Assembly: GCA_022606425.2 (NCBI GenBank)
Contig: JAHDVF020000468.1
Span: 310,001 to 374,000 of the forward strand
Source: Lepidostoma basale
Taxonomy: Eukaryota > Arthropoda > Insecta > Trichoptera > Lepidostomatidae
Length of the DNA stretch: 64,000 nt
Direction of reading: 5' to 3'
How positions within the stretch are numbered: position 1 is the stretch's first letter; every line of letters begins with the position of its first letter. The notes beneath the pieces are model-generated. The model saw nothing but the letters and a program-made list of their open reading frames with translations. It made no database searches and was not told where the DNA came from. Of this stretch, positions 1-64,000 are shown piece after piece. Made by a program: the position numbers and the translations under genes.

Positions 1-812
1 TTTCAATTTGAATCACAATTATTTTAATACGAGACATTTCTATCATAGATATACCCATGTATAAGTAATTGTAAAGCGTATACTATATAATGTACATAAT
101 AATAAAATAGTATTTATTATACTGGATGCGCATGAATAATACGAACATAATTTTGGTCTGTGATACAAAATTGACTAAAAATATCCTCACTTAACGTTAA
201 ACATGGACCCGAGATAAATCTTCCGTAAAGCACGAATGCACACGCCTTCTTGACGACTAAATGCCGCTTAGTGAGAACGCGTTTTACTGCTGCGGTTGCA
301 CGGACTTAACAGAAAGCGTTAAACAAAACGCTACACCAGAATAGTTTACGAAACTAGAACCACGCAACAGAATGAATTATAGGTAATTGCACTCTACCGC
401 GACGGCTGGTGATTTTTAAATTTTGATATGCTCTCTGGACAGCGAGGGACGTGGGACAGTAATAATTAGGATTCAGGTGGGATATAGCCACCGGAACATG
501 GCACGAAAATTACATCGTATCGGTGGCCCTCGGGACTATCTTAAGCCCTTATTTATATGCAGACAGCGGACATTGGAAATCACTTTCTGGCTTCACAAAC
601 AGAGATGTTTTATTTTTAAGACCGTCCCAAAGCATATTTCATTCAAATGAAAATAAGAGTCCGTCGAATATTACGTTTCCTTTTCTAATTTCAATACTGC
701 GTATATTATTTTTATTTTGATTTTTTATAATAAAACACTAGGTTTATATTTTTTATTTTTATTTCATACTTAATATTCGATAAAACGTTTATTCCGTGTC
801 AAACATATTCTT
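1..812. other. AT-rich intergenic sequence, nothing recognised
   Basis: No open frame resembles a known protein. Positions 230-620 are somewhat richer in G+C than the surroundings, and a 75-codon frame on the + strand (423-650) has no recognisable motif, so I do not call it a gene. Confidence 0.5.
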
Positions 813-815
813 TCA

Positions 816-892
816 TATGACTAACTAACTAACTAACTAACTAACCATCACGCCGTCTCCCCGAAGAATGGACTGCCATACTTTTCTCTCAT
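816..892 (-). mobile_element. RTE-like LINE, 3' tail only
   Basis: A run of CTAA units is followed by the family's conserved end (CATCACGCCGTCTCCCCG). The same end recurs on the other strand near 9.17 and 16.47 kb. The (GTTA)n tail marks the element's 3' end, so this copy is on the minus strand and severely 5'-truncated. Confidence 0.75.
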
Positions 893-950
893 ATGAAAAA
901 AACGAAAAAAAATTAAAACCGAAAAAGCAATCGCGTTTTCATTACATAAT

Positions 951-1110
951 TTTCTACTTCTTTTTCACCACTTTATTTTGTGTTTTATTAAACTAATCGG
1001 TTTCGCTCCCGCCGAATCTATCAGTATGTTTAGTAACCCTGGCGAAACTCCGGCGGGAACAAAACTAGTTGGTATGATATAACAGAAGTGGTGAAAAAAC
1101 TAGTAGAAAA
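951..1110. mobile_element. Short foldback MITE (CACCACTT family)
   Basis: The two ends are inverted copies of about 24 bp built around TTTTTCACCACTT, and the middle carries a second GC-rich inverted pair (CCCGCCG / CGGCGGG). There is no coding capacity. The 3.37-3.47 kb palindrome shares the CACCACTT motif and may belong to the same family. Confidence 0.55.
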
Positions 1111-1390
1111 GTATTTTTAAATTATTTTAAATAAATATTTATTACGTAGGTAATCGTAATCAATAATTATTTCAATCGATGCGTACATGTTTAACAGAGG
1201 AATACCGAAAATCCTAACCTAGTGTTTATTCTATTTATCGATTATATCATACGATTATACATATTGTATTAAAGTTATTAGATGAGATGTGCACCAAATC
1301 ATCAAGAAGGGAAAGTAAATTTTGTAATAATAACATTTAAGTAAACGAGTTTCGACAGCAAAATTATGAACTCCTGACTGTTATTATAAA

Positions 1391-1890
1391 GAGTGTTTTT
1401 TTAGAGGAATACAATACATAATCATAATGAAAAAAAACACATTAAAATAATGTTAATGTCTATGATATTGGCTTTATTTAATAGACAATTTTATGCCATT
1501 ATTGTTTAAATATGATTTCGGGCATATGAGCGCCATGACTAGCTCAAATGAAGCCCAATCGTGAAGTCCAATTTTCGACAATTGTCGTCTTTGTGGATGC
1601 GTATTATCCACTAGAGTGTACGTGGTGCGAAAACGATCCACGGTCTTTCGAATAACTTGCTCGGGTGGACGATTATGTCGACCGTAAAATGGACGTAGTG
1701 CACGATAAGTTTGGCGAACCGAACCATGATTTTCAAAATAAATTTGCACAATTTCAAAGCGCTGTTCTGACGTCAGTCTATTCATGGTAAAATGACAAAA
1801 CATACTGACTACAAATCAACTGTCAAATGTCAAATTGACAGTCTGTAAAAACAATGCTGCCAGTTTAAAAATCAAACCTCTAAAAAATCC
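1391..1890 (-). mobile_element. Tc1/mariner-superfamily element, internally deleted
   Basis: The ends are inverted repeats built on TTTTTTTAGAGG, next to TA dinucleotides. Between them lie the start and the very end of a transposase gene on the minus strand joined by a deletion, so the 500 bp copy is non-autonomous. Confidence 0.7.
1474..1803 (-). pseudogene. Tc1-like transposase, N-terminus joined to C-terminal remnant
   Basis: The frame opens with the N-terminal helix-turn-helix region of an insect Tc1-like transposase; recognisable pieces are LTSEQRFEIV and RALRPFYGRHNRP. After about 65 residues the family similarity stops. In another frame near the end, the typical C-terminus PEIIFKQ followed by a stop can be read. 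The catalytic DDE core (normally over 200 residues) is missing. The copy therefore cannot encode an active enzyme, although the DNA-binding half is still open. Confidence 0.7.
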
Positions 1891-3367
1891 TATATAATGT
1901 GACACATAAATAATTTAATATGTTGATACAGAAAAAAACTGTGCTATTTCAAAATAAATGTAGGGAAGATATAGCAATAGGTATATGTTTTTAATTATTG
2001 TAAATAATAAATGATTGACTCACTACGGTGTCATTTATCTATTTTTTTAAATTTCGGTTTAAATTTTTTCCGCCGTTTATATACTCGTACATAGCCAAGT
2101 AACTAACATTAGTTTGGGATCCAGCCAGTTTAAAGTTTAGATCTGAATTTAGCATAGTGAAAGCATAGTACGTATTATGTATCGCGAAACTATTTCTGGT
2201 AATGACGAACGTTTAAAGTTACTCGTATGTACTTTGTATTAAATTGGATACATTTTACATTGAATTGGCTTTGCCTTAATCTAAAATACTCGATCGTAAA
2301 AATCGTTTATGAGGATCAGTACATCAAATTTAAGAATTTTATTTCACATCATGTTAGTTTTTTTATTTACTTCATTTAAAAAATTTAACACACACACTTA
2401 TTGTTTCTTGAACAATTATGAAAAAATCAATTTTAAATGTTAATATGAATGAAAACGTCTGTTTTCCAGAAGTTTATATAAAATTTATTTTGTGAGAGTG
2501 ACAAGTTTATGCTTTGCATGTTCCTTTCACACGATTTTCTCGACTCGTTCGACAATGACGATAGTAGTTTATTTTTTACAAAGAAATTTCGCAATATCTT
2601 ATCTGCAGTTTCCGGATTAAATAATTACTTACTACAGCAATAAAATTAACGCAAATTCAAAGGAAATCATGCAAATAGCGCAATATCCTCGCTGTTTACT
2701 CGTATTTAGCTTATTCCGGCTATTGTTTTATTTGGATAGCTAGCGAGTGAAAATTAAATTGTTTTATTTAAAATAGACAACTTTAAAATAAAAGTTTTAT
2801 AAGATGTATATGAGTTTTAACCTTTGTTACAATTCATTTTAAACTTATTGTAAAAATATATATCATAAACTCGAGTTCCTAACACTGTGGAATCCCACCC
2901 CATTAATAATCTATACATTCAACATCGGGAGAACGATATATGTAAATAATATTTTTTTTTTGTGATTTAGCGTTTGTGAGAGATTATTTTTTCTAGTAAA
3001 ATGTTTAAACTATATTTGGTTAGTTAATATTGATCTTTCAATGATAAAAGTGATATAATTTCTAAACATGTTGAGATAAATAAACTAAAAAAAGTATTTT
3101 TTTACAAAAAAAAATTAATATAAAAACACAACGTTCATTTTTCAATAGATTATGTATGAACTAATTGTACATTTTTTTTTAATCCAGTAAGAAATAAGAG
3201 CTATGGTAAGTGTCTTAGGTATTTTGACAAGATTAAATCAATATATTTCTTTAAATTTTTATAAAGTTTGGGTGAGTGAATATCGTTATTAAAAATAGGG
3301 TTTAATACAAGCAAACTAATGTGTACTTTCGTATGAAGCATTTAATTTGTGGTGTGATATTAATAAA
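1891..3367. other. AT-rich intergenic sequence
   Basis: Apart from a MITE relic near 2.4-2.53 kb I see no gene, RNA or clear repeat. Near 2.88 kb a short stretch (CTAACACTGTGGAAT) matches the terminal motif of the Penelope-like foldback family found at 21.3, 43.5 and 52.5 kb. Confidence 0.4.
2400..2530 (+). mobile_element. Foldback MITE family M, one-arm relic
   Basis: It contains the family arm: TTGTTTCTTGAACAA, then ATGAATGAAAACGTCTG, then TTTTCCAGAAG. Better copies of the arm are at 15.7-16.0, 25.1-25.4 and 42.8-43.0 kb. The opposite inverted arm is not visible here. Confidence 0.55.
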
Positions 3368-3466
3368 TAAAATAATAATGCACTTTTAGTAATTTGTATC
3401 ACCACTTTATTTAACCACTTATATAAAGTGGTGTAAATACTTATTACTAAAAGTTTATTATTATTT
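3368..3466. repeat. Imperfect palindrome of about 100 bp
   Basis: The left half (AATAATGCACTTTTAGTAAT ... CACCACTTTAT) is mirrored by the right half (ATAAAGTGGTG ... ATTACTAAAAGT). This is a foldback structure, probably a small MITE related to the 951-1110 element. Confidence 0.6.
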
Positions 3467-3534
3467 TATTTAAAATAATGTATGGTGGGCTAAAGAAATC
3501 TTCACAAACAAAAGCCAATCTACAAAAGTAAAAA

Positions 3535-3800
3535 TGCCAAGTGTACAATGGTATCATTATACCGCCCGAAAGAAGAATGAAAGTAAAATGTAAGTAGAAA
3601 TGATTACTTCTCAGACCAATATAATGAAATCTTTGTATGATAAATGTCAATCGGCAAATATTAGAAATCAATATACGGCGGACGAAGGCGTTATAAGCCA
3701 AATAATGAATTTTAAGATGATTTGGACACTGAGAACTGTTAATAGAATAATAGTTGCAACCCATGAAATATTAACAGAAGTAAAGATTTTCTACTCTTTA
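3535..3800 (+). mobile_element. RTE-like LINE, heavily decayed fragment
   Basis: Phrases such as AAATCTTTGTATGATAAATG and TTAAGATGATTTGGACA correspond to the reverse-transcriptase C-terminal region read more clearly at 7.8, 23.4 and 29.0 kb. Frames are broken. Confidence 0.5.
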
Positions 3801-4004
3801 AAAACATAGTTGCCTCAGGGATGCAATATCAATGTTATGATTCTTTAAAATTCTTAATCTTAATGGGTTTTTTATGCTTCTCTTATAAATTCATATAATG
3901 TACTCGTATAATAGTAACAAACGATCTTGAATTATAAGTCTGTAATATCTGGGATTTTTATTCACATAAATTTAAAAAAAAATTAAAAAATGAATAAGAA
4001 TACA

Positions 4005-4205
4005 GTCCCCTTGTGTTGCCTCCTCAACATTCATACTTCGTGTCATGCACGCACGTCAAATTCCACGTGCACTCACGTGGTCGACATTTAAAATTTGATA
4101 GATTAGATCGCGTCACGATTACCTCAGTTCTCCTCTATTGTTTGCTCCATTCATATTGTGAACGTCTACTATATTTACCGTTTTTTTTTTCATGTGTTCA
4201 AATAA
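4005..4205 (-). mobile_element. RTE-like LINE 3' fragment
   Basis: On the minus strand this matches the stretch that precedes the tail of the RTE-like family (GTCGACCAC, GACACGAAGTATGAATGTTG). It lacks the (GTTA)n tail. Confidence 0.6.
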
Positions 4206-5860
4206 TCTTATATCGCAAATTCTTGGAAATTTGAGGATTCCAGAACAGGCCTGAATTTTTTTTAAAACGTATCATTTACCTATTTACTGATTAACAAACC
4301 ATGACTCAATGTATGGATCTCTTAAATAAGGTGTCTTTCTATGTGGATAACAGGCATATAGGCTCGTTTTTGGAAATTTCATAATTGTTTCTATATTATT
4401 CAAAAATTGAGTTAAATACAACTGTTGTATGTACGAGTATACAATGAAAATTATATCAAACGTATATGTAAAAATATGTCTATGTTGTATATATTTAATT
4501 ATGCACACATTGTAGTAAATGTATATAGTATTTATATCCCCTAACAATTTTATTAACATATACGAGTACATTCTGACAAGTATACGAGTATGTCTCGAGC
4601 GAAACCGGTTAAAGCCGTTAAAACGTGCTTTACTACCAAGAAATTTTCATAAACTTTTATAAAATGATACCACAAAGACATTTATTTCTAAAAAAGACTC
4701 GTTTTTTTATCATTACGTTATATGACAAAAGGCGCAGAGAGAGTAGACTTAATAACAATTCAAATGAATATCCGAAAGGCATGTTTTTATTATTTTTCTG
4801 GTGATAATGTTATAATGTTTAAGGAACGTGTTAGAGGAAAAATGTATTATTATTTTTAATAACAATAACATGCCATTAGCATTAATTTTATATTTAAAAT
4901 TTGGAATTTTCTTATCACAAGATTAAATTATATGCGTGAATATAAAAACTTGGGGTTCATATTGCATGGAAACTAAGATTAAGTTAAAGAATTCCAATAG
5001 AATTTAAATGTAAACACGCTTATTTTTTTTTGCATTTTGGAACAATCTATTATTTTGGATGAAGAGCTAAAATTAAATTTGTATTATTGTCATTATTATG
5101 TCAAAATCTGTCATATCTTACAATCAGATGCAAAAAATGCCAAAAAAAAATTACAACGTAAAACGAAAATAATGTTTTATTTTATCAAACAAATAATATT
5201 GTTATTTGAAATTTCATAGTAGAAGTTCATTTTAGATAATGAAATTTAAAACATAATTTGTTTTCTTTTTATTTTTTCTATGTCTACATGCGTGCATGCT
5301 AAAAAAATATTATTGATACTATCTTTAAATTTTGTAATTTTTGTATGTATGACACTGAAATAATATTAAAATAATAGTCATAGGAGGTGTATGTATTTTA
5401 TTGATGTGATGAATTATACAATTGATAAATTGGAAAAAAAAAATATCTGTCAATTTTCTATATGAACGAAATAATACAATCCTTAATGATTTAAAAATAT
5501 ATAATGTATAAAGGTATAATAGAAATATGTATGGTACGTACAGTTAAAATATGTATAGTTAAGAGATAACTCCACACTATGAACAAATCACATTAGATAA
5601 AGTTTTGAACTTGCAATTTAATTTTGTTTTCGAGTCAATGTTTACGTCCTCGAGAGCACAATGTTTATTTTTACACTGTCAAATGGAGCTATGCCACAGT
5701 TTTGGGTCAACTAGATCGCAATTATGTTGACGACAAGAGCGCGAAATTTAAAATAAAACAAGCACATTTTTCCATAGAAACTTCATCTCGCGGGGAGCAC
5801 GCGGAGTGACCTACAGACATAGTGCCTAGATTGAAGTAAATAAACACCGATAGCTGCATT
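4206..5860. other. AT-rich sequence, nothing coding recognised
   Basis: Over 1.6 kb of AT-rich DNA without a supported gene. At 4601-4610 the string GAAACCGGTT matches the relic hammerhead family described for 46.2 and 49.6 kb, but no convincing core or stem II remains. Confidence 0.4.
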
Positions 5861-5879
5861 CATTCTATTTTTGAATCGA

Positions 5880-6215
5880 TAAACAGTTCATAACGTCCAA
5901 CGGGACGACCAGAAACGCGAAGAACGCCAGCTGAACCACGCTGCCACCCAGCTGGGGACGGTAACTCAGTTCTACACTGGATCTCTCTGGCGGCCAGTCA
6001 ACTTTGAGGACTTGTGCGACATAAACATCGAGGGATAATCTCGCAATGATAACGCGCATGCGGCCATCACGACCGCGATCGGCGTGCGTCAAACGCGAAT
6101 TACGAGCCGGCACTGAGTTATCTTTCAGATGTGAACTGAGAACTCGCCCGCGCTCTGCTCACAGCTGTTCCCTGCGAGGTGGCCATCTTGGATTGTATTT
6201 GCAGCTAATGCTGTG
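5880..6215. promoter_or_regulatory. GC/CpG-rich patch: possible promoter or first exon
   Basis: In a strongly AT-rich neighbourhood this stretch is rich in CpG and carries promoter-type words. These are GCGCATGCGG (NRF-1-like), several CAGCTG E-boxes and GCCATCTTGGA (YY1/Pho-like on the reverse strand). On the minus strand a frame from an ATG at about 6059 to a stop at 5865-5867 encodes 64 residues with a hydrophobic stretch (VVQLAFFAFLVVPLDVM). I do not recognise that protein. The patch could be the 5' end of a gene on either strand or the remnant of a transferred exon. Confidence 0.3.
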
Positions 6216-7500
6216 TGGACCAACATTTTTTCAACGCTTATTATTAATACAATGAAAAGTATACTTCATCTCAATATAAAACAACTACCTATTTATCATA
6301 ATCAACATTTAAGAGTGGAATCGCAAAATCAATTAAGATTTAAGTGTATTATGCCACCATATAGAAGAACAATAATTTTTTTAAATAAATAAAATCCATA
6401 AGTTCACTTATGTATTCATAATACAATTCAGTCTCAACTTTATGGATTAACTCATAAATGTATTCCAAATATATAAGAAAAAGCTATTGAAATCTTTTAA
6501 CTTAATACATTGGGCCCAGTAACTTTCAAGTAAAAATAATGGAATAATGTTTTTGATGGGTTTTTTTACGAGATTATTATAATTGTTGTCAGTGTGTGGC
6601 CGGTATCATTCAAGGTGTTCAGGTTACACATCATTTTTTTGTAAGAGAATCCTAATTTTTTTAATATTGAAATACTCGTTAGCGAATCATAAATTCACTT
6701 TTCATGAACTTATGAACCTACACATTATTTAATGTTCTTAATAATTAATACATAAATTGGAATATATTTAAGTAACCTTTGTTTTATTTCGTTCTACACA
6801 TTACCAGATTTTTATAATTTTGATTCAGTTTTTTTAATGAGTGTCATAAATTAAATTATATTTATGAATAAATAAGAATTTAATGTTTACAAAAAAATAT
6901 ATTTTAAAAGAAAAAAGATAGTGTATATTATATTTTTACCCACGCGGTATTCGACTACTCGATAATATTTACCGGGGGTGACGTGAGGCGTTCGGCTCTT
7001 TTCGGAACCGTTCGTATTTCTTGGCGGGGACGCCGTGTGACGTAATTTTTTGTTATCAAACAACATTATATCCAAATGCTGGGTTTTTGTTTACCTAACT
7101 GTCAAACAAATCTAGAGCGAGATATGAATACCAACATTTTATGTTATTTTATTTTGTTACAGGTACAGATGTGTTCGCTGTATTTTAAAAACGATATTTA
7201 AATACACTTTTTTCAGTATAAATGGACTAATTTAAGTAAACAGTTATAGATTGTGAAAAAAATTGTTAAACTTCGTGAGAATTCAAAATAAATAATTAAC
7301 GATATTTTTGGACTGAAATTATTTCAAGGATCCAATCAATAGATACAAAATCAGTTTAAATACGTAAAACCATTAATTGGTATAAGATGCCTTAAATACA
7401 TTTTAAATGAAAGGATACCAGAAACTTAATTATATAGCTAAATTTAAATTGTATTCAATTTGCAAAATTGAATAACACGTTTTGAGTATTTTAAAACATG
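6216..7500. other. AT-rich intergenic sequence
   Basis: No gene recognised. A short GC-richer stretch at 6940-7045 has no visible coding or repeat identity. Confidence 0.4.
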
Positions 7501-7504
7501 AATA

Positions 7505-7680
7505 GAAATATGATCACTAGGATAAATGCGTGGAAAAAATGTATGATAGAATACCAAACGAAGATGTTACAAAGAAATATATAACGAGTGAAAGCGTCCT
7601 TAATAAACTCAAAGGGTAACTTATAATACAATAAGTTGGTTTGGACATATGGAACGAGTCAATAAGAGAAGAATGGTCAT
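7505..7680 (+). mobile_element. RTE-like LINE, short decayed fragment
   Basis: It carries the same reverse-transcriptase C-terminal region as the copy that follows (ATGTATGATAGAATACC, GGTTTGGACATATGGAACGA), but is shorter and internally deleted. It lies head-to-tail with the next copy. Confidence 0.55.
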
Positions 7681-7689
7681 TACTGCATT

Positions 7690-8515
7690 ACTGCAGTGTA
7701 CAGAGTTCTAGTGCCAATCCTTATGTATGGAAGTGAAGCATGGAGCTGGCAAAAGAAAGATGAAAGCAGGATGAATGCCGTAGAAATGAGATCACTAAGA
7801 AGAATGTGCGGGAAAACGTTGTATGATAGAATACCGAACGATGAAATAAGAAGGAAATGTAAGGCAGATGACTGCATCATGGATAAAATTAAAAAAAGGA
7901 TTAGTGAGATGGTTTGGACATATGGAACGAATGGATGAGAATAGAATGGTTAAAAAGTTGTACAAATCAAATCAAATCAATTTATTTTCTAAAAAGATAT
8001 TACAAGCAACAATTTTAGTTTAAGGCATCTATTGAGAACAGGTAAAAGATAAAAATATATAATACCAGGAACGCATAAGAGATGGTTAGAGATTAGGAAT
8101 ACAAGATATTCTCCAAAAGCAAGAGTATTTGTCTTCTGAACGTACTTTCACGAATATGAAAGACGTCGATCTCCGAAGCGATCATGTGCGCAGTGTCCGA
8201 TTGGCCTTTCGAACATATGTGGGCACCATCGAAGGAAATCTCATAGACGATCCCAGATCTTTTTGAAATTACGTCAAAAGCTTACGCAAAGATGGTGGTA
8301 TGATAAACACCGTGATACAAGCAGCGTGAATGGAAAAAGAAGCCGAGGATGACCGAGGAAAACTTGGCATGACCAAATTAATCAATAACTAAAAGGCGGT
8401 CACATTCGAAGTCGGAATTATCGACGTGCGAGCATGGTACGATGTATGAATGTAGAGGAGACCCGAGAGGTATTCCAGGATAGAGCATTGTGGCGATCCA
8501 TCCTCACTCACAAAA
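7690..8515 (+). mobile_element. RTE-like LINE 3' part, split by another insertion
   Basis: 7690-7965 encodes a reverse-transcriptase C-terminal piece: LYG-like YGSEAWSWQKKDESRM, then RRMCGKTLYDRIPNDEIRRK. The same element resumes at about 8327 (RNRG-like basic region, then the cysteine-containing tail) after 361 bp of unrelated LINE sequence. Frames are broken, so the copy is dead. The order of pieces shows that the foreign sequence entered this older copy. Confidence 0.7.
7966..8326. mobile_element. Composite LINE insertion inside an RTE-like copy
   Basis: The first part (7966-8130) is a family repeated at 62908-63080: an AAATCAAATCAATTTATTT start, then GGCATCTATTGAG and AATACCAGGAACGCAT. 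The second part (8150-8326) reads on the + strand as a LINE stretch between endonuclease and reverse transcriptase (RLAFRTYVGTIEGN, NYVKSLRKDGG), with a stop where a Trp is usual. Confidence 0.6.
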
Positions 8516-8914
8516 TTAATTTTATGATTATTGTTTAATTAAGTAAAATATTATATATTTGGATGTAAGAAATATTATATTCTCTACACAGTTGCATGTG
8601 AGCATGTATAGGTATGTGAAATCTAGGATAATGCGGTTAGAGGTCGCGGGTCCTCGTTTTCCCGGGTTGTCCCAGATTTAAACTTCGTATCCTGAAAGCA
8701 TTTTACTCCTTCAAGACCAGGAAGAAAAAATCACTCGTGATCCTTACGACTGCCTGGATTTTTTGTGCTCACAAGTATTTTTAACGTGTTATCCATATTT
8801 TTTATTTTTCCAGTAATGGATTATATTTTTAAGCGTTTAAAAAAATATTTCGAACTGTTTAAATATCTACATATATTCCCAAAACGAGGTTAATTATAGG
8901 TATTAGACACTTAT
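8516..8914. other. Unassigned intergenic sequence
   Basis: AT-rich, with a GC-richer stretch at 8630-8760. No frame or repeat identity is apparent. Confidence 0.4.
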
Positions 8915-9185
8915 CTCGTGTGTTGTGAATAAAATAATTAAAGGATATTTAAGATGGTTTGAACACATGGAAAGAATGAACGGAGAAAGAATAGTTAACA
9001 AAGTATACGTTAACGATGTAAATGGAACTAGAAATAGAGGAAGACCGAGGAAAACGCGGCACGATCAAATAAATCAAATATTGAATATCGACCACGCGAG
9101 GAGTCGGAGAAATCGACGTGCGTGCGACGCTTTAATCTTCCTGCCTACCCTTCGGGGAGACGGCGTGATGGTTAGTTAGTTATCT
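8915..9185 (+). mobile_element. RTE-like LINE 3' end with tail
   Basis: A clean 84-codon frame carries the C-terminal reverse-transcriptase tail: LRWFEHMERMNGER, VYVNDVNGTRNRGRPRK and DQINQIL. It is followed by the 3' terminal CGGCGTGATGGTTAGTTAG. It is heavily 5'-truncated and serves as a reference copy for the family. Confidence 0.8.
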
Positions 9186-9329
9186 TATTGATTTATGATG
9201 TTTTTGAATAATTAACGAATTACCTTATTACTGCGTTAATCCTTAATTAAGTGCTATAAAACCGATTATATTTAATAAAATTGTTGTATCGCATATACTC
9301 GTAAAGGATGCCGTTATTGCAAACCACAA

Positions 9330-9530
9330 AAACGATGCTAAAGTGACACCCAGGTGGCAGAAGACCTATTGGAGAACCAAGGCTACGATGGGGGGATGAA
9401 GTTGGGAGAGATGCGGCGAAATTGTTGAGTGTCAAGTTGGAGGGTCGAAGCAGATTCCAAGAGGATTTGGAGAAGAGGAACGAGACTCGATATGGGCTGT
9501 ACGGCCAACGAAGAAGAAGAAGAAACAGAC
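9330..9530 (+). mobile_element. LINE 3' end with (GAA)n tail
   Basis: Basic C-terminal sequence (RPIGEPRLRWGDEVGRD) followed by GRSRFQEDLEKRNETR and a GAAGAAGAAGAAG tail. This is a different RTE-like family from the (GTTA)n one. Confidence 0.65.
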
Positions 9531-9539
9531 AATAGTTTT

Positions 9540-11920
9540 CAGTGGAGAGGTATAGGTAAACAGTTACACCAAGAAAAAATATGCTAACGTATTTTTTCTG
9601 AAAAATTATGCATTCTTATATTTTGTGGGTAGATAATACTAACCTGTGTCTATAGAACCATGAAATATGTCAAATGGGAAATGTTTTCCTTTGGCTGAAT
9701 TAAGGGATAAAGCCATTTTTCTTGCGTGGAGTAGCACCGATCAGCACATCGTGACACAATTTGTATTTCACCTGAAATGTTTAAAGACTTAATTAATACT
9801 ACAATTGAACAGAATCTTCCCTACTCGGTTTTTACAAGAAGTTACGTAACAAAATGCAATTTCTGTTTTTAACATAGGCAAGAGTTTACGAGATAAAAAT
9901 TGATGAAGCAAAGAATTGATGACATCATCGTAATTCTATAATATCTACATTTTATTTACGCTACTATATTTGCTATCTTGGATCTTGGCGTCTCAGGATT
10001 ACAAGCACGGGATCTATTGTTACCTCACATGTTGAAATTTCCGTTGTTGGATGTTGAGGTTGGATTTTGTTGGATAGTAGATGAAGAGGAGAGTGGAAGC
10101 GGCTGGGAAGGAGGATGGCAGTAACAGCAGATTTGGCGGTGATTCGAGTGCGGTGGTCGAGATATGTGATGGAGGCACGAGTAGCCGATTCAAATAGAGA
10201 TCATCGCGTTAAATCTGCTGCAGCAATGGAGTGGCACTGATAGGAAGTACAGACGATGGATGGATACGGTCTAACTGGTAAGAGGTAAGCTGTTGGTGAG
10301 AGTGGTTGTCATTTTGGCTGGCTGGCTAAAGGTCTAGCGGAGCGAAGTGCAGCTTTGATTGCAAATACACCGTCTTGCTTTTCTTCTATTTTAAAGTACC
10401 ATAAAACAACAATACACCCGCATTAATACAAGCACATGTATACGTAACATTGTTAAACGATCTTATTTTCCAAAAAATACTAAAACAACAGCCAGAACGG
10501 AATAATTCAACGTTTCTTTGTAAAATTCCAAATGACAGCCTCTTCACCGACGCCATTTTTTTTAATTTGTACGTTAATGTGATTTTGTTTTGTTTTTATA
10601 GATATCATAGATAAATTTATATTTTATGTTTTATGGCTACCAAGTTTACAAGAATAAATATTTATGATTTCTGTGACGTTACTTGAGAGTTCTATGATCA
10701 AATTTTTTATGTTTTCCAAACGCGTCAATAATTTTGTACATATATTTACGTTAAAGGAAAAAATATGTATGTACTTTTGACTTATAGTAAGAAAAATGGT
10801 TTTGGATGGCTGTATAACAAATAAGTCTCAATGATTTTTAAATGTGATTTGATTGTTGTTTTGTGAGCATTAAGTCAATATTAATAATGTAATTTATGAT
10901 ATCTATGAGACAGAACTTGGAATTTGAAGAGCGATGCAACAAAAATGAAAATAACGAATTAAAGGAAAATACAATAAAAGCCATTAAAAATGTCAGTATG
11001 TATTTATCATTTTAAATCTCTTGATAGCTGTAAGTAGACAATTATATTTTAACATTAATATATCATATAATGTATCAAATTGTTGACATCGTTTTGTTTT
11101 TATAAATAAAACTTTTTTTAATCAACAAATAAAAAATACGATCAGTGAATCCAGACGACAGGCTTATTTGTTTTTATATTGTTAATGTTGCTAAAAATTT
11201 CGGCAAACGTTTAACCGCGCTGACAAAACCATTTTATTCATATTTACTAGTCTTGCCAAACAAATTTATAATATGATAATTTTGAGTTTTCTACATTGTT
11301 TTAATATGCTCTTATAATTTATTAGTTTTTACTAAACTCCCAAGTGCAGTCTTTTGAAAATAATCAATACAAGATTTAAAATATATATATAAAATGCTGT
11401 AAATGTCATTCCTATTCGTCTATAGTATGTATTTTAAAACTAGGTTATTTATTTAAAGCAAACATGCAGAATTTAAAGAAATCAAAAAATACATTTCTAA
11501 TCGTATAGTTTTTAGCAAAGACACCATTTTAATTTATCGGGAAGGTGTCAAATATTATGTTTTCGAAGAAATCATCTTAACAGCTTTGTAATTGGTAAAT
11601 TCACAATTTAAACAAAGCGTTGCGCGTTGTGCTGAGATTTGATAAATAAAAATTGTATTGTGATTTTTCTTAGAATTCCTTATAACATAAATAGAACAAT
11701 GCTGATGTACCTAGTGTTGATTTTAATCGAATTATTATGATCGAATTATTTTAATATAATTCGGTAGTAGGACTTATTGGTTTGACGTAGAATATTCTAT
11801 ATCATTGGAACAAATATTCGCTTTTTTTAAACCGTATTCGAGTCCGATTGAGGTTATAGTTTACATAGTAAGCCCATTGATTATACTGTAGTACTGAATG
11901 TCGTGGGTATTGCGTCACAT
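9540..11920. other. Intergenic sequence, mostly unassigned
   Basis: No coding gene recognised. 9975-10060 is one member of a two-copy repeat (see 12984-13072). 10060-10350 is unusually G-rich for the region but has no open frame of note. The rest is AT-rich. Confidence 0.4.
9975..10060 (+). repeat. Interspersed repeat, copy 1
   Basis: It shares ATCTTGGATCTTGG near its start and CACATGTTGAAATTTC near its end with the stretch at 12984-13072, in the same orientation, with diverged sequence between. The element type is unknown. Confidence 0.5.
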
Positions 11921-11940
11921 TTGTGAATTCTGTCGAAATG

Positions 11941-12132
11941 CTTAAAATCGTGTTTCTTTTCCTTTTTTATGCATGCCTTTTTGACAAGACAAATTCTATA
12001 TGTATATCTATGGTGTATGAATATAAACCTACCTACCTATTTTTCTGGATAACCAGTTTACTTGGATCGTATGGCATACAGAAGTTCATCTGCAATGGCT
12101 ATTCCTCTTACGTCTGGTGGAATCATTATTGA
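11941..12132 (+). CDS. Possible small secreted peptide ORF (hypothetical)
   Basis: A 63-codon frame starts with a typical signal-peptide core (MLKIVFLFLFYACLF) and continues for about 48 residues rich in aromatic residues, containing two further cysteines, to a TGA stop. The final part (QKFICNGYSSYVWWNHY) faintly recalls the second half of a Kunitz domain, but the expected cysteines are incomplete, so that is a weak guess. No neighbouring exon was identified. It may be a chance frame, a decayed gene, or one exon of a small protein. Confidence 0.25.
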   Translation, partial: LKIVFLFLFYACLFDKTNSICISMVYEYKPTYLFFWITSLLGSYGIQKFICNGYSSYVWWNHY

Positions 12133-12134
12133 AA

Positions 12135-13440
12135 ATGTGATTTGATAGTGATTTTATTTAGGACTTAGATGTGTGGCCCGGAGTGCTCCTCCAAAAGAGG
12201 GCAAGGGAGGATTTAGGGTCTATACTAAAGTCGTATTTTTTTCTCGGCGAGGGCTGCATTAATGGAATAACGTTGGAATTCTAGAGTATAATGGGATCTG
12301 CCTTAATATTTTAGAAAAAGGGGGAAGGGGAGAGGATCAGTACCTGTTATTTTTACTTAAAAAATTATTATATTAAAGTAATCAATTGAAGACAGATTTG
12401 AATTAACAATTATTTGAAAAAAATGATATTTCATTTTACGTGCGTTTTCCAAATTAAACATGTTCATAAAAAAAACACTCCAACTCTATTGTCATTTTTT
12501 TAAATTTGTATACACTATTGTGTTGATAAAAAAAATCTATTTAAATTTTTTTTTTACAAAATTTAATTTTAGTTAAAATTTTGCGGAAATGTGAAATAAT
12601 TTACCAATTGGTACGAAGAGTCATGGACGATCTCTCTCTATCGTGCTGTCCGCAAGCTTCATCCAAGGCGCAAACCACTTGCGCATATCCGCTTACGAGG
12701 TAGTTGCTCAGTTAGTGTGAATGTCTTAACGAACTACTCGAGGTAAATGTGTTTCCATGAGATTCTCACAGATGTCGCTATTATATATTTTTAAAAAAAT
12801 ATGCTGTCAAAATAAATTTTCCGTTTGCGAAATCAAATAATATCTTTTTAAATACATAATTTATAGTTAACTTCCGGACCCGACAGACGTTGTCCTGCCC
12901 GAATGTTGGCTTGCCTGCTATTCAGCTGCTGGTTCAGCAAACGTTTTTTCGATATTTGAATTTTCTATAAACTATATATTAAATCTTGGATCTTGGATAT
13001 TGTCTTTTCGGGAGTATCAGCCCAAAGGCTATTGCTCCCCCACATGTTGGAAATTTCTTTCTTGGAGATAAAGTAAGATATTTATGTGACATTTGACATT
13101 GAGTTTGACATTTCAAAAAAGTTTGTTTTGTTTTTTTATCTTAATGCGAGCTAATTAATAAGGTTGCATTTTTCTTTAATAAACATCTTGAAATAACAAT
13201 CATGTAAGATAATATTAACTTCCACACTGCACATTACATATTTGCACTATGTATGTGTTTAAATACACACCATCTATGATTTAAAACGTTATTTCAATAT
13301 GTTTTGTCGATGAATAATACATTAATTTCACACACACAATTTTTTTTATCAAAACTGGTCTCGCCATTTAGGAGGAGTTCAACAACAAAGGCCCTTGAAT
13401 TATTTAATTTTTATTTCTGCAAGCTTATTTTATATTTGAT
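12135..13440. other. Intergenic sequence, mostly unassigned
   Basis: No gene recognised. 12640-12760 and 12870-12960 are GC-richer patches of unknown identity; the latter contains GACAGACGTTGTCCTG, which looks repeat-derived. 12984-13072 is copy 2 of an interspersed repeat. Confidence 0.4.
12984..13072 (+). repeat. Interspersed repeat, copy 2
   Basis: It matches 9975-10060 at both ends (ATCTTGGATCTTGG; CCACATGTTGGAAATTTC), with diverged sequence between. Confidence 0.5.
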
Positions 13441-13449
13441 TAAGTTTAA

Positions 13450-13670
13450 TTTACTAGCTAACTAAATAACTAATTTACTATCACACCGTTTTCCCGAAGA
13501 GATAGGCAGAAAAATACCTCCTGTCATACTTATTTCGCTTCTTCAACATTCATACATCGTGTCATGCACGCACATCGATTTCTCCGACTCCTCAAGTGGC
13601 CGACATTCAATATTTGATTTATTTGACAGTGCTAAGTATCCCTCGGTCTCCCTCTTTTGAGTTTATTCTA
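13450..13670 (-). mobile_element. RTE-like LINE 3' end
   Basis: The minus-strand copy begins with degenerate CTAA tail units and runs through the family's conserved end (ATCACACCGTTTTCCCG) into the stretch encoding the basic C-terminus. Several substitutions and small gaps mark it as old. Confidence 0.7.
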
Positions 13671-13693
13671 TGTTTGATTAATTCGAATCCAGG

Positions 13694-13736
13694 TCACGTC
13701 AGGTCAGGTCAGGTCAAGTCATGTCAAGTCAAATCA
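13694..13736. repeat. Degenerate pentanucleotide tandem repeat
   Basis: Successive CAGGT/CAAGT units (GTCAGGTCAGGTCAGGTCAA) over about 40 bp. Confidence 0.7.
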
Positions 13737-13839
13737 ACTATTTGTAAAGCAACGATCCTTTCCAGAAATTTTGAAATGAATGGAAGGTTGTAATTGGCCC
13801 ATATCCCTCTACTCGGTCTTCAGTGTGTCCTTAGGTCTT

Positions 13840-14450
13840 AATTGTGTTATTATTGATGACTTCAGCCTAATTGGTAAACAAGTATTATATAAAGATTATT
13901 TACAATTTTCTTTATAATCGATAAGAGTAGAGGTTCACATTTCTTGAGGAGCCATGTTGGTAAAGGATATAAGCTATATTGCATGTTTGGGCACTTTAAT
14001 ACTGTTCTCTTTAACTCTTCGTTGCTAATTTATGTGAAGTCATATAGGGTTGTTGCGCAGAGTCAATTTTCAGATTCACATTAAGAAGGGATAAGTGTAA
14101 CTTTTTAATTTCTTCACTGAAATATTATGTGCAGTGATGGAGGTTTCCGGATAAGATTTGTTTATCTGTGTTATTTTTTAAGGATGTTTCAGAGCCAATT
14201 TTTGGGATTATTTCTGTCTGCTTTTATTTTATTTTCCGGTAGGCGATTTTGTATTATATGTCATATATTTGCTCATAACAATTTAATGACGAATGTGAAT
14301 TATTACCGAAGATAATTTTTTTTTTAATATGAGAGTTGCCATGTTAATAAATTTTAAAATAAAATCTGACTACTGAGGTATCCGAGCTTTTGATTTTGGT
14401 TTTCTTCATTTCTATAATTTAATTATTTTGTCAGGATGCTTGAAGAATTC
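13840..14450. other. AT-rich intergenic sequence
   Basis: No gene or repeat recognised. A 62-codon frame (14127-14315) is hydrophobic but has no motif and is probably chance. Confidence 0.4.
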
Positions 14451-14464
14451 GATTAGAAAAAAAA

Positions 14465-14885
14465 TCTGATATGAAGATAAGCAGCAAAGTGAGAATTTAT
14501 AAGACTTGTGTGCGACCTATCATAACATATGGGATCGAGTGCAGGGTGGACACCACAATCACAAAAACGCGCTCAGAGTGTCAGAAATGAAGACGCTCAG
14601 ATATATATCTGGCAAGACACTTCAAAAGTGGATAAGAAATACACGGATAAGGGAGATATGCAAGGTCGAGAATGTCGTTAGATGGGGAAGGCAAAGGAGA
14701 TGATACTGGTATGCACATGTGAGGAGAATGGATCCATCCAGACTTCCTTTCATTGTGTTACACGGCCAGCCCCATGGTAGACGACCCCCGGGCAGAAAAC
14801 TAAAGAAATGGTCGATCCATCTCAGTCAGGAGGCCAATTCCTCTTAAGAAACAGGCCACTAGACCTACACTAAGAATAAGAAGAA
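14465..14885 (+). mobile_element. RTE-like LINE 3' end (family of 36.5 kb)
   Basis: It reads as the reverse-transcriptase C-terminal region (KISSKVRIYKTCVRPIITYG), with frame breaks afterwards. The 3' part (GAGGAGAATGGATCCATCCA ... AAACAGGCCACTAG) is the same family as 36490-36720. Confidence 0.7.
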
Positions 14886-14889
14886 CAAT

Positions 14890-15540
14890 TATTTTGTAAA
14901 ATAAGTTTCTACCTTTATTTATTAAATGCAATATACAAATCATATCATTCAAAATTTGAGGCCACATTTTGAGAACGCGTAAGGCGAAACAGTAAACGTA
15001 AAATCTCATATAAAAAATCCGATACAACTACATATTAGGATATAGCGTATTACAACATTACCAAGGCATCAACGAATAATTGTTTTTAATATGTGACATC
15101 GTCTCTGTGCCCCAGAAAGATACTTTATGTGTAACTTATCAGTAGAAGTGTGTAGTTTTCGATCAAATCGATTAAGGTACGTATTGGACCCCCAGTTTGT
15201 AAACATGGCAGAAGGTATCGGGATTCCATAGTATGTAGATACTCGTGGAGGGGATAGCTAGTTACCCGGGTAGCGTCCATGCCAACGGCGGCCACAACAA
15301 ACCCCAAAGATACCACCCTCACGCTCGGTGCGAACTGGTGAATCAATTCTGCGAAAATTTAACTCATTGATATTTTTAGATTTTTTTTAAACTGGTGATT
15401 ATCACGCCTTAACCTCCCGTGAGGTTTTTTAAATTCATTCATCATTATTTAAAAATAATACAAATCCTTATGTACATTAAACCGTTTTATTTCCATGTGG
15501 AATTTTTTTTTCCAAAAACAAAAAATATTTTTAACTGTTA
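14890..15540. other. Intergenic sequence, unassigned
   Basis: No supported gene. 15125-15350 is GC-richer and has a 73-codon minus-strand frame with no recognisable motif. Confidence 0.4.
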
Positions 15541-15544
15541 AATT

Positions 15545-15715
15545 AAATAACTTTGTTTTATTTATCACAATTGTATTTTATTTTAAGCGACAGCTGTTTC
15601 GTCAACCTATGTTGACATCATCAGGTGTCGCGTAAAAAAAAGTACATTTGTGATTCATAAAACAAAGTTATTTAATTTAAGAGTTTAAAATGTTAAGGTA
15701 TCATAGCGTTTCTAC
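15545..15715. mobile_element. Foldback element with hammerhead-like motif (Penelope-like?)
   Basis: The left arm (TTAAATTAAATAACTTTGTT) is repeated in inverted form on the right (AACAAAGTTATTTAATTTAA). A minus-strand hammerhead-like core lies between them (15589-15624). The same arm and core recur at 43.6 and 44.2 kb. No coding region is present. Confidence 0.6.
15589..15624 (-). ncRNA. Hammerhead-ribozyme-like motif H1
   Basis: On the minus strand: CTGATGA, a spacer T, stem II GTCAAC/GTTGAC (6 perfect pairs, 4 nt loop), GAAAC, AGCT, then GTC. CUGANGA, GAAA and the NUH cleavage triplet (GUC) are the hammerhead signature; the near-absent stem III is typical of the minimal type known from Penelope-like elements. 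A plausible stem I is TTTTACGC on the 5' side against GCTTAAAA on the 3' side. Confidence 0.6.
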
Positions 15716-15724
15716 TATTTAAAA

Positions 15725-15993
15725 TTATTTAAAACATATTTAATTAATACGAATGAAAACGTTAGTATAGACTAGACTATTTAAAACATATTTAATTAAT
15801 ACGAATGAAAACGTTAGTTTTCTAGATTTTTTCTTATTATTTATGGGATTTCGCCCTTCTAACTTCTAAGGCATTATAAAACATTTAATAATGCCTTAGT
15901 CATTCCCAATACCAAAAAACTTCTAGAAAACTGACATTTTCATTCGTATTAATTGTTTAATATGGAGGTTTACTTCGTTGTTCAAGAAACAAT
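15725..15993. mobile_element. Foldback MITE family M, nearly complete
   Basis: The left arm (AATTAATACGAATGAAAACG, then TTTTCTAGA) is mirrored on the right (TTCTAGAAAACTGAC, CATTTTCATTCGTATTAATT) and ends in TTGTTCAAGAAACAATAAA. The outer left arm is duplicated in tandem over about 50 bp. There is no coding sequence. Confidence 0.7.
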
Positions 15994-16214
15994 AAATAAA
16001 AAATATTTACGAGTATATAAAAACTTCATATGATAGGATAATTTCATATGTAAGGACCTAATATTAATAATAACTTATTTGATGTAATGTTTTATGTGTG
16101 ATAAAGTGTGTATTTTTTTAGTAAATCATTGAATAAATTGTGATCGAAGTTTTATTCTGAAAAGTTTCGATATAGGTATGCATATATTATTAATATTATT
16201 TATTATTATAAGTA

Positions 16215-16492
16215 TATTTTTGAAGAAAGAATGGTAAAAAAATTATATGTTAATGATGTAAATGGAACCAGAAACAGAGGAAGACCGAGGAAAACGTGGC
16301 AGATCAAATAAATCAAATATTGAATGTCGGCCATGTGAGGAGTCAGAGAAATCGACGCGCGTACATGACACGATGTATGTATGTATGTTGAGGAAGCGAG
16401 AGAAATATGTCAGGAAAGAAAAGTGTGGCAGTTCATTCTTTCTGCCTACCCCTTCGGGAAGACGGCGTGATGGTTAGTTAGTTAGTTATATT
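16215..16492 (+). mobile_element. RTE-like LINE 3' end with (GTTA)n tail
   Basis: It contains the basic C-terminal stretch (GTAAATGGAACCAGAAACAG ... AGGAAGACCGAGGAAAACG), the conserved terminal segment CCTTCGGGAAGACGGCGTGA and GTTAGTTAGTTA. It is 5'-truncated and frameshifted. Confidence 0.75.
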
Positions 16493-16569
16493 TTTGTATA
16501 TCATACAAAAAGTTTTTTTGAACCCAATCACTGTATACAATTTGTTTTAATTCTTTCGACCTGTGATAG

Positions 16570-16715
16570 GTAGCTAATCTATCGCCATTTTATTGTCCCA
16601 TTAATTCTTAACCAGGCCAAAGACAGTGTGACAATTATTCTGCCATCGCCGGGACCCGCGACCTTCGGTGTGGCAATCATATTTTTTGCTACTCTGCCAG
16701 ATTATATTTCATCGT
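16570..16715 (-). repeat. tRNA-derived SINE, head fragment
   Basis: The reverse strand matches the head of the SINE at 22312: CCGAAGGTCGCGGGTCCC, GGCGATGGCAG, then TTGTCACACTGTCTTTGG. It is truncated at both ends and diverged. Confidence 0.6.
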
Positions 16716-16719
16716 TGTT

Positions 16720-17814
16720 TCTGGCTATTTTAATTCAATATAATATACAATATATTCATTCACTAAATCATAATTGTTGTTTCTAATGCATTTTAGTTCT
16801 AATATTGTGAATTCTAAACAAGCAGAATAAACAAATTTGTTCATACATTTATTATGTTAAATATTTACGTATTTTCTAGAAAATGTATAAAAAATAAACA
16901 TGTTTCTTGAAATCCCTTCTTTTCAAACCATAAAAGTCTTTATATTTCATGAATACGAATAGTCTCCTTTTAATTAGGCACCAACAAAATTAGTGGGTTA
17001 AGTTTTACACCAAAATACTTTTAACTTAATCAAAATAACAATACCATAATAATCGTATATTATTTTATAGTTCACTACACAAAACTCTTAGATTGAGTGA
17101 CGCTTTTAAGAATTTTAAAACCATTTACGTTTTTTTACAAGGTTTCACCATCACTTTTTTTATTTTTACGCCACACGTAAATCTCAGAACAGCCGCGACC
17201 TGCCCATTATGTAGGTTAAGTATTGGGTAAGGGTGGTAAGAACATCCCCCGTCTCGGGTACTCCCAGTCCAACCTCAACCACATTGGTTACAGCGACGCT
17301 GCTTCAGTACGACGCCAACTACGAAAACCGACGCCTGGATGCGTAGCTCGGACGCCTGAACTCCTGAAAGCTACCTTAATATAACAACAAGAGTACCTTA
17401 AAATTATTTATTACAAAATTATACAACTTTTTACTTAACATTAATAATGTATACTACATTAAAATATTATCTCGACATTTAAGTAGTTTTACTAAACTAA
17501 GAAATAAAAATACAATTAAGATATATTTACTGTCGATTGTATAATTTATTGTATTAGCAATTCGTTAAATTGATTATTATTTCGAAATAACGTTCAACTG
17601 TTTTATTAACGGCAATAAAATTTCAATAATACTCGTTTAAGGTACACTTGTTAAATATTAAAATTTATTGGTTATTAATATGCTTTAATTTTAATATGTT
17701 AACAGTTTACAGATATTTATAATTTGAAGTGAAGTAGTGCAATTAACAAATCTGTGTAGTCTTCAATTTTATAAGTTTCTTGAGGTAGAAGTGATATAAA
17801 GTTTTCGTATAAAA
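16720..17814. other. Upstream region of the tetraspanin gene
   Basis: AT-rich except for a GC-richer unassigned patch at 17160-17380. A possible 3' splice site (TTAATATGTTAACAG, ending near 17706) would allow an untranslated first exon farther upstream. No TATA box or initiator stands out. Confidence 0.35.
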
Positions 17815-17877
17815 ATGGAGTCCTGTGGAATGAGTGTTATTAAATATCTCCTCTTCGTATTCAATGCAATATTTGCT
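17815..17877 (+). CDS. Tetraspanin exon 1
   Basis: It encodes residues 1-21 (start MESCGMSVIKYLLFVFNAIF), the cytoplasmic N-terminus with a cysteine and the first half of TM1. It ends at a consensus donor GTAAGT. This ATG is the only one that gives the canonical short N-terminus. Confidence 0.9.
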
Positions 17878-20800
17878 GTAAGTACATATAACATATTTTG
17901 CATTATAACTCTGAATCTATTATATAGTCATATGTAAATTCTCATCCGAAAGATCTAAGATAAAATAATTTTACTTTTTTTTTTAAATATTAACTATTTA
18001 TGAAAACGAAACCTTCGTTATAAATTACAAATAACATAAATGACTTTGTGTTGTAAATTCTTTTTACTTTTTTGTAACGAAATAAATTTGGTCGTATAAT
18101 ATAATCTATTCATTATACCATTAACTTTTAAAACTTAAAATTCAACAGGTTTCGCATTTAACGCACAGATGCGGGTTAATACAAATATATATTAATTATC
18201 TTAAAAGATTTTATTTTCTTTCATCCACTGTTAGACTTTATCAGTATCTCATCATCATTACTTTTTAGTTATCAGCTGTCTTTCATCCACTGCTAAACAA
18301 AGGCGTTTCTCATAGCATGCCCGAGCATCCTATCCATCGCCACTCTCATCCATCCACGTCCAGCAATTCTTCCAAAGGCTTTCACTACCTTGATAATATT
18401 TTATGTTACTCAACCGTGTCAAAATTATCATAAAGAGTTAAATATGGATTATTTGCAAAATTTATTATCTTTGTCAAACATTATTATTAATTAGAATGAC
18501 TTATTATAGCATGATATTAAGGATAATTATTATAATCATTTGGTAATATTCTAAAAATATGTTTTAATTTAATCAACAGATCCTGGGCGTTCTGATCATC
18601 GCCGCGGCTTCTTATGACATAAGTTTAGTAAAGGAGTACAACAGCATGGGAGATGCGAATGGGATTGAAACGGATATTCTTCTCATTGTCATCGGAATCC
18701 TTATCTTGATCATAGCGGTCTTCGGATGCTTTGGCGCAATCAAGGAGAGTCCGAAGCTTCTTTACTTGGTAAGAATATTAATAAGAATATTCAAAATACG
18801 GCGATATTTGTAAATATTTTGTCTATCAAGACTCGAGATTTAAAAAAAAGCCTTTTTATGCATGCACCCAATTTATTTTAAAGTTATGCAATTTTTCGAA
18901 TTGCTTATGTTTTTGTTCATTTTGCCCATATCGAAGAATGAAGCTTTTGGAAGTGAGGAAGCTTATAGAAGTTTAACAAAACTTTTGATAGAAGATTACC
19001 CACTATATATAATTTTAGTTGAAGATCCCCATTATTTACAATATAGATTAGAGAATTATAATAGTTTTGAATTTAACATTGTAAACAAATTATTTAAAAA
19101 AAAATATTATATATAAATCACAAGAGAAAAAAAAATATCTAATTTTATTTATAATATAATTTAAATTAATTTTTTTTTTGTTTTTATCCTCTGAAATTAT
19201 CTAGAACTCTCCTCAAGCCGTCTTATAAGGCATTTCTTTAAAATATTATGTTAGCTCTATGTTATTGCAATATTTTCTTCTGGATAGTAGTTTTACCCAA
19301 TGGTAGTTTGATAGTTAAACCATAAAAATATACATTATTTTCATTGATCAGGAAATAGTGTATTTCATTAATTACAGAAAGAACCTTAAAAACCTGTTTA
19401 TCTCTTACTACGATCAATTTGACTTATACCATTAAATATTTTTTAATCTTTTTAATTCACTAATTTAAATATAATTAACATTCCGTGATTGTGATTGATT
19501 ACAAAGTGCTATTCGTATGTATATATTTTTTAATATATAAAATTTTAAAATGTCTAACCGTAAAGTGAGTGCATCAAATGAAATTTATAAAGAGTACAAA
19601 ACGTATTGCTTAGAAAATATATAAACGTTTAATGTTGAATAATACCTGAACATAAATTATTACTTTTGAATATGTTTGTTATGTAAATTTCTTTACGTTA
19701 CAAATGCTTTGCTTGTGTAATAAAAATAAAGAACTGAAATACAAACCGTTATTCGCACCCCATCGGTTGACCATATCGAATATCCCACTCCAGATTTACG
19801 TTGAAATATTTTGTTTCTCGACCAATCCCACGGCCATAATGAATGTTATATTTCGAGGCCCTTTATCACAATCACGGCCGCGGGGCTGTGACATATCACG
19901 CGAGCTGGATGTTTATCTCGAAAATATTGCGGTGGTGGTCACATTGCTGAACTGGCGCGTTTCTGACATAAAACTAAAATATTTAAGTGCGCTGACCGTT
20001 CGCAATTTGGTAATGATTGCGAATAGCCCTCATTGTGAATAAATTTTGGGTTTGTGACTTATAAAATACACAAAGAAAAACAAATGAGAGCTTAAACTTT
20101 ATTCAACTGTAAATATGGTTCTCAAAATTAACAAGGCTAAGACTGTCGGCTTTCGATTGTCAACGAATGACTACAAGGCAATGTTATCTTCCATGGTGTC
20201 CCCCTCGTGACTACAGTTAGCTTCTGTTACATTCGTAATATGAGAGGGGGCTTCGCAATATTTCATTGTGCATGGCGTTACAATATAATTTCTGAAAAGC
20301 TCAGATGCAATTTTCAGCAGTAGCGTTATAAGCTTGCTACTGTATGCAAGCTAGACTTGGAAATTTACAACGGACGTAATTAGAAAACTTCAGGTGTTTA
20401 TATCAAGTGTATACGCTATGTATCTGAGATGTTCTGCCCCAAAACAGTGTCTAACGCTGTTCTCTGAGTCATCGCAGACGCATGGCCAATCAGTCGTTAG
20501 AAACAAATAGCTATAGATCTGTCACACCCTAAAACAGAATTTTGCCTGATTCTTAGAGGGTGCACTGGACTGGTCCCCTGGCGGCGAATAGATGAAGCGA
20601 GGCATACCAAGAGTCGCTTGAGGAAGAACTTTGCAAGACTATTCAATTTGGGGTTGTGACAGGACATGATAAGAGGAAGTAGGTGTTAAAATTGCAGAAT
20701 TTCACAACAATTAAAATGCCGCTTACTTCGCTTGTATGAATTTATTTATTATATTTTGACTTGACTTAAATGTAGTTTATCATCAAATTCGGTAAGAAAT

Positions 20801-23800
20801 TAAGAATAAATAATAACTAATTTCCTTGAAATTGTAAATTGTATAAATAGCACTAAATACACACAAAAATATGAGGATGATTCAGTGATTTTCATATTTT
20901 ATTTAGATAAATATATAAAATTTAAGAGAAATGGATCGACATTCGTAAAATTAAATGTTGACATACTTACTTGTGGTAGTTGGTAAACTAAGACATTAAA
21001 AACATCAATCTACTGTACACTATTCTCTAAAGTAAACTCTTTCTATTACCTTAATTAGTCTATTATTAGTCTTCGTAATTTTAAGTGATTAGTCATAATA
21101 TTTTATCTATATATAAATAGTCTTTCTTAGGTAGACGATACCTGATACCCGAAGATGGAGATCATCTCCGAAACATTGTCGTGTTTTAACATTTTTATTG
21201 TTATTGTTAGATATTTAAACAATTAAGGTGAAATATACACGGTGTTGTTTTTCATACTCCAAAGTTTTTACAATGGAATTCCACAGTGTTAACGCCTTAA
21301 CTTTCAATCAAATACACGTTCATTTATTTTAAGTTTCCTTTCTAAAAATGAAATCATTATCCCACAATTCTAACGACTTGTTTCATCCACTTTAAGAAAA
21401 TTAATGTTTTATCGCATATTAGTATCGATTATACTATTTTAAGCGTTCTAGAAAATGCTTTTCAACTAAATAATATAGAGTTTTACCTAAGTAATTACGC
21501 AAGCCACAACTAACCGCCATGTGTAAGCGAGTATTCCAAGAAATTTATAAGTTCCAAACAACACATAATAAAATATTACATATAATTATTTGAAATGTCC
21601 ATTGGAATAAACTATATATTTTCTAGCTACATCTTTCAAAAAAATAAATGTCAGACGTGGTGGTCGTAAGAAGTACGGAATGGGGAATGTTGTATTACAT
21701 AAAGCGATCGCTTTACCCAACCAATGACAGGTCAAAAGTCCTGTAAGCGCCTCGACCACCATATTCTGTTCCCAGAAAACAATTAACATCTTCGTTTCTA
21801 TTGAAATACAATAAATCATTAAAAATGATTAACCCGCAATGGGTTAAATCCAGTATTTGTCTACAAGTATTTGTATACATTCAAAATGTTATATATTTAA
21901 AGACTGGACATTACAAAAGTGTATAAAAAGTCAAAAATGAGTTTTTGATGCCAATTGGTCTTAAACATAAATGCCAATAACTGTGCAAAAGTGCGTATTG
22001 ATTGAATAATATAGTGTAGTTCAAACGTCACCCTAAATGATGCCACCCGTGCTACATGATATATTTTGAAACATAAAACGATGACAAGAAAATAGTTTTT
22101 TTTTGTAAATGAATTGTAACAATATAGTATCCAATATTTTATATTAAGCAAAAACAGATCAAATGAATGTAGAAGAACAGCCATAATAGATGAACCTCTG
22201 TAAATCAGATGATCCAAGTCCGAGTCTGAGGATGTTACAATGTTATATAATCAAAGCCTTCTGTATGATCCTCGAGTCAAAACCCATATAACCTTTGTCG
22301 ACCTCCAATCATGACGACCTTCGTGGTCGAGTGGTGAGGGCCTTGACTGCCACTCCAAAGGTCCCAGGTTCGATCCCTGGCGATGGCAGCGTGATTGTCA
22401 CACTGTCTTTGGTCTGGTGTAGAATTCACGTGACTGGCTCCTGATCCAGGGGACATGGGTTCAAGCCTGGACAACCACCAGATTCCTTCTTCATAATAAT
22501 GAGCTATTTTCTGCTCATATTGAAGATTGTAAAATAAAATTCTAATATCATTGATGTAAATCTTTGATATTAGTCTTTAAAAAAAAAAAAAATAGATTAG
22601 TTACCTCTCACATGTCACGAGAATCAATATGATAGTTATACTCTTTACATCGATTTGGTTCGCGCTGTAATGATGTAAAGAGTGATTCAACAAAATAATA
22701 ATAATATACGGTGTTAGATTGCTTATTAGTTTTCTTACAGTAGATAGTAAAATCTAATATATTGCTTTAAGTAATATCACATCATTTCAAGATAAGTATG
22801 ACGTAAATCGAATACTTGAATTTGAAATAATATTCTTATCCATTTAAACACACGTTATCTTCTTTTTTCTTAGTTCGCCGGTTGCCTCATCCTCATCATC
22901 ATCGTGGAGCTGTCAGTAGGTATTGCCGCGGCTGTTTTAAGACCTCAGATGGAGACATCAGTCAAGAAACATCTCAGGGAATCCTTCATTAAGAACAAGG
23001 CAGATTCCGGACACAAGATCTTCTGGGATAAACTGCAGAAAAATGTACGTAAATATAATTTTTTTTTTATCTACTGTGCTTGTATAAATTCGAAGCCTCT
23101 AAAAACTCCTATACAAACATATTAAGCATAAATACTATTGTGCTACCGTTTTCTGGAAATGTAGTGAAACTCACTCACTGAAATAAGTTCACTTTTTAAA
23201 TATTTTTTTTACTACATTCTTTAGATGATAAAGGATTAGGGCTTCAATAAAATTTCGTACAGAAACTCTAATTTCAATTATTGATTCGGCTTTCACTATA
23301 TACTTCTGGTCCCAACCCTCATGTATTGAAACGAGCAGAACTGGCGGAAGAAGGATGAGAGCAGAATAAATGTGGTGGAGATGAGGTCCCTAAGACGTAT
23401 GTGTGGTAAAAGGACGTACTTGTAAGACAGAATTTCAAATGCTAATATAATAGAGGAATGTAGAGCGGAAGAAGGTATTATTATGAACAAAATTATGAAA
23501 AGATCGCTTCGTTGGTTCAGACATATGGAGCGCATGTATGGAGAAAGAATGCTTAAGATAGTATACTTTAACGATGTAAATGGAATACGGAGTCGAGGTA
23601 GACCGAAGAAATCATGGCATGACCAAATTAATCAAATTTTAAAGATTGGTCATGTTAGAAGTCTGAAGAATCGACGTGCGTGTATGTTTCGTTGTATGAA
23701 TGTGGAGGAAACTAGAGAGGTGTGTCAGGATAGAGTTGTAGGCGGTCCATTCTCTTTTCCTACCCCTGCGGCGAAACGGCAAGAAGGTTTGATTGCTGTT

Positions 23801-26800
23801 TGTAAAATTATACATAATGTTCGTTGTAAATAAAATAAAAAATCTTATTGTATTCATTTAAGGTTAGTAGTTTTGTGCCATTTATTATTATAGTTTCAAC
23901 TGGTTTCGGCATCTCGTTGTCATTCGAACAGACTAAATGTATAATACTTATAAAGATTTATTTTTAATTTTTATTCATTAATTAGAAATTTTGTGAAAAA
24001 CTTGTAGGCTAAATATTATATAATATAATAAACTTAAATGATGTAATATTAAAAAAAAACTTCTTAATCTATTTTGCTATAGACCTATGACGTCTGTTCT
24101 CCAGAGGGTTGATCCTCCTATGAGGTGGATTCCCAGTTGTCCTTGCAACTTATGTATTAGGAGATCTTCCACGAGGACGAGTCCTGTGAGGTTGATTTTG
24201 TAGTTCTAATATAGGGGAGTCTGGTGGTGTCCATTCTTTGGACATGACCGTAACGGTCCCTCCTTCATTATCCACTTAATCTTAGAATATTATTCTCATC
24301 CTAAGGTATCTCTCTTATTCTGGTATTCCTCACGCGATCTCTAAGTGTCCTTGAATGTTAAAAACTGAGAAATATTCAAATGTTGTTGAATTTGTTATCT
24401 CAGTTGGTTTAAGCGATGAAAACAACTGTGAAATTGGATCCGAGTTTAAAAAAGATAGTTGTCACTTTAATAAAGAAACATGAATGGACAAATTCTCATT
24501 AATTTTCGCTCCATTAACATTTTCTGGCACGTAGGTGTGGCAAAAAGGTAAAATAGTGTCAGAGAGAGGTCATCAGGGTTATAACAACTGATATGGAACA
24601 CGCATTTCATTATCTTTCTAAGCCTCACCTAGGGAAGCTTTTGATACCGCTCCTGTAATAAATTGCGCTATCATGGAATACAAACTATTCGCTCTATCCT
24701 AACCTTAAAAGTCGTGATAATACTAATTTGGTAATATTTCAAGTACTATCTGGCTGTGCTATCCCGGATTGCGCTGTTTGACCATAGTGGTGAGGGTTCA
24801 AGTATTCTTATAGCGTGTTTGCAGTGGAACCTTGCGCATTTTAAACACATTTTTATAATAATTTATAACGCAATGCTATCACGGACTAGTTACCTGTATG
24901 TTCGAAGTAACTTAATTATGCAGAGAATTTATCGTTTCATTAATTCATACAGTAATAAATCATTTCAATACATAAATTGATTTCAATCATTTGATAATTG
25001 TGTGTTTTTATTTTATACACCGATTTTAAACTATTTTTCCTTAAAAACTTAAGTAATTATTTTTTATCTTTACTAAATTTCTATTTTTTTCTCATTAAAT
25101 ATTTAAAAAAAGACTACAGTTTTACGATTTATAATTAATACGAATGAAAACATCTGTTTTCTAGAAGTTATAATATGTAATGAATTTTATGTTAATGACA
25201 TGTTTCCCCTGTCTAAGGCATTATCAAATGCCAATTTTATGCACGTATGCCTTAGACAGGGGAAACATGTCATCTACATAAAGTATAATAAAACCTATAG
25301 AAAACAGACGTTTTCATCGTATTAATTATTTCATATGGAGTTTTACATCATTTTGCCGCCAATATTTCTGAATATCTTTATTTCTTTGGTTAGAAGAAGG
25401 CTTTTGTATCTGACGGGGTCGGCTCGGGGTTTAATGTTTTATTTACTTATACGAGTACTACTTGTCAACTGCTGAACATAGGTCTACCCCATACTTTTCC
25501 ACATATTTCTATCATGTGCCACCAGTATTCCTTTGCTTCTACTATCTTCACGAAGACTCCACTACCCTTCTGGTCCATCTGTGGTCTCCCAGTCTGGTAA
25601 CACATCCCAAAAATGACCATTTAAGCTAAGTCACATTTTCGACGATATTCTTTACTTCAAACCTTCTTCGTATTTCAGTATTCCTTTTCGGTCCAAGAGT
25701 TTTACTTGTAGTATAGCTCTTTCATGCTTCCTTTGTGCTACACGGAGTCTCCTTAAGGTCGTCATGGTGAGGGTGAACGTTTCTGCTCCATATGTCACTA
25801 CTGGAATATAATAATAATAATTAGGCTTATTCGTTTTCGTGTTTTTAATCATGAGAGCTGCATGTGACAGCAGCAATCAACCGTTGTTTACATTTTATGC
25901 GATATTTTGAAAAGGTGGGTTTTTAGGTGAGATTTAAAATCTGTCGGATTGTCAATGCATCTGAGGCGTGCAGGAAGCATATTCCAGGCGGACGGACCTG
26001 CCAATGCCACTACGAAAGCCGGATCTCCGAAATTTGTCCGGGGGTTGCGCTCAACTAATCTGGTTGGCTCAACTAATCTGCCTATTGCTGATCGAAGCGT
26101 AGATTGCCATGTTTTAAATTGTTAGTTGATGTGCTGCGGCGATTATTTACATGTTTTAAATTGTCAGTTGATGTGCTGCGGCGTGATCGGCCCCGAGGAC
26201 TACACGGAGGTGTCCAACAACGTTCCTGTGCCACCGTCATCCTGCTGCCCCTCGGGCTCGGAGGGAGGCGCAGAGAACTCCCCGGCGCAGGCAACACAGG
26301 CGGAGGCCGCCCGCCGCTCTGCCTGCGTAGTCAACCGCTCTTACTACAGTATAGGCTGCGAGGACAAGATCCTGGAGACGGTGCACGGCGCGGGTATAGC
26401 GGTCATCGTCACAGGGATAGTGTTCTGTTTCCTGGAGGTAAGAACTAGATTTCTTCTTGTGACAGCCCTAATAATGATGTTTAAATTATAACATAGCACA
26501 ACGATTTGTTTTTTTTAATTTATTTTCATCTTTTTAATATATTTTCATTTTAATAAAAATAAAAGTTTTCAAAAATTAAAAAAAAATTACCAGTCTGTCG
26601 ATACCAGCGAGCCCGGCGAAACCGGTCGATTTCGAAATAAATACAAAATTGGAAGTAGTTAAAAAACATCGTTTTATTTAATTATTATTTAATATGAGCT
26701 TCCATCAAGAGATTTCAATAAAATCATTTGATTATCTTAAAAAAAAAGTTGTTTGATCGTAAAAATATTTTTTGTATTTAATGTCAAATTTTATATACGA

Positions 26801-28378
26801 GTATACGAGTGTACAGTGTTATGTAGAGTAAGGAATCAAATTTATTTGTGTGTGTTGTTCAATTAGAAAAATTTCAATTCACTTCCGAAGCTCCTTCATA
26901 ATTTTTAAACAATCTATAGATTAGAATTATTGTAATAAATCATAGACAATTTACATATTCTACATTGCTCTGATCATTGAATAGGATAGTTCATTGAAAA
27001 TATTAACCACGCTATAGTAATTACTTTAATAGTAATTCGTTTATTAATTATATAACTTCTATTGTGGATGTTGGACTATCGAAGTGTGCGCGGGAGATGC
27101 CTATTGGTGGCGATGAGGTTCGCAACCCATCACACCGCGTCTCTCGCGGGGGCGAAAAGATGAGGATGGAGTGCCGCATCGGTTGAAGTGTGGCAGCCCA
27201 CTCTTTCTGCCTACCCTTTCGAGGAGACGACGTGATGGTTAATTAGTTTTTTAGTTCATAATGATGTTTATCACTTTACAGTTCGAGTCATTTAATTTAA
27301 TGCAGGATTAAGTATTTTTTATATTTTCCATATATCTGTTTATGTCTTTTATTTTTTTCTTCGTTTCCTCATTCCTGAGGGTCGTAATCTATGGAACTGC
27401 CCATGGCTAAAACAAAACGTTTTCAATCCTCTCTGTTCTCCGCAGTCCACACCGCCGAGTAGAGGTTTCCTCCAGTCATCTCCTTAATCTGGTCACACCA
27501 CCGCGCAAGTGATCTGCCTTTACTTCTTTTGCCTGGAACGCTTAATTAATTATCCCATTAAATGAGGTCTACAAACAGTAGATTTTTTAATATTAAATAT
27601 GTTTAAATTTGATTTTAATTCGTGAGCTTTTTTATATTTGCTAGGGTATTATGGGGGGTAATATTTTTTCCATTGTAAAAAAAATATTCCTATAAACCAG
27701 TGCTCCGCAACCAGTGTGCCGCGGCAAGATGGTGTGCCGTGAGCCGGATGCAGGTGTGCCGCGACCAAATGCATAATTTAGTTATAGTCGGAACTCATGA
27801 ATTTGGTGAAGTCGAATTTTTCGTAAATCAGTTCAAGAGACATTGGTGACTTTTTTGTTGTTGTACTCGCTGGAAGTTGCTGGCGACCTAATTTTTTTAA
27901 CTTAACAGCAACTTCCGGCCAGTAGAAATCGCGAAAATTTGGTCCTTCGATCTTTCGGGAGGATGCATAAAAAAACTCACTGATGATTTCTACTAGCCGG
28001 AAGTCGCCGATAAGCTAAAAAAAAACGTCTCCAAAGCTGATTGACCCGCACGTCCAGACCGAATTTTAGATTTTGGTGTGCCGCGAAATTCTAGGAAGAA
28101 CTTATGTGTGCCGTAGGTGAGAAATTATTGGTGAGAAAAGAGCACTGCTATCAACTAAAGGAATATTTGCAATGTAAAGGAGTAACTGCTATGATGTTGT
28201 TTTTATTTCATTTTTTTAAACCTAAAAAGACGGATTACGAAAATGGAAATCTTATAATACTCGTATATTAAATCTGTGTTATGTTTAACAGGTGATCGGG
28301 ATAATTCTCGCGCTGTGGTTGGCTCAAGCAATCAAAAACGAAGGGAAATGCGAGGAAGGAGGAAGATCTTCTAATTAA
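17815..28378 (+). CDS. Tetraspanin gene, five coding exons
   Basis: Joining 17815-17877, 18580-18768, 22874-23044, 26168-26437 and 28292-28378 gives a 259-residue four-pass membrane protein; all junctions are GT-AG and phase 0. TM1 is about residues 10-31, followed by a small loop (32-53). TM2 (54-74) runs into the family signature GCFGAIKES (70-78), and TM3 is about 81-106. The large extracellular loop (about 107-214) has the hallmark CCG (144-146) and six cysteines in all. TM4 is about 215-242, followed by a short polar tail with one cysteine. Tetraspanins organise membrane microdomains with integrins and other partners; the partner here cannot be inferred. The length is normal for the family. 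Introns 1-4 hold LINE, SINE, MITE and hAT pieces. Exon 4 is much richer in G+C than the others. Confidence 0.93.
18196..18390 (-). mobile_element. LINE 3' fragment in tetraspanin intron 1
   Basis: The strand carries words typical of RTE-like LINE ends seen from the reverse side (TCATCATCATTAC, TTTCATCCACTGCTAAACA, ATCCTATCCATCGCC). It is old and truncated. Confidence 0.45.
18580..18768 (+). CDS. Tetraspanin exon 2
   Basis: It encodes residues 22-84: the rest of TM1, the small extracellular loop, TM2 and the GCFGAIKES signature. The acceptor is AATCAACAG and the donor GTAAGA. Confidence 0.93.
18886..19116 (+). CDS. Possible small secreted protein ORF inside intron 2 (hypothetical)
   Basis: From the ATG at 18886 the frame encodes 76 residues: a signal-peptide-like start (MQFFELLMFLFILPISKNEA), then a mixed, acidic-basic segment (RSLTKLLIEDYPLYIILVED) and a lysine/tyrosine-rich end. 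An upstream in-frame ATG lies at 18862. The composition looks more protein-like than most AT-rich chance frames, but no family is recognised and no transcription signal is evident. Confidence 0.2.
   Translation: MQFFELLMFLFILPISKNEAFGSEEAYRSLTKLLIEDYPLYIILVEDPHYLQYRLENYNSFEFNIVNKLFKKKYYI
19735..20045. other. Unexplained GC-richer island in intron 2
   Basis: About 310 bp of even base composition in AT-rich intron. It contains an open + frame of 112 codons (19704-20042) without recognisable domains. It could be a conserved regulatory element or a DNA-transposon remnant. Confidence 0.3.
21100..21305 (+). mobile_element. Penelope-like foldback half-element with hammerhead
   Basis: It carries hammerhead motif H2 and ends in inverted form with the terminal motif found at the start of the 52.45 kb copy (TGGAATTCCACAGTGTTAAC here; GTTAACACTGTGGAAGTCCA there). 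Only one arm is recognised here. Confidence 0.5.
21149..21180 (+). ncRNA. Hammerhead-ribozyme-like motif H2
   Basis: CCGAAGA (one change from CUGAAGA), a spacer T, stem II GGAGA/TCTCC with loop TCA, GAAAC, ATT, GTC. GATAC just upstream can pair with GTGTT after the cleavage triplet as a short stem I. The 52.6 kb copy has GGAGG/CCTCC, a compensatory change. Confidence 0.55.
22312..22590 (+). repeat. tRNA-derived composite SINE
   Basis: The head has a Pol III A box (TGGTCGAGTGG) and B box (GGTTCGATCCC). A second, B-box-like unit (GGGTTCAAGCC) follows about 80 bp later, then a body and an A-rich end. The 3' half is shared with the element at 60517-60720; the 5' half is shared with relics at 16.6, 35.4 and 50.6 kb. 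Confidence 0.75.
22620..22712 (+). mobile_element. LINE 3' end with (AAT)n tail
   Basis: It matches, on the opposite strand, the 3' end of the LINE at 59.1-59.6 kb (CTTTACATCGATTTGG, CGCTGTAATGATGTAA) and ends in AATAATAATAAT. Confidence 0.65.
22874..23044 (+). CDS. Tetraspanin exon 3
   Basis: It encodes residues 85-141: most of TM3 (GCLILIIIVELSVGIAAAVL) and the first helices of the large extracellular loop (HKIFWDKLQKN). The acceptor is TTTTTTCTTAG and the donor GTACGT. Confidence 0.93.
23290..23800 (+). pseudogene. RTE-like reverse transcriptase, C-terminal region
   Basis: This is the longest family copy in the window. The first part is frameshifted (MRSLRRMC-type region). An open stretch from 23483 then encodes MNKIMKRSLRWFRHMERMYG, GIRSRGRPKKSWHDQINQIL and a tail with FRCMNVEETREVCQDR, the usual C-terminal order. 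It lacks the palm domain and has no clear (GTTA)n tail. Confidence 0.75.
24060..24345 (-). mobile_element. RTE-like LINE C-terminal fragment
   Basis: The minus strand reads RDRVRNTRIRE-type sequence and then a basic, proline-rich end (RTRPRGRSPN). It is broken by stops. Confidence 0.5.
25131..25355. mobile_element. Foldback MITE family M in tetraspanin intron 3
   Basis: The arms ATTAATACGAATGAAAACAT and its mirror are separated by a second, nested inverted pair (TGACATGTTTCCCCTGTCTA / TAGACAGGGGAAACATGTCA). The whole element can fold into one hairpin. Confidence 0.75.
25460..25805 (-). mobile_element. RTE-like LINE reverse-transcriptase fragment
   Basis: The minus strand encodes IPVVTYGAETFTLTMTTL followed by RLRVAQRKHERAILQVKLLD, the end of the reverse-transcriptase domain in this LINE group. 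It is truncated and frameshifted. Confidence 0.7.
25806..26108 (-). mobile_element. CR1-like LINE 3' fragment abutting exon 4
   Basis: It is the same family as 56745-57132 and 63085-64000: an (AAT)n end, AGGCTTATT, then GGCGTGCAGGAAGCATATTC. It is internally rearranged: CTCAACTAATCTG is duplicated and a few bases are lost. It stops 60 bp before the exon 4 boundary, right where the duplicated splice acceptor begins. Confidence 0.8.
26108..26183 (+). repeat. 34 bp direct repeat duplicating the exon 4 splice acceptor
   Basis: CATGTTTTAAATTGTTAG plus the first 16 exon bases (26108-26141) recurs 42 bp later (26150-26183) with one difference (TTAG becomes TCAG). Both copies offer an AG acceptor followed by codons for LMCCG, and the 42 nt offset keeps frame. 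Confidence 0.9.
26168..26437 (+). CDS. Tetraspanin exon 4
   Basis: It encodes residues 142-231: LMCCGVIGPEDY, a Pro/Ser/Ala/Glu-rich insert with SSCC, then SAC and IGC, and the start of TM4. The start at 26168 follows the CAG acceptor and gives canonical spacing. The alternative TAG acceptor (start 26126) would add 14 residues including a second CCG. The donor is GTAAGA. GC content is far above the other exons. Confidence 0.92.
27180..27255 (+). mobile_element. RTE-like LINE 3' tail in intron 4
   Basis: AGTGTGGCAGCCCACTCTTT, then the conserved terminal GACGTGATGGTTAATTAG. Only the last ~75 bp of the element remain. The 100 bp before it (GC-rich, 27060-27180) are unassigned. Confidence 0.65.
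27365..27540 (-). mobile_element. Probable LINE fragment in intron 4
   Basis: A moderately GC-rich stretch (TCCTTAATCTGGTCACACCA; CTTTACTTCTTTTGCCTGG) that reads like the reverse side of a basic RTE-like C-terminus. Identification is by general resemblance only. Confidence 0.4.
27698..28147. mobile_element. hAT-type non-autonomous element in intron 4
   Basis: The ends are CAGTGCTC and its mirror GAGCACTG, flanked by an 8 bp target duplication with one change (CTATAAAC / CTATCAAC). The sub-terminal GTGTGCCGCG words on both sides are typical of hAT families. It is 450 bp with no coding sequence. Confidence 0.85.
28292..28378 (+). CDS. Tetraspanin exon 5
   Basis: It encodes residues 232-259: the end of TM4 (VIGIILALWLA) and the cytoplasmic tail (QAIKNEGKCEEGGRSSN), then TAA. 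The acceptor is ATGTTTAACAG. The first AATAAA downstream is at 28806-28811. Confidence 0.9.
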   Translation: MIGIILALWLAQAIKNEGKCEEGGRSSN

Positions 28379-28654
28379 TCCAATGCTAATTGTCGTTCCT
28401 ACCTCGATAATTAACCCAGTGGCGTAGCGGGTCCAGTTGGAGAAGCACGTCGGCTTGACAATTCATTGGAGGCTTAAAAATGAAGATAATATATTGTTTC
28501 ATCTTCAAGTATAAGATACTAGAAGATTTTATATCTTATCCTACTCTAATACAATTTTTTAAGAGAGTTTTCAGGATAATATTAAATTTATTTGATAAAA
28601 ACAAAACATAATTTACATACAATATATGTGTATGCCCAAGCAAGCAAATAATAT

Positions 28655-28770
28655 AAAACTTCAATGAAACGCATGTTTTCAATAAGTGCGTATCATACCT
28701 TTTCTAGAAGTTTTTTTATATTTCATGAGAATGACAAGTTGCTAATAAAAAAATATTCTTGAAAATATAC
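28655..28770 (+). mobile_element. Foldback MITE family M, relic
   Basis: A diverged arm (AATGAAACGCATGTTTTC, TTTTCTAGAAG, GAGAATGACAAGTT) lies within the presumed tetraspanin 3' UTR or just beyond it. Confidence 0.45.
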
Positions 28771-28805
28771 TGAAGTCCTTAGTATGAAAATAATATGGAC
28801 GTACA

Positions 28806-28811
28806 AATAAA
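28806..28811 (+). terminator. Candidate poly(A) signal of the tetraspanin gene
   Basis: First AATAAA after the stop codon, 428 nt downstream. Weak evidence because the region is AT-rich. Confidence 0.3.
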
Positions 28812-28934
28812 TTTAATATTAATATTATTATTCTATGTTTTGTGTGTTTTTAATGAAATATTGTTATATTTCGCTACGCCACTGTAACAAACCGTCTTCT
28901 AAATTGTGATCATAATTAAACATTATACAATACA

Positions 28935-29412
28935 ATTATTAACACAATACTTTACCGACCCTTATGTATGGAAGCGAAGCATGGAACTGGCACGAGAAGA
29001 AATAAAGTAGAATAAATGCAGTAGAAATGAAATGTCTGAGACGAACGTGAGAAAAACCGTGTATGATAAAGTGTCGAATGAGAATATAAGAAGTAAATGC
29101 GGTGCGAATAAAAATGTTATGAACAAAATAATAAAAGGAAAACAAAGATGGTTTGGACACATAGAATTAATGAATGAAGAAAGAATTGTTAAAAATATAT
29201 ACAGGTATGTTAACAATGTAAATGAAAATAGAAATATAGGAAATCATATATTGAATGTCGGCCACGTAAGTAGTCGGAGAAATAACGTGTGTGCGTGACA
29301 CGATGTATAAATGTTGAGGAAACGAGAGAAGTTTGTCAAGAAAGAAAAGTGTGTCAGTCCATTCTTTCTGCCTACCCATTCGGGGGACGGCGTGATGGTT
29401 TGTGAGTTTGTT
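28935..29412 (+). pseudogene. RTE-like reverse transcriptase C-terminus with tail
   Basis: It starts with the YGSEAWNW-type region and continues in frame at 29032 with RKTVYDKVSNENIRSKC and MNKIIKGKQRWFGHIELMNE. It ends with the conserved GGGGGACGGCGTGATGGTT. Two or more frameshifts. Confidence 0.75.
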
Positions 29413-30635
29413 TGTTAGCGTAATACTTTGAATAAGTTAGAAAAAGGACATTAATTAGGTATATTACCGAGAATGTACGTATATCCCGGTAATTGCAGGA
29501 AAACATATTTTTTATTTACTTTTACTGAATCAATTAAATCTATTAATGATACAAGATATACTTTATTGAGATTCCTGATATACTTTTTGAAATAACTTCG
29601 GTTAGCTCGCATACTTTTAAAATAATCAAAAAACTTTTAAAGCATAGTTTTTAAAATATATTATAAATTACTATATGTAAACTATTATAAGTATATAAAC
29701 TATTTATAAGTAATTAAAAGTAAAAAGCTTTCTCTTTTTACAAGTTAATTGTGATAATTTATTTATTAATGTTTATTTTAATTGCTTTTTTTACACTATG
29801 ATCCTGAAATGATATCCATGATTTTAAGTATTTTTTTTTGCTTAATGATTGTAAGTAAATGTTTTGAAATAATAAAAAAAATTAAAAAAAGATGATGATA
29901 AACATATATACATAATGTAATAAGTGTTTCAGCTTGAATCATTCATACGAAGCTCGTTGTTAAAATTACCTGCCTGCGCTTTTACTTAAAAGTTTATATA
30001 AATAATACGATTAGTATGCTAAAATGTTTTTAATATATTACTACAGATTTGATTGTTTTGTTATCTTTTATAAAAATTCCAAATAAGCAGTTTTATATGA
30101 TGATAACCCCACTACATAACTTCAAGATAACGAAAACTGAATAACATTATGTTTTGTATTTCTTGTGAGTATATTTGGTTGTGAACAGAGTTAATCGATT
30201 TTTATATATATATTTTTTAAATCTGCGTGTTTTGTGTTTATTCAAATATATTTTTATTATATGTTAGAAACGTATTGTATATTTATCTACTAATTTAAGT
30301 GCCTACTTTTAATGTGAAAAATGTTCTATTTGTGAGTAAGTTTAAAAAAACATTAAATATGTACGTAGCAGAATAAAGTTCACAAAACAAGAATAAAACA
30401 GTTAAATGAAACAGTTCTTTCATTTCTTTAAACGATGTTTTTAAAAAATACGAAGTTATAAAAAATGTATCATATCATATTTCAACAATTTTTCTATGAC
30501 TCTGGAAGTGTATACAAAGAACGGGTAAGAGGCATTCGAAATGTGACTTCATAGAAAAATATTTTATGGTACCCTGGACAAATTTGATTAACAACCAAGA
30601 AGTCCTGAAAAGAGCTTATTGCAGCAGAGACTCGT
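29413..30635. other. AT-rich intergenic sequence
   Basis: No gene, RNA or repeat that I can support in this stretch of about 1.2 kb. Confidence 0.45.
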
Positions 30636-30880
30636 TAAAATGATATAAGGTTCGTAAAAATTCGTATCTGGACCACATCTTGCGTGGAAACAGATATTAG
30701 ACCCTGCAACTTAAATTTAATGGGCGAAATTGAAGCACGACGTAGACTTAGCCGAAGGTAAACTTCTTGGCTGCGTAATATGGACTGGTATAAGGAGCGT
30801 GAAGTTATTTTGGGAGGTGCAAGACAGAGAATCCTTTACAGGGGTGATAGCCAACATGAGGAAAACTTAATATGGCATGA
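30636..30880 (+). mobile_element. RTE-like LINE C-terminal fragment
   Basis: It reads YLDHILRGNRY, then MGEIEARRRLSRR and SWLRNMDWYKER, the usual end of an RTE-like reverse transcriptase (GHVLRG ... GRR..SWL.N..W). Stops and frameshifts are present. Confidence 0.65.
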
Positions 30881-30937
30881 GATTTCTACAAGAGAAAGTT
30901 TGGTAGCTATCCACGTCTTAATCCCATCGTATTCCTC

Positions 30938-31215
30938 TTAGGCATGCTGGGAACCAAAAGTCTGCAGATAAGGAGCGATGGGTTCACATTTACCCAATTC
31001 TTTAGACTTATTCGGGAATTCTTTGAGAATTCCGTCATCTTGAAGGGTATTCATCTTTATGCTCCGGACGGTTATCTTCGGCAGCATCAGCACAGACAGT
31101 TTTATCTTCCAACATGTAGAACCAACCTGCCTCTGGTGATGCCGATGGGTAAAGTAAACAAACTGTTGAACATGATCGCTTCGAAGATCGACATTGTTAA
31201 TATTTATGAAACAAT
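30938..31215 (+). pseudogene. Non-LTR reverse transcriptase C-terminus
   Basis: A + frame contains GYLRQHQHRQFYLPTCRTNL, then a short gap and NKLLNMIASKIDIVNI, the 'RTN ... RAL.LLN....IDIF' ending of CR1/jockey-type LINEs. Two related, differently decayed copies lie at 45.6 kb (+) and 59.3-59.6 kb (-). No upstream catalytic region is present. Confidence 0.7.
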
Positions 31216-31274
31216 GTTCAAAAGAAAAATACTTCAAAATTTGGAAAGTAATCAGCCTCGTATGTGTTAAATTC

Positions 31275-31925
31275 ATCTTATTCTTCCAAATCGGCGACTT
31301 AAATGTTATAATATTTGTAATGTCTATTTGGTTAAAATACATAAATTTAATTTGATTTGAGAAAAATAATAATAGCACAGCTCAAAGCCAGTTTTTGATG
31401 TACGCCAATGCCCACTAGTTGCGAAACAAAACTATGAATCATTCCAACACCCTGGCACTTCATCCATTAATCAATACACAAGCTCTAGGATAAACGGTAT
31501 ACATTAATTTCGACTATCAATGGGAACATCATAGAACGTTCCCGTACCATTAGCACCAACGAGTATTTCGATTCATATTGAAGAGTAGGTACTAATTTAC
31601 TTCTTTGTGAATTTTTAACCTTGTGCGCCAGCGCCATTACGACGGTGTGACAGGCGTCAAAGAACGGAAATGTCGAAAAAATAAAAATGGTTTTTGCTTC
31701 ATTTAACAGTTGGTTTGCAAATATCGAACAATAACACAGCCATTATAAATGGTGTTTCCACCGTAATCTACGAAGTAACCGCAAATGTTTGTTTCGCACC
31801 AAGGTGAGATTTTTTTATTATTAAATTATCCCGATAGTTTAAAATTCAAGATCATTATTTAAAAGTACAGACATTACAAACATGACAACATTAACGAACA
31901 TATATCGAACGCCTGAAATTTCGCC
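31275..31925. other. Unassigned intergenic sequence
   Basis: AT-rich; no gene or repeat recognised. 31620-31680 is slightly GC-richer. Confidence 0.4.
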
Positions 31926-31929
31926 AATA

Positions 31930-32245
31930 TGAAGCACAATAGAGTTATGCCAGAATTAAAGTGATGCTTAAAGAGCTAAAAATTACGCCATTTAAAAAAA
32001 TAATTACATTAAACGTTTTATTACTAATTCACAAAATTGTTAATGGGCACACCTCCCAAGAATTTTAAAGGAAGATAAAAAGTAACCAACATGAACATCA
32101 ATATGAAACAAGAAAGAAAAAAACTCGTATTCAGAAAAAAACAAATCTCAGAATTCTCTTATGTACAAAGCATTTAAAATTTATAAAGATATACCGGAGG
32201 ATGTCAAAAGTGTGCAGAGTATAAAAAAATTTGAATAGAATTAAA
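31930..32245 (+). mobile_element. CR1-like LINE C-terminal fragment
   Basis: The + strand reads LKELKITPFKKIITLNVLLL, IHKIVNGHTSQ and, after frame breaks, the GY-poor 'Y.DIPEDVKS' type ending (near 32190-32230). This is a different family from the (AAT)n CR1 copies. Confidence 0.6.
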
Positions 32246-32394
32246 TAAATATGTAAAAAAATGTAACCTTATTATTATAATTGAATGTTTAATTGTTTTT
32301 ATTAGAACATGTGTTGTGTACATGTGTACTATTTCAAGTAAATAAATAAATACATTCTTATTTAGAGAGCTTCTTGGACATTGTTACTCGTATT

Positions 32395-32500
32395 CTTCTT
32401 CTTCTTCTCGGCGCTACATCCCGGAATGAGATTTGGCCTACTCTACAACAGTTCTCCACTAGCTCCCTCTCTTCACCGGTATCAAATAGGTAGGTACATT
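32395..32500 (-). mobile_element. LINE 3' end with (CTT)n start
   Basis: TTCTTCTTCTTCTTCTCGGCGC, followed by sequence resembling reversed 3' ends of RTE-like elements. Short and diverged. Confidence 0.4.
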
Positions 32501-32836
32501 CTGCATGCTGGGATAATATTTTTTTTTTGATAACATTTTTGAAAACTAAAATTAGGTGAGCTTTTTTGAAGATAATATAAAAGTGGAGTTCTAGAAAAAT
32601 CACTAATAAAGAAAGGCGTAAAATAATCTCTCATTATCGTTAAATATGTTCCGTAACAGAGCTATTATATCCCTGACAGTAAGCTGCAATATTCGAAACT
32701 GAACAGGATTGATGGTTATTGAAGAATATATTCTAAGAAAAGGGGACAAATGATCTTTGCGTATCATACACCACACCAAGCAATATAGTCCAATGGATAC
32801 TATTGTCCCTTGAATTCTTCACGTCCCGTATAAACA

Positions 32837-33170
32837 ACAAGTTAAACAATAGAGGTAACAAAACCCCTATTGTTTAACTTGTATTCCAATCAAGTCTTCC
32901 AATGTACTGAAAACTCCAGTCTGGGTGTGAAGGTTAATGGGTTTATGGTTAATAACATCAGGTATGCTATGCTGATGATACGGTTATTTTAGCTGACAGT
33001 ATACCCGATTTTCAAGAACTCCTAAATAAAATTGATATAGCAGGAGAGGATCTGGGCTTGAAAATCAACGTTAAGAAGACCAAATGGATGACATTTGGGC
33101 GACTTAGCTATTCTTCATCCACTCTGCAACTGAATGGTGCGAATGTTGAAATGGTCGACCAATTTAAAAT
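32837..33170 (+). pseudogene. Reverse-transcriptase palm fragment with broken YADD
   Basis: It encodes PLLFNLYSNQVFQCTEN, then GVKVNGFMVNNIRYA, followed by the DD of the catalytic motif and TVILADSIPDFQELL, GLKINVKKTKWMTFG. This is the palm domain of an RTE/L2-type enzyme. A 5 bp tandem duplication (ATGCTATGCT, 32964-32973) splits YA from DD and shifts frame. The 5' edge is a 16 bp hairpin (32837-32882) in which the coding sequence for LLFNLY meets its own inverted copy. Confidence 0.8.
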
Positions 33171-33179
33171 GAATATTAA

Positions 33180-33770
33180 CTGTTTAAAATGAAAATGCTG
33201 TTATTGTATCACAATTTTTTTTTGCACCACCATGTATTTCTGATGTGTAAGTGGACAACTCTGTTTAAATTATTAAGATTTTTTGGAACAAATGCACATA
33301 AAGGTTATAAAAATCACGAAAATTAATTTTAACTGTTGTCAAAACTAAAAAACACACAAACGAAAAAAACATTGTAACACCTGATCATTGGCGGTACTCC
33401 CAAAGAAGTCCGGAAGCCCGACTTGCGAAATAAATTTTGAATCAAAACCCCCAAATCTAAGTAATCATGCCCCCGCATAAACCAACAACCCACCAAATCA
33501 CCTTCCAACAATGTTCCCATTAGACGTAAGAGGAATAGCCACAAGAGCTGAACCTCTGTAAATCAGAAGAGGTTTTGATTCAAAATTCTTAACGCAAGTC
33601 GGGCTTCTGGGCTTCTATGGGAGTACCGCCACTGCACCTGATGATGCCAACATCGGTCGCGAAAAATAATTTAAAAAAATAAAAATGTGATACCATAACA
33701 GCGTTTTAAATTTTAACAGTTAAAAATGTTGAAGTATCACAGTGATTCGGCCAAAACAATGAACTAAAAT
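33180..33770. mobile_element. Penelope-like foldback element interrupted by a hAT MITE
   Basis: The outer arms are inverted copies: AATATTAACTGTTTAAAATG on the left, and CGTTTTAAATTTTAACAGTT plus GTATCACAGTGATTCGGCC on the right. The right part holds a decayed hammerhead-like core beginning at 33638. The 33386-33634 element is inserted within it. Confidence 0.6.
33386..33634. mobile_element. hAT-type MITE with 8 bp target duplication
   Basis: Ends CATTGGCGGTACTCCC and the mirror of CAGTGGCGGTACTCCC, with terminal inverted repeats extending about 60 bp. The flanking 8 bp duplication CACCTGAT is perfect (33378-33385 and 33635-33642). It is 249 bp and non-coding. Confidence 0.88.
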
Positions 33771-34375
33771 GAGTATTAGTATTCCTAAAGAATTTAAAAA
33801 AAATAAAGATTGAAAAATTCAGGTTAACTAACATAACGTATTTGACTTTACGGGACGGAGTTAAAGTTCTTTGAGTTGTCGAGGTTTAATTGTTCGGATT
33901 ATCGCAGCAAGATAACTGAGCTTTACTGTGGAGATCACGTGAAGTCGGTCCCTGGCTTTTGAATCATTTATACAATAAAAAGTAAGCTTTTTCTAACGTG
34001 TAGCGTTAAAAGGGTTAATACTTTTATTTATTAAATACTCGTGCGCTTTACACCACAAAAATATATGAATGGAATAATAAATAGGTTTTAAGGTTAATTA
34101 TTTAGTGGTAGAATTTGCAAATCTCGCGAACATCGGCAGATCATTTTGTCAATTCGAAAAATATTTTATTATATTCTTAAAATTGTATTTTTTTTCAATA
34201 TTTCGTCATCTAAAATATAACAACATATTTTTGATAGTCTTCACGAATATCAAAAAGACTATACATTACAAATACTATATTTTCTCCGCAAATCGTTAGT
34301 ACAAATCTCTACTCCGCTAGTTTCGATCGATGGTATTGGTTTGCAGAAAAGTGTAACAATTTTACTGGTTCTTAA

Positions 34376-35305
34376 GCGGGTATTCTGGTCTAGAGCCATG
34401 AATTTTAGTTATTTTTTAAAGTGCCATAAAAAAGGCAAACAATATTTTTAGCATAATTTTTTTTACAGATATTAATGAATATTTCAAAAATACATAAAAT
34501 AAAATAAAAAGTGAAAAAAAAAACTCAAAAAGTTATCAGCCGATGAAGTGGGGGGTCTCAAAAAAATGGCGTGCGACTGTAACCACGATTCCGACCCTCA
34601 AAGCAATCTGAAAAAAATATTAAAATTGATTATTAATCAAAATTAATGCCGCTATTGATTAAACTAAAATATTTGTAAAAAAAATTTTACAAAACGGCAG
34701 CTAACTGAAAGAAATATACTTTTTTTACTCCTTATTTTGATTTTTCCGAATTTTTTTAAAATAGTTAAAATTCAAAATTGGAACTGAGGCTAGTATCTAC
34801 GATAAGTAAGTGTATAGAGAAGATCCACGCCAAATTTTAAGTAAATCGGTTGAGTAGAACTTTAGAAATCATGGCTACCGTTTTAAAAAATATAGTTTCG
34901 AGAAAAAGACGTTTAAAGTTCTGCGTAAAGTTTCACGGAGTCTAAGTCAAAAAGTGATATTTTATACTTACATTTATTCAATCCGCCATTCCTGCTGCAT
35001 ACATGGGACCTTCCTCGACTTCGAAAAAAACGTTTTCCGCGTTTCTCTCTTCATTTTTAATACATTATCATTCAGAGAAGGATTTTCGGTTTTCGATCAC
35101 AGGTAGACGGATAGTCCCTAATGTCTTTTGTCCAATGGTTCCTGCCAAGCCGGTTTGGATGCCGGGTCACTAAAACAGCTGTATCTCCGAAAATAATTTG
35201 AATTTTGAAAAATCCTCTTAAAAACACATTTTTAAAAGATTAAGCTTTGAAAATATGAAGAAAAAAATAAACGATTTTTACAAATTTCCAGACTAGAATA
35301 CCCCC
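34376..35305. mobile_element. piggyBac-like non-autonomous element
   Basis: TTAA lies immediately outside both ends (34372-34375, 35306-35309). The inner ends are inverted repeats (GCGGGTATTCTGGTCTAGA against GGGGGTATTCTAGTCTGGA). A TTAA target is the piggyBac hallmark. The 930 bp interior has no open frame of note. Confidence 0.8.
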
Positions 35306-35399
35306 TTAAGACGCCACTCGGGCCTTTAATGTGGTAGTTTCCCGGTTCTCGTACAGCAGGTTATTTGAACCCTCATACAATATTTTAACTACTGATTCT

Positions 35400-35530
35400 C
35401 ATAACATGTTATTGTCACGTAAATTCTACACCTGATCAAAGACAGCGTGACATCGACGAAATTGAGCCCGGGGGCTTCGGTGTGGCAGTTATAGCTTTTG
35501 TCACTATACCATAAAGGTTGCCTTTTATGA
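35400..35530 (-). repeat. tRNA-derived SINE, head fragment
   Basis: The reverse strand matches the SINE head at 22312 (CTGCCACACCGAAG-type segment, GGGCTC, then CACGCTGTCTTTGATCAGG), strongly diverged. Confidence 0.5.
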
Positions 35531-35990
35531 GGTATTTTCATTCATCGTTTGTATTTTCAATTTTAAAAAAAACGTGACGATGTCCAAATATTTTTCTTGT
35601 CTTATAAAGATGTAAAAATATTCCTCTTCTTAAATGTTTAATTATATTTGAATTTAGATATAAAAATATTATATTTTGTAGATAAAATTAATTACCTTTT
35701 AATTCGTAACATGTTTTTGGTTAAAAATATCATAAAAAGTTCAGATTTTCTACTTTTTGTCTGCTGAAACTGTTTACGTTTTTTTTTTCGTCACAATTCT
35801 CAAGCGTTGTATAAATAGACGTTCAAAATATAAATAGACTTGTGTTATTCAAATGTTTTTACTTTCTCTCATTTTTTCTTACTTGCTAAGAAGTAAGCAG
35901 AAAATTATATAATAAATATATGATATATCAAAAACTTGCGTTGCTTTAAAAAAAGAACCAAATACTTTAAATAACAAAACCAAATAAAAA
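35531..35990. other. AT-rich intergenic sequence
   Basis: Nothing recognised. Confidence 0.4.
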
Positions 35991-35994
35991 AATG

Positions 35995-36066
35995 TGCGAT
36001 GGCCGGGAATCGAACCCGGATCAACTGCTTGGAAGGCAACTATGCTGACCATTACACCACCATCGC
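35995..36066 (-). tRNA. tRNA-Gly (anticodon TCC)
   Basis: On the minus strand, 72 nt: acceptor GCGATGG paired with CCATCGC, D-arm with AATGGTCAGC, anticodon stem TTGC/GCAG with loop CTTCCAA (anticodon TCC), and T-arm CCGGGTTCGATTCCCGG with a good B box. A run of T residues, the Pol III terminator, follows on the transcribed strand (RC of AAAAAAA at 35986-35992). There is no intron. It differs from the 43.2 kb copy by one base in the acceptor arm, restoring a Watson-Crick pair there. Confidence 0.95.
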
Positions 36067-36271
36067 CCGCTGGTGAGAGCGGCAAATTCATCGACCAAAA
36101 TAAGATATCAAATTATTTAAATACGAATATTATCAATTACTTACTATCAGATCTAGTCTCGAGGCGTACGTTCTAATTATCTTCAAGAACACGATTACTT
36201 TAGTGAGGTGAATGTACTCGTACGCGAAAACGAACTGGTATCTGATGTTCTAAATCTTGCTGTTTGTTTGC

Positions 36272-36446
36272 GGGCACCACTGATATTTTAGTAGACCAGG
36301 TAGGTAGGTACTGTAATAATTCTGAATTCTGGGCACCACTGATATTTTAGTAGACCAGGTAGGTAGGTACTGTAATAATTCTGAATTCTGGGCACCACTG
36401 ATATTTTAGTAGACCAGGTAGGTAGGTACTGTAATAATTCTGAATT
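36272..36446. repeat. Tandem repeat, three copies of 59 bp
   Basis: Unit starts GGGCACCACTGATATTTTAG and contains AGGTAGGTAGGTACTG. Three near-identical head-to-tail copies. The minus-strand open frame through it is a by-product. Confidence 0.95.
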
Positions 36447-36489
36447 GTCGCAATTGACTAAACGAATTTTGATATTTTTTATTATTTCA

Positions 36490-36720
36490 TTTATTATATG
36501 GAAGGCAAAGGAGAAGATACTAGTATGCACACGTGAGGAGAATGGATCCATCCAGACTCCCCTTCATTGTGTTACACGGCCAACCCCATGGTAGACGACC
36601 CCCGGGCAGACCACCAAAGAGATGGATCGACAGCTGGGAGTCGACTTCGCAGGAGGCCAATTCCTCTTAAGAAACAGGCCACTAGGCCTACACTAATAAT
36701 AATAATAATAATAATAATAA
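36490..36720 (+). mobile_element. RTE-like LINE 3' end with (AAT)n tail
   Basis: Same family as 14.5-14.9 kb: AGGAGAATGGATCCATCCAG, ACGACCCCCGGGCAG, AAACAGGCCACTAGGCCTAC, then AATAATAATAATAATAATAA. Confidence 0.75.
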
Positions 36721-36879
36721 GATATTAAGGGGTGGTAATGCCGTTTGCATTTGGGCATTTTATATATTTTGATGGTTTGATCGAATCATGTAAACCGACA
36801 AGTTTAATTCCATTGTAGAAAATTTTATATTTTAACTCAATACAATTAATCTTATTAATATATTATATAATGTCACACA

Positions 36880-37145
36880 CCATCTAAAGAGTGGCAGAGA
36901 TATAATGGCGCTGGGCAGGCCATGTCCCTCGCAGCTCTGACAATGGGTGGACAATATGCCTCCGTTGCTGGCGTTCAGAACTGGACCCGAAATCTAAGAC
37001 GTCCCCAACATCAATAGATGGATGACAATAAAGAGACCACAGGTACGACATGAATGCGTATTGCCCAGGATCGACAGACATGGAATTATAATAGATCGAG
37101 GAGGCCTACGTACAGGAGTGAACGGATACAAGCTGATAACGATGA
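36880..37145 (+). mobile_element. RTE-like LINE C-terminal fragment
   Basis: It includes RWAGHVPRSS-type sequence (GGCGCTGGGCAGGCCATGTC) and a basic end. A short GAT-rich stretch marks the 3' end. Frames are broken. Confidence 0.55.
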
Positions 37146-37810
37146 TGAATATAGTGCTCTCTTTTAACCATACTAATCGGAATAAGTGTTTTAATATCCA
37201 ACATATCGATTCTTATGATTCTTATCGAATACTTAGAAGTTAACTCAAATTCCAGAAATACCACGAAAAACCTAATTCTAGAATAAATTATTGATACTAG
37301 GAACAAGTTACCATAATTTTAATTCATATCGATTCAAAGAATAATGTATCGTGTACTTTCAAAATAAATTAATTCATAAACTTTACATTATAATAAAATA
37401 TACTATACGATTATATTGTACAATAAGTCAATTTTGAATTAATATATGCAAAGATTGTTTGCTTGTTTTTTGCATCGTCATAAAATATTCATATATTAGC
37501 TCTGACCAAAGAATGAAAAACGTCAAGAGGTTTGATCCAAAGGGTTGATTTACTTAACAGGGGGTATTGAACTCTCGAACGGACTATTACCATGTATAGT
37601 TGTGTAGCTATGTACGTATAATATTCTGTTTCTCATTTACATGTACGTACATCGTAAATGTTATTATATCGCCAGTTAGAATCAAGTTGCTCTAACTCAT
37701 ATCAAGAGAGTTCTATAAAAAATGTAGGATTAACTTTAGTCAAAATTTCCACTATTAGAAATTGTACTTATCATATGTTCACATCATAAAATATAATATA
37801 TTTTATTTAT
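37146..37810. other. AT-rich intergenic sequence
   Basis: Nothing recognised. Confidence 0.4.
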
Positions 37811-37876
37811 ATTATTCTTTTTTATACACTTTGTATATACAACACTTACATTAAAAAATAAAATTATATACTCGTA

Positions 37877-37907
37877 GACAATTTTCGGACAAACAGTTAT
37901 TCTTCAG
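37877..37907 (-). ncRNA. Hammerhead-like motif H3 (decayed)
   Basis: On the minus strand: CTGAAGA, a degenerate stem II (ATAAC ... GTCC), GAAAA, TT, GTC. It is the mirror partner of the intact motif at 38122; stem II changes probably make it inactive. Confidence 0.4.
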
Positions 37908-38121
37908 TAAAGATACATTTTTTTTTAATATTATAAAATTGTTTACATGATCTGACAGGTGTTATAAAGATTTCCCCACAAGATTTCACCCCAATAAGAA
38001 CTTTAAATTATTATTTTAAATTTTATATTTGTTATAACAAAAGCATAATCGTTCCAAAATCTTTATAACATCTGTCAGATCATGTAAACAATTTTATATT
38101 ATTTATAAAAATGTATCTTTA

Positions 38122-38152
38122 CTGAAGAAGGACTGTTTGTCCGAAACATGTC
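38122..38152 (+). ncRNA. Hammerhead-ribozyme-like motif H4
   Basis: CTGAAGA, spacer A, stem II GGAC/GTCC with a 5 nt loop TGTTT, GAAAC, AT, GTC. Core residues match the hammerhead consensus. Stem I is weak and unresolved. Confidence 0.6.
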
Positions 38153-38307
38153 TATATAAGTTTATTTGTTAATATAAGTGTTGTATATACAAAGTGTAAT
38201 AGAAATAAACCACCATAACAACACAAAGTATGACGTATATAGAAGAAAATGTGATATATTTTTTGATTTCATGTTTTCTTAATTTATAATTCTAATTTTG
38301 CTTATGC

Positions 38308-38500
38308 ATATTTATTGTTTCTTAAAGAATGATATAGAACTGCATATAAAATAATTAATAGTAATGAAATCGTCAGTTTTCTAGAAGTTTTATTTTATGT
38401 TATAGGAATTACTTGTTTTGCGTTTAATTTAACCATTTGAAAATGTCTTAGCTAGGCGATACATATCAAACATATCATTCGTATTATCATTGAAAGGCAT
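38308..38500. mobile_element. Foldback MITE family M, diverged copy
   Basis: The left arm begins TTATTGTTTCTTAAAGAATG and contains GTCAGTTTTCTAGAAGTTTT. The right arm is poorly preserved (ATATCATTCGTATTATCATT). Confidence 0.55.
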
Positions 38501-39425
38501 TATTTATATATGATTTTAAGTTATTTAAATCAACGATTAATTTTTACGTAATAATAAAAGTACGAGTATATGGAAAAAATATAAATAACAAAAAACAAGT
38601 CAAATGGAATAACTTTCGTAAGTGTCAATGCTTTTCTAAAATATGAGTTAAAACAACTTTGTTCTGTTCAGGGAATTACTACATAAATATAGGTACGCAT
38701 AAAAATAATTTAAATCATAAGGTAGAGTGTACTGTCAAATTTGCGTGTAATTCTGATTTCGTGGGTAAGTTTTTTTAGCTAGATAGACTTTACTATTCCG
38801 ATTCCTGCATACATGTAATAATTTTACTTTTGAATAATTTACTTTTACCCGCAACCCATAGCTGAGGGTGGATTTTAACTTTGGATCCAGCATTAGATAC
38901 ATTTTTAATAATAATTTCTAGCCACTATTAACAATTCTCGAATTAAAATAATCTTAATTGGAAGTGGGCTTCTAGATCATCGAATCGTGTGTCTTGTTTG
39001 CAAATCTTATGTACGTAAGATAATGATTATTCCATCTATGAGACAAGCATGATCATTAGATTAACCGTCCTACCTTTGGGTTATTTTCCGAGAAACGTGA
39101 AAAAAAACAGGTTTTTTATTAATGAAATTGAATTATATATTAATTTTATTTTTTTAAATTACGAAACGACAAATGCTCGGCCGCACACTTCGCCTGCCCC
39201 TTGTAAAACTATCATACTTGTGAAGACTTGTACTCGTGTGCTGTTGGCACACGTGCGTATCTCTAAAGGTTTGTACATTTTAGGTAAATTACTTTTTCTC
39301 AAGCGCGTACGTTATACGGGATAGCGCAGAATGGTACAGTCACAGTGAACGTATCACGTACGTACAAATACGTAGGGTGGTTTAAAGTTTATTTTATATG
39401 CGTCATCTCTTTGGGTTGTGATTCA
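38501..39425. other. Unassigned intergenic sequence
   Basis: AT-rich with a more balanced stretch at 39170-39380. A 91-codon + frame (39049-39324) lacks recognisable features and is not called. Confidence 0.4.
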
Positions 39426-39429
39426 CATT

Positions 39430-39645
39430 TGAATATTTTTTTTAAAACATTTGTATTTTCATAACACTTTATTGCACTTTTCACAAACTTGTTTTGGGAC
39501 ACCGAAGCCTTTCTGTGTCGAAGAAGAAGAAATCTTAACATTTGGTTAAAATTGTAAAATTTGGTACATATTTCCACACTGAAGAAGGACATCTGTGTTC
39601 CGAAACATGTTTGTGACAAGTGTAAAGAAGTTTTGTAAATACAAT
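39430..39645. mobile_element. Foldback element with hammerhead-like motif (Penelope-like)
   Basis: The left arm (ACATTTGTATTTTCATAACA, CTTTTCACAAACTTGTTTTG) mirrors the right arm (CATGTTTGTGACAAGTGTAA, ACAATGTTTTCAAAAGG). H5 is in the right arm; its inverted counterpart on the left is degraded. A one-arm relation appears at 42.72-42.79 kb. Confidence 0.6.
39579..39611 (+). ncRNA. Hammerhead-ribozyme-like motif H5
   Basis: CTGAAGA, spacer A, stem II GGACA against TGTTCC (5 pairs with one bulged T), GAAAC, AT, GTT. GUU is a permitted NUH triplet. Slightly decayed. Confidence 0.5.
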
Positions 39646-39649
39646 GTTT

Positions 39650-40185
39650 TCAAAAGGTTTTTGAAAATTGAATCTACAGGACAAATTGATGGCGAACAAA
39701 ATACTGTTCTCAATTTTCCTTATCTTTAAGATTGTTAAAGTATCTAGGCGACATTGTTTTCATATTTCAATCTCACTTTATGTTCAAAATGCTTCACAGT
39801 TCTCTATAATAATCCACTAATGTGTAGCTATTGTTTGCTTCTATTATTGATCTGGATTAGGTCGTTCAACCTGGGTTCATGTGTTACTTTTGATCCAAAA
39901 TAGAGGTCCAACTTGGTTGTAATCACAATGTACGTCACTGCAGAGACCGGTGGTCTGCAGAGGTCGTGGTATGGGGGGTATAACGTGCTTGATAAGAAAA
40001 TATCGTCGTGACAAATTTAATGGAACGATTATTAATGATATAGTTTATTCACGTTGGGTACCTACTCCATATATTGTTGGCGTACTAAGAAAACCACCTT
40101 GTTTAGAAATCAAGTCAATTAATTAATGATAATGACTTAAAGTTTAAGCCATTAGCTTAAATTAATTAACTTCTTTTCTAAACAT
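39650..40185. other. Unassigned intergenic sequence
   Basis: No gene or repeat recognised. Confidence 0.4.
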
Positions 40186-40189
40186 TTCT

Positions 40190-40694
40190 CAGCGTTGTCC
40201 AACTTGTTTTATGCTGCGGGCCATTTTTTTGCTAACATTTCGGGGGCCATATAGGATAGGAAAATGAAAAGACAGTTATTTTAATTATACGTTGTTCAAA
40301 AATGACATGTTACTGGAAGTAATAAAATACAATATTATTAAGTTATTTAAAAAATATATATGTATTTAATTTAGAACGAATACTTTTTTATAATTAATTT
40401 AATTGCGATTACAAAAAACATATTATACTTGTACGTATTGATAAGTTATTTAATGGGAGCATTGTGTAAAAATTAAGTAGTATATTTATTTATTTTTAAA
40501 AAGTATTTTTAATATTTATATTATAATAAAACGTTTTCATATTTTAATTTATTTTCTTCAATGGAAATTTCACGTCAAATATTAATTCTGAAAAATATTG
40601 CTTCTCAATATTTGAGGAAAAATTTGCTGTAAAACGTACAGCTCGCAGGCCTTTCGCCATCAAAGTTTCGCGGGCCCCAAGTTTGACAGCGCTG
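40190..40694. mobile_element. hAT-like non-autonomous element
   Basis: The ends CAGCGTTGTCCAACTTG and the mirror CAGCGCTGTCAAACTTG form 17 bp inverted repeats with three mismatches, with GCGGGCC words inside both ends. I could not find a matching 8 bp target duplication, so one end may have been altered, possibly by the duplication that starts here. Confidence 0.65.
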
Positions 40695-41175
40695 ACTTAA
40701 ACAATTAGCGTATGGTTTTGAGAATACCTAAGGAATGGAGTATATCGAAAAAATAAGTTATGTAATGTAATGTTTATATTATGTTTATTTCTTCTCCTTC
40801 TTCTTATACTGCAGTGTCAGGTACCCCGACCTTGGCGATTACCGAGTCGATTCCTTTCTCGCTAAAGTGGTTTCCCGTTGCCTTCTCACTAGCTTATTAT
40901 TTTCTTTATAAGTTTAAAATTATTGTGTCTCAACTTAACTAAAAAAACACATAATTCATAAACATAATATTGAATTTCATAATTTAAGATGAACTTACAC
41001 CATTAGATTTCATAAATCGAGAATAACAAATAAACAAAAGAATGTAAATGAAATTAAACTTGTACAATTATGTGAATCTGGTCTGGAAGAACAAGCTCAT
41101 GCGTATCGACAGCAAGGTTAGTATTTTTAAGGCATGTGTGCGACCTATCTATCATGATACTATACGAACCAAGGG
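40680..41175 (+). repeat. Composite direct duplication, copy 1
   Basis: It matches 44757-45275 in the same orientation. Shared blocks include GCGTATGGTTTTGAG, TCAGGTACCCCGACCTTGGC, TTACACCATTAGATTTCATA and TACAATTATGTGAATCTGGT. The unit spans a hAT end, a reversed LINE tail, single-copy-looking sequence and the start of an RTE-like fragment. Confidence 0.85.
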
Positions 41176-41505
41176 TCTGTTAAGAACATCTGAGATGAAG
41201 GTCCTAAGATCCATTACTGGAAAAACACTCCGAGATCGTGTCCGTAACGCAGACATAAGAAGGGTTGCGAAATAGAAGATATCGTTTGCTGGAGTAGATT
41301 CAGAAGAAAATACTGGGGGGACCATGTAGCGAAAATAAAAAGTGACACTCGCATAAACAGCCGCTTACGAAACCCCCTACGGACGCCGCCCATCTGGAAG
41401 AACGCCTAAGAGATGGAGGCACAGCTGGTCCTAGTCATCCCAGGAGACATGATTTCTGTTCCACAGATCGCCAGATCTATTAAAAGAAGAAGAAGAAGAA
41501 GAGTT
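41065..41505 (+). pseudogene. RTE-like reverse transcriptase C-terminus with (GAA)n tail
   Basis: In frame it reads RIDSKVSIFKACVRPI, then LRTSEMKVLRSITGKTLRDR and VRNADIRRVAK followed by a stop. Later, out of frame, comes the basic end (GRPSGRTPKRWRHSW-type). The tail is GAAGAAGAAGAAGAAG. 5'-truncated. Confidence 0.75.
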
Positions 41506-41509
41506 AGTA

Positions 41510-42780
41510 TTACTGGATTATGAATTATCCCATTTAATTTTTTTTTTTAATGTTTAGAAAGACGAAAAACAGTTTTTTTTAGAATGATTATACGATTTAC
41601 AAAAGTGACGAATTCTAACAATTCCATTAGAAACAATGGAAGGAAGAAAAATGATAACAATTATACTCCCTGAGGTAAAGATAAAGTTGTAATATTTTTT
41701 TAATCTTTTCAATTTCAAGACGAGTGTTTGAGGGATCTCAAATGATGGAGTACTCCAAATAATTGCAAATATGCGAATCAGTGCTTTAGAAAGCCGGCAA
41801 ATCACTATACAGTGAGGAAACAATGTGGCATTTTGTAAAGTGAAATATATATACATTTTGTAAAGCCTATAACCTAGAGAAAAATTTAAGAGGTCTCTAT
41901 CCAGCAGTGGGGGGAAGAAGGCTGAAGAAGACGGAAAAAAGATTTCGTAAATATTAAAAATCATTTTGTTCTGATAAAGAAGACTGTAAGAATATTCAAT
42001 CAATTATATTATCACTAAAGATTAAGCCAATGCTGCGAAGATAATAGCAGGGAAATTAACTTAAAACACGAATGACCTCTGCTACATTTTTTTCGCATAT
42101 GGATTCGTCATGCATATCCCACGTTCGTTTTGTTTAATACGAAAATATAATTGGCGACTCTCACGCTACTGGAGGGGCGTGGAGCGATGCTACCTTTAAA
42201 TATAGTAATATATAATAGTAATGTGTTTTATTAAAAAAGCACAATTTTATGTAAATTTCTTACAATTTAACATGTTGCGCGTGTATCAAGTGATACAATG
42301 CTAGAGTAAATTTGAATCCAGTTAGTCGCTAATTTATTTAAATGACAAAAAAGTTTTGATAAAAAAGTTAAAAACACCACTCAACTCCGATTTATTTCTT
42401 ATTTTAAATACTGACTGTTCAAACCAATGTCCAACCGGCTTAGATTAGATCAATTTCTAATTGAACAATATTTTCAAATTGTGATGGCAGAGGTATCGAT
42501 TTCTGATTAATATTTTTAATTGAGATCTGATGATCACGTAGATATTAAATATAAAAAGCCAGTTTAAATGTTGGTAATCAGCCAATAAGAAATAAATTTT
42601 ACCGGTTTCGTTGGCTACTTGAGGCCAATATAACACATGCATATCTCTCTAACAAACTTAAGGCGTTAATACTTCAAAATGTCATATTTTTTATTCAAAT
42701 AATCAAAACACATTAGAATAATATTTGAAATACATTTTATTTTCACAACACTTCTTTGCGCTTTTCACAAAAATGTTTCA
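41510..42780. other. Unassigned sequence, probably old repeat
   Basis: A 149-codon minus-strand frame (41554-42003) is hydrophobic and aromatic-rich. It has no motif I can name and may be a decayed LINE region or chance. The remainder is AT-rich. 42715-42790 resembles one arm of the 39.4 kb foldback. Confidence 0.35.
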
Positions 42781-42784
42781 GACT

Positions 42785-43035
42785 GTACACCTCCTTCCTT
42801 GAGAATGATATAAAACTCCATATAAAATAATTAATACAAATGAAAACGCTTGTTTTCTAGAAGTTTTATTACAGTAAGTGGGAATGACCTGCTTCGCCTT
42901 TTAAGGCATTATTAAATGTTTTTGATAATAAAAATAAATTAATAAAAATATGTCATTCTCCTAAACTACAATTTAATGAAACTTTTAGAAAACAGATGTT
43001 TTCATTCGTATTAAATTATTTAGTTATAAGTTAAT
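42785..43035. mobile_element. Foldback MITE family M, nearly complete
   Basis: The left arm AAACTCCATATAAAATAATT, ATACAAATGAAAACG and TTTTCTAGAAGTTTTATTA is mirrored by AACTTTTAGAAAACAGATGT and TTTTCATTCGTATTAAATTA. Non-coding. Confidence 0.75.
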
Positions 43036-43212
43036 CTTCGATGTCGTCGAAATAAATCACAATGAACATACTATTTTTGTTCACAATAATTCTATATCAC
43101 AAAGCGATTGCTTCTAACCAATAGCAAATAAAAACATTGCTCTGTTTTTACAGGTGTTTCACTTATTTTCGGTTCTAATATTTGGATCAATTTTCCGAAT
43201 GCACATATATCG

Positions 43213-43284
43213 GCGATGGTGGTGTAATGGTCAGCATAGTTGCCTTCCAAGCAGTTGATCCGGGTTCGATTCCCGGCCGTCGCA
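43213..43284 (+). tRNA. tRNA-Gly (anticodon TCC)
   Basis: 72 nt cloverleaf: acceptor GCGATGG with CCGTCGC (one T-G wobble), D-arm AATGGTCAGC, loop CTTCCAA giving anticodon TCC, T-arm CCGGGTTCGATTCCCGG, discriminator A. An oligo-T terminator follows within 10 nt. It is almost identical to the minus-strand gene at 35995-36066. Confidence 0.95.
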
Positions 43285-43664
43285 CACTTATTTTTTTTAA
43301 TTGAAAGATCATTTTAGTTTAATTACATAATGTATTTACTCCTTAAAAGTTTGACAATCGATGCAAAATGTTATATTTATAAACGAAGTAAAACAATTTT
43401 ATTTTTGGTTCTGGTTTGTGCTATTCAAAACAATTAAACTCTCAATTTTTTTTTAAATAAAACTATAGGAATAAAACAATAACATGTTCCATTTTTGATG
43501 GTTAAGGCATTAAACACTGTGGATTTCCATTTTTAATTTTGATTAAGAATTTTACACAATGCATAATCCACGTTATTTGGGATCGCAATAAAGTGAATTA
43601 TACATTCAAACTGTTAAATTAATTAACTTAGTTTTATGTATCACAATTGTATTTTATTTTACGC

Positions 43665-43700
43665 GACAGCTGTTTCGTCAACCTATGTTGACATCATCAG
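43665..43700 (-). ncRNA. Hammerhead-ribozyme-like motif H6
   Basis: Minus strand: CTGATGA, T, stem II GTCAAC/GTTGAC, GAAAC, AGCT, GTC; identical in core and stem II to H1 at 15.6 kb. The sequence after the cleavage triplet is GCGTAAAA, which pairs perfectly with TTTTACGC found on the 5' side of H1. Confidence 0.6.
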
Positions 43701-44158
43701 ATGTTACAACAATATATCATTATAAATAAATAACGAAATTCCAGTTTATTCCCCATTAGTATATAGTAGATTAAAATCTTTTCCCATTTACAATCTAGCT
43801 AAAAAATAATAAAACTACCTTCCACTTTTGTCACCTTTCTTATTAATGTAATCTACTTCCTTTTATTGTTTATCGTCGTTAATTTGTTATTTCTCTTCGT
43901 TTTTGACTCTATATTATGTGTTTCTACTAATTACTGTTTTTATTATTATTATTATTATTATTATAATTTCTACCTTTAATATTTTTCCTATAAATAGTTA
44001 CTAACGGTTATTTTAATTAAAATATTTAGGTACTTAGGTTAGGTTAGTTAGCTCAACTCTAGCAAGAACTTTAAAATTATTCAATTTGACATAGGAACAA
44101 ATACACATAAAGGTTCGAAAAATCACGAAATTTTGACATTTGATATATTGTTGAACAC

Positions 44159-44194
44159 CTGATGATGTCAACATAGGTTGACGAAACAATTGTG
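44159..44194 (+). ncRNA. Hammerhead-ribozyme-like motif H7
   Basis: CTGATGA, T, stem II GTCAAC/GTTGAC with loop ATAG, GAAAC, AATT, GTG. Core and stem II are perfect, but the triplet ends in G, which is not permitted by NUH, so cleavage is doubtful. Confidence 0.5.
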
Positions 44195-44245
44195 AAACAT
44201 AAAACAAAGTTATTTAATTTAAAAGTTTATAATGTTAAGATATCA

Positions 44246-44756
44246 TAGTGTTTCGGTCAAAACAATGGACTATTGAATTATACATGTATATTTATACACG
44301 CTACAAAAATGGATTATGGTGTTTAAATTTTTTAATCCAAATTAAAAACATATCTTATATTAAGATCACTGACCTGAAGCATAAAAAGCTATTGATTTTT
44401 TCCTCCACGAAATGTAGTTTTAGAGAAATTCGTTGTGTGTTGTTACCTATATATTGAAGTACCACAAAAATTTTCCTTGCCTTTTTATTAACACCTTCGT
44501 TCGCTTGTATATTGATTGGGCGTACGGGCTATTTATAGAAAGGTATAAAGTCAAGCGTTTCTTGTAATATATTCCTGAATAACGCGTTGTGCTTTTCACA
44601 GCGGTGTTTTTAATGTATAATCAATAGTCTAACGGACGCATTTCCATAACGAACTCCGACTGCGACAACTACAAAAATTTAAAATTAAATACAATTAACA
44701 CATATTATTGAATTAAAATATAACCATTATAATCATGTTATATAATACATTTAATT
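44246..44756. other. AT-rich intergenic sequence
   Basis: Nothing recognised; a 69-codon + frame (44248-44457) is not convincing. Confidence 0.4.
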
Positions 44757-45275
44757 AGTTGGATAGCGCTGACTTAAAAAATAGCGTATGGTTTTGAGGA
44801 TACCTACCTAAGGAATGGAGTATATCGAAAAATAAGTGATGTAATGTTTATATATTATGTTTATTTCCTTTCTTCTCCTTCTTCTTATAGTGCAGTATCA
44901 GGTACCCCGACCTTGGCGATTACTGAGGCGATTGCTTTCTCGCTAAAGTGGTTTCCCGTTGCCTTCTCACATAGATTATTATTTTCTTTATAAGTTTAAA
45001 ATTATTGTGTCTCAACTCAACTCAACAAAACCACTTACATAATTCATAAACATAATATTGAATTACATAATTTAAGATGAACTTACACCATTAGATTTCA
45101 TAAATCGATATTAACATATAAAGAAAATAATGAAAATGAAAGGAAACATATGTACAATTATGTGAATCTGGTTTGGAAGAACAAGCTGAATTTATAAGTC
45201 ATGCGTGCGATATATCATGACGTATGCTGTTGAAACGCGGGGCGATACTGTATAAACCAAAAGGTCTGTTGATTC
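44757..45275 (+). repeat. Composite direct duplication, copy 2
   Basis: Second copy of 40680-41175, about 4.1 kb away. The RTE-like fragment at its end has an internal deletion (AAGAACAAGCTGAATTTATAAG) relative to copy 1, and the (GAA)n tail is missing. Confidence 0.85.
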
Positions 45276-45499
45276 ATTACTTTCGTTATAATTTATCATT
45301 TAATAAAGTACGTGTTCTTCTACAAAAATACGTGTTTTGAAAGTAGACTAAAATGTCAGTCTTCTATAATATTTATTACCGTACATATCAGTGACATGCT
45401 TTAACCTGCTGCGAGATAATATAATTTGCCGAGAATCAAACGCGTATCCTTTAAGCCAGAATTAATGGAGCAAAACATTGATGTCTTATATTATAATAA

Positions 45500-46000
45500 T
45501 ATTTTAGATCCAAAGAAAGAAAGACTACCAACCATTGGAAGTTAGACAAACTATCCATTTGGGTGTTCATTTATTTCAACTAATTCGTGATCCAATACAA
45601 AACCTGGGTATTTGAAATAAGTTGAATTTGTTTGTCCCTGACATTTTCTGCGACAACGGCAGCATAGATTATTTAAACCTGCAAACGAATAAATCAAATC
45701 TACCTAAAGTAATGCCTGTAGACAGAAAAATTATCCTGCGAAACCGTGTCGCTTCGGATGTGGACTTTTTTCACAATAGCAAGGCTACCCTCAGAAACCA
45801 TATATCTCGAATAAATGAAATAGCTTTTTTCTTGTGCTTTCTTATTGAATTTTATTTTTCATTTGTATTTTCAAATTAATCTTGCATTAATAATTGTACT
45901 ATTGATGTTTATTATTATTATTATTATTCTGTATTATAAACGAATAAGATTTATATTTGTGTGATGTACAAGATTTTACAATAAAATGTAATTGAATTCT
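45500..46000 (+). pseudogene. Non-LTR reverse transcriptase C-terminus with 3' end
   Basis: A frame at 45622-45790 reads LNLFVPDIFCDNGSIDYLNL and NRVASDVDFFHNS, a decayed version of the 'N..SDIDFF' ending also seen at 30.9-31.2 kb. A (TTA)n run at about 45910 and AATAAA near 45980 mark the element's end. Confidence 0.6.
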
Positions 46001-46143
46001 TATGTTTCATAATTATAAGTATTAATGTTGGTAATTGAAATTTCATGGTAGAGGTTCATTGTAAATAATGAAAATAAAAATAATTAATTAAAAAATTCTT
46101 TATAGTATTTATTTAGTTAAATTTCACTGAGGTTTATGTGTTC

Positions 46144-46220
46144 GACCGGTTTTGTCCATCTTCTTGAGTCCACCATGGTTCATCTCACCAGAAGGTAGCA
46201 GCGAGCTGCCGAAACCGGTC
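46144..46220. mobile_element. Short foldback with opposed hammerhead relics (GAAACCGGTC type)
   Basis: Left, minus strand (46144-46167): CTCAAGA-like core, AAAACCGGTC. Right, plus strand (46189-46220): CAGAAG, stem II GGTAGC/GCTGCC (6 pairs, one G-T), GAAAC, CG, GTC. The core deviates from CUGANGA, so these are probably inactive relics. Confidence 0.45.
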
Positions 46221-46494
46221 AAAGCCGTAAGCCTAAGTGGAATTTAACTAAATATATGCCATCGTAAAAAATGTTTTAATTATTTTATTTTATTTTTATT
46301 ATTCAATTCATTCACTCTCTCTATGATTCGGCGCATGTCTTCGATGGGTGGTCACCCATGATCTGTCTAAAACATTTAATATTCCCAGTCTTCACGGTTA
46401 CGTTTTGTTGTTTGTTATATGTATAATCCAATAACGGGGTTAAATTCATTTTCAAACATTTTACCGGGAAACCAAAATAAAACACTCGTATTTC

Positions 46495-47520
46495 CAAAAA
46501 AGTAACAAGCGTTTATTATCTGTATATAAGAAAAGGTTTACATAATATGAGTGCACTCTATAATATATCTTAACATATATTAAACTAGTAAATGCTTCAA
46601 TAGATCACAAAACTATTAATTTAGCAACTTTTGTGTTCAAAATAATTTGTAATATACGAGTATATGTAAAGGCGGATGAATTTATAGTGTTACAATTATT
46701 TAATAAAAGAAACCCATATCAAAAACCGCACAAATGTATAAATATTAAATATAAACAACATAGATATAAACTATAACAAACTTAAATAATTTTAGTATTT
46801 TATAAACATAAAGCTAAAAAATTACAAACTTTAAGAATTTGATATTTTATTAATCAAAACGCCGTTTTTTCGTTACATGAACTTATTTAACGTCTGAAAA
46901 AGATTTTAACTGTATAAATATTATATAAATAACACGATAAATTTTAACAGTTTATAACTTTCTCCCGATGATAGTAGACGTGAGTGGTAGATAATGAATA
47001 ATCGAAATAAATAAACTCATAAATGTTAACTAAAGCTGTTTTGATATTTATAAATAAAAAAAATCTAATTCTATAGTGTAGCTTTAAATAGCAGTTTTCC
47101 GTATCTAATTTCCATAGAAATAAAAAATAAGAGAACGCACAAACCACGGAAAAAACAGATGTTTCGTTTAATGTTTCTTTTGCTATTTTATTAAATTTAA
47201 TGTAAATATTTAAATAATAATGAGATTAAGTTAACTAATTTGATTCAATGTTTTTGAGATTACCTATTTCATAACTGATAAATAATGTACTTACAAAATA
47301 TAAAATTATGAATGTACAAACATATTTTATAAAGCTAGACCCGACATTTTAACAAAAACACCAGAATGGGAATGTTTTAATATTGTAATAACTCATTTTA
47401 CTATGCTAGAAATACAAATGCACAAGTTTATTTTAAAACAAGTATCGAAGAGGCAGGAGTACACTAGTTGTGAACAAGATGAAGGAAATTTTCAAAGATG
47501 GCGCTGCATTCTCCAACCTG
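46495..47520 (-). CDS. Possible terminal exon and 3' UTR of an unidentified gene
   Basis: On the minus strand a strong acceptor (TTCTTTTTTTATTTTTACAG) ends at 47521. It is followed by a 17-codon frame VGECSAIFENFLHLVHN and TAG; another frame stays open for 27 codons. The next ~970 bp contain no transposon I recognise, unusual here, and end at an AATAAA (RC of 46511-46516). This is what a last exon with a long 3' UTR would look like, but no upstream exon was found and the peptide is too short to identify. Confidence 0.25.
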
Positions 47521-47764
47521 TAAAAATAAAAAAAGAATTAGGAACGATTCAGATTATATTATAAATACACATGACGCGTTCTGAGTAAACTCTTGTAAAA
47601 TTGCTTATTTTTTTCCTATTTAATTAATTAATTCCTATGTAAATATACCCATGAGTGGAAAGATTATAGAATTTATACTTTATTTAAATCATAGATTTGA
47701 AAGCTTATATTTTATAGTATTTTAATATGTTTCTAGATAAATGTTATGTTATGCCTAAGTATTT

Positions 47765-47925
47765 AATCAACCATCACGCTATTTCACCGAATAGGTAGGC
47801 AAAAATGATGGCCACACTGTTCATTCCTGACATTATTCTTTTGATAACTCAACATTAATTTATCAAATCATGAACGCATGTCAATTGTTCCGATTCCTCA
47901 CATGTCCAAAATATTTTTATTTATT
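47765..47925 (-). mobile_element. RTE-like LINE 3' end
   Basis: AACCATCACGCTATTTCACCG, then the reversed C-terminal stretch ending in TTCCTCACATGTCCAAAAT. Old copy. Confidence 0.6.
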
Positions 47926-48355
47926 GACATAACATATTGTTTATTGCTAAAATCACATAAAAGTATTGACACATACTATGGTTTCATTTTATTTACAATC
48001 CAATTATCTATTGTATACGGAGATTATTTTTATTGACCCAATAATAGTAATTACACTAATTAAATGTTCAGAGTTTTTAAATAAAATATTGGTAGAAACT
48101 ATATACGAATAATAAACTTTACAGAATATTACAAAACGAAGACTAATGAAAACCAATCGAAAATCACAATTTTAATTTAAAATATGTATAAAAATGTAAT
48201 AAAGCACTTTGTATTTAACCAATAAGCTTGTCAGCTTTCGGAAACATAAGTTATATTCTCCAAAAACCGGAAAATACCGATCAACCTGAAACGAAAAGAC
48301 TGTGAAGCCTGCGTTCTGCCAGTTGGTATTTATGATCTTGAAACTGTTATATTGT
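47926..48355. other. AT-rich intergenic sequence
   Basis: Nothing recognised. Confidence 0.4.
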
Positions 48356-48360
48356 TCAAA

Positions 48361-48745
48361 CAAAGTGCCGAGAAACTACGAGTGACCCAAAGAGCCATGT
48401 TAAGAATAAGCCTAAGAGACAGAGTCAGAAACGATACGGTGAGAGAAAAACAAAGGTCACTGACATCATCCACCGGTTGGCGACTCTAAAATGGTAATGG
48501 GCAGGTCACGTAGCCAGAAGCTCAGTTGAAAAGTGGACAAGAAGACTGCTGACTTGGAGACCGTGGACGGCAAAGAGGAGTGCAGGGCGACCGCAACTAC
48601 GGTGGAAGGATGATCTGAACAGACACGTCGGAATAACCTGGATGCAATCTGCACAGGACAGAGTGACATGGAAGCGAATGGAGAAGGCATTTGTCCAGAA
48701 GTGGACGGGAATAGGCTAAGGAAGAAGAAGAAGAAGAAATACTCG
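48361..48745 (+). pseudogene. RTE-like reverse transcriptase C-terminus with (GAA)n tail
   Basis: It reads EKLRVTQRAMLRISLRDRVR, then WAGHVARSSVEKWTRRLL, SAGRPQLRWKDDLNRHVG and a Trp-containing end, then GAAGAAGAAGAAGAA. Classic order for this LINE group, with at least one stop. Confidence 0.75.
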
Positions 48746-48769
48746 TACTATATTTGATGCTAAATTGTT

Positions 48770-48870
48770 TTTTATGCACCCAAGCTTTATCAAGACAAAA
48801 TAATAACTATAAACAGTTATTATATCGCCCTGATGAAGCTTGGAAGAAAGCGAAACTACAAAGAAGGCAT
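48770..48870. mobile_element. Short foldback with hammerhead-like motif
   Basis: CCAAGCTTTATCAAG on the left mirrors CTGATGAAGCTTGG on the right, with AATAACT/AGTTATT as an inner pair. Confidence 0.5.
48830..48856 (+). ncRNA. Hammerhead-like motif H8
   Basis: CTGATGA, A, stem II GCTT/AAGC with a 6 nt loop, GAAAC. The bases that follow (TACAAAG) contain no NUH triplet in the expected place, so it is probably a relic. Confidence 0.4.
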
Positions 48871-48879
48871 CAAATAAGT

Positions 48880-50200
48880 GTTTTATGAATTTTAATGTAC
48901 GAGTATATTGTTATACTCGTATATTAAAGCAGAAATAATAGAAAATTAGGTGGCCTTTTTTTCATTTGACATGTTACTTGAACGACGGACAGACCTTGAA
49001 TTTGACATTTTATTTCAAACAGAAAATCTTTGTTAATAGTTTACCTGTCTAAAGAACGCGTAGATTTTGAAGTTTTCAATTTGAACAAAGAAAGTAAAAT
49101 CATTTTGCTTTTTATTCGGAAACCACTTCATAAAAATTCACCGTCAAAGAACTCATATATACCTGAATAGGTAAACATGTGGTAGCTTTTCGCAGAAAGA
49201 AAACTTACCGTGCTACTTCGAATTTGTTTTAACACTTATTAATGTACCATACCTAACCAACAACTTGACTGATTATTTTTTATACAAATACATCTAGTAC
49301 GAAAACACGTTAAAAAAAATTATTTATGTTTTTTTAAATGAAATTAAAATTAATTATATGGAATTATTATAATCGGGTAGTACTTATTAAAGTGTTAACA
49401 AATTGTTTCTCTAGACTTATATTTATATGGTTATAATCACACTTGGTACTTAAAATGTTTGATTTGCGTTTGTTTTTATCAAGATTTTCTCAAAATTTTC
49501 ATATTATTAACAACATAAATATTTTCTTTACTTAAAACAATTTTGATGTGCTGTAGTTGATATATCAAACATGTTTTTTATTATTTGTTCAACTAAGTTT
49601 TTATATTAATTAGGACGCTCGTGAAACCGGTCGGCCATAAAACAAATTGATAATTTAAAATAATCATTTAATTAGATTTCTTTGTATTTTTAGCACGCAG
49701 GGTACTTTTAACTTATAATTAGTTAACATTTTCTTTTTTCAAAAAATATTTCTTCTTCTTCAACATCTTCAACATCTTCAACTTAGACATACTTAAGGAA
49801 CAAGAAAAGACGTCCTATTCATTATATATCATATGGATATGTGGTTCACAATATTTTCAGTTGACATAACAAAATTAAATTTAATAATATGTAATGCTAT
49901 TTGTTGAAACTAATGAAAATACGTTTGAATATATCTGTTTTGTTCTAATTTTATGCTTTCAGTTCCGACCGGTTTCACAACCAGCTCAATGCCACCGTCT
50001 GGTCAATACGTGACTCTCCGAACAGGCTGTCTAACAAGACTACGGCAAGATACTACAATATTAAAAAAGTTACAATAGCAATATAAGCTTTGTGGATGAT
50101 GTGTTGAAATTTATGATTTATTAATCTATGCAATAAATAGTTTATTCTTATCAAATCGTACAAGTATTTTTTATATATATATCATATAATTTGGAGCGAG
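48880..50200. other. AT-rich sequence with a GAAACCGGTC inverted pair
   Basis: Mostly unassigned. 49623-49632 (+) and 49967-49976 (-) are opposed GAAACCGGTC strings, the 3' half of the hammerhead relic family, about 330 bp apart. Intact cores are not visible. Confidence 0.4.
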
Positions 50201-50204
50201 TCTT

Positions 50205-50360
50205 TCTGAAATAAATAATGCAAATGAAAACGTCTATTTTCATATAGTATTTTATATTTAAAATTTGATAATAATTGATAAAGATAATGAAAATGTTTTC
50301 ATTCGTATTTATTATTTAATACAGAGTTTTATACCATTGTTCAAGAAACAATAAATGAGT
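50205..50360. mobile_element. Foldback MITE family M, short copy
   Basis: GCAAATGAAAACGTCTATTT mirrors GAAAATGTTTTCATTCGTA; the right end is CATTGTTCAAGAAACAATAA. Confidence 0.65.
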
Positions 50361-50589
50361 CTTACTGATAATGAGAACAAAAAAAAATTGATACACAATA
50401 TTTTTGTTTTCATTATTTAAAATGAAATTCTACCAAGAAATTTCAATTAAAAATATTAATTATTTGAGTCTTACTGCTCATGAATCTGGGAATTTTCATG
50501 TTTTTTTTTTTAATTTTCCACATTTAGCAGTTTATTTAAACTGTATACTATTTGTTTTTATAGCTATTATCTTAATTCTCATGACATGT

Positions 50590-50730
50590 AATAGGAAGAT
50601 AATCCATCGCCATTTTATTGAATTCTAGACTAGACCAAACAGAGTGTGATAATCACACTGCCATCGCCGAGAAAATACCTTCGGTATGGCAGTCAGAGCT
50701 CTTGCCACTCTGCCACGAAGGTCATAAAAT
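50590..50730 (-). repeat. tRNA-derived SINE, head fragment
   Basis: The reverse strand begins ACCTTCGTGGCAGAGTGGC, which is A-box-like, and continues with GGCGATGGCAGTGTGATTAT, as in the SINE head at 22312. Confidence 0.6.
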
Positions 50731-51149
50731 TTTTAACAAATCATAAAATGATGGCATTATATCAATGCCATATTTAAAATGTGTTAAGAGCGATTCATAA
50801 CTGTAGGTAAATTAATTTACCACTTATATTGATCAAGTAATGATAAATTGTACGTGATCCCACTACGCCCACCCCACTAGCTACACGTGTACGTAACTTT
50901 TGAGTAGCATGGACTGATGACTTCGCTCTGCGTGTTGGTCATGTATACAAAATTCTACACGAGTTGCATTATTTTTTTAGCTTAGTCCATTACCGCACAG
51001 GGTGCAGGCAATATTCATCCAGAATAAATAAATTTAAAAAATACTAAAATTTAAAAAATACATCAGCATACCGTTACTAACAAAGCATCGGACACGAACA
51101 TACCCAAAATCCCGAGAAATATAGATCTATCAATCAAATCTTACTGGCT
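50731..51149. other. Unassigned intergenic sequence
   Basis: No gene or repeat recognised. Confidence 0.4.
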
Positions 51150-51505
51150 AATTAACCATCACGACTCAATATTTGATTTATTTGATCGTGCCACGTTTTC
51201 GTCGGTCTTCCTCATTTTCTAGTTCCATTTATATCGTCAACAGATACTATTTTTTACCATTCTTTCTTCATTCATTCTTTCCGTGTGTCCAAGATGGTTT
51301 TTACCTCTGTTCCTTTATGAGTTGTGTGTTCCTGTGTTGTGTGTGTGTTGTATGAATGTTCCTTTCACTATTTTGTTCAGAACACTTTCATTCGCACCGA
51401 ATTCACTTCTTATATTTTCATTTGACACTAACATACACAGTTTTTCCTCACATTCGTCTAGGAGATCTCATTTCTACTGCATTTAATCTACTTTCATTCT
51501 TCTAC
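51150..51505 (-). mobile_element. RTE-like LINE C-terminal and 3' region
   Basis: The minus strand matches the region from the MRSLRR-type segment (TACTGCATTTAATCTACTTT side) to the 3' end (AACCATCACGACTCAATATT), with a deletion of the terminal segment. Confidence 0.65.
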
Positions 51506-51840
51506 CAATCATCTACGCACACATATTAAATACGTTAGAATGATTAACACAAACAATTTAATGCGTTATTAAACTTAATTTTTACTAAAACAAAGTTTTA
51601 TAATTACTTATAACTGGCATGTTTTTTCCTATTTGTCCGTTCAATGTGAAATGCCAATATTTATATTTGTAATAAGTCACAATGAAGCGCGAGGAATATA
51701 AATCGTGAAAAAAACTCCTCTGAAACCACCATTTTTTATTTTTATTATGGTTTCTGTCCATTTCTCGTGCTGAAGCTCGTGCGTCGCCTACAACGAAGAA
51801 ATATATATTTTTTTGTACATAATTATCACAACGGTCAGTA

Positions 51841-52235
51841 ATCTTCTTCTTCTTCAATTAGATTAGGTGATCTGTTATCTCGGATTTTGCCTTCTTTTGC
51901 TATGCAGAAGACTAGGTATCTCTTCATCTTTTGGATGGCCTGCCCAAATGAATGTTGTCTGCGGGTATTGCATGCAGCAGTATACGAGATTCTATGAGTG
52001 TCCATACGGTTCACATGATCTTGCCAGAATCGTCTCCTTATTCTGCTCGATCTCACAATGTCCTCGTTATTACAGGTTTATTCTCTGAGGGTTATTCCTG
52101 CAATGGCGTTTTCATCTCTATGGTTCTTAGAAGATTTTTAGTTCGAGTTGTGCATGCTCTTATCTCCACATATAGGGCATTATTGGTCAATAATATCCAA
52201 ATAAAACCCAGGATGTGAAGTAGGCTTCTTAAAAT
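51841..52235 (-). mobile_element. RTE-like LINE 3' end, (GAA)n-tail family
   Basis: The minus strand reads RRFWQDHVNRMDTHRI, ending after a (GAA)n run (CTTCTTCTTCTTC on the plus strand). Upstream is the reverse-transcriptase end with indels. Confidence 0.6.
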
Positions 52236-52448
52236 AGGATTCAAATCTTCTGTAATCCAGAACAAATGGAGAATGTTTTTCTTTTAAAAATATTTTGTTT
52301 AGTTTGTTTCTTGAGCAATGATGTAAAACTGCATATAATCAATTAATAAAAATAAAAACGTCTGTTGTCTATTGATTTTATTATATATTTTTGCATCAGC
52401 AAGACGAAAAAGTCATTATCCTAAAATGTTATAAAATAAATTCATTGA

Positions 52449-52705
52449 CAGTTAAGACGTTAACACTGTGGAAGTCCATTGTAAACTGAAATTGGAAACA
52501 CAGCGCTGTATTTCTTCCACTTAAGTTAATTCAATATCTTTATAAAACAATCATAAAAATATTAAAACAAAATTATAAATAACAATCATATACTTACATC
52601 TGAAGATGGAGGTCACCTCCGAAACTGTCGTGTTTTAATATTATTATTATTATATAAAGATATTGAATAAACTAAAGAGGAAAATATACAGTCTTGTGTT
52701 TAAAA
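52449..52705 (+). mobile_element. Penelope-like foldback element with hammerhead
   Basis: It starts with the terminal motif ACGTTAACACTGTGGAAGTC. Inner arms TTCAATATCTTTATAAAAC and ATATAAAGATATTGAA are inverted copies. It carries H9, the best-conserved motif. Confidence 0.6.
52600..52629 (+). ncRNA. Hammerhead-ribozyme-like motif H9
   Basis: CTGAAGA, T, stem II GGAGG/CCTCC with loop TCA, GAAAC, T, GTC: every core position agrees with the hammerhead consensus. ACAT upstream can pair with GTGT downstream as stem I. It covaries with H2. Confidence 0.65.
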
Positions 52706-52769
52706 TTCCAATATAATAAAACTTCTATAAAACGCATATTTTATTCATATTACTTTGTATTATAATTTA

Positions 52770-54055
52770 CTTTATTTTGTTTGTGCCCCTGATAATTCAT
52801 TGAAGCGTTTCATAAAAAATAAATTACTGGTTACGTGTATTGTTCTTTTTATTTTTTCAGTTACAGTTGATTCCATTGTATAAACAGAGCTAACATTATG
52901 TCATAAATGACTTCATATGTAGCATGAACTATCTGTTACTGTGTAATCTCAGTTGACATGTTGTTTTTTTTTTGACCTTCATACCAAACATGTGTTTTTA
53001 AATTTTCCTCACACATACACGCGAAGATATTACTTGCAAAAATGATAAATAGAATTGTGTTTTGGACTTAGACATGGACTTTCTGGCTTACCGAGGTTTA
53101 TATCGTGTGGTTATACCATTCATATCTGATGGGAACATTGTTGGAAAAATGATTCGTTTGGTTGATGGTTTTGGTTAAAAAATCGAACTGTTTTTAATTT
53201 AATTCAATATAATTTATGATCTTATTGTATTACATTATAAGTATCACGAATTAGAATTATAAAGTTCAAGGAACATTTTGAAGTAATAAAGAGTAAACTT
53301 TAAAATGCTGAATTACAATTCCTAATTTCATTGATTATACTTAAATCAAAAAGATGATAATTGTTGATCGAATTTCATTTAAATAATTTTTGAGGAGGAG
53401 TTTATCCATGTCTCAAAATATTCGTTTCAATCGGTGTTTCGGATATCATTACAGACTACAACTTCAGGTTAGTTGAGAGATCCTATGAACAAGTACTAAA
53501 ACCATGCCCGAAGTAGATACCTCGAGACATTGCATATTCATATCCAAAGAAATATATACAATAGAAATTTTTTTTCGTTTTCATAAAAAGCTTTAAAAAG
53601 TTGAAGAACATATTTTTTAGAGATCATAAATAATTGAAGATATTTATGTTTTTCAGAAAAATATTATGGTAAACATAAAACTATTTTAATTACCTCAATA
53701 TGTGTTACTTTCTCTATGTTTTTTAGGGTTACCTACGGCAACGTCAGTGTTGACTTTTTTACATTCCAGCCTCAAAAATCAATGTTTTTGATGATGCAAG
53801 TGGGGAGAACGAATAAAATATTAAATTAAAATGTATACTCAAATATTAGTATTTATTTAGTTTTTCCGCATATAAAGGGATTAATACCTTCGAAACATGT
53901 CGAGAAAAATATATTCAACGGTCGAGTTTTTTATTTTTATTATTAGTAATATGTTTAAAAATATATCGAAAAAAATACCACATCGCGGATATATATCATT
54001 AAGATGGATCTTTTCTCAGAAAATGGGTGCGATTTTCATATGACTTAAACATGTA
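52770..54055. other. AT-rich intergenic sequence
   Basis: No gene recognised. GAAACATGTC at 53889-53898 matches the 3' half of the hammerhead family without a preserved core. Confidence 0.4.
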
Positions 54056-54059
54056 CATA

Positions 54060-55380
54060 CGAGGTCTGTTCAAAAAGTATCGCGAATTTTATATTTTTTC
54101 AAAAAGTATTTATTTATTCATGAATATCTATTTTGTCCCCTTCAAAGTAATTCCCCTCGGATATAATACATTTATGCCAACGTTTTTTCCAATCCTCGAA
54201 GCACTTAAAAAAATCATTTTTGTGATCTTGTTCAGCTCCTCCTTCGATGCCGTCTTTATCTCCTCAATCGTGGCGTAGCGTCGTCCTTTCATGGGCCTCT
54301 TCAGTTTTGGAAACAGGAAAAAGTCACAGGGGGCCAGGTCTGGGGAATACGGTGGCTGCGGCACCATTACTGTGTTGTTTTTGGCCAAATATTCGCGCAC
54401 AAGCAACGATGTGCGAGCAGGGGCGTTATCATGGTGCAAAAGCCAGTTTTTGTTCTTCCACAAATCCGGGCGTTTCTGGCGGATTGCTTCGCGCAAATTG
54501 CGCATAACTTGCAGGTAATATTCCTTATTGACCGTACTACCCTGTGGCAAGAACTCATGATGCACCACGCCCCTGCAATCGAAGAAAACTGTGAGCAAAA
54601 CCTTCACGTTCGACCGAACTTGGCGCGCTTTTTTTGGTCTTGGCTCATGCGGCAGCTTCCATTGGGATGATTGAGCTTTGGTTTCCACGTCATAACCATA
54701 AACCCATGATTCGTCACCAGTTATGACCCTCTGGAGCACATTTGGGTCGTCACGGACCGAGTCCAACATCTCCTGAGCAATGTTAACGCGATGCTGTTTT
54801 TGGTCGAAATTGAGCAATTTTGGCACGAATTTCGCGGCGACCCGACTCATGCCCAAATCATTGGTTAAAATCGAATGGCACGAGCCAATCGATATGTTTA
54901 GGTCCTCAGCAACTTCTCTAACGGTGATTCGACGATTGGCTAATACTATTTTCTTCACTTTATCAATGTTTTCGTCTGTTGTTGACGTGCTCGGGCGTCC
55001 GGCACGCTCTTCGTCGTTCATATCTTCTCGGCCCTCTGAGAACATTTTGTACCACCGATAAACGTTGCTTTGGTCCAAGGTAGCTTCACCATATGCCACA
55101 GTCAACATTCGAAATGCGTCCGCGCACTTTATTTTGTTTTTCACACAAAATTTGATACAGATTCTTTGATCCATTTTTTGGAATAGGCAAAAATCGAAGA
55201 CGAGCCAAAACACATCCAAGCAAAACAGCTGTCAAAAATTAACTAAACATTCAAAATGGCCGACCTTGTCAGCATAAGTAAGGGACATGAGTACCAACAT
55301 AACGCTACAAAAAAATCAAAAATCAAATATACGTAGCCAGCGGAAATTCAAAATTCGCGATACTTTTTGAACAGACCTCG
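54060..55380 (-). mobile_element. Mariner DNA transposon, full length
   Basis: 1321 bp with perfect 31 bp terminal inverted repeats (CGAGGTCTGTTCAAAAAGTA and on) and TA target duplications (54058-54059, 55381-55382). It contains a near-complete DD34D transposase gene. Identical ends and one coding lesion suggest recent arrival compared with the LINE debris around it. Confidence 0.95.
54128..55174 (-). pseudogene. Mariner transposase (DD34D), one late frameshift
   Basis: From the ATG at 55174 the frame runs 348 residues. It has an N-terminal double helix-turn-helix region (SNVYRWYKMFSEGRE; VREVAEDLNISIGSCHSIL), then the catalytic triad: D144 in TGDESWVYGYD, D239 in HHDNAPA and D274 in SPDLAPCDFF, with 34 residues between the last two. 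Near 54217-54221 one A of an A-run is missing compared with what the downstream frame expects. The last 30 or so residues are therefore read out of frame, and the usual ending continues in another frame to a stop at 54114-54116. A 15-codon upstream extension exists but the family start fits 55174. Transposase would cut at the inverted repeats; whether the shifted C-terminus tolerates activity is unknown. Confidence 0.93.
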
Positions 55381-55496
55381 TATGTTTGCATATAAAAAAT
55401 TTAGCAAATAAAATTTTCTATCTGCTATTTACAAAACAGAAAGAAATTAATTTTTATTGGAAATAAAACTATAATCATTTTACCATTTTTTTGTGT

Positions 55497-55916
55497 TTAA
55501 AAATTTATATATATTGTTCCGTAATCAAGTAATTTTCCATCACGAAATGGCTTGATACTAACATGAAATGTATTGTACTCAAATATAGATGTACAACACG
55601 GAATAAATATAAATTTATTCGCAGAAATAAAAATACATTTTCTTAAGAAAATCTGAAAATTAAATTTGTACCGCGCCTTACTAATTCTTAAAACCTTGGC
55701 GTGAAAGTCCCGATACCGGATCACCATAAAATGTTCCCAGACCCTTGACTTACGCTCCTCAAGGTCACCGCCACAGGCGCGAGTAACAAAAGAGTCGAGT
55801 TTCCCTTTCGTGTTGTTTGCCGTGATTATCTGCAAACTACACACTCGTATTCTGATTTTGTTTCGTAATGATTTTTCTTTGTTAGACATAATAGAGAATT
55901 CCATTTTATTTCCCAT
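55497..55916 (-). CDS. Unidentified 139-codon ORF
   Basis: A long frame for this AT-rich DNA. The central part (AACGGD-free middle: KLDSFVTRACGGDLEERKSR, VWEHFMVIRYRDFHAKVLR) is GC-richer and looks coding. It is preceded by a possible acceptor (GTGTGTAGTTTGCAG), and a perfect donor GTAAGT occurs inside. It may be one or two exons of an unknown gene or a decayed transposon ORF; the VWEHF string faintly recalls BED-finger proteins, but cysteines and histidines do not follow. No function assigned. Confidence 0.25.
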   Translation of the reverse strand: MGNKMEFSIMSNKEKSLRNKIRIRVCSLQIITANNTKGKLDSFVTRACGGDLEERKSRVWEHFMVIRYRDFHAKVLRISKARYKFNFQIFLRKCIFISANKFIFIPCCTSIFEYNTFHVSIKPFRDGKLLDYGTIYINF

Positions 55917-56094
55917 GACATGCAGATATGAAGAAACTACTGGAGTTAGTATATTTCTTAAGATGTAATCAATTACTTAAGTTTTACGTTCACTTCTAAC
56001 TATCAATTTGTTGCAATCAGATATAAATTGCAAACGTGCAGATGAACACTTCGTTTAATCATTGAAGAAACTATAAAAAAATTTAAGAAATCAT

Positions 56095-56330
56095 TGAAAA
56101 TCATTGAAATCATTGAAATCATTGAAATCATTGAAATCATTGAAATCATTGAAATCAATGAAATCATTTAAATCATTGCAATCAATGAAATCATTGAAAT
56201 CATTGAAATCATTGAAATCATTGAAATCATTGAAATCATTGAAATCATTGAAATCATTGAAATCGTTGAAATCATCATTGAAATCATCATTGAAATCATT
56301 GAAAATCATTGAAGAAACTATAAAAAAATT
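56095..56330. repeat. 9 bp minisatellite (GAAATCATT)n
   Basis: About 25 units, some with a TCATCATT or CAAT variation. Because the period is 9, both strands are open and spell KSL- or NDF-type repeats; these are not genes. Confidence 0.95.
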
Positions 56331-56334
56331 CCAA

Positions 56335-56740
56335 ATCATTGAAGAAACTATAAAAAAAACTCCATAGATATAAAATTTCTTTATAAAATCAGTACTTGAA
56401 CGATTTGAAAATAATGTCTCTTGTTGAAATATCTTAATGCAATTCTAGTAAATATTTTGGGTGATCTCATGAACGCTCGAATCACATGTTTATTGTTTGC
56501 GAATTTATGATTATAGCTTATCAATATAATTAATTGGTAGTAATTTTTTTCTGAAAACCGTATTATAACATTTTATTATTATATATACGAAATATTGTAA
56601 AGAAGGGTCAGTATATTTTAAGTAAATACATCGACGGACTCTATTATAAGTTAGGTTAACACAGAGATTTAAAAGTTTATGATTACATTACGTTGTTTAA
56701 AATTTTGTTAACAACTCAAAATCAGTAGACAAAAAACATG
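56335..56740. other. AT-rich intergenic sequence
   Basis: Nothing recognised. Confidence 0.4.
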
Positions 56741-56744
56741 GTTA

Positions 56745-57132
56745 ATAATAATTATAATAATAATTAGGCTAATTTGTTTAGCGCCGTTTTCGTGAATAGC
56801 TCACCTCAAGGGTGCTTTGACAATGTTTTTAGTCATGAGAGCTGCATGTGACACTAGCAATCAGATAACCGTTGCTTACATTTTATAGGATATTTTGAAA
56901 ATGTGGGTTTTTAGATGAGATTTACAGTCTGTCGGATTGTCAATGCATCTGAGGCGTGCAGGAAGCATATTCCAGGCGGACGGACCTGCCACTGCGAAAA
57001 CCCGATCTCCGAAATTTGTCCGGGGGTTGCGCTTTGGCTCAACTAATCTGGCTATTGCCGAGGAGTTTGCTGATCGAAGCGTAGATTGTCGCAAGTTAGG
57101 GCTATCAGCAACACAAAGTTCAGATATATATG
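56745..57132 (-). mobile_element. CR1-like LINE 3' end
   Basis: (AAT)n end, then on the minus strand the C-terminus NPRTNFGDRVFAVAGPSAW and NMLPARLRCIDNP, ending FKISYKM. It is 5'-truncated at TTCAGATATATA. Same family as 25.8 and 63.1 kb. Confidence 0.85.
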
Positions 57133-57354
57133 ATACGACACGTCACGATTTAGGAACTCACTAAAAAATTCAGTCACACAACAATAGTTTTAATATTAAA
57201 TGACAAAATATTTACTTTAGTTAAATATTGGACATACCTTTAACCAGGTTGGTAAGAAAAAGAAAAGATCTAATGCCTTTTTAGAGCCATCCCAATGATA
57301 TATTATAATCAAAATAAGAGTTTGCCATTGACACAAGACGATATACAACAACAG

Positions 57355-57560
57355 TACCATCACGCCGTTTCCCATAAATGGTAGGCAGAAAGAAAGGATC
57401 GCCCCACTACTCTATCCTGACATACCTCTCTAGCTTCCACTATATTCATACAGCGAGTCATACACGCAATTCGATTGTTAAAACTTCTAACATGCATAAA
57501 ATTTGATTCATTTTGTCGTGCCATGTTTAACCTCGGTTTTCCTCGAGTCCGTACTCCACT
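57355..57560 (-). mobile_element. RTE-like LINE 3' end
   Basis: ATCACGCCGTTTCCCATAAA, then the reversed cysteine-containing tail (CATACCTCTCTAGCTTCCAC) and basic region. No (GTTA)n tail. Confidence 0.7.
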
Positions 57561-57673
57561 CAAGTAGATGATCATAATATTATATGGTAAAAATAATATA
57601 AAACAATTTGTTCACCTTTCACCTCTCTTAAAAAATAAACAAACAAAATGTTTATAATAAATCATAAAAAAGT

Positions 57674-57679
57674 TTTATT
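57674..57679 (-). terminator. Poly(A) signal of the SOD gene
   Basis: AATAAA on the minus strand, 60 nt after the stop codon. Confidence 0.6.
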
Positions 57680-57738
57680 GCTTATAATAGAATACATAAA
57701 TACTAAAATACTAAAGGCGACCAAATCAATTAAGAATT

Positions 57739-57990
57739 TTACAGGATGCCGATGACCCCGCAAGCTGCCCTAGCCCCAGCGTTGCCCGTGGTCTTGGAGT
57801 CGGGGTGGTTGGTCCTCCCGAGATCGTCCTGCCCGGCATGGACCACCATGGCCCTGCCGATGATGTTGTTAGGTCCAGACAGCGAGATGAGATGGTCCAC
57901 GAAGTCCACATTGGCGTGTCCATTGTTAGACTCGATGTTTCCAAGATCTCCAACGTGACGCTCTTGGTCCTGGGGAGCTCCGTGGTTTCT
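57739..57990 (-). CDS. Cu/Zn SOD terminal coding exon
   Basis: 83 codons plus TAA, starting [18 protein letters not shown] and ending AACGVIGIL. The acceptor is TTGAAATCTACAG. It carries three of the metal-binding histidines, the zinc-site aspartate and the active-site arginine. Confidence 0.95.
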
Positions 57991-60900
57991 CTGTAGATTT
58001 CAATTGTTTTATTTAATATTGATTAAAAACAGATCACTTACAACTAGTTTAAAAAAAACACAGATATCCCATTATGAAAATACAACATTGATATCTAACG
58101 TTTGCTAGAATTCCAAAATACTTTCAATAATTACAGTATCATCAGCACAGTCGTATGTCAAATAATCAACTTTTCGAAAAGATTAAGACTTGCATAGAAA
58201 TAAGATTAACCCCCATTGTACGGATGGCTTCATTTGCAGTAATGTTAAAATTACTATCAAACTGCGACTACATTTACAGCTCAGACAGAAAATCCCAGTT
58301 CATCATAATATTACGTACATTTAATAGTAAGGAACTAAAGTCAAAATGTTTATAAGATTCATTCATATATAGCCTAGGTTCTCAAAGTGTGCGATAACGC
58401 CCCCTTGTGGGCGTTTGAGACTTTCAGGGTGGCAGTAGAAGACCCAGAAAAAATAGAGAGCGTGGGTAGATAAAAAAATATAGTCTAAAAAGACAAAAAA
58501 AACACGCTAATCACGTAGGTACTAATAAAGCAAGTTCTACTTAAATATTGGTAAATTATGTTATTGTATGTATTGTAATCATTTTCCCACATTTCGAATA
58601 TTTGGAATAACTTTTATGGGAGGGGGGCGTTGAACGTTTATTTTTCTTGTAAAGGGGGCGGTGGCCCAGAAAAGATTGGAAACCTATGATATACAGGTAT
58701 GTGCTGCTAATGTGGTCTGCTGCAGATCAAAATCATTGTTTTACCAATGTGAAAATATGAATTTAAGGAGAACTTTACAATTTGATTAATGATTCCGTTT
58801 TACTTTTTTTGTATAAGATGAAAGAATTTTTTACAAAATTTTTTTAAATCCCAAACTTGTTTCTAATGTATTGCTACAAGTCTATAACATGATAAATGGC
58901 CTGTTTTATATTTAGACATTCATATATAACTGGAGCCTTGACCACTTCAAGGAAATCCCTCGATTTTTCATTCGTGTGCCTTATTCAAGTTATTCCGTTA
59001 TTGACTAGATTTATGAGTATATTTATGTGACTAATAATTAACTCCGAGTGATACTATTAATTGTTTTGCTGTGACGAAAATTTCCAAACAATTAATATCT
59101 ACAATACTATATATAATTATTATTATTATTATTATTATTTTGTTGAAAAAACTCCTTACATCATTACAGCGCAAGCCAAATCGATGTAAAGGGTGAAATA
59201 AAAGAATATCAAAGGAAATATACATAGAACCATATGAATAGGAAAAGCCAGTTATCTGCTTGCTGCCTTTATCATAAGGGCATTTACGAATTCGCCATAA
59301 TTGCATCCAAAGAGGTCTATCTCTTTTGCAACCTCATTTAAGAGACGAATCGCCCTCAATACAGGAGAACTTCGAAGGGCCTCTGTGCGGCAATTTGGGG
59401 CATAAAATAATATATGCCCCTTGCTCTGCTATAACTATGGGGAACGTACAGATTTAGCTCTCTCAGCACTCCTGGATTGAAAACACCTCCGGATAACAGT
59501 TTAAAAAAATGCTTTCCCAGAAAGATCATTCTACGAGCTTCAAGAGTGTTGAAACCCAACACTCCTGAGAGAAATAGTGAGGGGTACATAAAAGGATAAC
59601 AGTTATACTCCCTTAGGATAAGGATAACAGTTATACTCTTTAATATTGTATAATTATATGTACCAAATTACATATCAACTAATTACTTTGTCCATCCGTC
59701 ACAAATTATGCATCTTCATTAAAATAATTTAATATCTTCATACACATCTCATATTCAATACAATGATTAAGCTACATTGAAAAATTTCCACACATTTTAG
59801 ATTGTTATTATACATGCACATTGATACTACTAGATATCTGCGGTATAAAATAATATATGTATTATAATTATCATATAATACAACAAGTGCAATAAGTTCT
59901 AGAAAAAAATATGTATTTTGTTGATTTGACATAATTTCTTATTGACTTTTCAAGATTTTTTTTTTCGATTTTACGAAATAATATAAATGTTTAAAATATG
60001 CAATAAATTGATCGCAAATCATGCGAAAAACATGCTTTAAATAAAATAAAAAACACTATAGAAAATAATACAACTTATTTTGTCCAATTTATCGACCTAT
60101 TGTACACGGAAACTTTTATTGTAAGCTTTTAATGTCCTAACTAATTAAGTAGCATATTTAATGATGAACAAGGTTGACACTCGAGGACAGCAATTAAGGA
60201 CATTGCGCAAGTGAGATACTTGTATAGGAGGTTACCCACCGCGCCTGAAGCTGTTTTAGGACGCAGCGGGGCTCTTTCGTCAGCTTTGCAAATGCAATCC
60301 TTGGGCCCGTCCCACATCCATGAGGGACTTACGTAAACTTAAGAATGGAACAGTCGAACAAGAGCAAGAGAGACCCTAGGTCACATTTAATCTAATTTAT
60401 TTTTCACCTATAAGTCTCATTACGATACGTAATATAATCTTTTAAGTTTAAATTTTTAATAAAATTTACACTTTTAACATGTTAGTATGTACAAAAACAA
60501 AATAAGAATGAGCCGGAAGAAAATGACACGGCGATATCGTGTGGTGGTTAAGGAGACAGAACGCTTGGCTCCTGATCCAGGGGACATGGGTTCAAGCCCA
60601 AACACAACCAGATTCCTTTTTCATAATAATGAGCAATTTTTTGCTCATATTGAAGATTGTAAAATAAATTTTAATGCAATTGATTTAAGCTCTTGGAGTA
60701 AGTCTTTATAAATAAATAAAAACTTGAAAAAATAATAAATACCTGATAAGGATTGAAATGGGGCCCAGCAGATCCGCACCCTCCGGTGATGTCTCCCTTG
60801 TCGTGGACGTGGAAGCCGAAGAGTCCGTTAGGCAGGCCGAGGATGGTGCCCTGCAGATGAACCGGCCCGTTCTCCGCCTCCTGGGTGAAGGTCAGGTTCC

Positions 60901-61159
60901 CGTTCACCGTCTGCCCGGCCAGCTTCACGATGGCCCTCTTTTCCTGATTGGGGACATTCTGATAGAACTGCGCGGCCGGATTTTGGTAATCATATCCCTG
61001 ATTGAAACGACTCTGAACCACGTGATAGTTCCTCTCGCGCTGGAACGCCGGCTGTTGGTAGATGCGTTGGAAGTCGTTGGGTTGGTACTGCGGACTAGCC
61101 ACTGGCGGGTCGTACCGGTATACCACGGGGGTCGCGGGCCAATGCTCCCATCGTTGGTT
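57739..61159 (-). CDS. Cu/Zn superoxide dismutase, last two coding exons (5' end not found)
   Basis: The exons 61159-60743 and 57990-57739 join in phase 0 to give a 222-residue C-terminal part. It is a Tyr/Gln/Pro-rich region of about 72 residues, then a full Cu/Zn SOD domain, which converts superoxide to oxygen and peroxide. Metal ligands are all present: FGFHVH, GPHFNP, NHG, ERHVGD and [10 protein letters not shown]. The disulfide pair is GGCGSAG with AACGVIG, and the active-site Arg is in GNAGAR. The N-terminal extension suggests a secreted or otherwise targeted form rather than the short cytosolic SOD1, but no signal peptide exon was found. An in-frame TAG just upstream (61160-61162) could be the AG of an acceptor. 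The 2.75 kb intron holds a hAT MITE, a LINE end and a SINE. Confidence 0.92.
58373..58688. mobile_element. hAT-type MITE in SOD intron
   Basis: Ends CCTAGGTTCTCAA and the mirror CATAGGTTTCCAA, flanked by an 8 bp duplication with one change (ATATATAG / ATATACAG). Both ends have GGGGGCG-type words. 316 bp, non-coding. Confidence 0.82.
58697..59104. other. SOD intron, unassigned part
   Basis: AT-rich; nothing recognised. Confidence 0.4.
59105..59590 (-). pseudogene. LINE reverse transcriptase C-terminus and 3' end in SOD intron
   Basis: An (ATT)n run at 59119-59140 is the tail. On the minus strand [20 protein letters not shown], then [20 protein letters not shown] and, in another frame, [16 protein letters not shown]. 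This is a CR1/jockey-type ending. The + strand piece at 22620-22712 is the same 3' end. Confidence 0.75.
59595..60480. other. SOD intron, unassigned part
   Basis: AT-rich; 60220-60380 is GC-richer without identity. Confidence 0.4.
60517..60720 (+). repeat. tRNA-derived SINE in SOD intron
   Basis: The head contains GTGGTGGTTAAGGAG (A-box-like) and GGGTTCAAGCCC (B box). The body TCATAATAATGAGCAATTTT and TGCTCATATTGAAGATTGTA matches the 3' half of the 22312 SINE, with an A-rich end. Confidence 0.7.
60743..61159 (-). CDS. Cu/Zn SOD upstream exon (5' boundary uncertain)
   Basis: 139 codons from 61159, ending HFNPYQ at a GT donor (GTATTT). Residues 1-72 are polar and aromatic ([39 protein letters not shown]). 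The SOD fold starts at KRAIVKLAG. There is no in-frame ATG upstream before the TAG, so the real start lies in an earlier exon. Confidence 0.85.
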
Positions 61160-61259
61160 CTACGCCGAAAGAGTCGGTACATTATCCGTCTTACGAGAAC
61201 CCTATAATGTCCACCGATTTGCATGTCCATTCAAAGCTGTGCAGGGAATATTTTTATAA

Positions 61260-61530
61260 CAGAAGCAACCACCAAAAGCTTAGCAATCTTCAATGTAGAG
61301 AATGAAACCATAAAGCTTATTTTTATATTTTCAATAGCTTTAATATCTTAACTAACTAAAACTCTCAGTTTTGTAAAACTCCATTATTAATTTATTATAG
61401 TAAGCACGATTATTTAAAGGTTTTACTTGGATTTAATTAATATAAGATATTATATAAATATTAGAGTAGTGACAAATTTGTTTTGGAGTTTCGGAATGCC
61501 CTCACTAGGCAAACATGGAAATAATGAATT
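61260..61530. other. AT-rich sequence upstream of the SOD exon
   Basis: 61365-61510 is a diverged direct copy of 61650-61790, one arm of the palindromic element there. No signal-peptide exon was recognised. Confidence 0.4.
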
Positions 61531-61535
61531 AAGAA

Positions 61536-61655
61536 AAAATGCTAAAGAAAGTATATGTTAACGATGTAAACGGAACAAGAAATAGAGGAAAGTGTGGCAG
61601 TCCATTCTTTTTGCCAACACTTTCGGGGAGACGGCATGTTGGTTGGTTGGTTTTA
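61536..61655 (+). mobile_element. RTE-like LINE 3' end, internally deleted
   Basis: AAAGTATATGTTAACGATGT and GGAACAAGAAATAGAGGAAA are joined directly to GTGTGGCAGTCCATTCTTTT and the end GGGGAGACGGCATG, with a GTTG-type tail. The inverted neighbour at 61860-62150 has the same deletion junction. Confidence 0.7.
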
Positions 61656-61661
61656 ATTAAT

Positions 61662-61858
61662 TTATAATTGTTAACACGATTGTTTAATGGTTTTACTTGA
61701 ATTTAATATATACCTATACTAAATTATATAAATAGTAGTGAGAGATTTGTTTTGGAGTTTAAGAATGCCCTCGCAAGGCGAAACAAATTTTTCATAATTT
61801 ATTATATAAATTAAATCCATATAAAACCATTAAACAATTGTGTTTACTATTATAAATT
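61662..61858. mobile_element. Palindromic MITE of about 200 bp
   Basis: TTATAATTGTTAACACGATT and TGTTTAATGGTTTTACTTGA are mirrored by AAAACCATTAAACAATTGTG and TTTACTATTATAA. It sits exactly between two oppositely oriented RTE-like ends. Confidence 0.7.
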
Positions 61859-61859
61859 A

Positions 61860-62150
61860 ACTCAAACCAACTAACCATCACGCCGTCTCCCCGAGAGTAT
61901 TGGCAGAAAGAATGGACTACCACACTTTCCTATATTTCTTTCTCCGTTTGCATCGTTAACATATACTTTCTTTAGCATTCTTTCTTAATTCATTATTTCG
62001 ATGTGCCCAAACCATCTTAATGACTATTTCGATATTTTGTTAATTTTGTTCTTAACGTTTTCACTTGCACTGCATTTACTCATATATGCATTTTAGACAG
62101 ATTGAATGACATCACATACAGATTTACGACACATTCGTCTAAATGATCTC
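61860..62150 (-). mobile_element. RTE-like LINE 3' end, inverted partner
   Basis: CCAACTAACCATCACGCCGT is the tail side; it continues through the same deletion junction as the + copy at 61536 and then farther into the reverse-transcriptase C-terminus (TTTCGATGTGCCCAAACCAT). Confidence 0.7.
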
Positions 62151-62299
62151 ATGAGCTATAACCAACGCATGGACAAATATCATGGTTTAAAATGTTTTGT
62201 TTAAACTTTAAGAAAATCATCTGCAATAATTAATTAAAAATATGCTATTCTAAAAAAATAACTCCATCTGGATGGGTGAAATTTTCTAATAAAAAAATA

Positions 62300-62700
62300 T
62301 ATTTCAGGACTATACTTAGTAACTTGGACTTGAATGCCGTGAAACGCCACCTCGCATGACAACAAGAAAGACTACCAGTAAATCCGACTCCCTGGCGTCA
62401 TAGAGTGGACCTCGTGATCCCGTGAGGCCCGGGCAATGTCATCACTGACCTTACCATCAGGATCACAGCAGACAGAGAGAGGACGTATGGCGTATAGCGT
62501 ATCTTCGGCGCTACAAAACTGAGACCCACCGATTAAGAAAAGGTAGAAAATATCTGGAGAAGGCAACGGGAATCCACTTCAGTAACACTTCCCAGGAAAT
62601 AGGGAACTGTGGTGAAATAGCATTCTCCACAATAATCACCAACGTCGGGAGAACCTGATACGTGGCTATCATAAGAAGACTGCTAGTAAGTGATATACGC
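62300..62700 (+). mobile_element. LINE 3' region
   Basis: It contains GAGAAGGCAACGGGAATCCA and CACCAACGTCGGGAGAACCTG, the sense version of the 3' region seen reversed at 40.8-40.9 and 44.9-45.0 kb (GTGGTTTCCCGTTGCCTTCT). The upstream part (62340-62540) is moderately GC-rich and frameshifted. Confidence 0.55.
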
Positions 62701-62907
62701 AATAGCTCTGTGGTATTTCCTAGTGACATGTCTTGTGACTGTTTATTTGAACTAACGAATATAACAAATAAATAAATTTATTAATATACTGATGTCAACA
62801 TTCTAACATGCTTATGTTAAACAATAAAATTAAGATTTTCGAGACAAATAACGTAGATCTGAAGCTCCGAAAACAAACTATTAAAACATATGTATAAAGC
62901 ATCTTGA

Positions 62908-63080
62908 TCAAATAAAAACAAATCAGTTTATTTACTCAAAAGACATTACAAACAGCAAAAATGTTTGAGGCATCTATTGAGTACACGTAAAATATTATAC
63001 ATATACAATATAATACCAGGAACGCATTAGAGATGGTTCGACATTAGGAAGACAAGATTCTTTCTTAAGTCGAGACTATT
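62908..63080 (-). mobile_element. LINE 3' end, family of 7966-8130
   Basis: CAAATCAGTTTATTTACTCA, GAGGCATCTATTGAG and AATACCAGGAACGCATTAGA match the 7966-8130 copy. The (AAAT)-type start suggests the 3' end of a minus-strand LINE. Confidence 0.6.
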
Positions 63081-63084
63081 TAAT

Positions 63085-64000
63085 AATAATAATAATAATT
63101 AGGCTAATTTGTATAGCGCCGTTTTCGTGAATAGCTCACCTCAAGGGCGCTTTGACAATGTTTTTAGTCATGAGAGCTGCATGTGACACCAGCAATCAGA
63201 TAACCGTTGTTTACATTTTATGGGATATTTTGAAAAGGTGGGTTTTTAGGTGAGATTTAAAGTCTGTCGGATTGTCAATGCATCTGAGGCGTGCAGGAAG
63301 CATATTCCAGGCGGACGGACCTGCCACTGCGAAGGCCCGATCTCCGAAATTTGTCCGGGGGTTGCGCTTTGGCTCAACTAATCTGCCTATTGTCGAGGAG
63401 TTTGCTGATCGAAGCGTAGATTGCCGCAAGTTAGGGCTATCAGCAACACAAAGTTCAGATATATAGGCTGGTGCCATTCCGTGAAGCGCTTTAAAAACCG
63501 TCCAGCATATTTTATACTGGATTCTTTCAGGACACTTGAGCCAATGAAGATCTTTTAGATGTTGTGAAATATGCGAGTTTTTTGGAACACCTTTTATAAG
63601 TCGTGCTGCCGCATTGAAAACGGATTGAAGTTTGTTCGTTTGTTTCTTGGGTATGTTGGCATATATGCCGTTGCAATAGTCGAGTCGAGATACGACGAAG
63701 GAATTAACAAGTGTTTTAATGCATCAGTGGGAATATTTCTTTTGATTGCTTTGAGCTGCCTTAGGTGAAAGAAGCTGGCGCTCACTGTCTTATTTATTTG
63801 GGTTTTTAATGAGAGATCTGCTTCGAAGTTGACTCCAAGAAGTTTTATGGAGTTATTAGGGATGATGTCAATTCCGAATGTTGATATCGGAGCATGATCG
63901 ACTAAGTGCTGGCGCTTCATTGAGGCGGTCCAGAGAAATTCCGTTTTGGAAGGGTTTAATTTTAATTTATTTGAGGCCATCCAATTCGATATAGCTTCAA
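63085..64000 (-). pseudogene. CR1-like LINE reverse transcriptase, runs off the window
   Basis: (AAT)n tail at 63085. On the minus strand, from the window edge inwards: MASNKLKLNPSKTEFLW (palm end), ISTFGIDIIPNNSIKLLGVN (connection), the LDYCNGIYANIPKKQTNKLQ signature read in a second frame, RLIKGVPKNSHISQHLKDLH, then the FAVAGPSAWNMLPARLRCID C-terminus. One 1-nt frameshift near 63710 separates the two long frames. The catalytic palm with YADD would lie beyond position 64000. Confidence 0.85.

What the first reader, a model, noticed from the sequence alone, without database searches (positions are those of the whole stretch)
15589..52629. A scattered set of hammerhead-ribozyme-like motifs in non-coding foldback elements
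Seen: nine places with a CUGANGA-like core, a stem II hairpin and GAAA(C/A), mostly followed within 1-4 nt by GUC or GUU (H1 15.6 kb, H2 21.2, H3 37.9, H4 38.1, H5 39.6, H6 43.7, H7 44.2, H8 48.8, H9 52.6). The variable spacer takes the forms AGCT, ATT, AT and T before GUC, as expected for a vestigial stem III. Known: minimal hammerheads occur in Penelope-like elements and retrozymes. Inferred: the copies belong to at least four related families, and some may still self-cleave.
Basis: partly seen in the sequence, partly recalled or inferred. Interest (0 to 1): 0.88.

Follow-up and report, generated by a model that had tools for sequence, protein, structure and literature searches.

The report
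Penelope retroelement hammerhead ribozyme remnants
These look like leftover ends of an old kind of jumping gene (Penelope-like retroelements) in an insect-like genome, each carrying a tiny motif of the kind that lets RNA cut itself; this is an already known kind of thing, here with one unusual extra letter shared in the motif's core.

Summary
The motifs are real. A structural scan finds 6 in the window (200 shuffles: mean 0.1, maximum 1); read by hand, 8 of the 9 places hold, 3 of them damaged, and H8 lacks a cleavage site. Rfam models find none. A model of 7 copies finds left-out H2 well (E 9e-7), H3, H6, H7 and H1 only weakly. Genome-wide (769 Mb) a strict pattern matches 15,161 times, its reversed control 0. 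At L079 two copies stand head-to-head, each about 110 nt behind a GIY-YIG endonuclease frame; endonuclease remnants lie at five further places. Best reading: 5'-truncated Penelope-like elements with minimal type I hammerheads, the foldbacks being inverted element ends. Shared, and not in the finding: one extra nucleotide between A9 and stem II (13 of 13 structural hits; 15,161 against 147 pattern matches) and a self-complementary stem III segment (ACAUGU in 24 of 27 copies), which would suit cutting as dimers. Cleavage is untested; families A and B (H1, H2, H6, H7, H9) are tied to Penelope by likeness only; stem I is poor in many copies.

The parts
15589..15624 (-). H1: minimal hammerhead, family A; core CUGAUGA + extra U, stem II GUCAAC/GUUGAC, stem III segment ACAGCUGU, site GUC
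   Evidence: left-out hit of model R1, 13.0 bits, E 0.33, weak
15524..15694 (.). foldback (73-nt arms, 86% complementary) with H1 at its apex; read as head-to-head inverted Penelope ends
   Evidence: the repeat finder I12, BLAST self-match, fold z-score -11.3
21149..21180 (+). H2: family B, core damaged (CCGAAGA); stem II GGAGA/UCUCC differs from H9 by a compensated pair
   Evidence: left-out hit of R1, 31.8 bits, E 9e-7
33638..33664 (+). H10 (not in the finding): decayed family A copy without cleavage site, core split by another insertion at about 33389-33634
   Evidence: BLAST to H7 region and sequence; not found by R1
37877..37907 (-). H3: family C, stem II broken
   Evidence: R1 15.1 bits, E 0.078, left out
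38122..38152 (+). H4: family C, core, 4-bp stem II, ACAUGU, GUC; stem I interrupted
   Evidence: R1 51 bits (training copy)
37825..38198 (.). head-to-head inverted repeat holding H3 and H4, 79% identical arms
39579..39611 (+). H5: family D, the type found behind a Penelope-type endonuclease frame at L079
   Evidence: R1 48.3 bits (training copy)
39401..39694 (.). foldback around H5, 69% identical arms
43665..43700 (-). H6: family A, intact core, stem II and GUC; stem I poor
   Evidence: R1 14.1 bits, E 0.16, left out
44159..44191 (+). H7: family A, core and stem II intact, GUC site lost; head-to-head partner of H6
   Evidence: R1 13.9 bits, E 0.18, left out
48830..48855 (+). H8: core-like motif with stem II but no cleavage site; doubtful
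   Evidence: not found by R1
52600..52629 (+). H9: family B, core, 5-bp stem II, GUC; monomer hammerhead fold close to the minimum-energy fold (-7.9 against -9.7 kcal/mol)
   Evidence: R1 43.7 bits (training copy)
52482..52715 (.). foldback with H9 between its arms (80 nt, 78%)
   Evidence: the repeat finder I13, fold z-score -5.9

Best explanation
The motifs are minimal type I hammerhead ribozymes of Penelope-like retroelements (PLEs). In a PLE the ribozyme lies in the pseudo-LTR, behind the endonuclease frame (shown here for one family) and near the start of the next unit (from the literature), so that transcripts of tandem units carry one ribozyme per unit. Because stem III is only 1-2 bp, the ribozyme probably acts when two copies pair through their self-complementary stem III segment (ACAUGU, ACAGCUGU) and cut each other (inferred, not shown). 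What is seen in the window are 5'-truncated insertions; the foldbacks arise when a second end is joined head-to-head during insertion, as described for other PLEs (inferred). Most or all window copies are decayed passengers.
For: Pattern with the extra nucleotide: 7,680 + 7,481 matches in the own genome, reversed-pattern control 0 + 0. L079/L080 (one place): two head-to-head copies, each with a GIY-YIG frame (Pfam PF01541 on the longer one, E 8e-5) ending about 110 nt before the hammerhead, same strand. Of 11 relatives of that frame four were scanned: P0010 has RVT_1 above cut-off, P0005 RVT_1 below cut-off, P0007 GIY-YIG, P0014 nothing, though a source names P0014 a GIY-YIG protein of Lygus hesperus. 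Remnants of the same endonuclease at L058, L060, L077/L078, L084 and L086; none in 20 unselected 10-kb stretches and none in the window. Neighbours within 3 kb among the 100 places listed: 10 head-to-head, 0 tail-to-tail, 7 same strand. Stems covary: 85.7% of cells paired, 17 cells changed on both sides against 6.4 in shuffles (0 of 500 reach it); 7 of 9 pairs changed on both sides against 4.7 (35 of 500 reach it). 27 of 30 distinct genome copies have GUH within 7 nt; 24 of those 27 have ACAUGU. Published PLE anatomy fits: minimal hammerheads lacking helix III in pseudo-LTRs (PMC7761336, passages); inverted pseudo-LTRs, head-to-head, palindromes at the junction (PMC3846280, passages).
Against: No PLE coding motif in the window (regular expressions; tblastn). 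No reverse transcriptase was seen next to a hammerhead in this genome; at L079 only the endonuclease part is present. Endonuclease remnants were found beside family C, D and two related types, not beside a copy of family A or B. At L060 and L086 the remnant is on the opposite strand from the motif. With a laxer pattern on L058-L087, overlapping loci merged, neighbours are 6 head-to-head, 2 tail-to-tail (L066, L074) and 2 same strand (counted), so tail-to-tail pairs do occur. Stem I is weak: of the 27 genome copies with a GUH site, 8 have 4 or more contiguous stem I pairs and 12 have none or one. The left-out hits of R1 on H1, H3, H6 and H7 have E 0.08-0.33, and an unrelated place (53861-53906 +) has 11.2 bits, E 1.1. 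Rfam hammerhead models do not match in the window and RF00163 gives 1 hit in the whole genome. Dimer folds could be drawn but were not the minimum-energy fold for any of the 5 copies tried. Target-site duplications were looked for by eye only and not shown. The genome pattern fixes core and outer stem II letters, so it cannot measure how conserved they are.
Confidence: 0.92

Rival explanations
1. Non-autonomous foldback DNA transposons (MITE-like) whose loop carries a hairpin that resembles a hammerhead by chance or by capture.
For: The window copies are non-coding and mostly sit in long inverted repeats.
Against: Core, stem II with compensated changes and GUH site recur in families whose flanks align poorly or not; a GIY-YIG endonuclease frame lies directly upstream of one family and remnants of it near five more places; 17 of the 30 loci L058-L087 (some overlap) show a single motif in about 3 kb, though a decayed partner could be missed.
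Confidence: 0.04
2. Non-LTR retrozymes: tandem units of 170-400 bp that make self-cleaved circular RNAs.
For: Retrozymes carry type I hammerheads and retrozyme-like repeats are reported in insects (PMC7229834, passages); one place has four same-strand motifs 373-954 bp apart (C3:19741-21785).
Against: No tandem array at any motif in the window; stem III is 1-2 bp, whereas most invertebrate type I motifs tested formed a stable helix III (PMC7761336, passages); the endonuclease linkage points to PLEs.
Confidence: 0.03
3. The motifs are kept as RNA structures for another use, for example binding of the PLE protein at the pseudo-LTR, and cleavage is weak or incidental. (This may hold together with the best explanation.)
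For: In the anole PLE the ribozyme cut only with protein present, and mutants that cannot cut still served for insertion in vitro (PMC11167929, section 3 read). Stem I is weak in many copies here.
Against: The GUH site is kept in 27 of 30 copies and the self-complementary stem III segment in 24 of 27, which a binding hairpin would not obviously need.
Confidence: 0.25

Closest known systems
Minimal type I hammerheads of Penelope-like elements (Cervera and De la Pena 2014; Lunse, Weinberg and Breaker 2017: titles seen in reference lists; contents recalled)
   Same: core, stem II, vanishing stem III, thousands of dispersed copies, position in the pseudo-LTR (PMC7761336, passages); dimer cleavage is in the title of the 2017 paper
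   Different: an extra nucleotide before stem II in practically all copies here; whether those papers report it could not be read
Hammerhead of Poseidon PAc, anole PLE (PMC11167929, section 3 read)
   Same: C3 and G8 lie before the start codon and the frame begins at stem II, which implies CUGANG-AUG, that is the same extra nucleotide (my inference); cut site 26 bp after the start codon there, 24 nt after the equivalent ATG in H9 (counted by eye)
   Different: different host and family; families C and D here have AAG where the ATG would be
Chrysanthemum chlorotic mottle viroid plus hammerhead
   Same: has an extra A in its plus hammerhead (PMC3705267, figure legend passage); its place between A9 and stem II is recalled
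   Different: a viroid ribozyme with full stems (recalled), not a mobile-element family
Penelope elements of the rotifer Adineta vaga (PMC3846280, passages)
   Same: inverted pseudo-LTRs, head-to-head, 5' truncation
   Different: the word hammerhead does not occur in that text

Membership tests
Hammerhead ribozyme, type I | core CUGANGA and GAAA with stem II between | tested here: met
   6 strict hits in the window, 7 in 200 kb of unselected DNA, not all of them convincing
Hammerhead ribozyme, type I | stems I and II supported by compensatory changes | tested here: met
   7 sequences: 7 of 9 pairs change on both sides (35 of 500 shuffles reach that), 0 of 500 reach the covariation score; stem I nevertheless weak in many genome copies
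Hammerhead ribozyme, type I | NUH cleavage site after stem III | tested here: met
   27 of 30 genome copies; in the window H1, H4, H5, H6, H9 and damaged H2, H3; not H7 (GUC), H8, H10
Hammerhead ribozyme, type I | stable stem III in the monomer | tested here: not met
   1-2 bp with loops of 1-5 nt; only a dimer could extend it. Fits the minimal PLE subtype
Hammerhead ribozyme, type I | no insertion in the core | tested here: not met
   one extra nucleotide in 13 of 13 structural hits; 15,161 against 147 by pattern
Hammerhead ribozyme, type I | match to Rfam hammerhead models | tested here: not met
   none in the window; 1 in the genome
Hammerhead ribozyme, type I | self-cleavage | not testable with these tools
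   needs the bench
Penelope-like element | GIY-YIG endonuclease frame joined to the motif | tested here: met
   L079, remnants at L058, L060, L077, L084, L086; not in the window and not for families A and B
Penelope-like element | reverse transcriptase in the same frame | tested here: inconclusive
   not seen next to a motif here; relatives of the L079 frame carry RVT_1 (P0010 above, P0005 below cut-off)
Penelope-like element | inverted or tandem pseudo-LTR copies, 5' truncation | tested here: met
   10 head-to-head, 0 tail-to-tail, 7 same-strand neighbours; 6, 2 and 2 with a laxer pattern; foldbacks in the window
Penelope-like element | pseudo-LTR ends within the first codons of the frame, short target duplications | tested here: inconclusive
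   outer ends of H2, H6 and the left arm of H9 share ATG-GA(A/C)-(T/A)TC-CACAGTGTT by eye; no clear target duplication by eye
Non-LTR retrozyme | tandem repeats of 170-400 bp with the motif | tested here: not met
   no tandem array at any window motif

The most novel reading that the evidence does not exclude
The PLE hammerhead is a distinct core variant: CUGANGA plus one obligatory unpaired nucleotide before stem II, together with a self-complementary stem III segment whose sequence differs between families (ACAUGU, ACAGCUGU, ACAAUUGU). The ribozyme would then cut only as a dimer, and the segment would act as a family-specific pairing key that chooses sister RNAs; the extra nucleotide would come from the overlap of the core with the element's start codon (CUGANG-AUG).
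Probability: 0.3. Interest if true: 0.6.

Novelty: new member of a known kind. Interest (0 to 1): 0.4.

Why it matters
[quoted passage not shown] A single genome with over 15,000 pattern matches in several families, nearly all with the same extra core nucleotide and, in the copies looked at, mostly a self-pairing stem III segment, gives a natural data set for testing whether they cut as dimers. It also shows that Rfam's Hammerhead_1 model overlooks this abundant class (1 hit in the genome).

Tried and rejected
Rfam models, whole window and two 91-base stretches (H9 and H5): no hammerhead. The first scanner allowed no extra nucleotide and found nothing; corrected ones followed. Viral contigs: two patterns gave 0; a looser one gave 46 loci. 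The structural scan lists 3 of these 46 (L022, L044, L048), and only in L044 is it the pattern hit itself; I judged none of them a convincing hammerhead by eye and dropped them. Species genome contigs: 10 loci. Six are bins whose isolate codes I recall as termite-gut samples, so probably host DNA; 4 of these 6 (L004, L006, L008, L010) have 4-5 contiguous stem I pairs, L001 has 0 and L002 has 1, while the 4 others (L003, L005, L007, L009) have 0; strict stem II was found in L001, L006, L008 and L010 only. That pattern itself fixed the extra nucleotide, so these loci say nothing about it. L001 went into the model although its stem I is poor. MITE and retrozyme readings: see rivals. The reading of the outer ends as a frame start (M[ED][FI]HSV) is too short to test. 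A tandem-array or tRNA origin was not supported. None of these changed my odds.
Full report
The observation. Each of the nine places was read. Eight carry CUGANGA or a one-letter relative of it, a stem II hairpin (broken in H3), GAAA and, except H7, GUC or GUU soon after; H8 lacks a cleavage site. A structural scan (core, 0-2 extra nucleotides, stem II of at least 4 bp, loop of 3-9, GAAA) gives 6 hits in the window: 15624 -, 38122 +, 43700 -, 44159 +, 48830 + and 52600 +, against a mean of 0.1 and a maximum of 1 in 200 shuffles. H2, H3 and H5 fall outside that scan because of a core change, a broken stem II and a 3-bp outer stem II. The model R1, which holds H4, H5 and H9, recovers H2 at E 9e-7 and H3, H6, H7, H1 at E 0.08-0.33; it misses H8 and H10 and lists one unrelated place at E 1.1.

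Structure. In an alignment of four outside copies (L001, L006, L008, L010) and H4, H5, H9, 85.7% of cells pair; 17 cells change on both sides against 6.4 in shuffles (0 of 500 reach it); 7 of 9 pairs change on both sides against 4.7 (35 of 500 reach it); sliding the partner by 1-3 columns lowers the covariation score from 0.73 to 0.21 or less. The four outside copies came from a pattern that fixed the two outer stem II pairs, which do not vary; the informative pairs lie outside it. H2 and H9, 77% alike, differ in stem II by a compensated pair (A-U to G-C). Stem I is the weak part: of 27 genome copies with a GUH site, 8 have 4 or more contiguous pairs and 12 have none or one. Rfam's models find nothing in the window and RF00163 finds one place in the genome.

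The extra nucleotide. All 6 window hits and all 7 hits in 20 x 10 kb of unselected DNA from contig C2 have exactly one extra nucleotide between A9 and stem II, though 0-2 and 0-3 were allowed. H8 and two or three doubtful places are among these 13. Genome-wide the pattern with an extra A or T matches 15,161 times, the one without 147 times, with 1 in its reversed control; by eye about three quarters of the places listed read GAGGG, so they may be copies whose extra letter is G. In the anole PLE the text says that C3 and G8 precede the start codon and that the frame begins at stem II (PMC11167929, section 3 read); that implies the same insertion, as part of an AUG (my inference). H9, H2 and family A have ATG at that place; families C and D have AAG.

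What it belongs to. At C1:1,342,510-1,343,926 (L079/L080) two motifs of the H5 type point away from each other, and each follows an open frame with a GIY-YIG signature by about 110 nt; Pfam PF01541 matches the longer frame at E 8e-5. Eleven relatives were found; of the four scanned, P0010 has RVT_1 above its cut-off, P0005 RVT_1 below it, P0007 GIY-YIG and P0014 nothing. With these proteins and the L079 frame as queries, endonuclease remnants were found at L058, L060, L077/L078, L084 and L086 besides L079/L080, out of 31 partly overlapping loci L057-L087; none in L088-L107 and none in the window. On the same strand and upstream of a motif they lie at L058, L077, L079 and L084; at L060 and L086 they are on the other strand, as the partner of a head-to-head pair would be. 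No such remnant was found beside a copy of families A or B, so their place among PLEs rests on shared motif, extra nucleotide and architecture.

Foldbacks. The window's inverted repeats around H1, H3/H4, H5, H6/H7 and H9 put the 5' sides of the motifs inward. Among 100 listed genome places, neighbours within 3 kb are 10 head-to-head, 0 tail-to-tail and 7 same strand. A laxer pattern on loci L058-L087, overlapping loci merged, gives 6, 2 and 2 (counted), so head-to-head prevails but is not the only arrangement. Head-to-head inverted pseudo-LTRs with palindromes at the junction are described for rotifer Penelope (PMC3846280, passages). The foldback of H1 pairs GCGACA with UGUCGC and so covers the cleavage site.

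How it may work. Stem III is 1-2 bp. In 24 of 27 genome copies with a GUH site the segment from A15.1 to U16.1 is ACAUGU; in H1 and H6 it is ACAGCUGU and in H7 ACAAUUGU, all self-complementary; in H9 (ACUGU) and H2 (ACAUUGU) it is so but for one mismatch, and H3 is not. Two RNAs could pair there and cut each other, as reported for newt and viroid motifs (PMC6155905, passages). Such a fold can be drawn with 4-8 intermolecular pairs for the five copies tried, but it is not the minimum-energy fold in any. That PLE hammerheads cut as dimers is in the title of a paper that I could not read; the segment's fit to this mode is my inference.

Verdict. A known kind of thing, abundant here, with two shared features that may deserve a bench test. 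Searches bearing on prior mention: foldback hammerheads (4 papers), hammerheads with inverted repeats and insects (8), an extra core nucleotide (10), palindromes with PLE hammerheads (3). These were seen as listings only, apart from passages of PMC6431247, PMC3705267, PMC6155905 and PMC7229834. The two papers most likely to report these features are not held, so I make no claim that they are unreported.

Noticed in passing
window 54128-55231 -: A mariner-type transposase frame (Transposase_1, E 6e-19), open over 367 codons.
   Followed up: no
window 60671-61159 -: Exon of a copper/zinc superoxide dismutase; the only named relative found is from Papilio xuthus, so the host is probably an insect.
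   Followed up: partly
window 35995-36066 -, 43213-43285 +, 22317-22388 +: Three tRNA-Gly genes; the first two are inverted copies of each other (95%).
   Followed up: no
window 33389-33634: A palindromic element (TGGCGGTACTCCCA ends) inserted inside decayed hammerhead H10; Rfam calls it MIR5020 below its cut-off.
   Followed up: partly
window 56087-56313: A 9-bp tandem repeat, about 24 copies.
   Followed up: no
window 36272-36446: A 59-bp unit repeated three times without a mismatch.
   Followed up: no
L057 (G000:C844:789780-789896 -): The only place in the genome that passes Rfam's Hammerhead_1 cut-off (38.7 bits); its sequence, read on the other strand by eye, also seems to have an extra T before stem II and a self-complementary ACACGTGT.
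   Followed up: partly
L001, L002, L004, L006, L008, L010: Bacterial genome bins with pieces that look like host insect DNA carrying this hammerhead, mostly at contig ends: likely contamination of the bins.
   Followed up: partly
G000:C3:19741-21785: Four same-strand motifs 373, 717 and 954 bp apart, a possible tandem PLE or retrozyme array.
   Followed up: no
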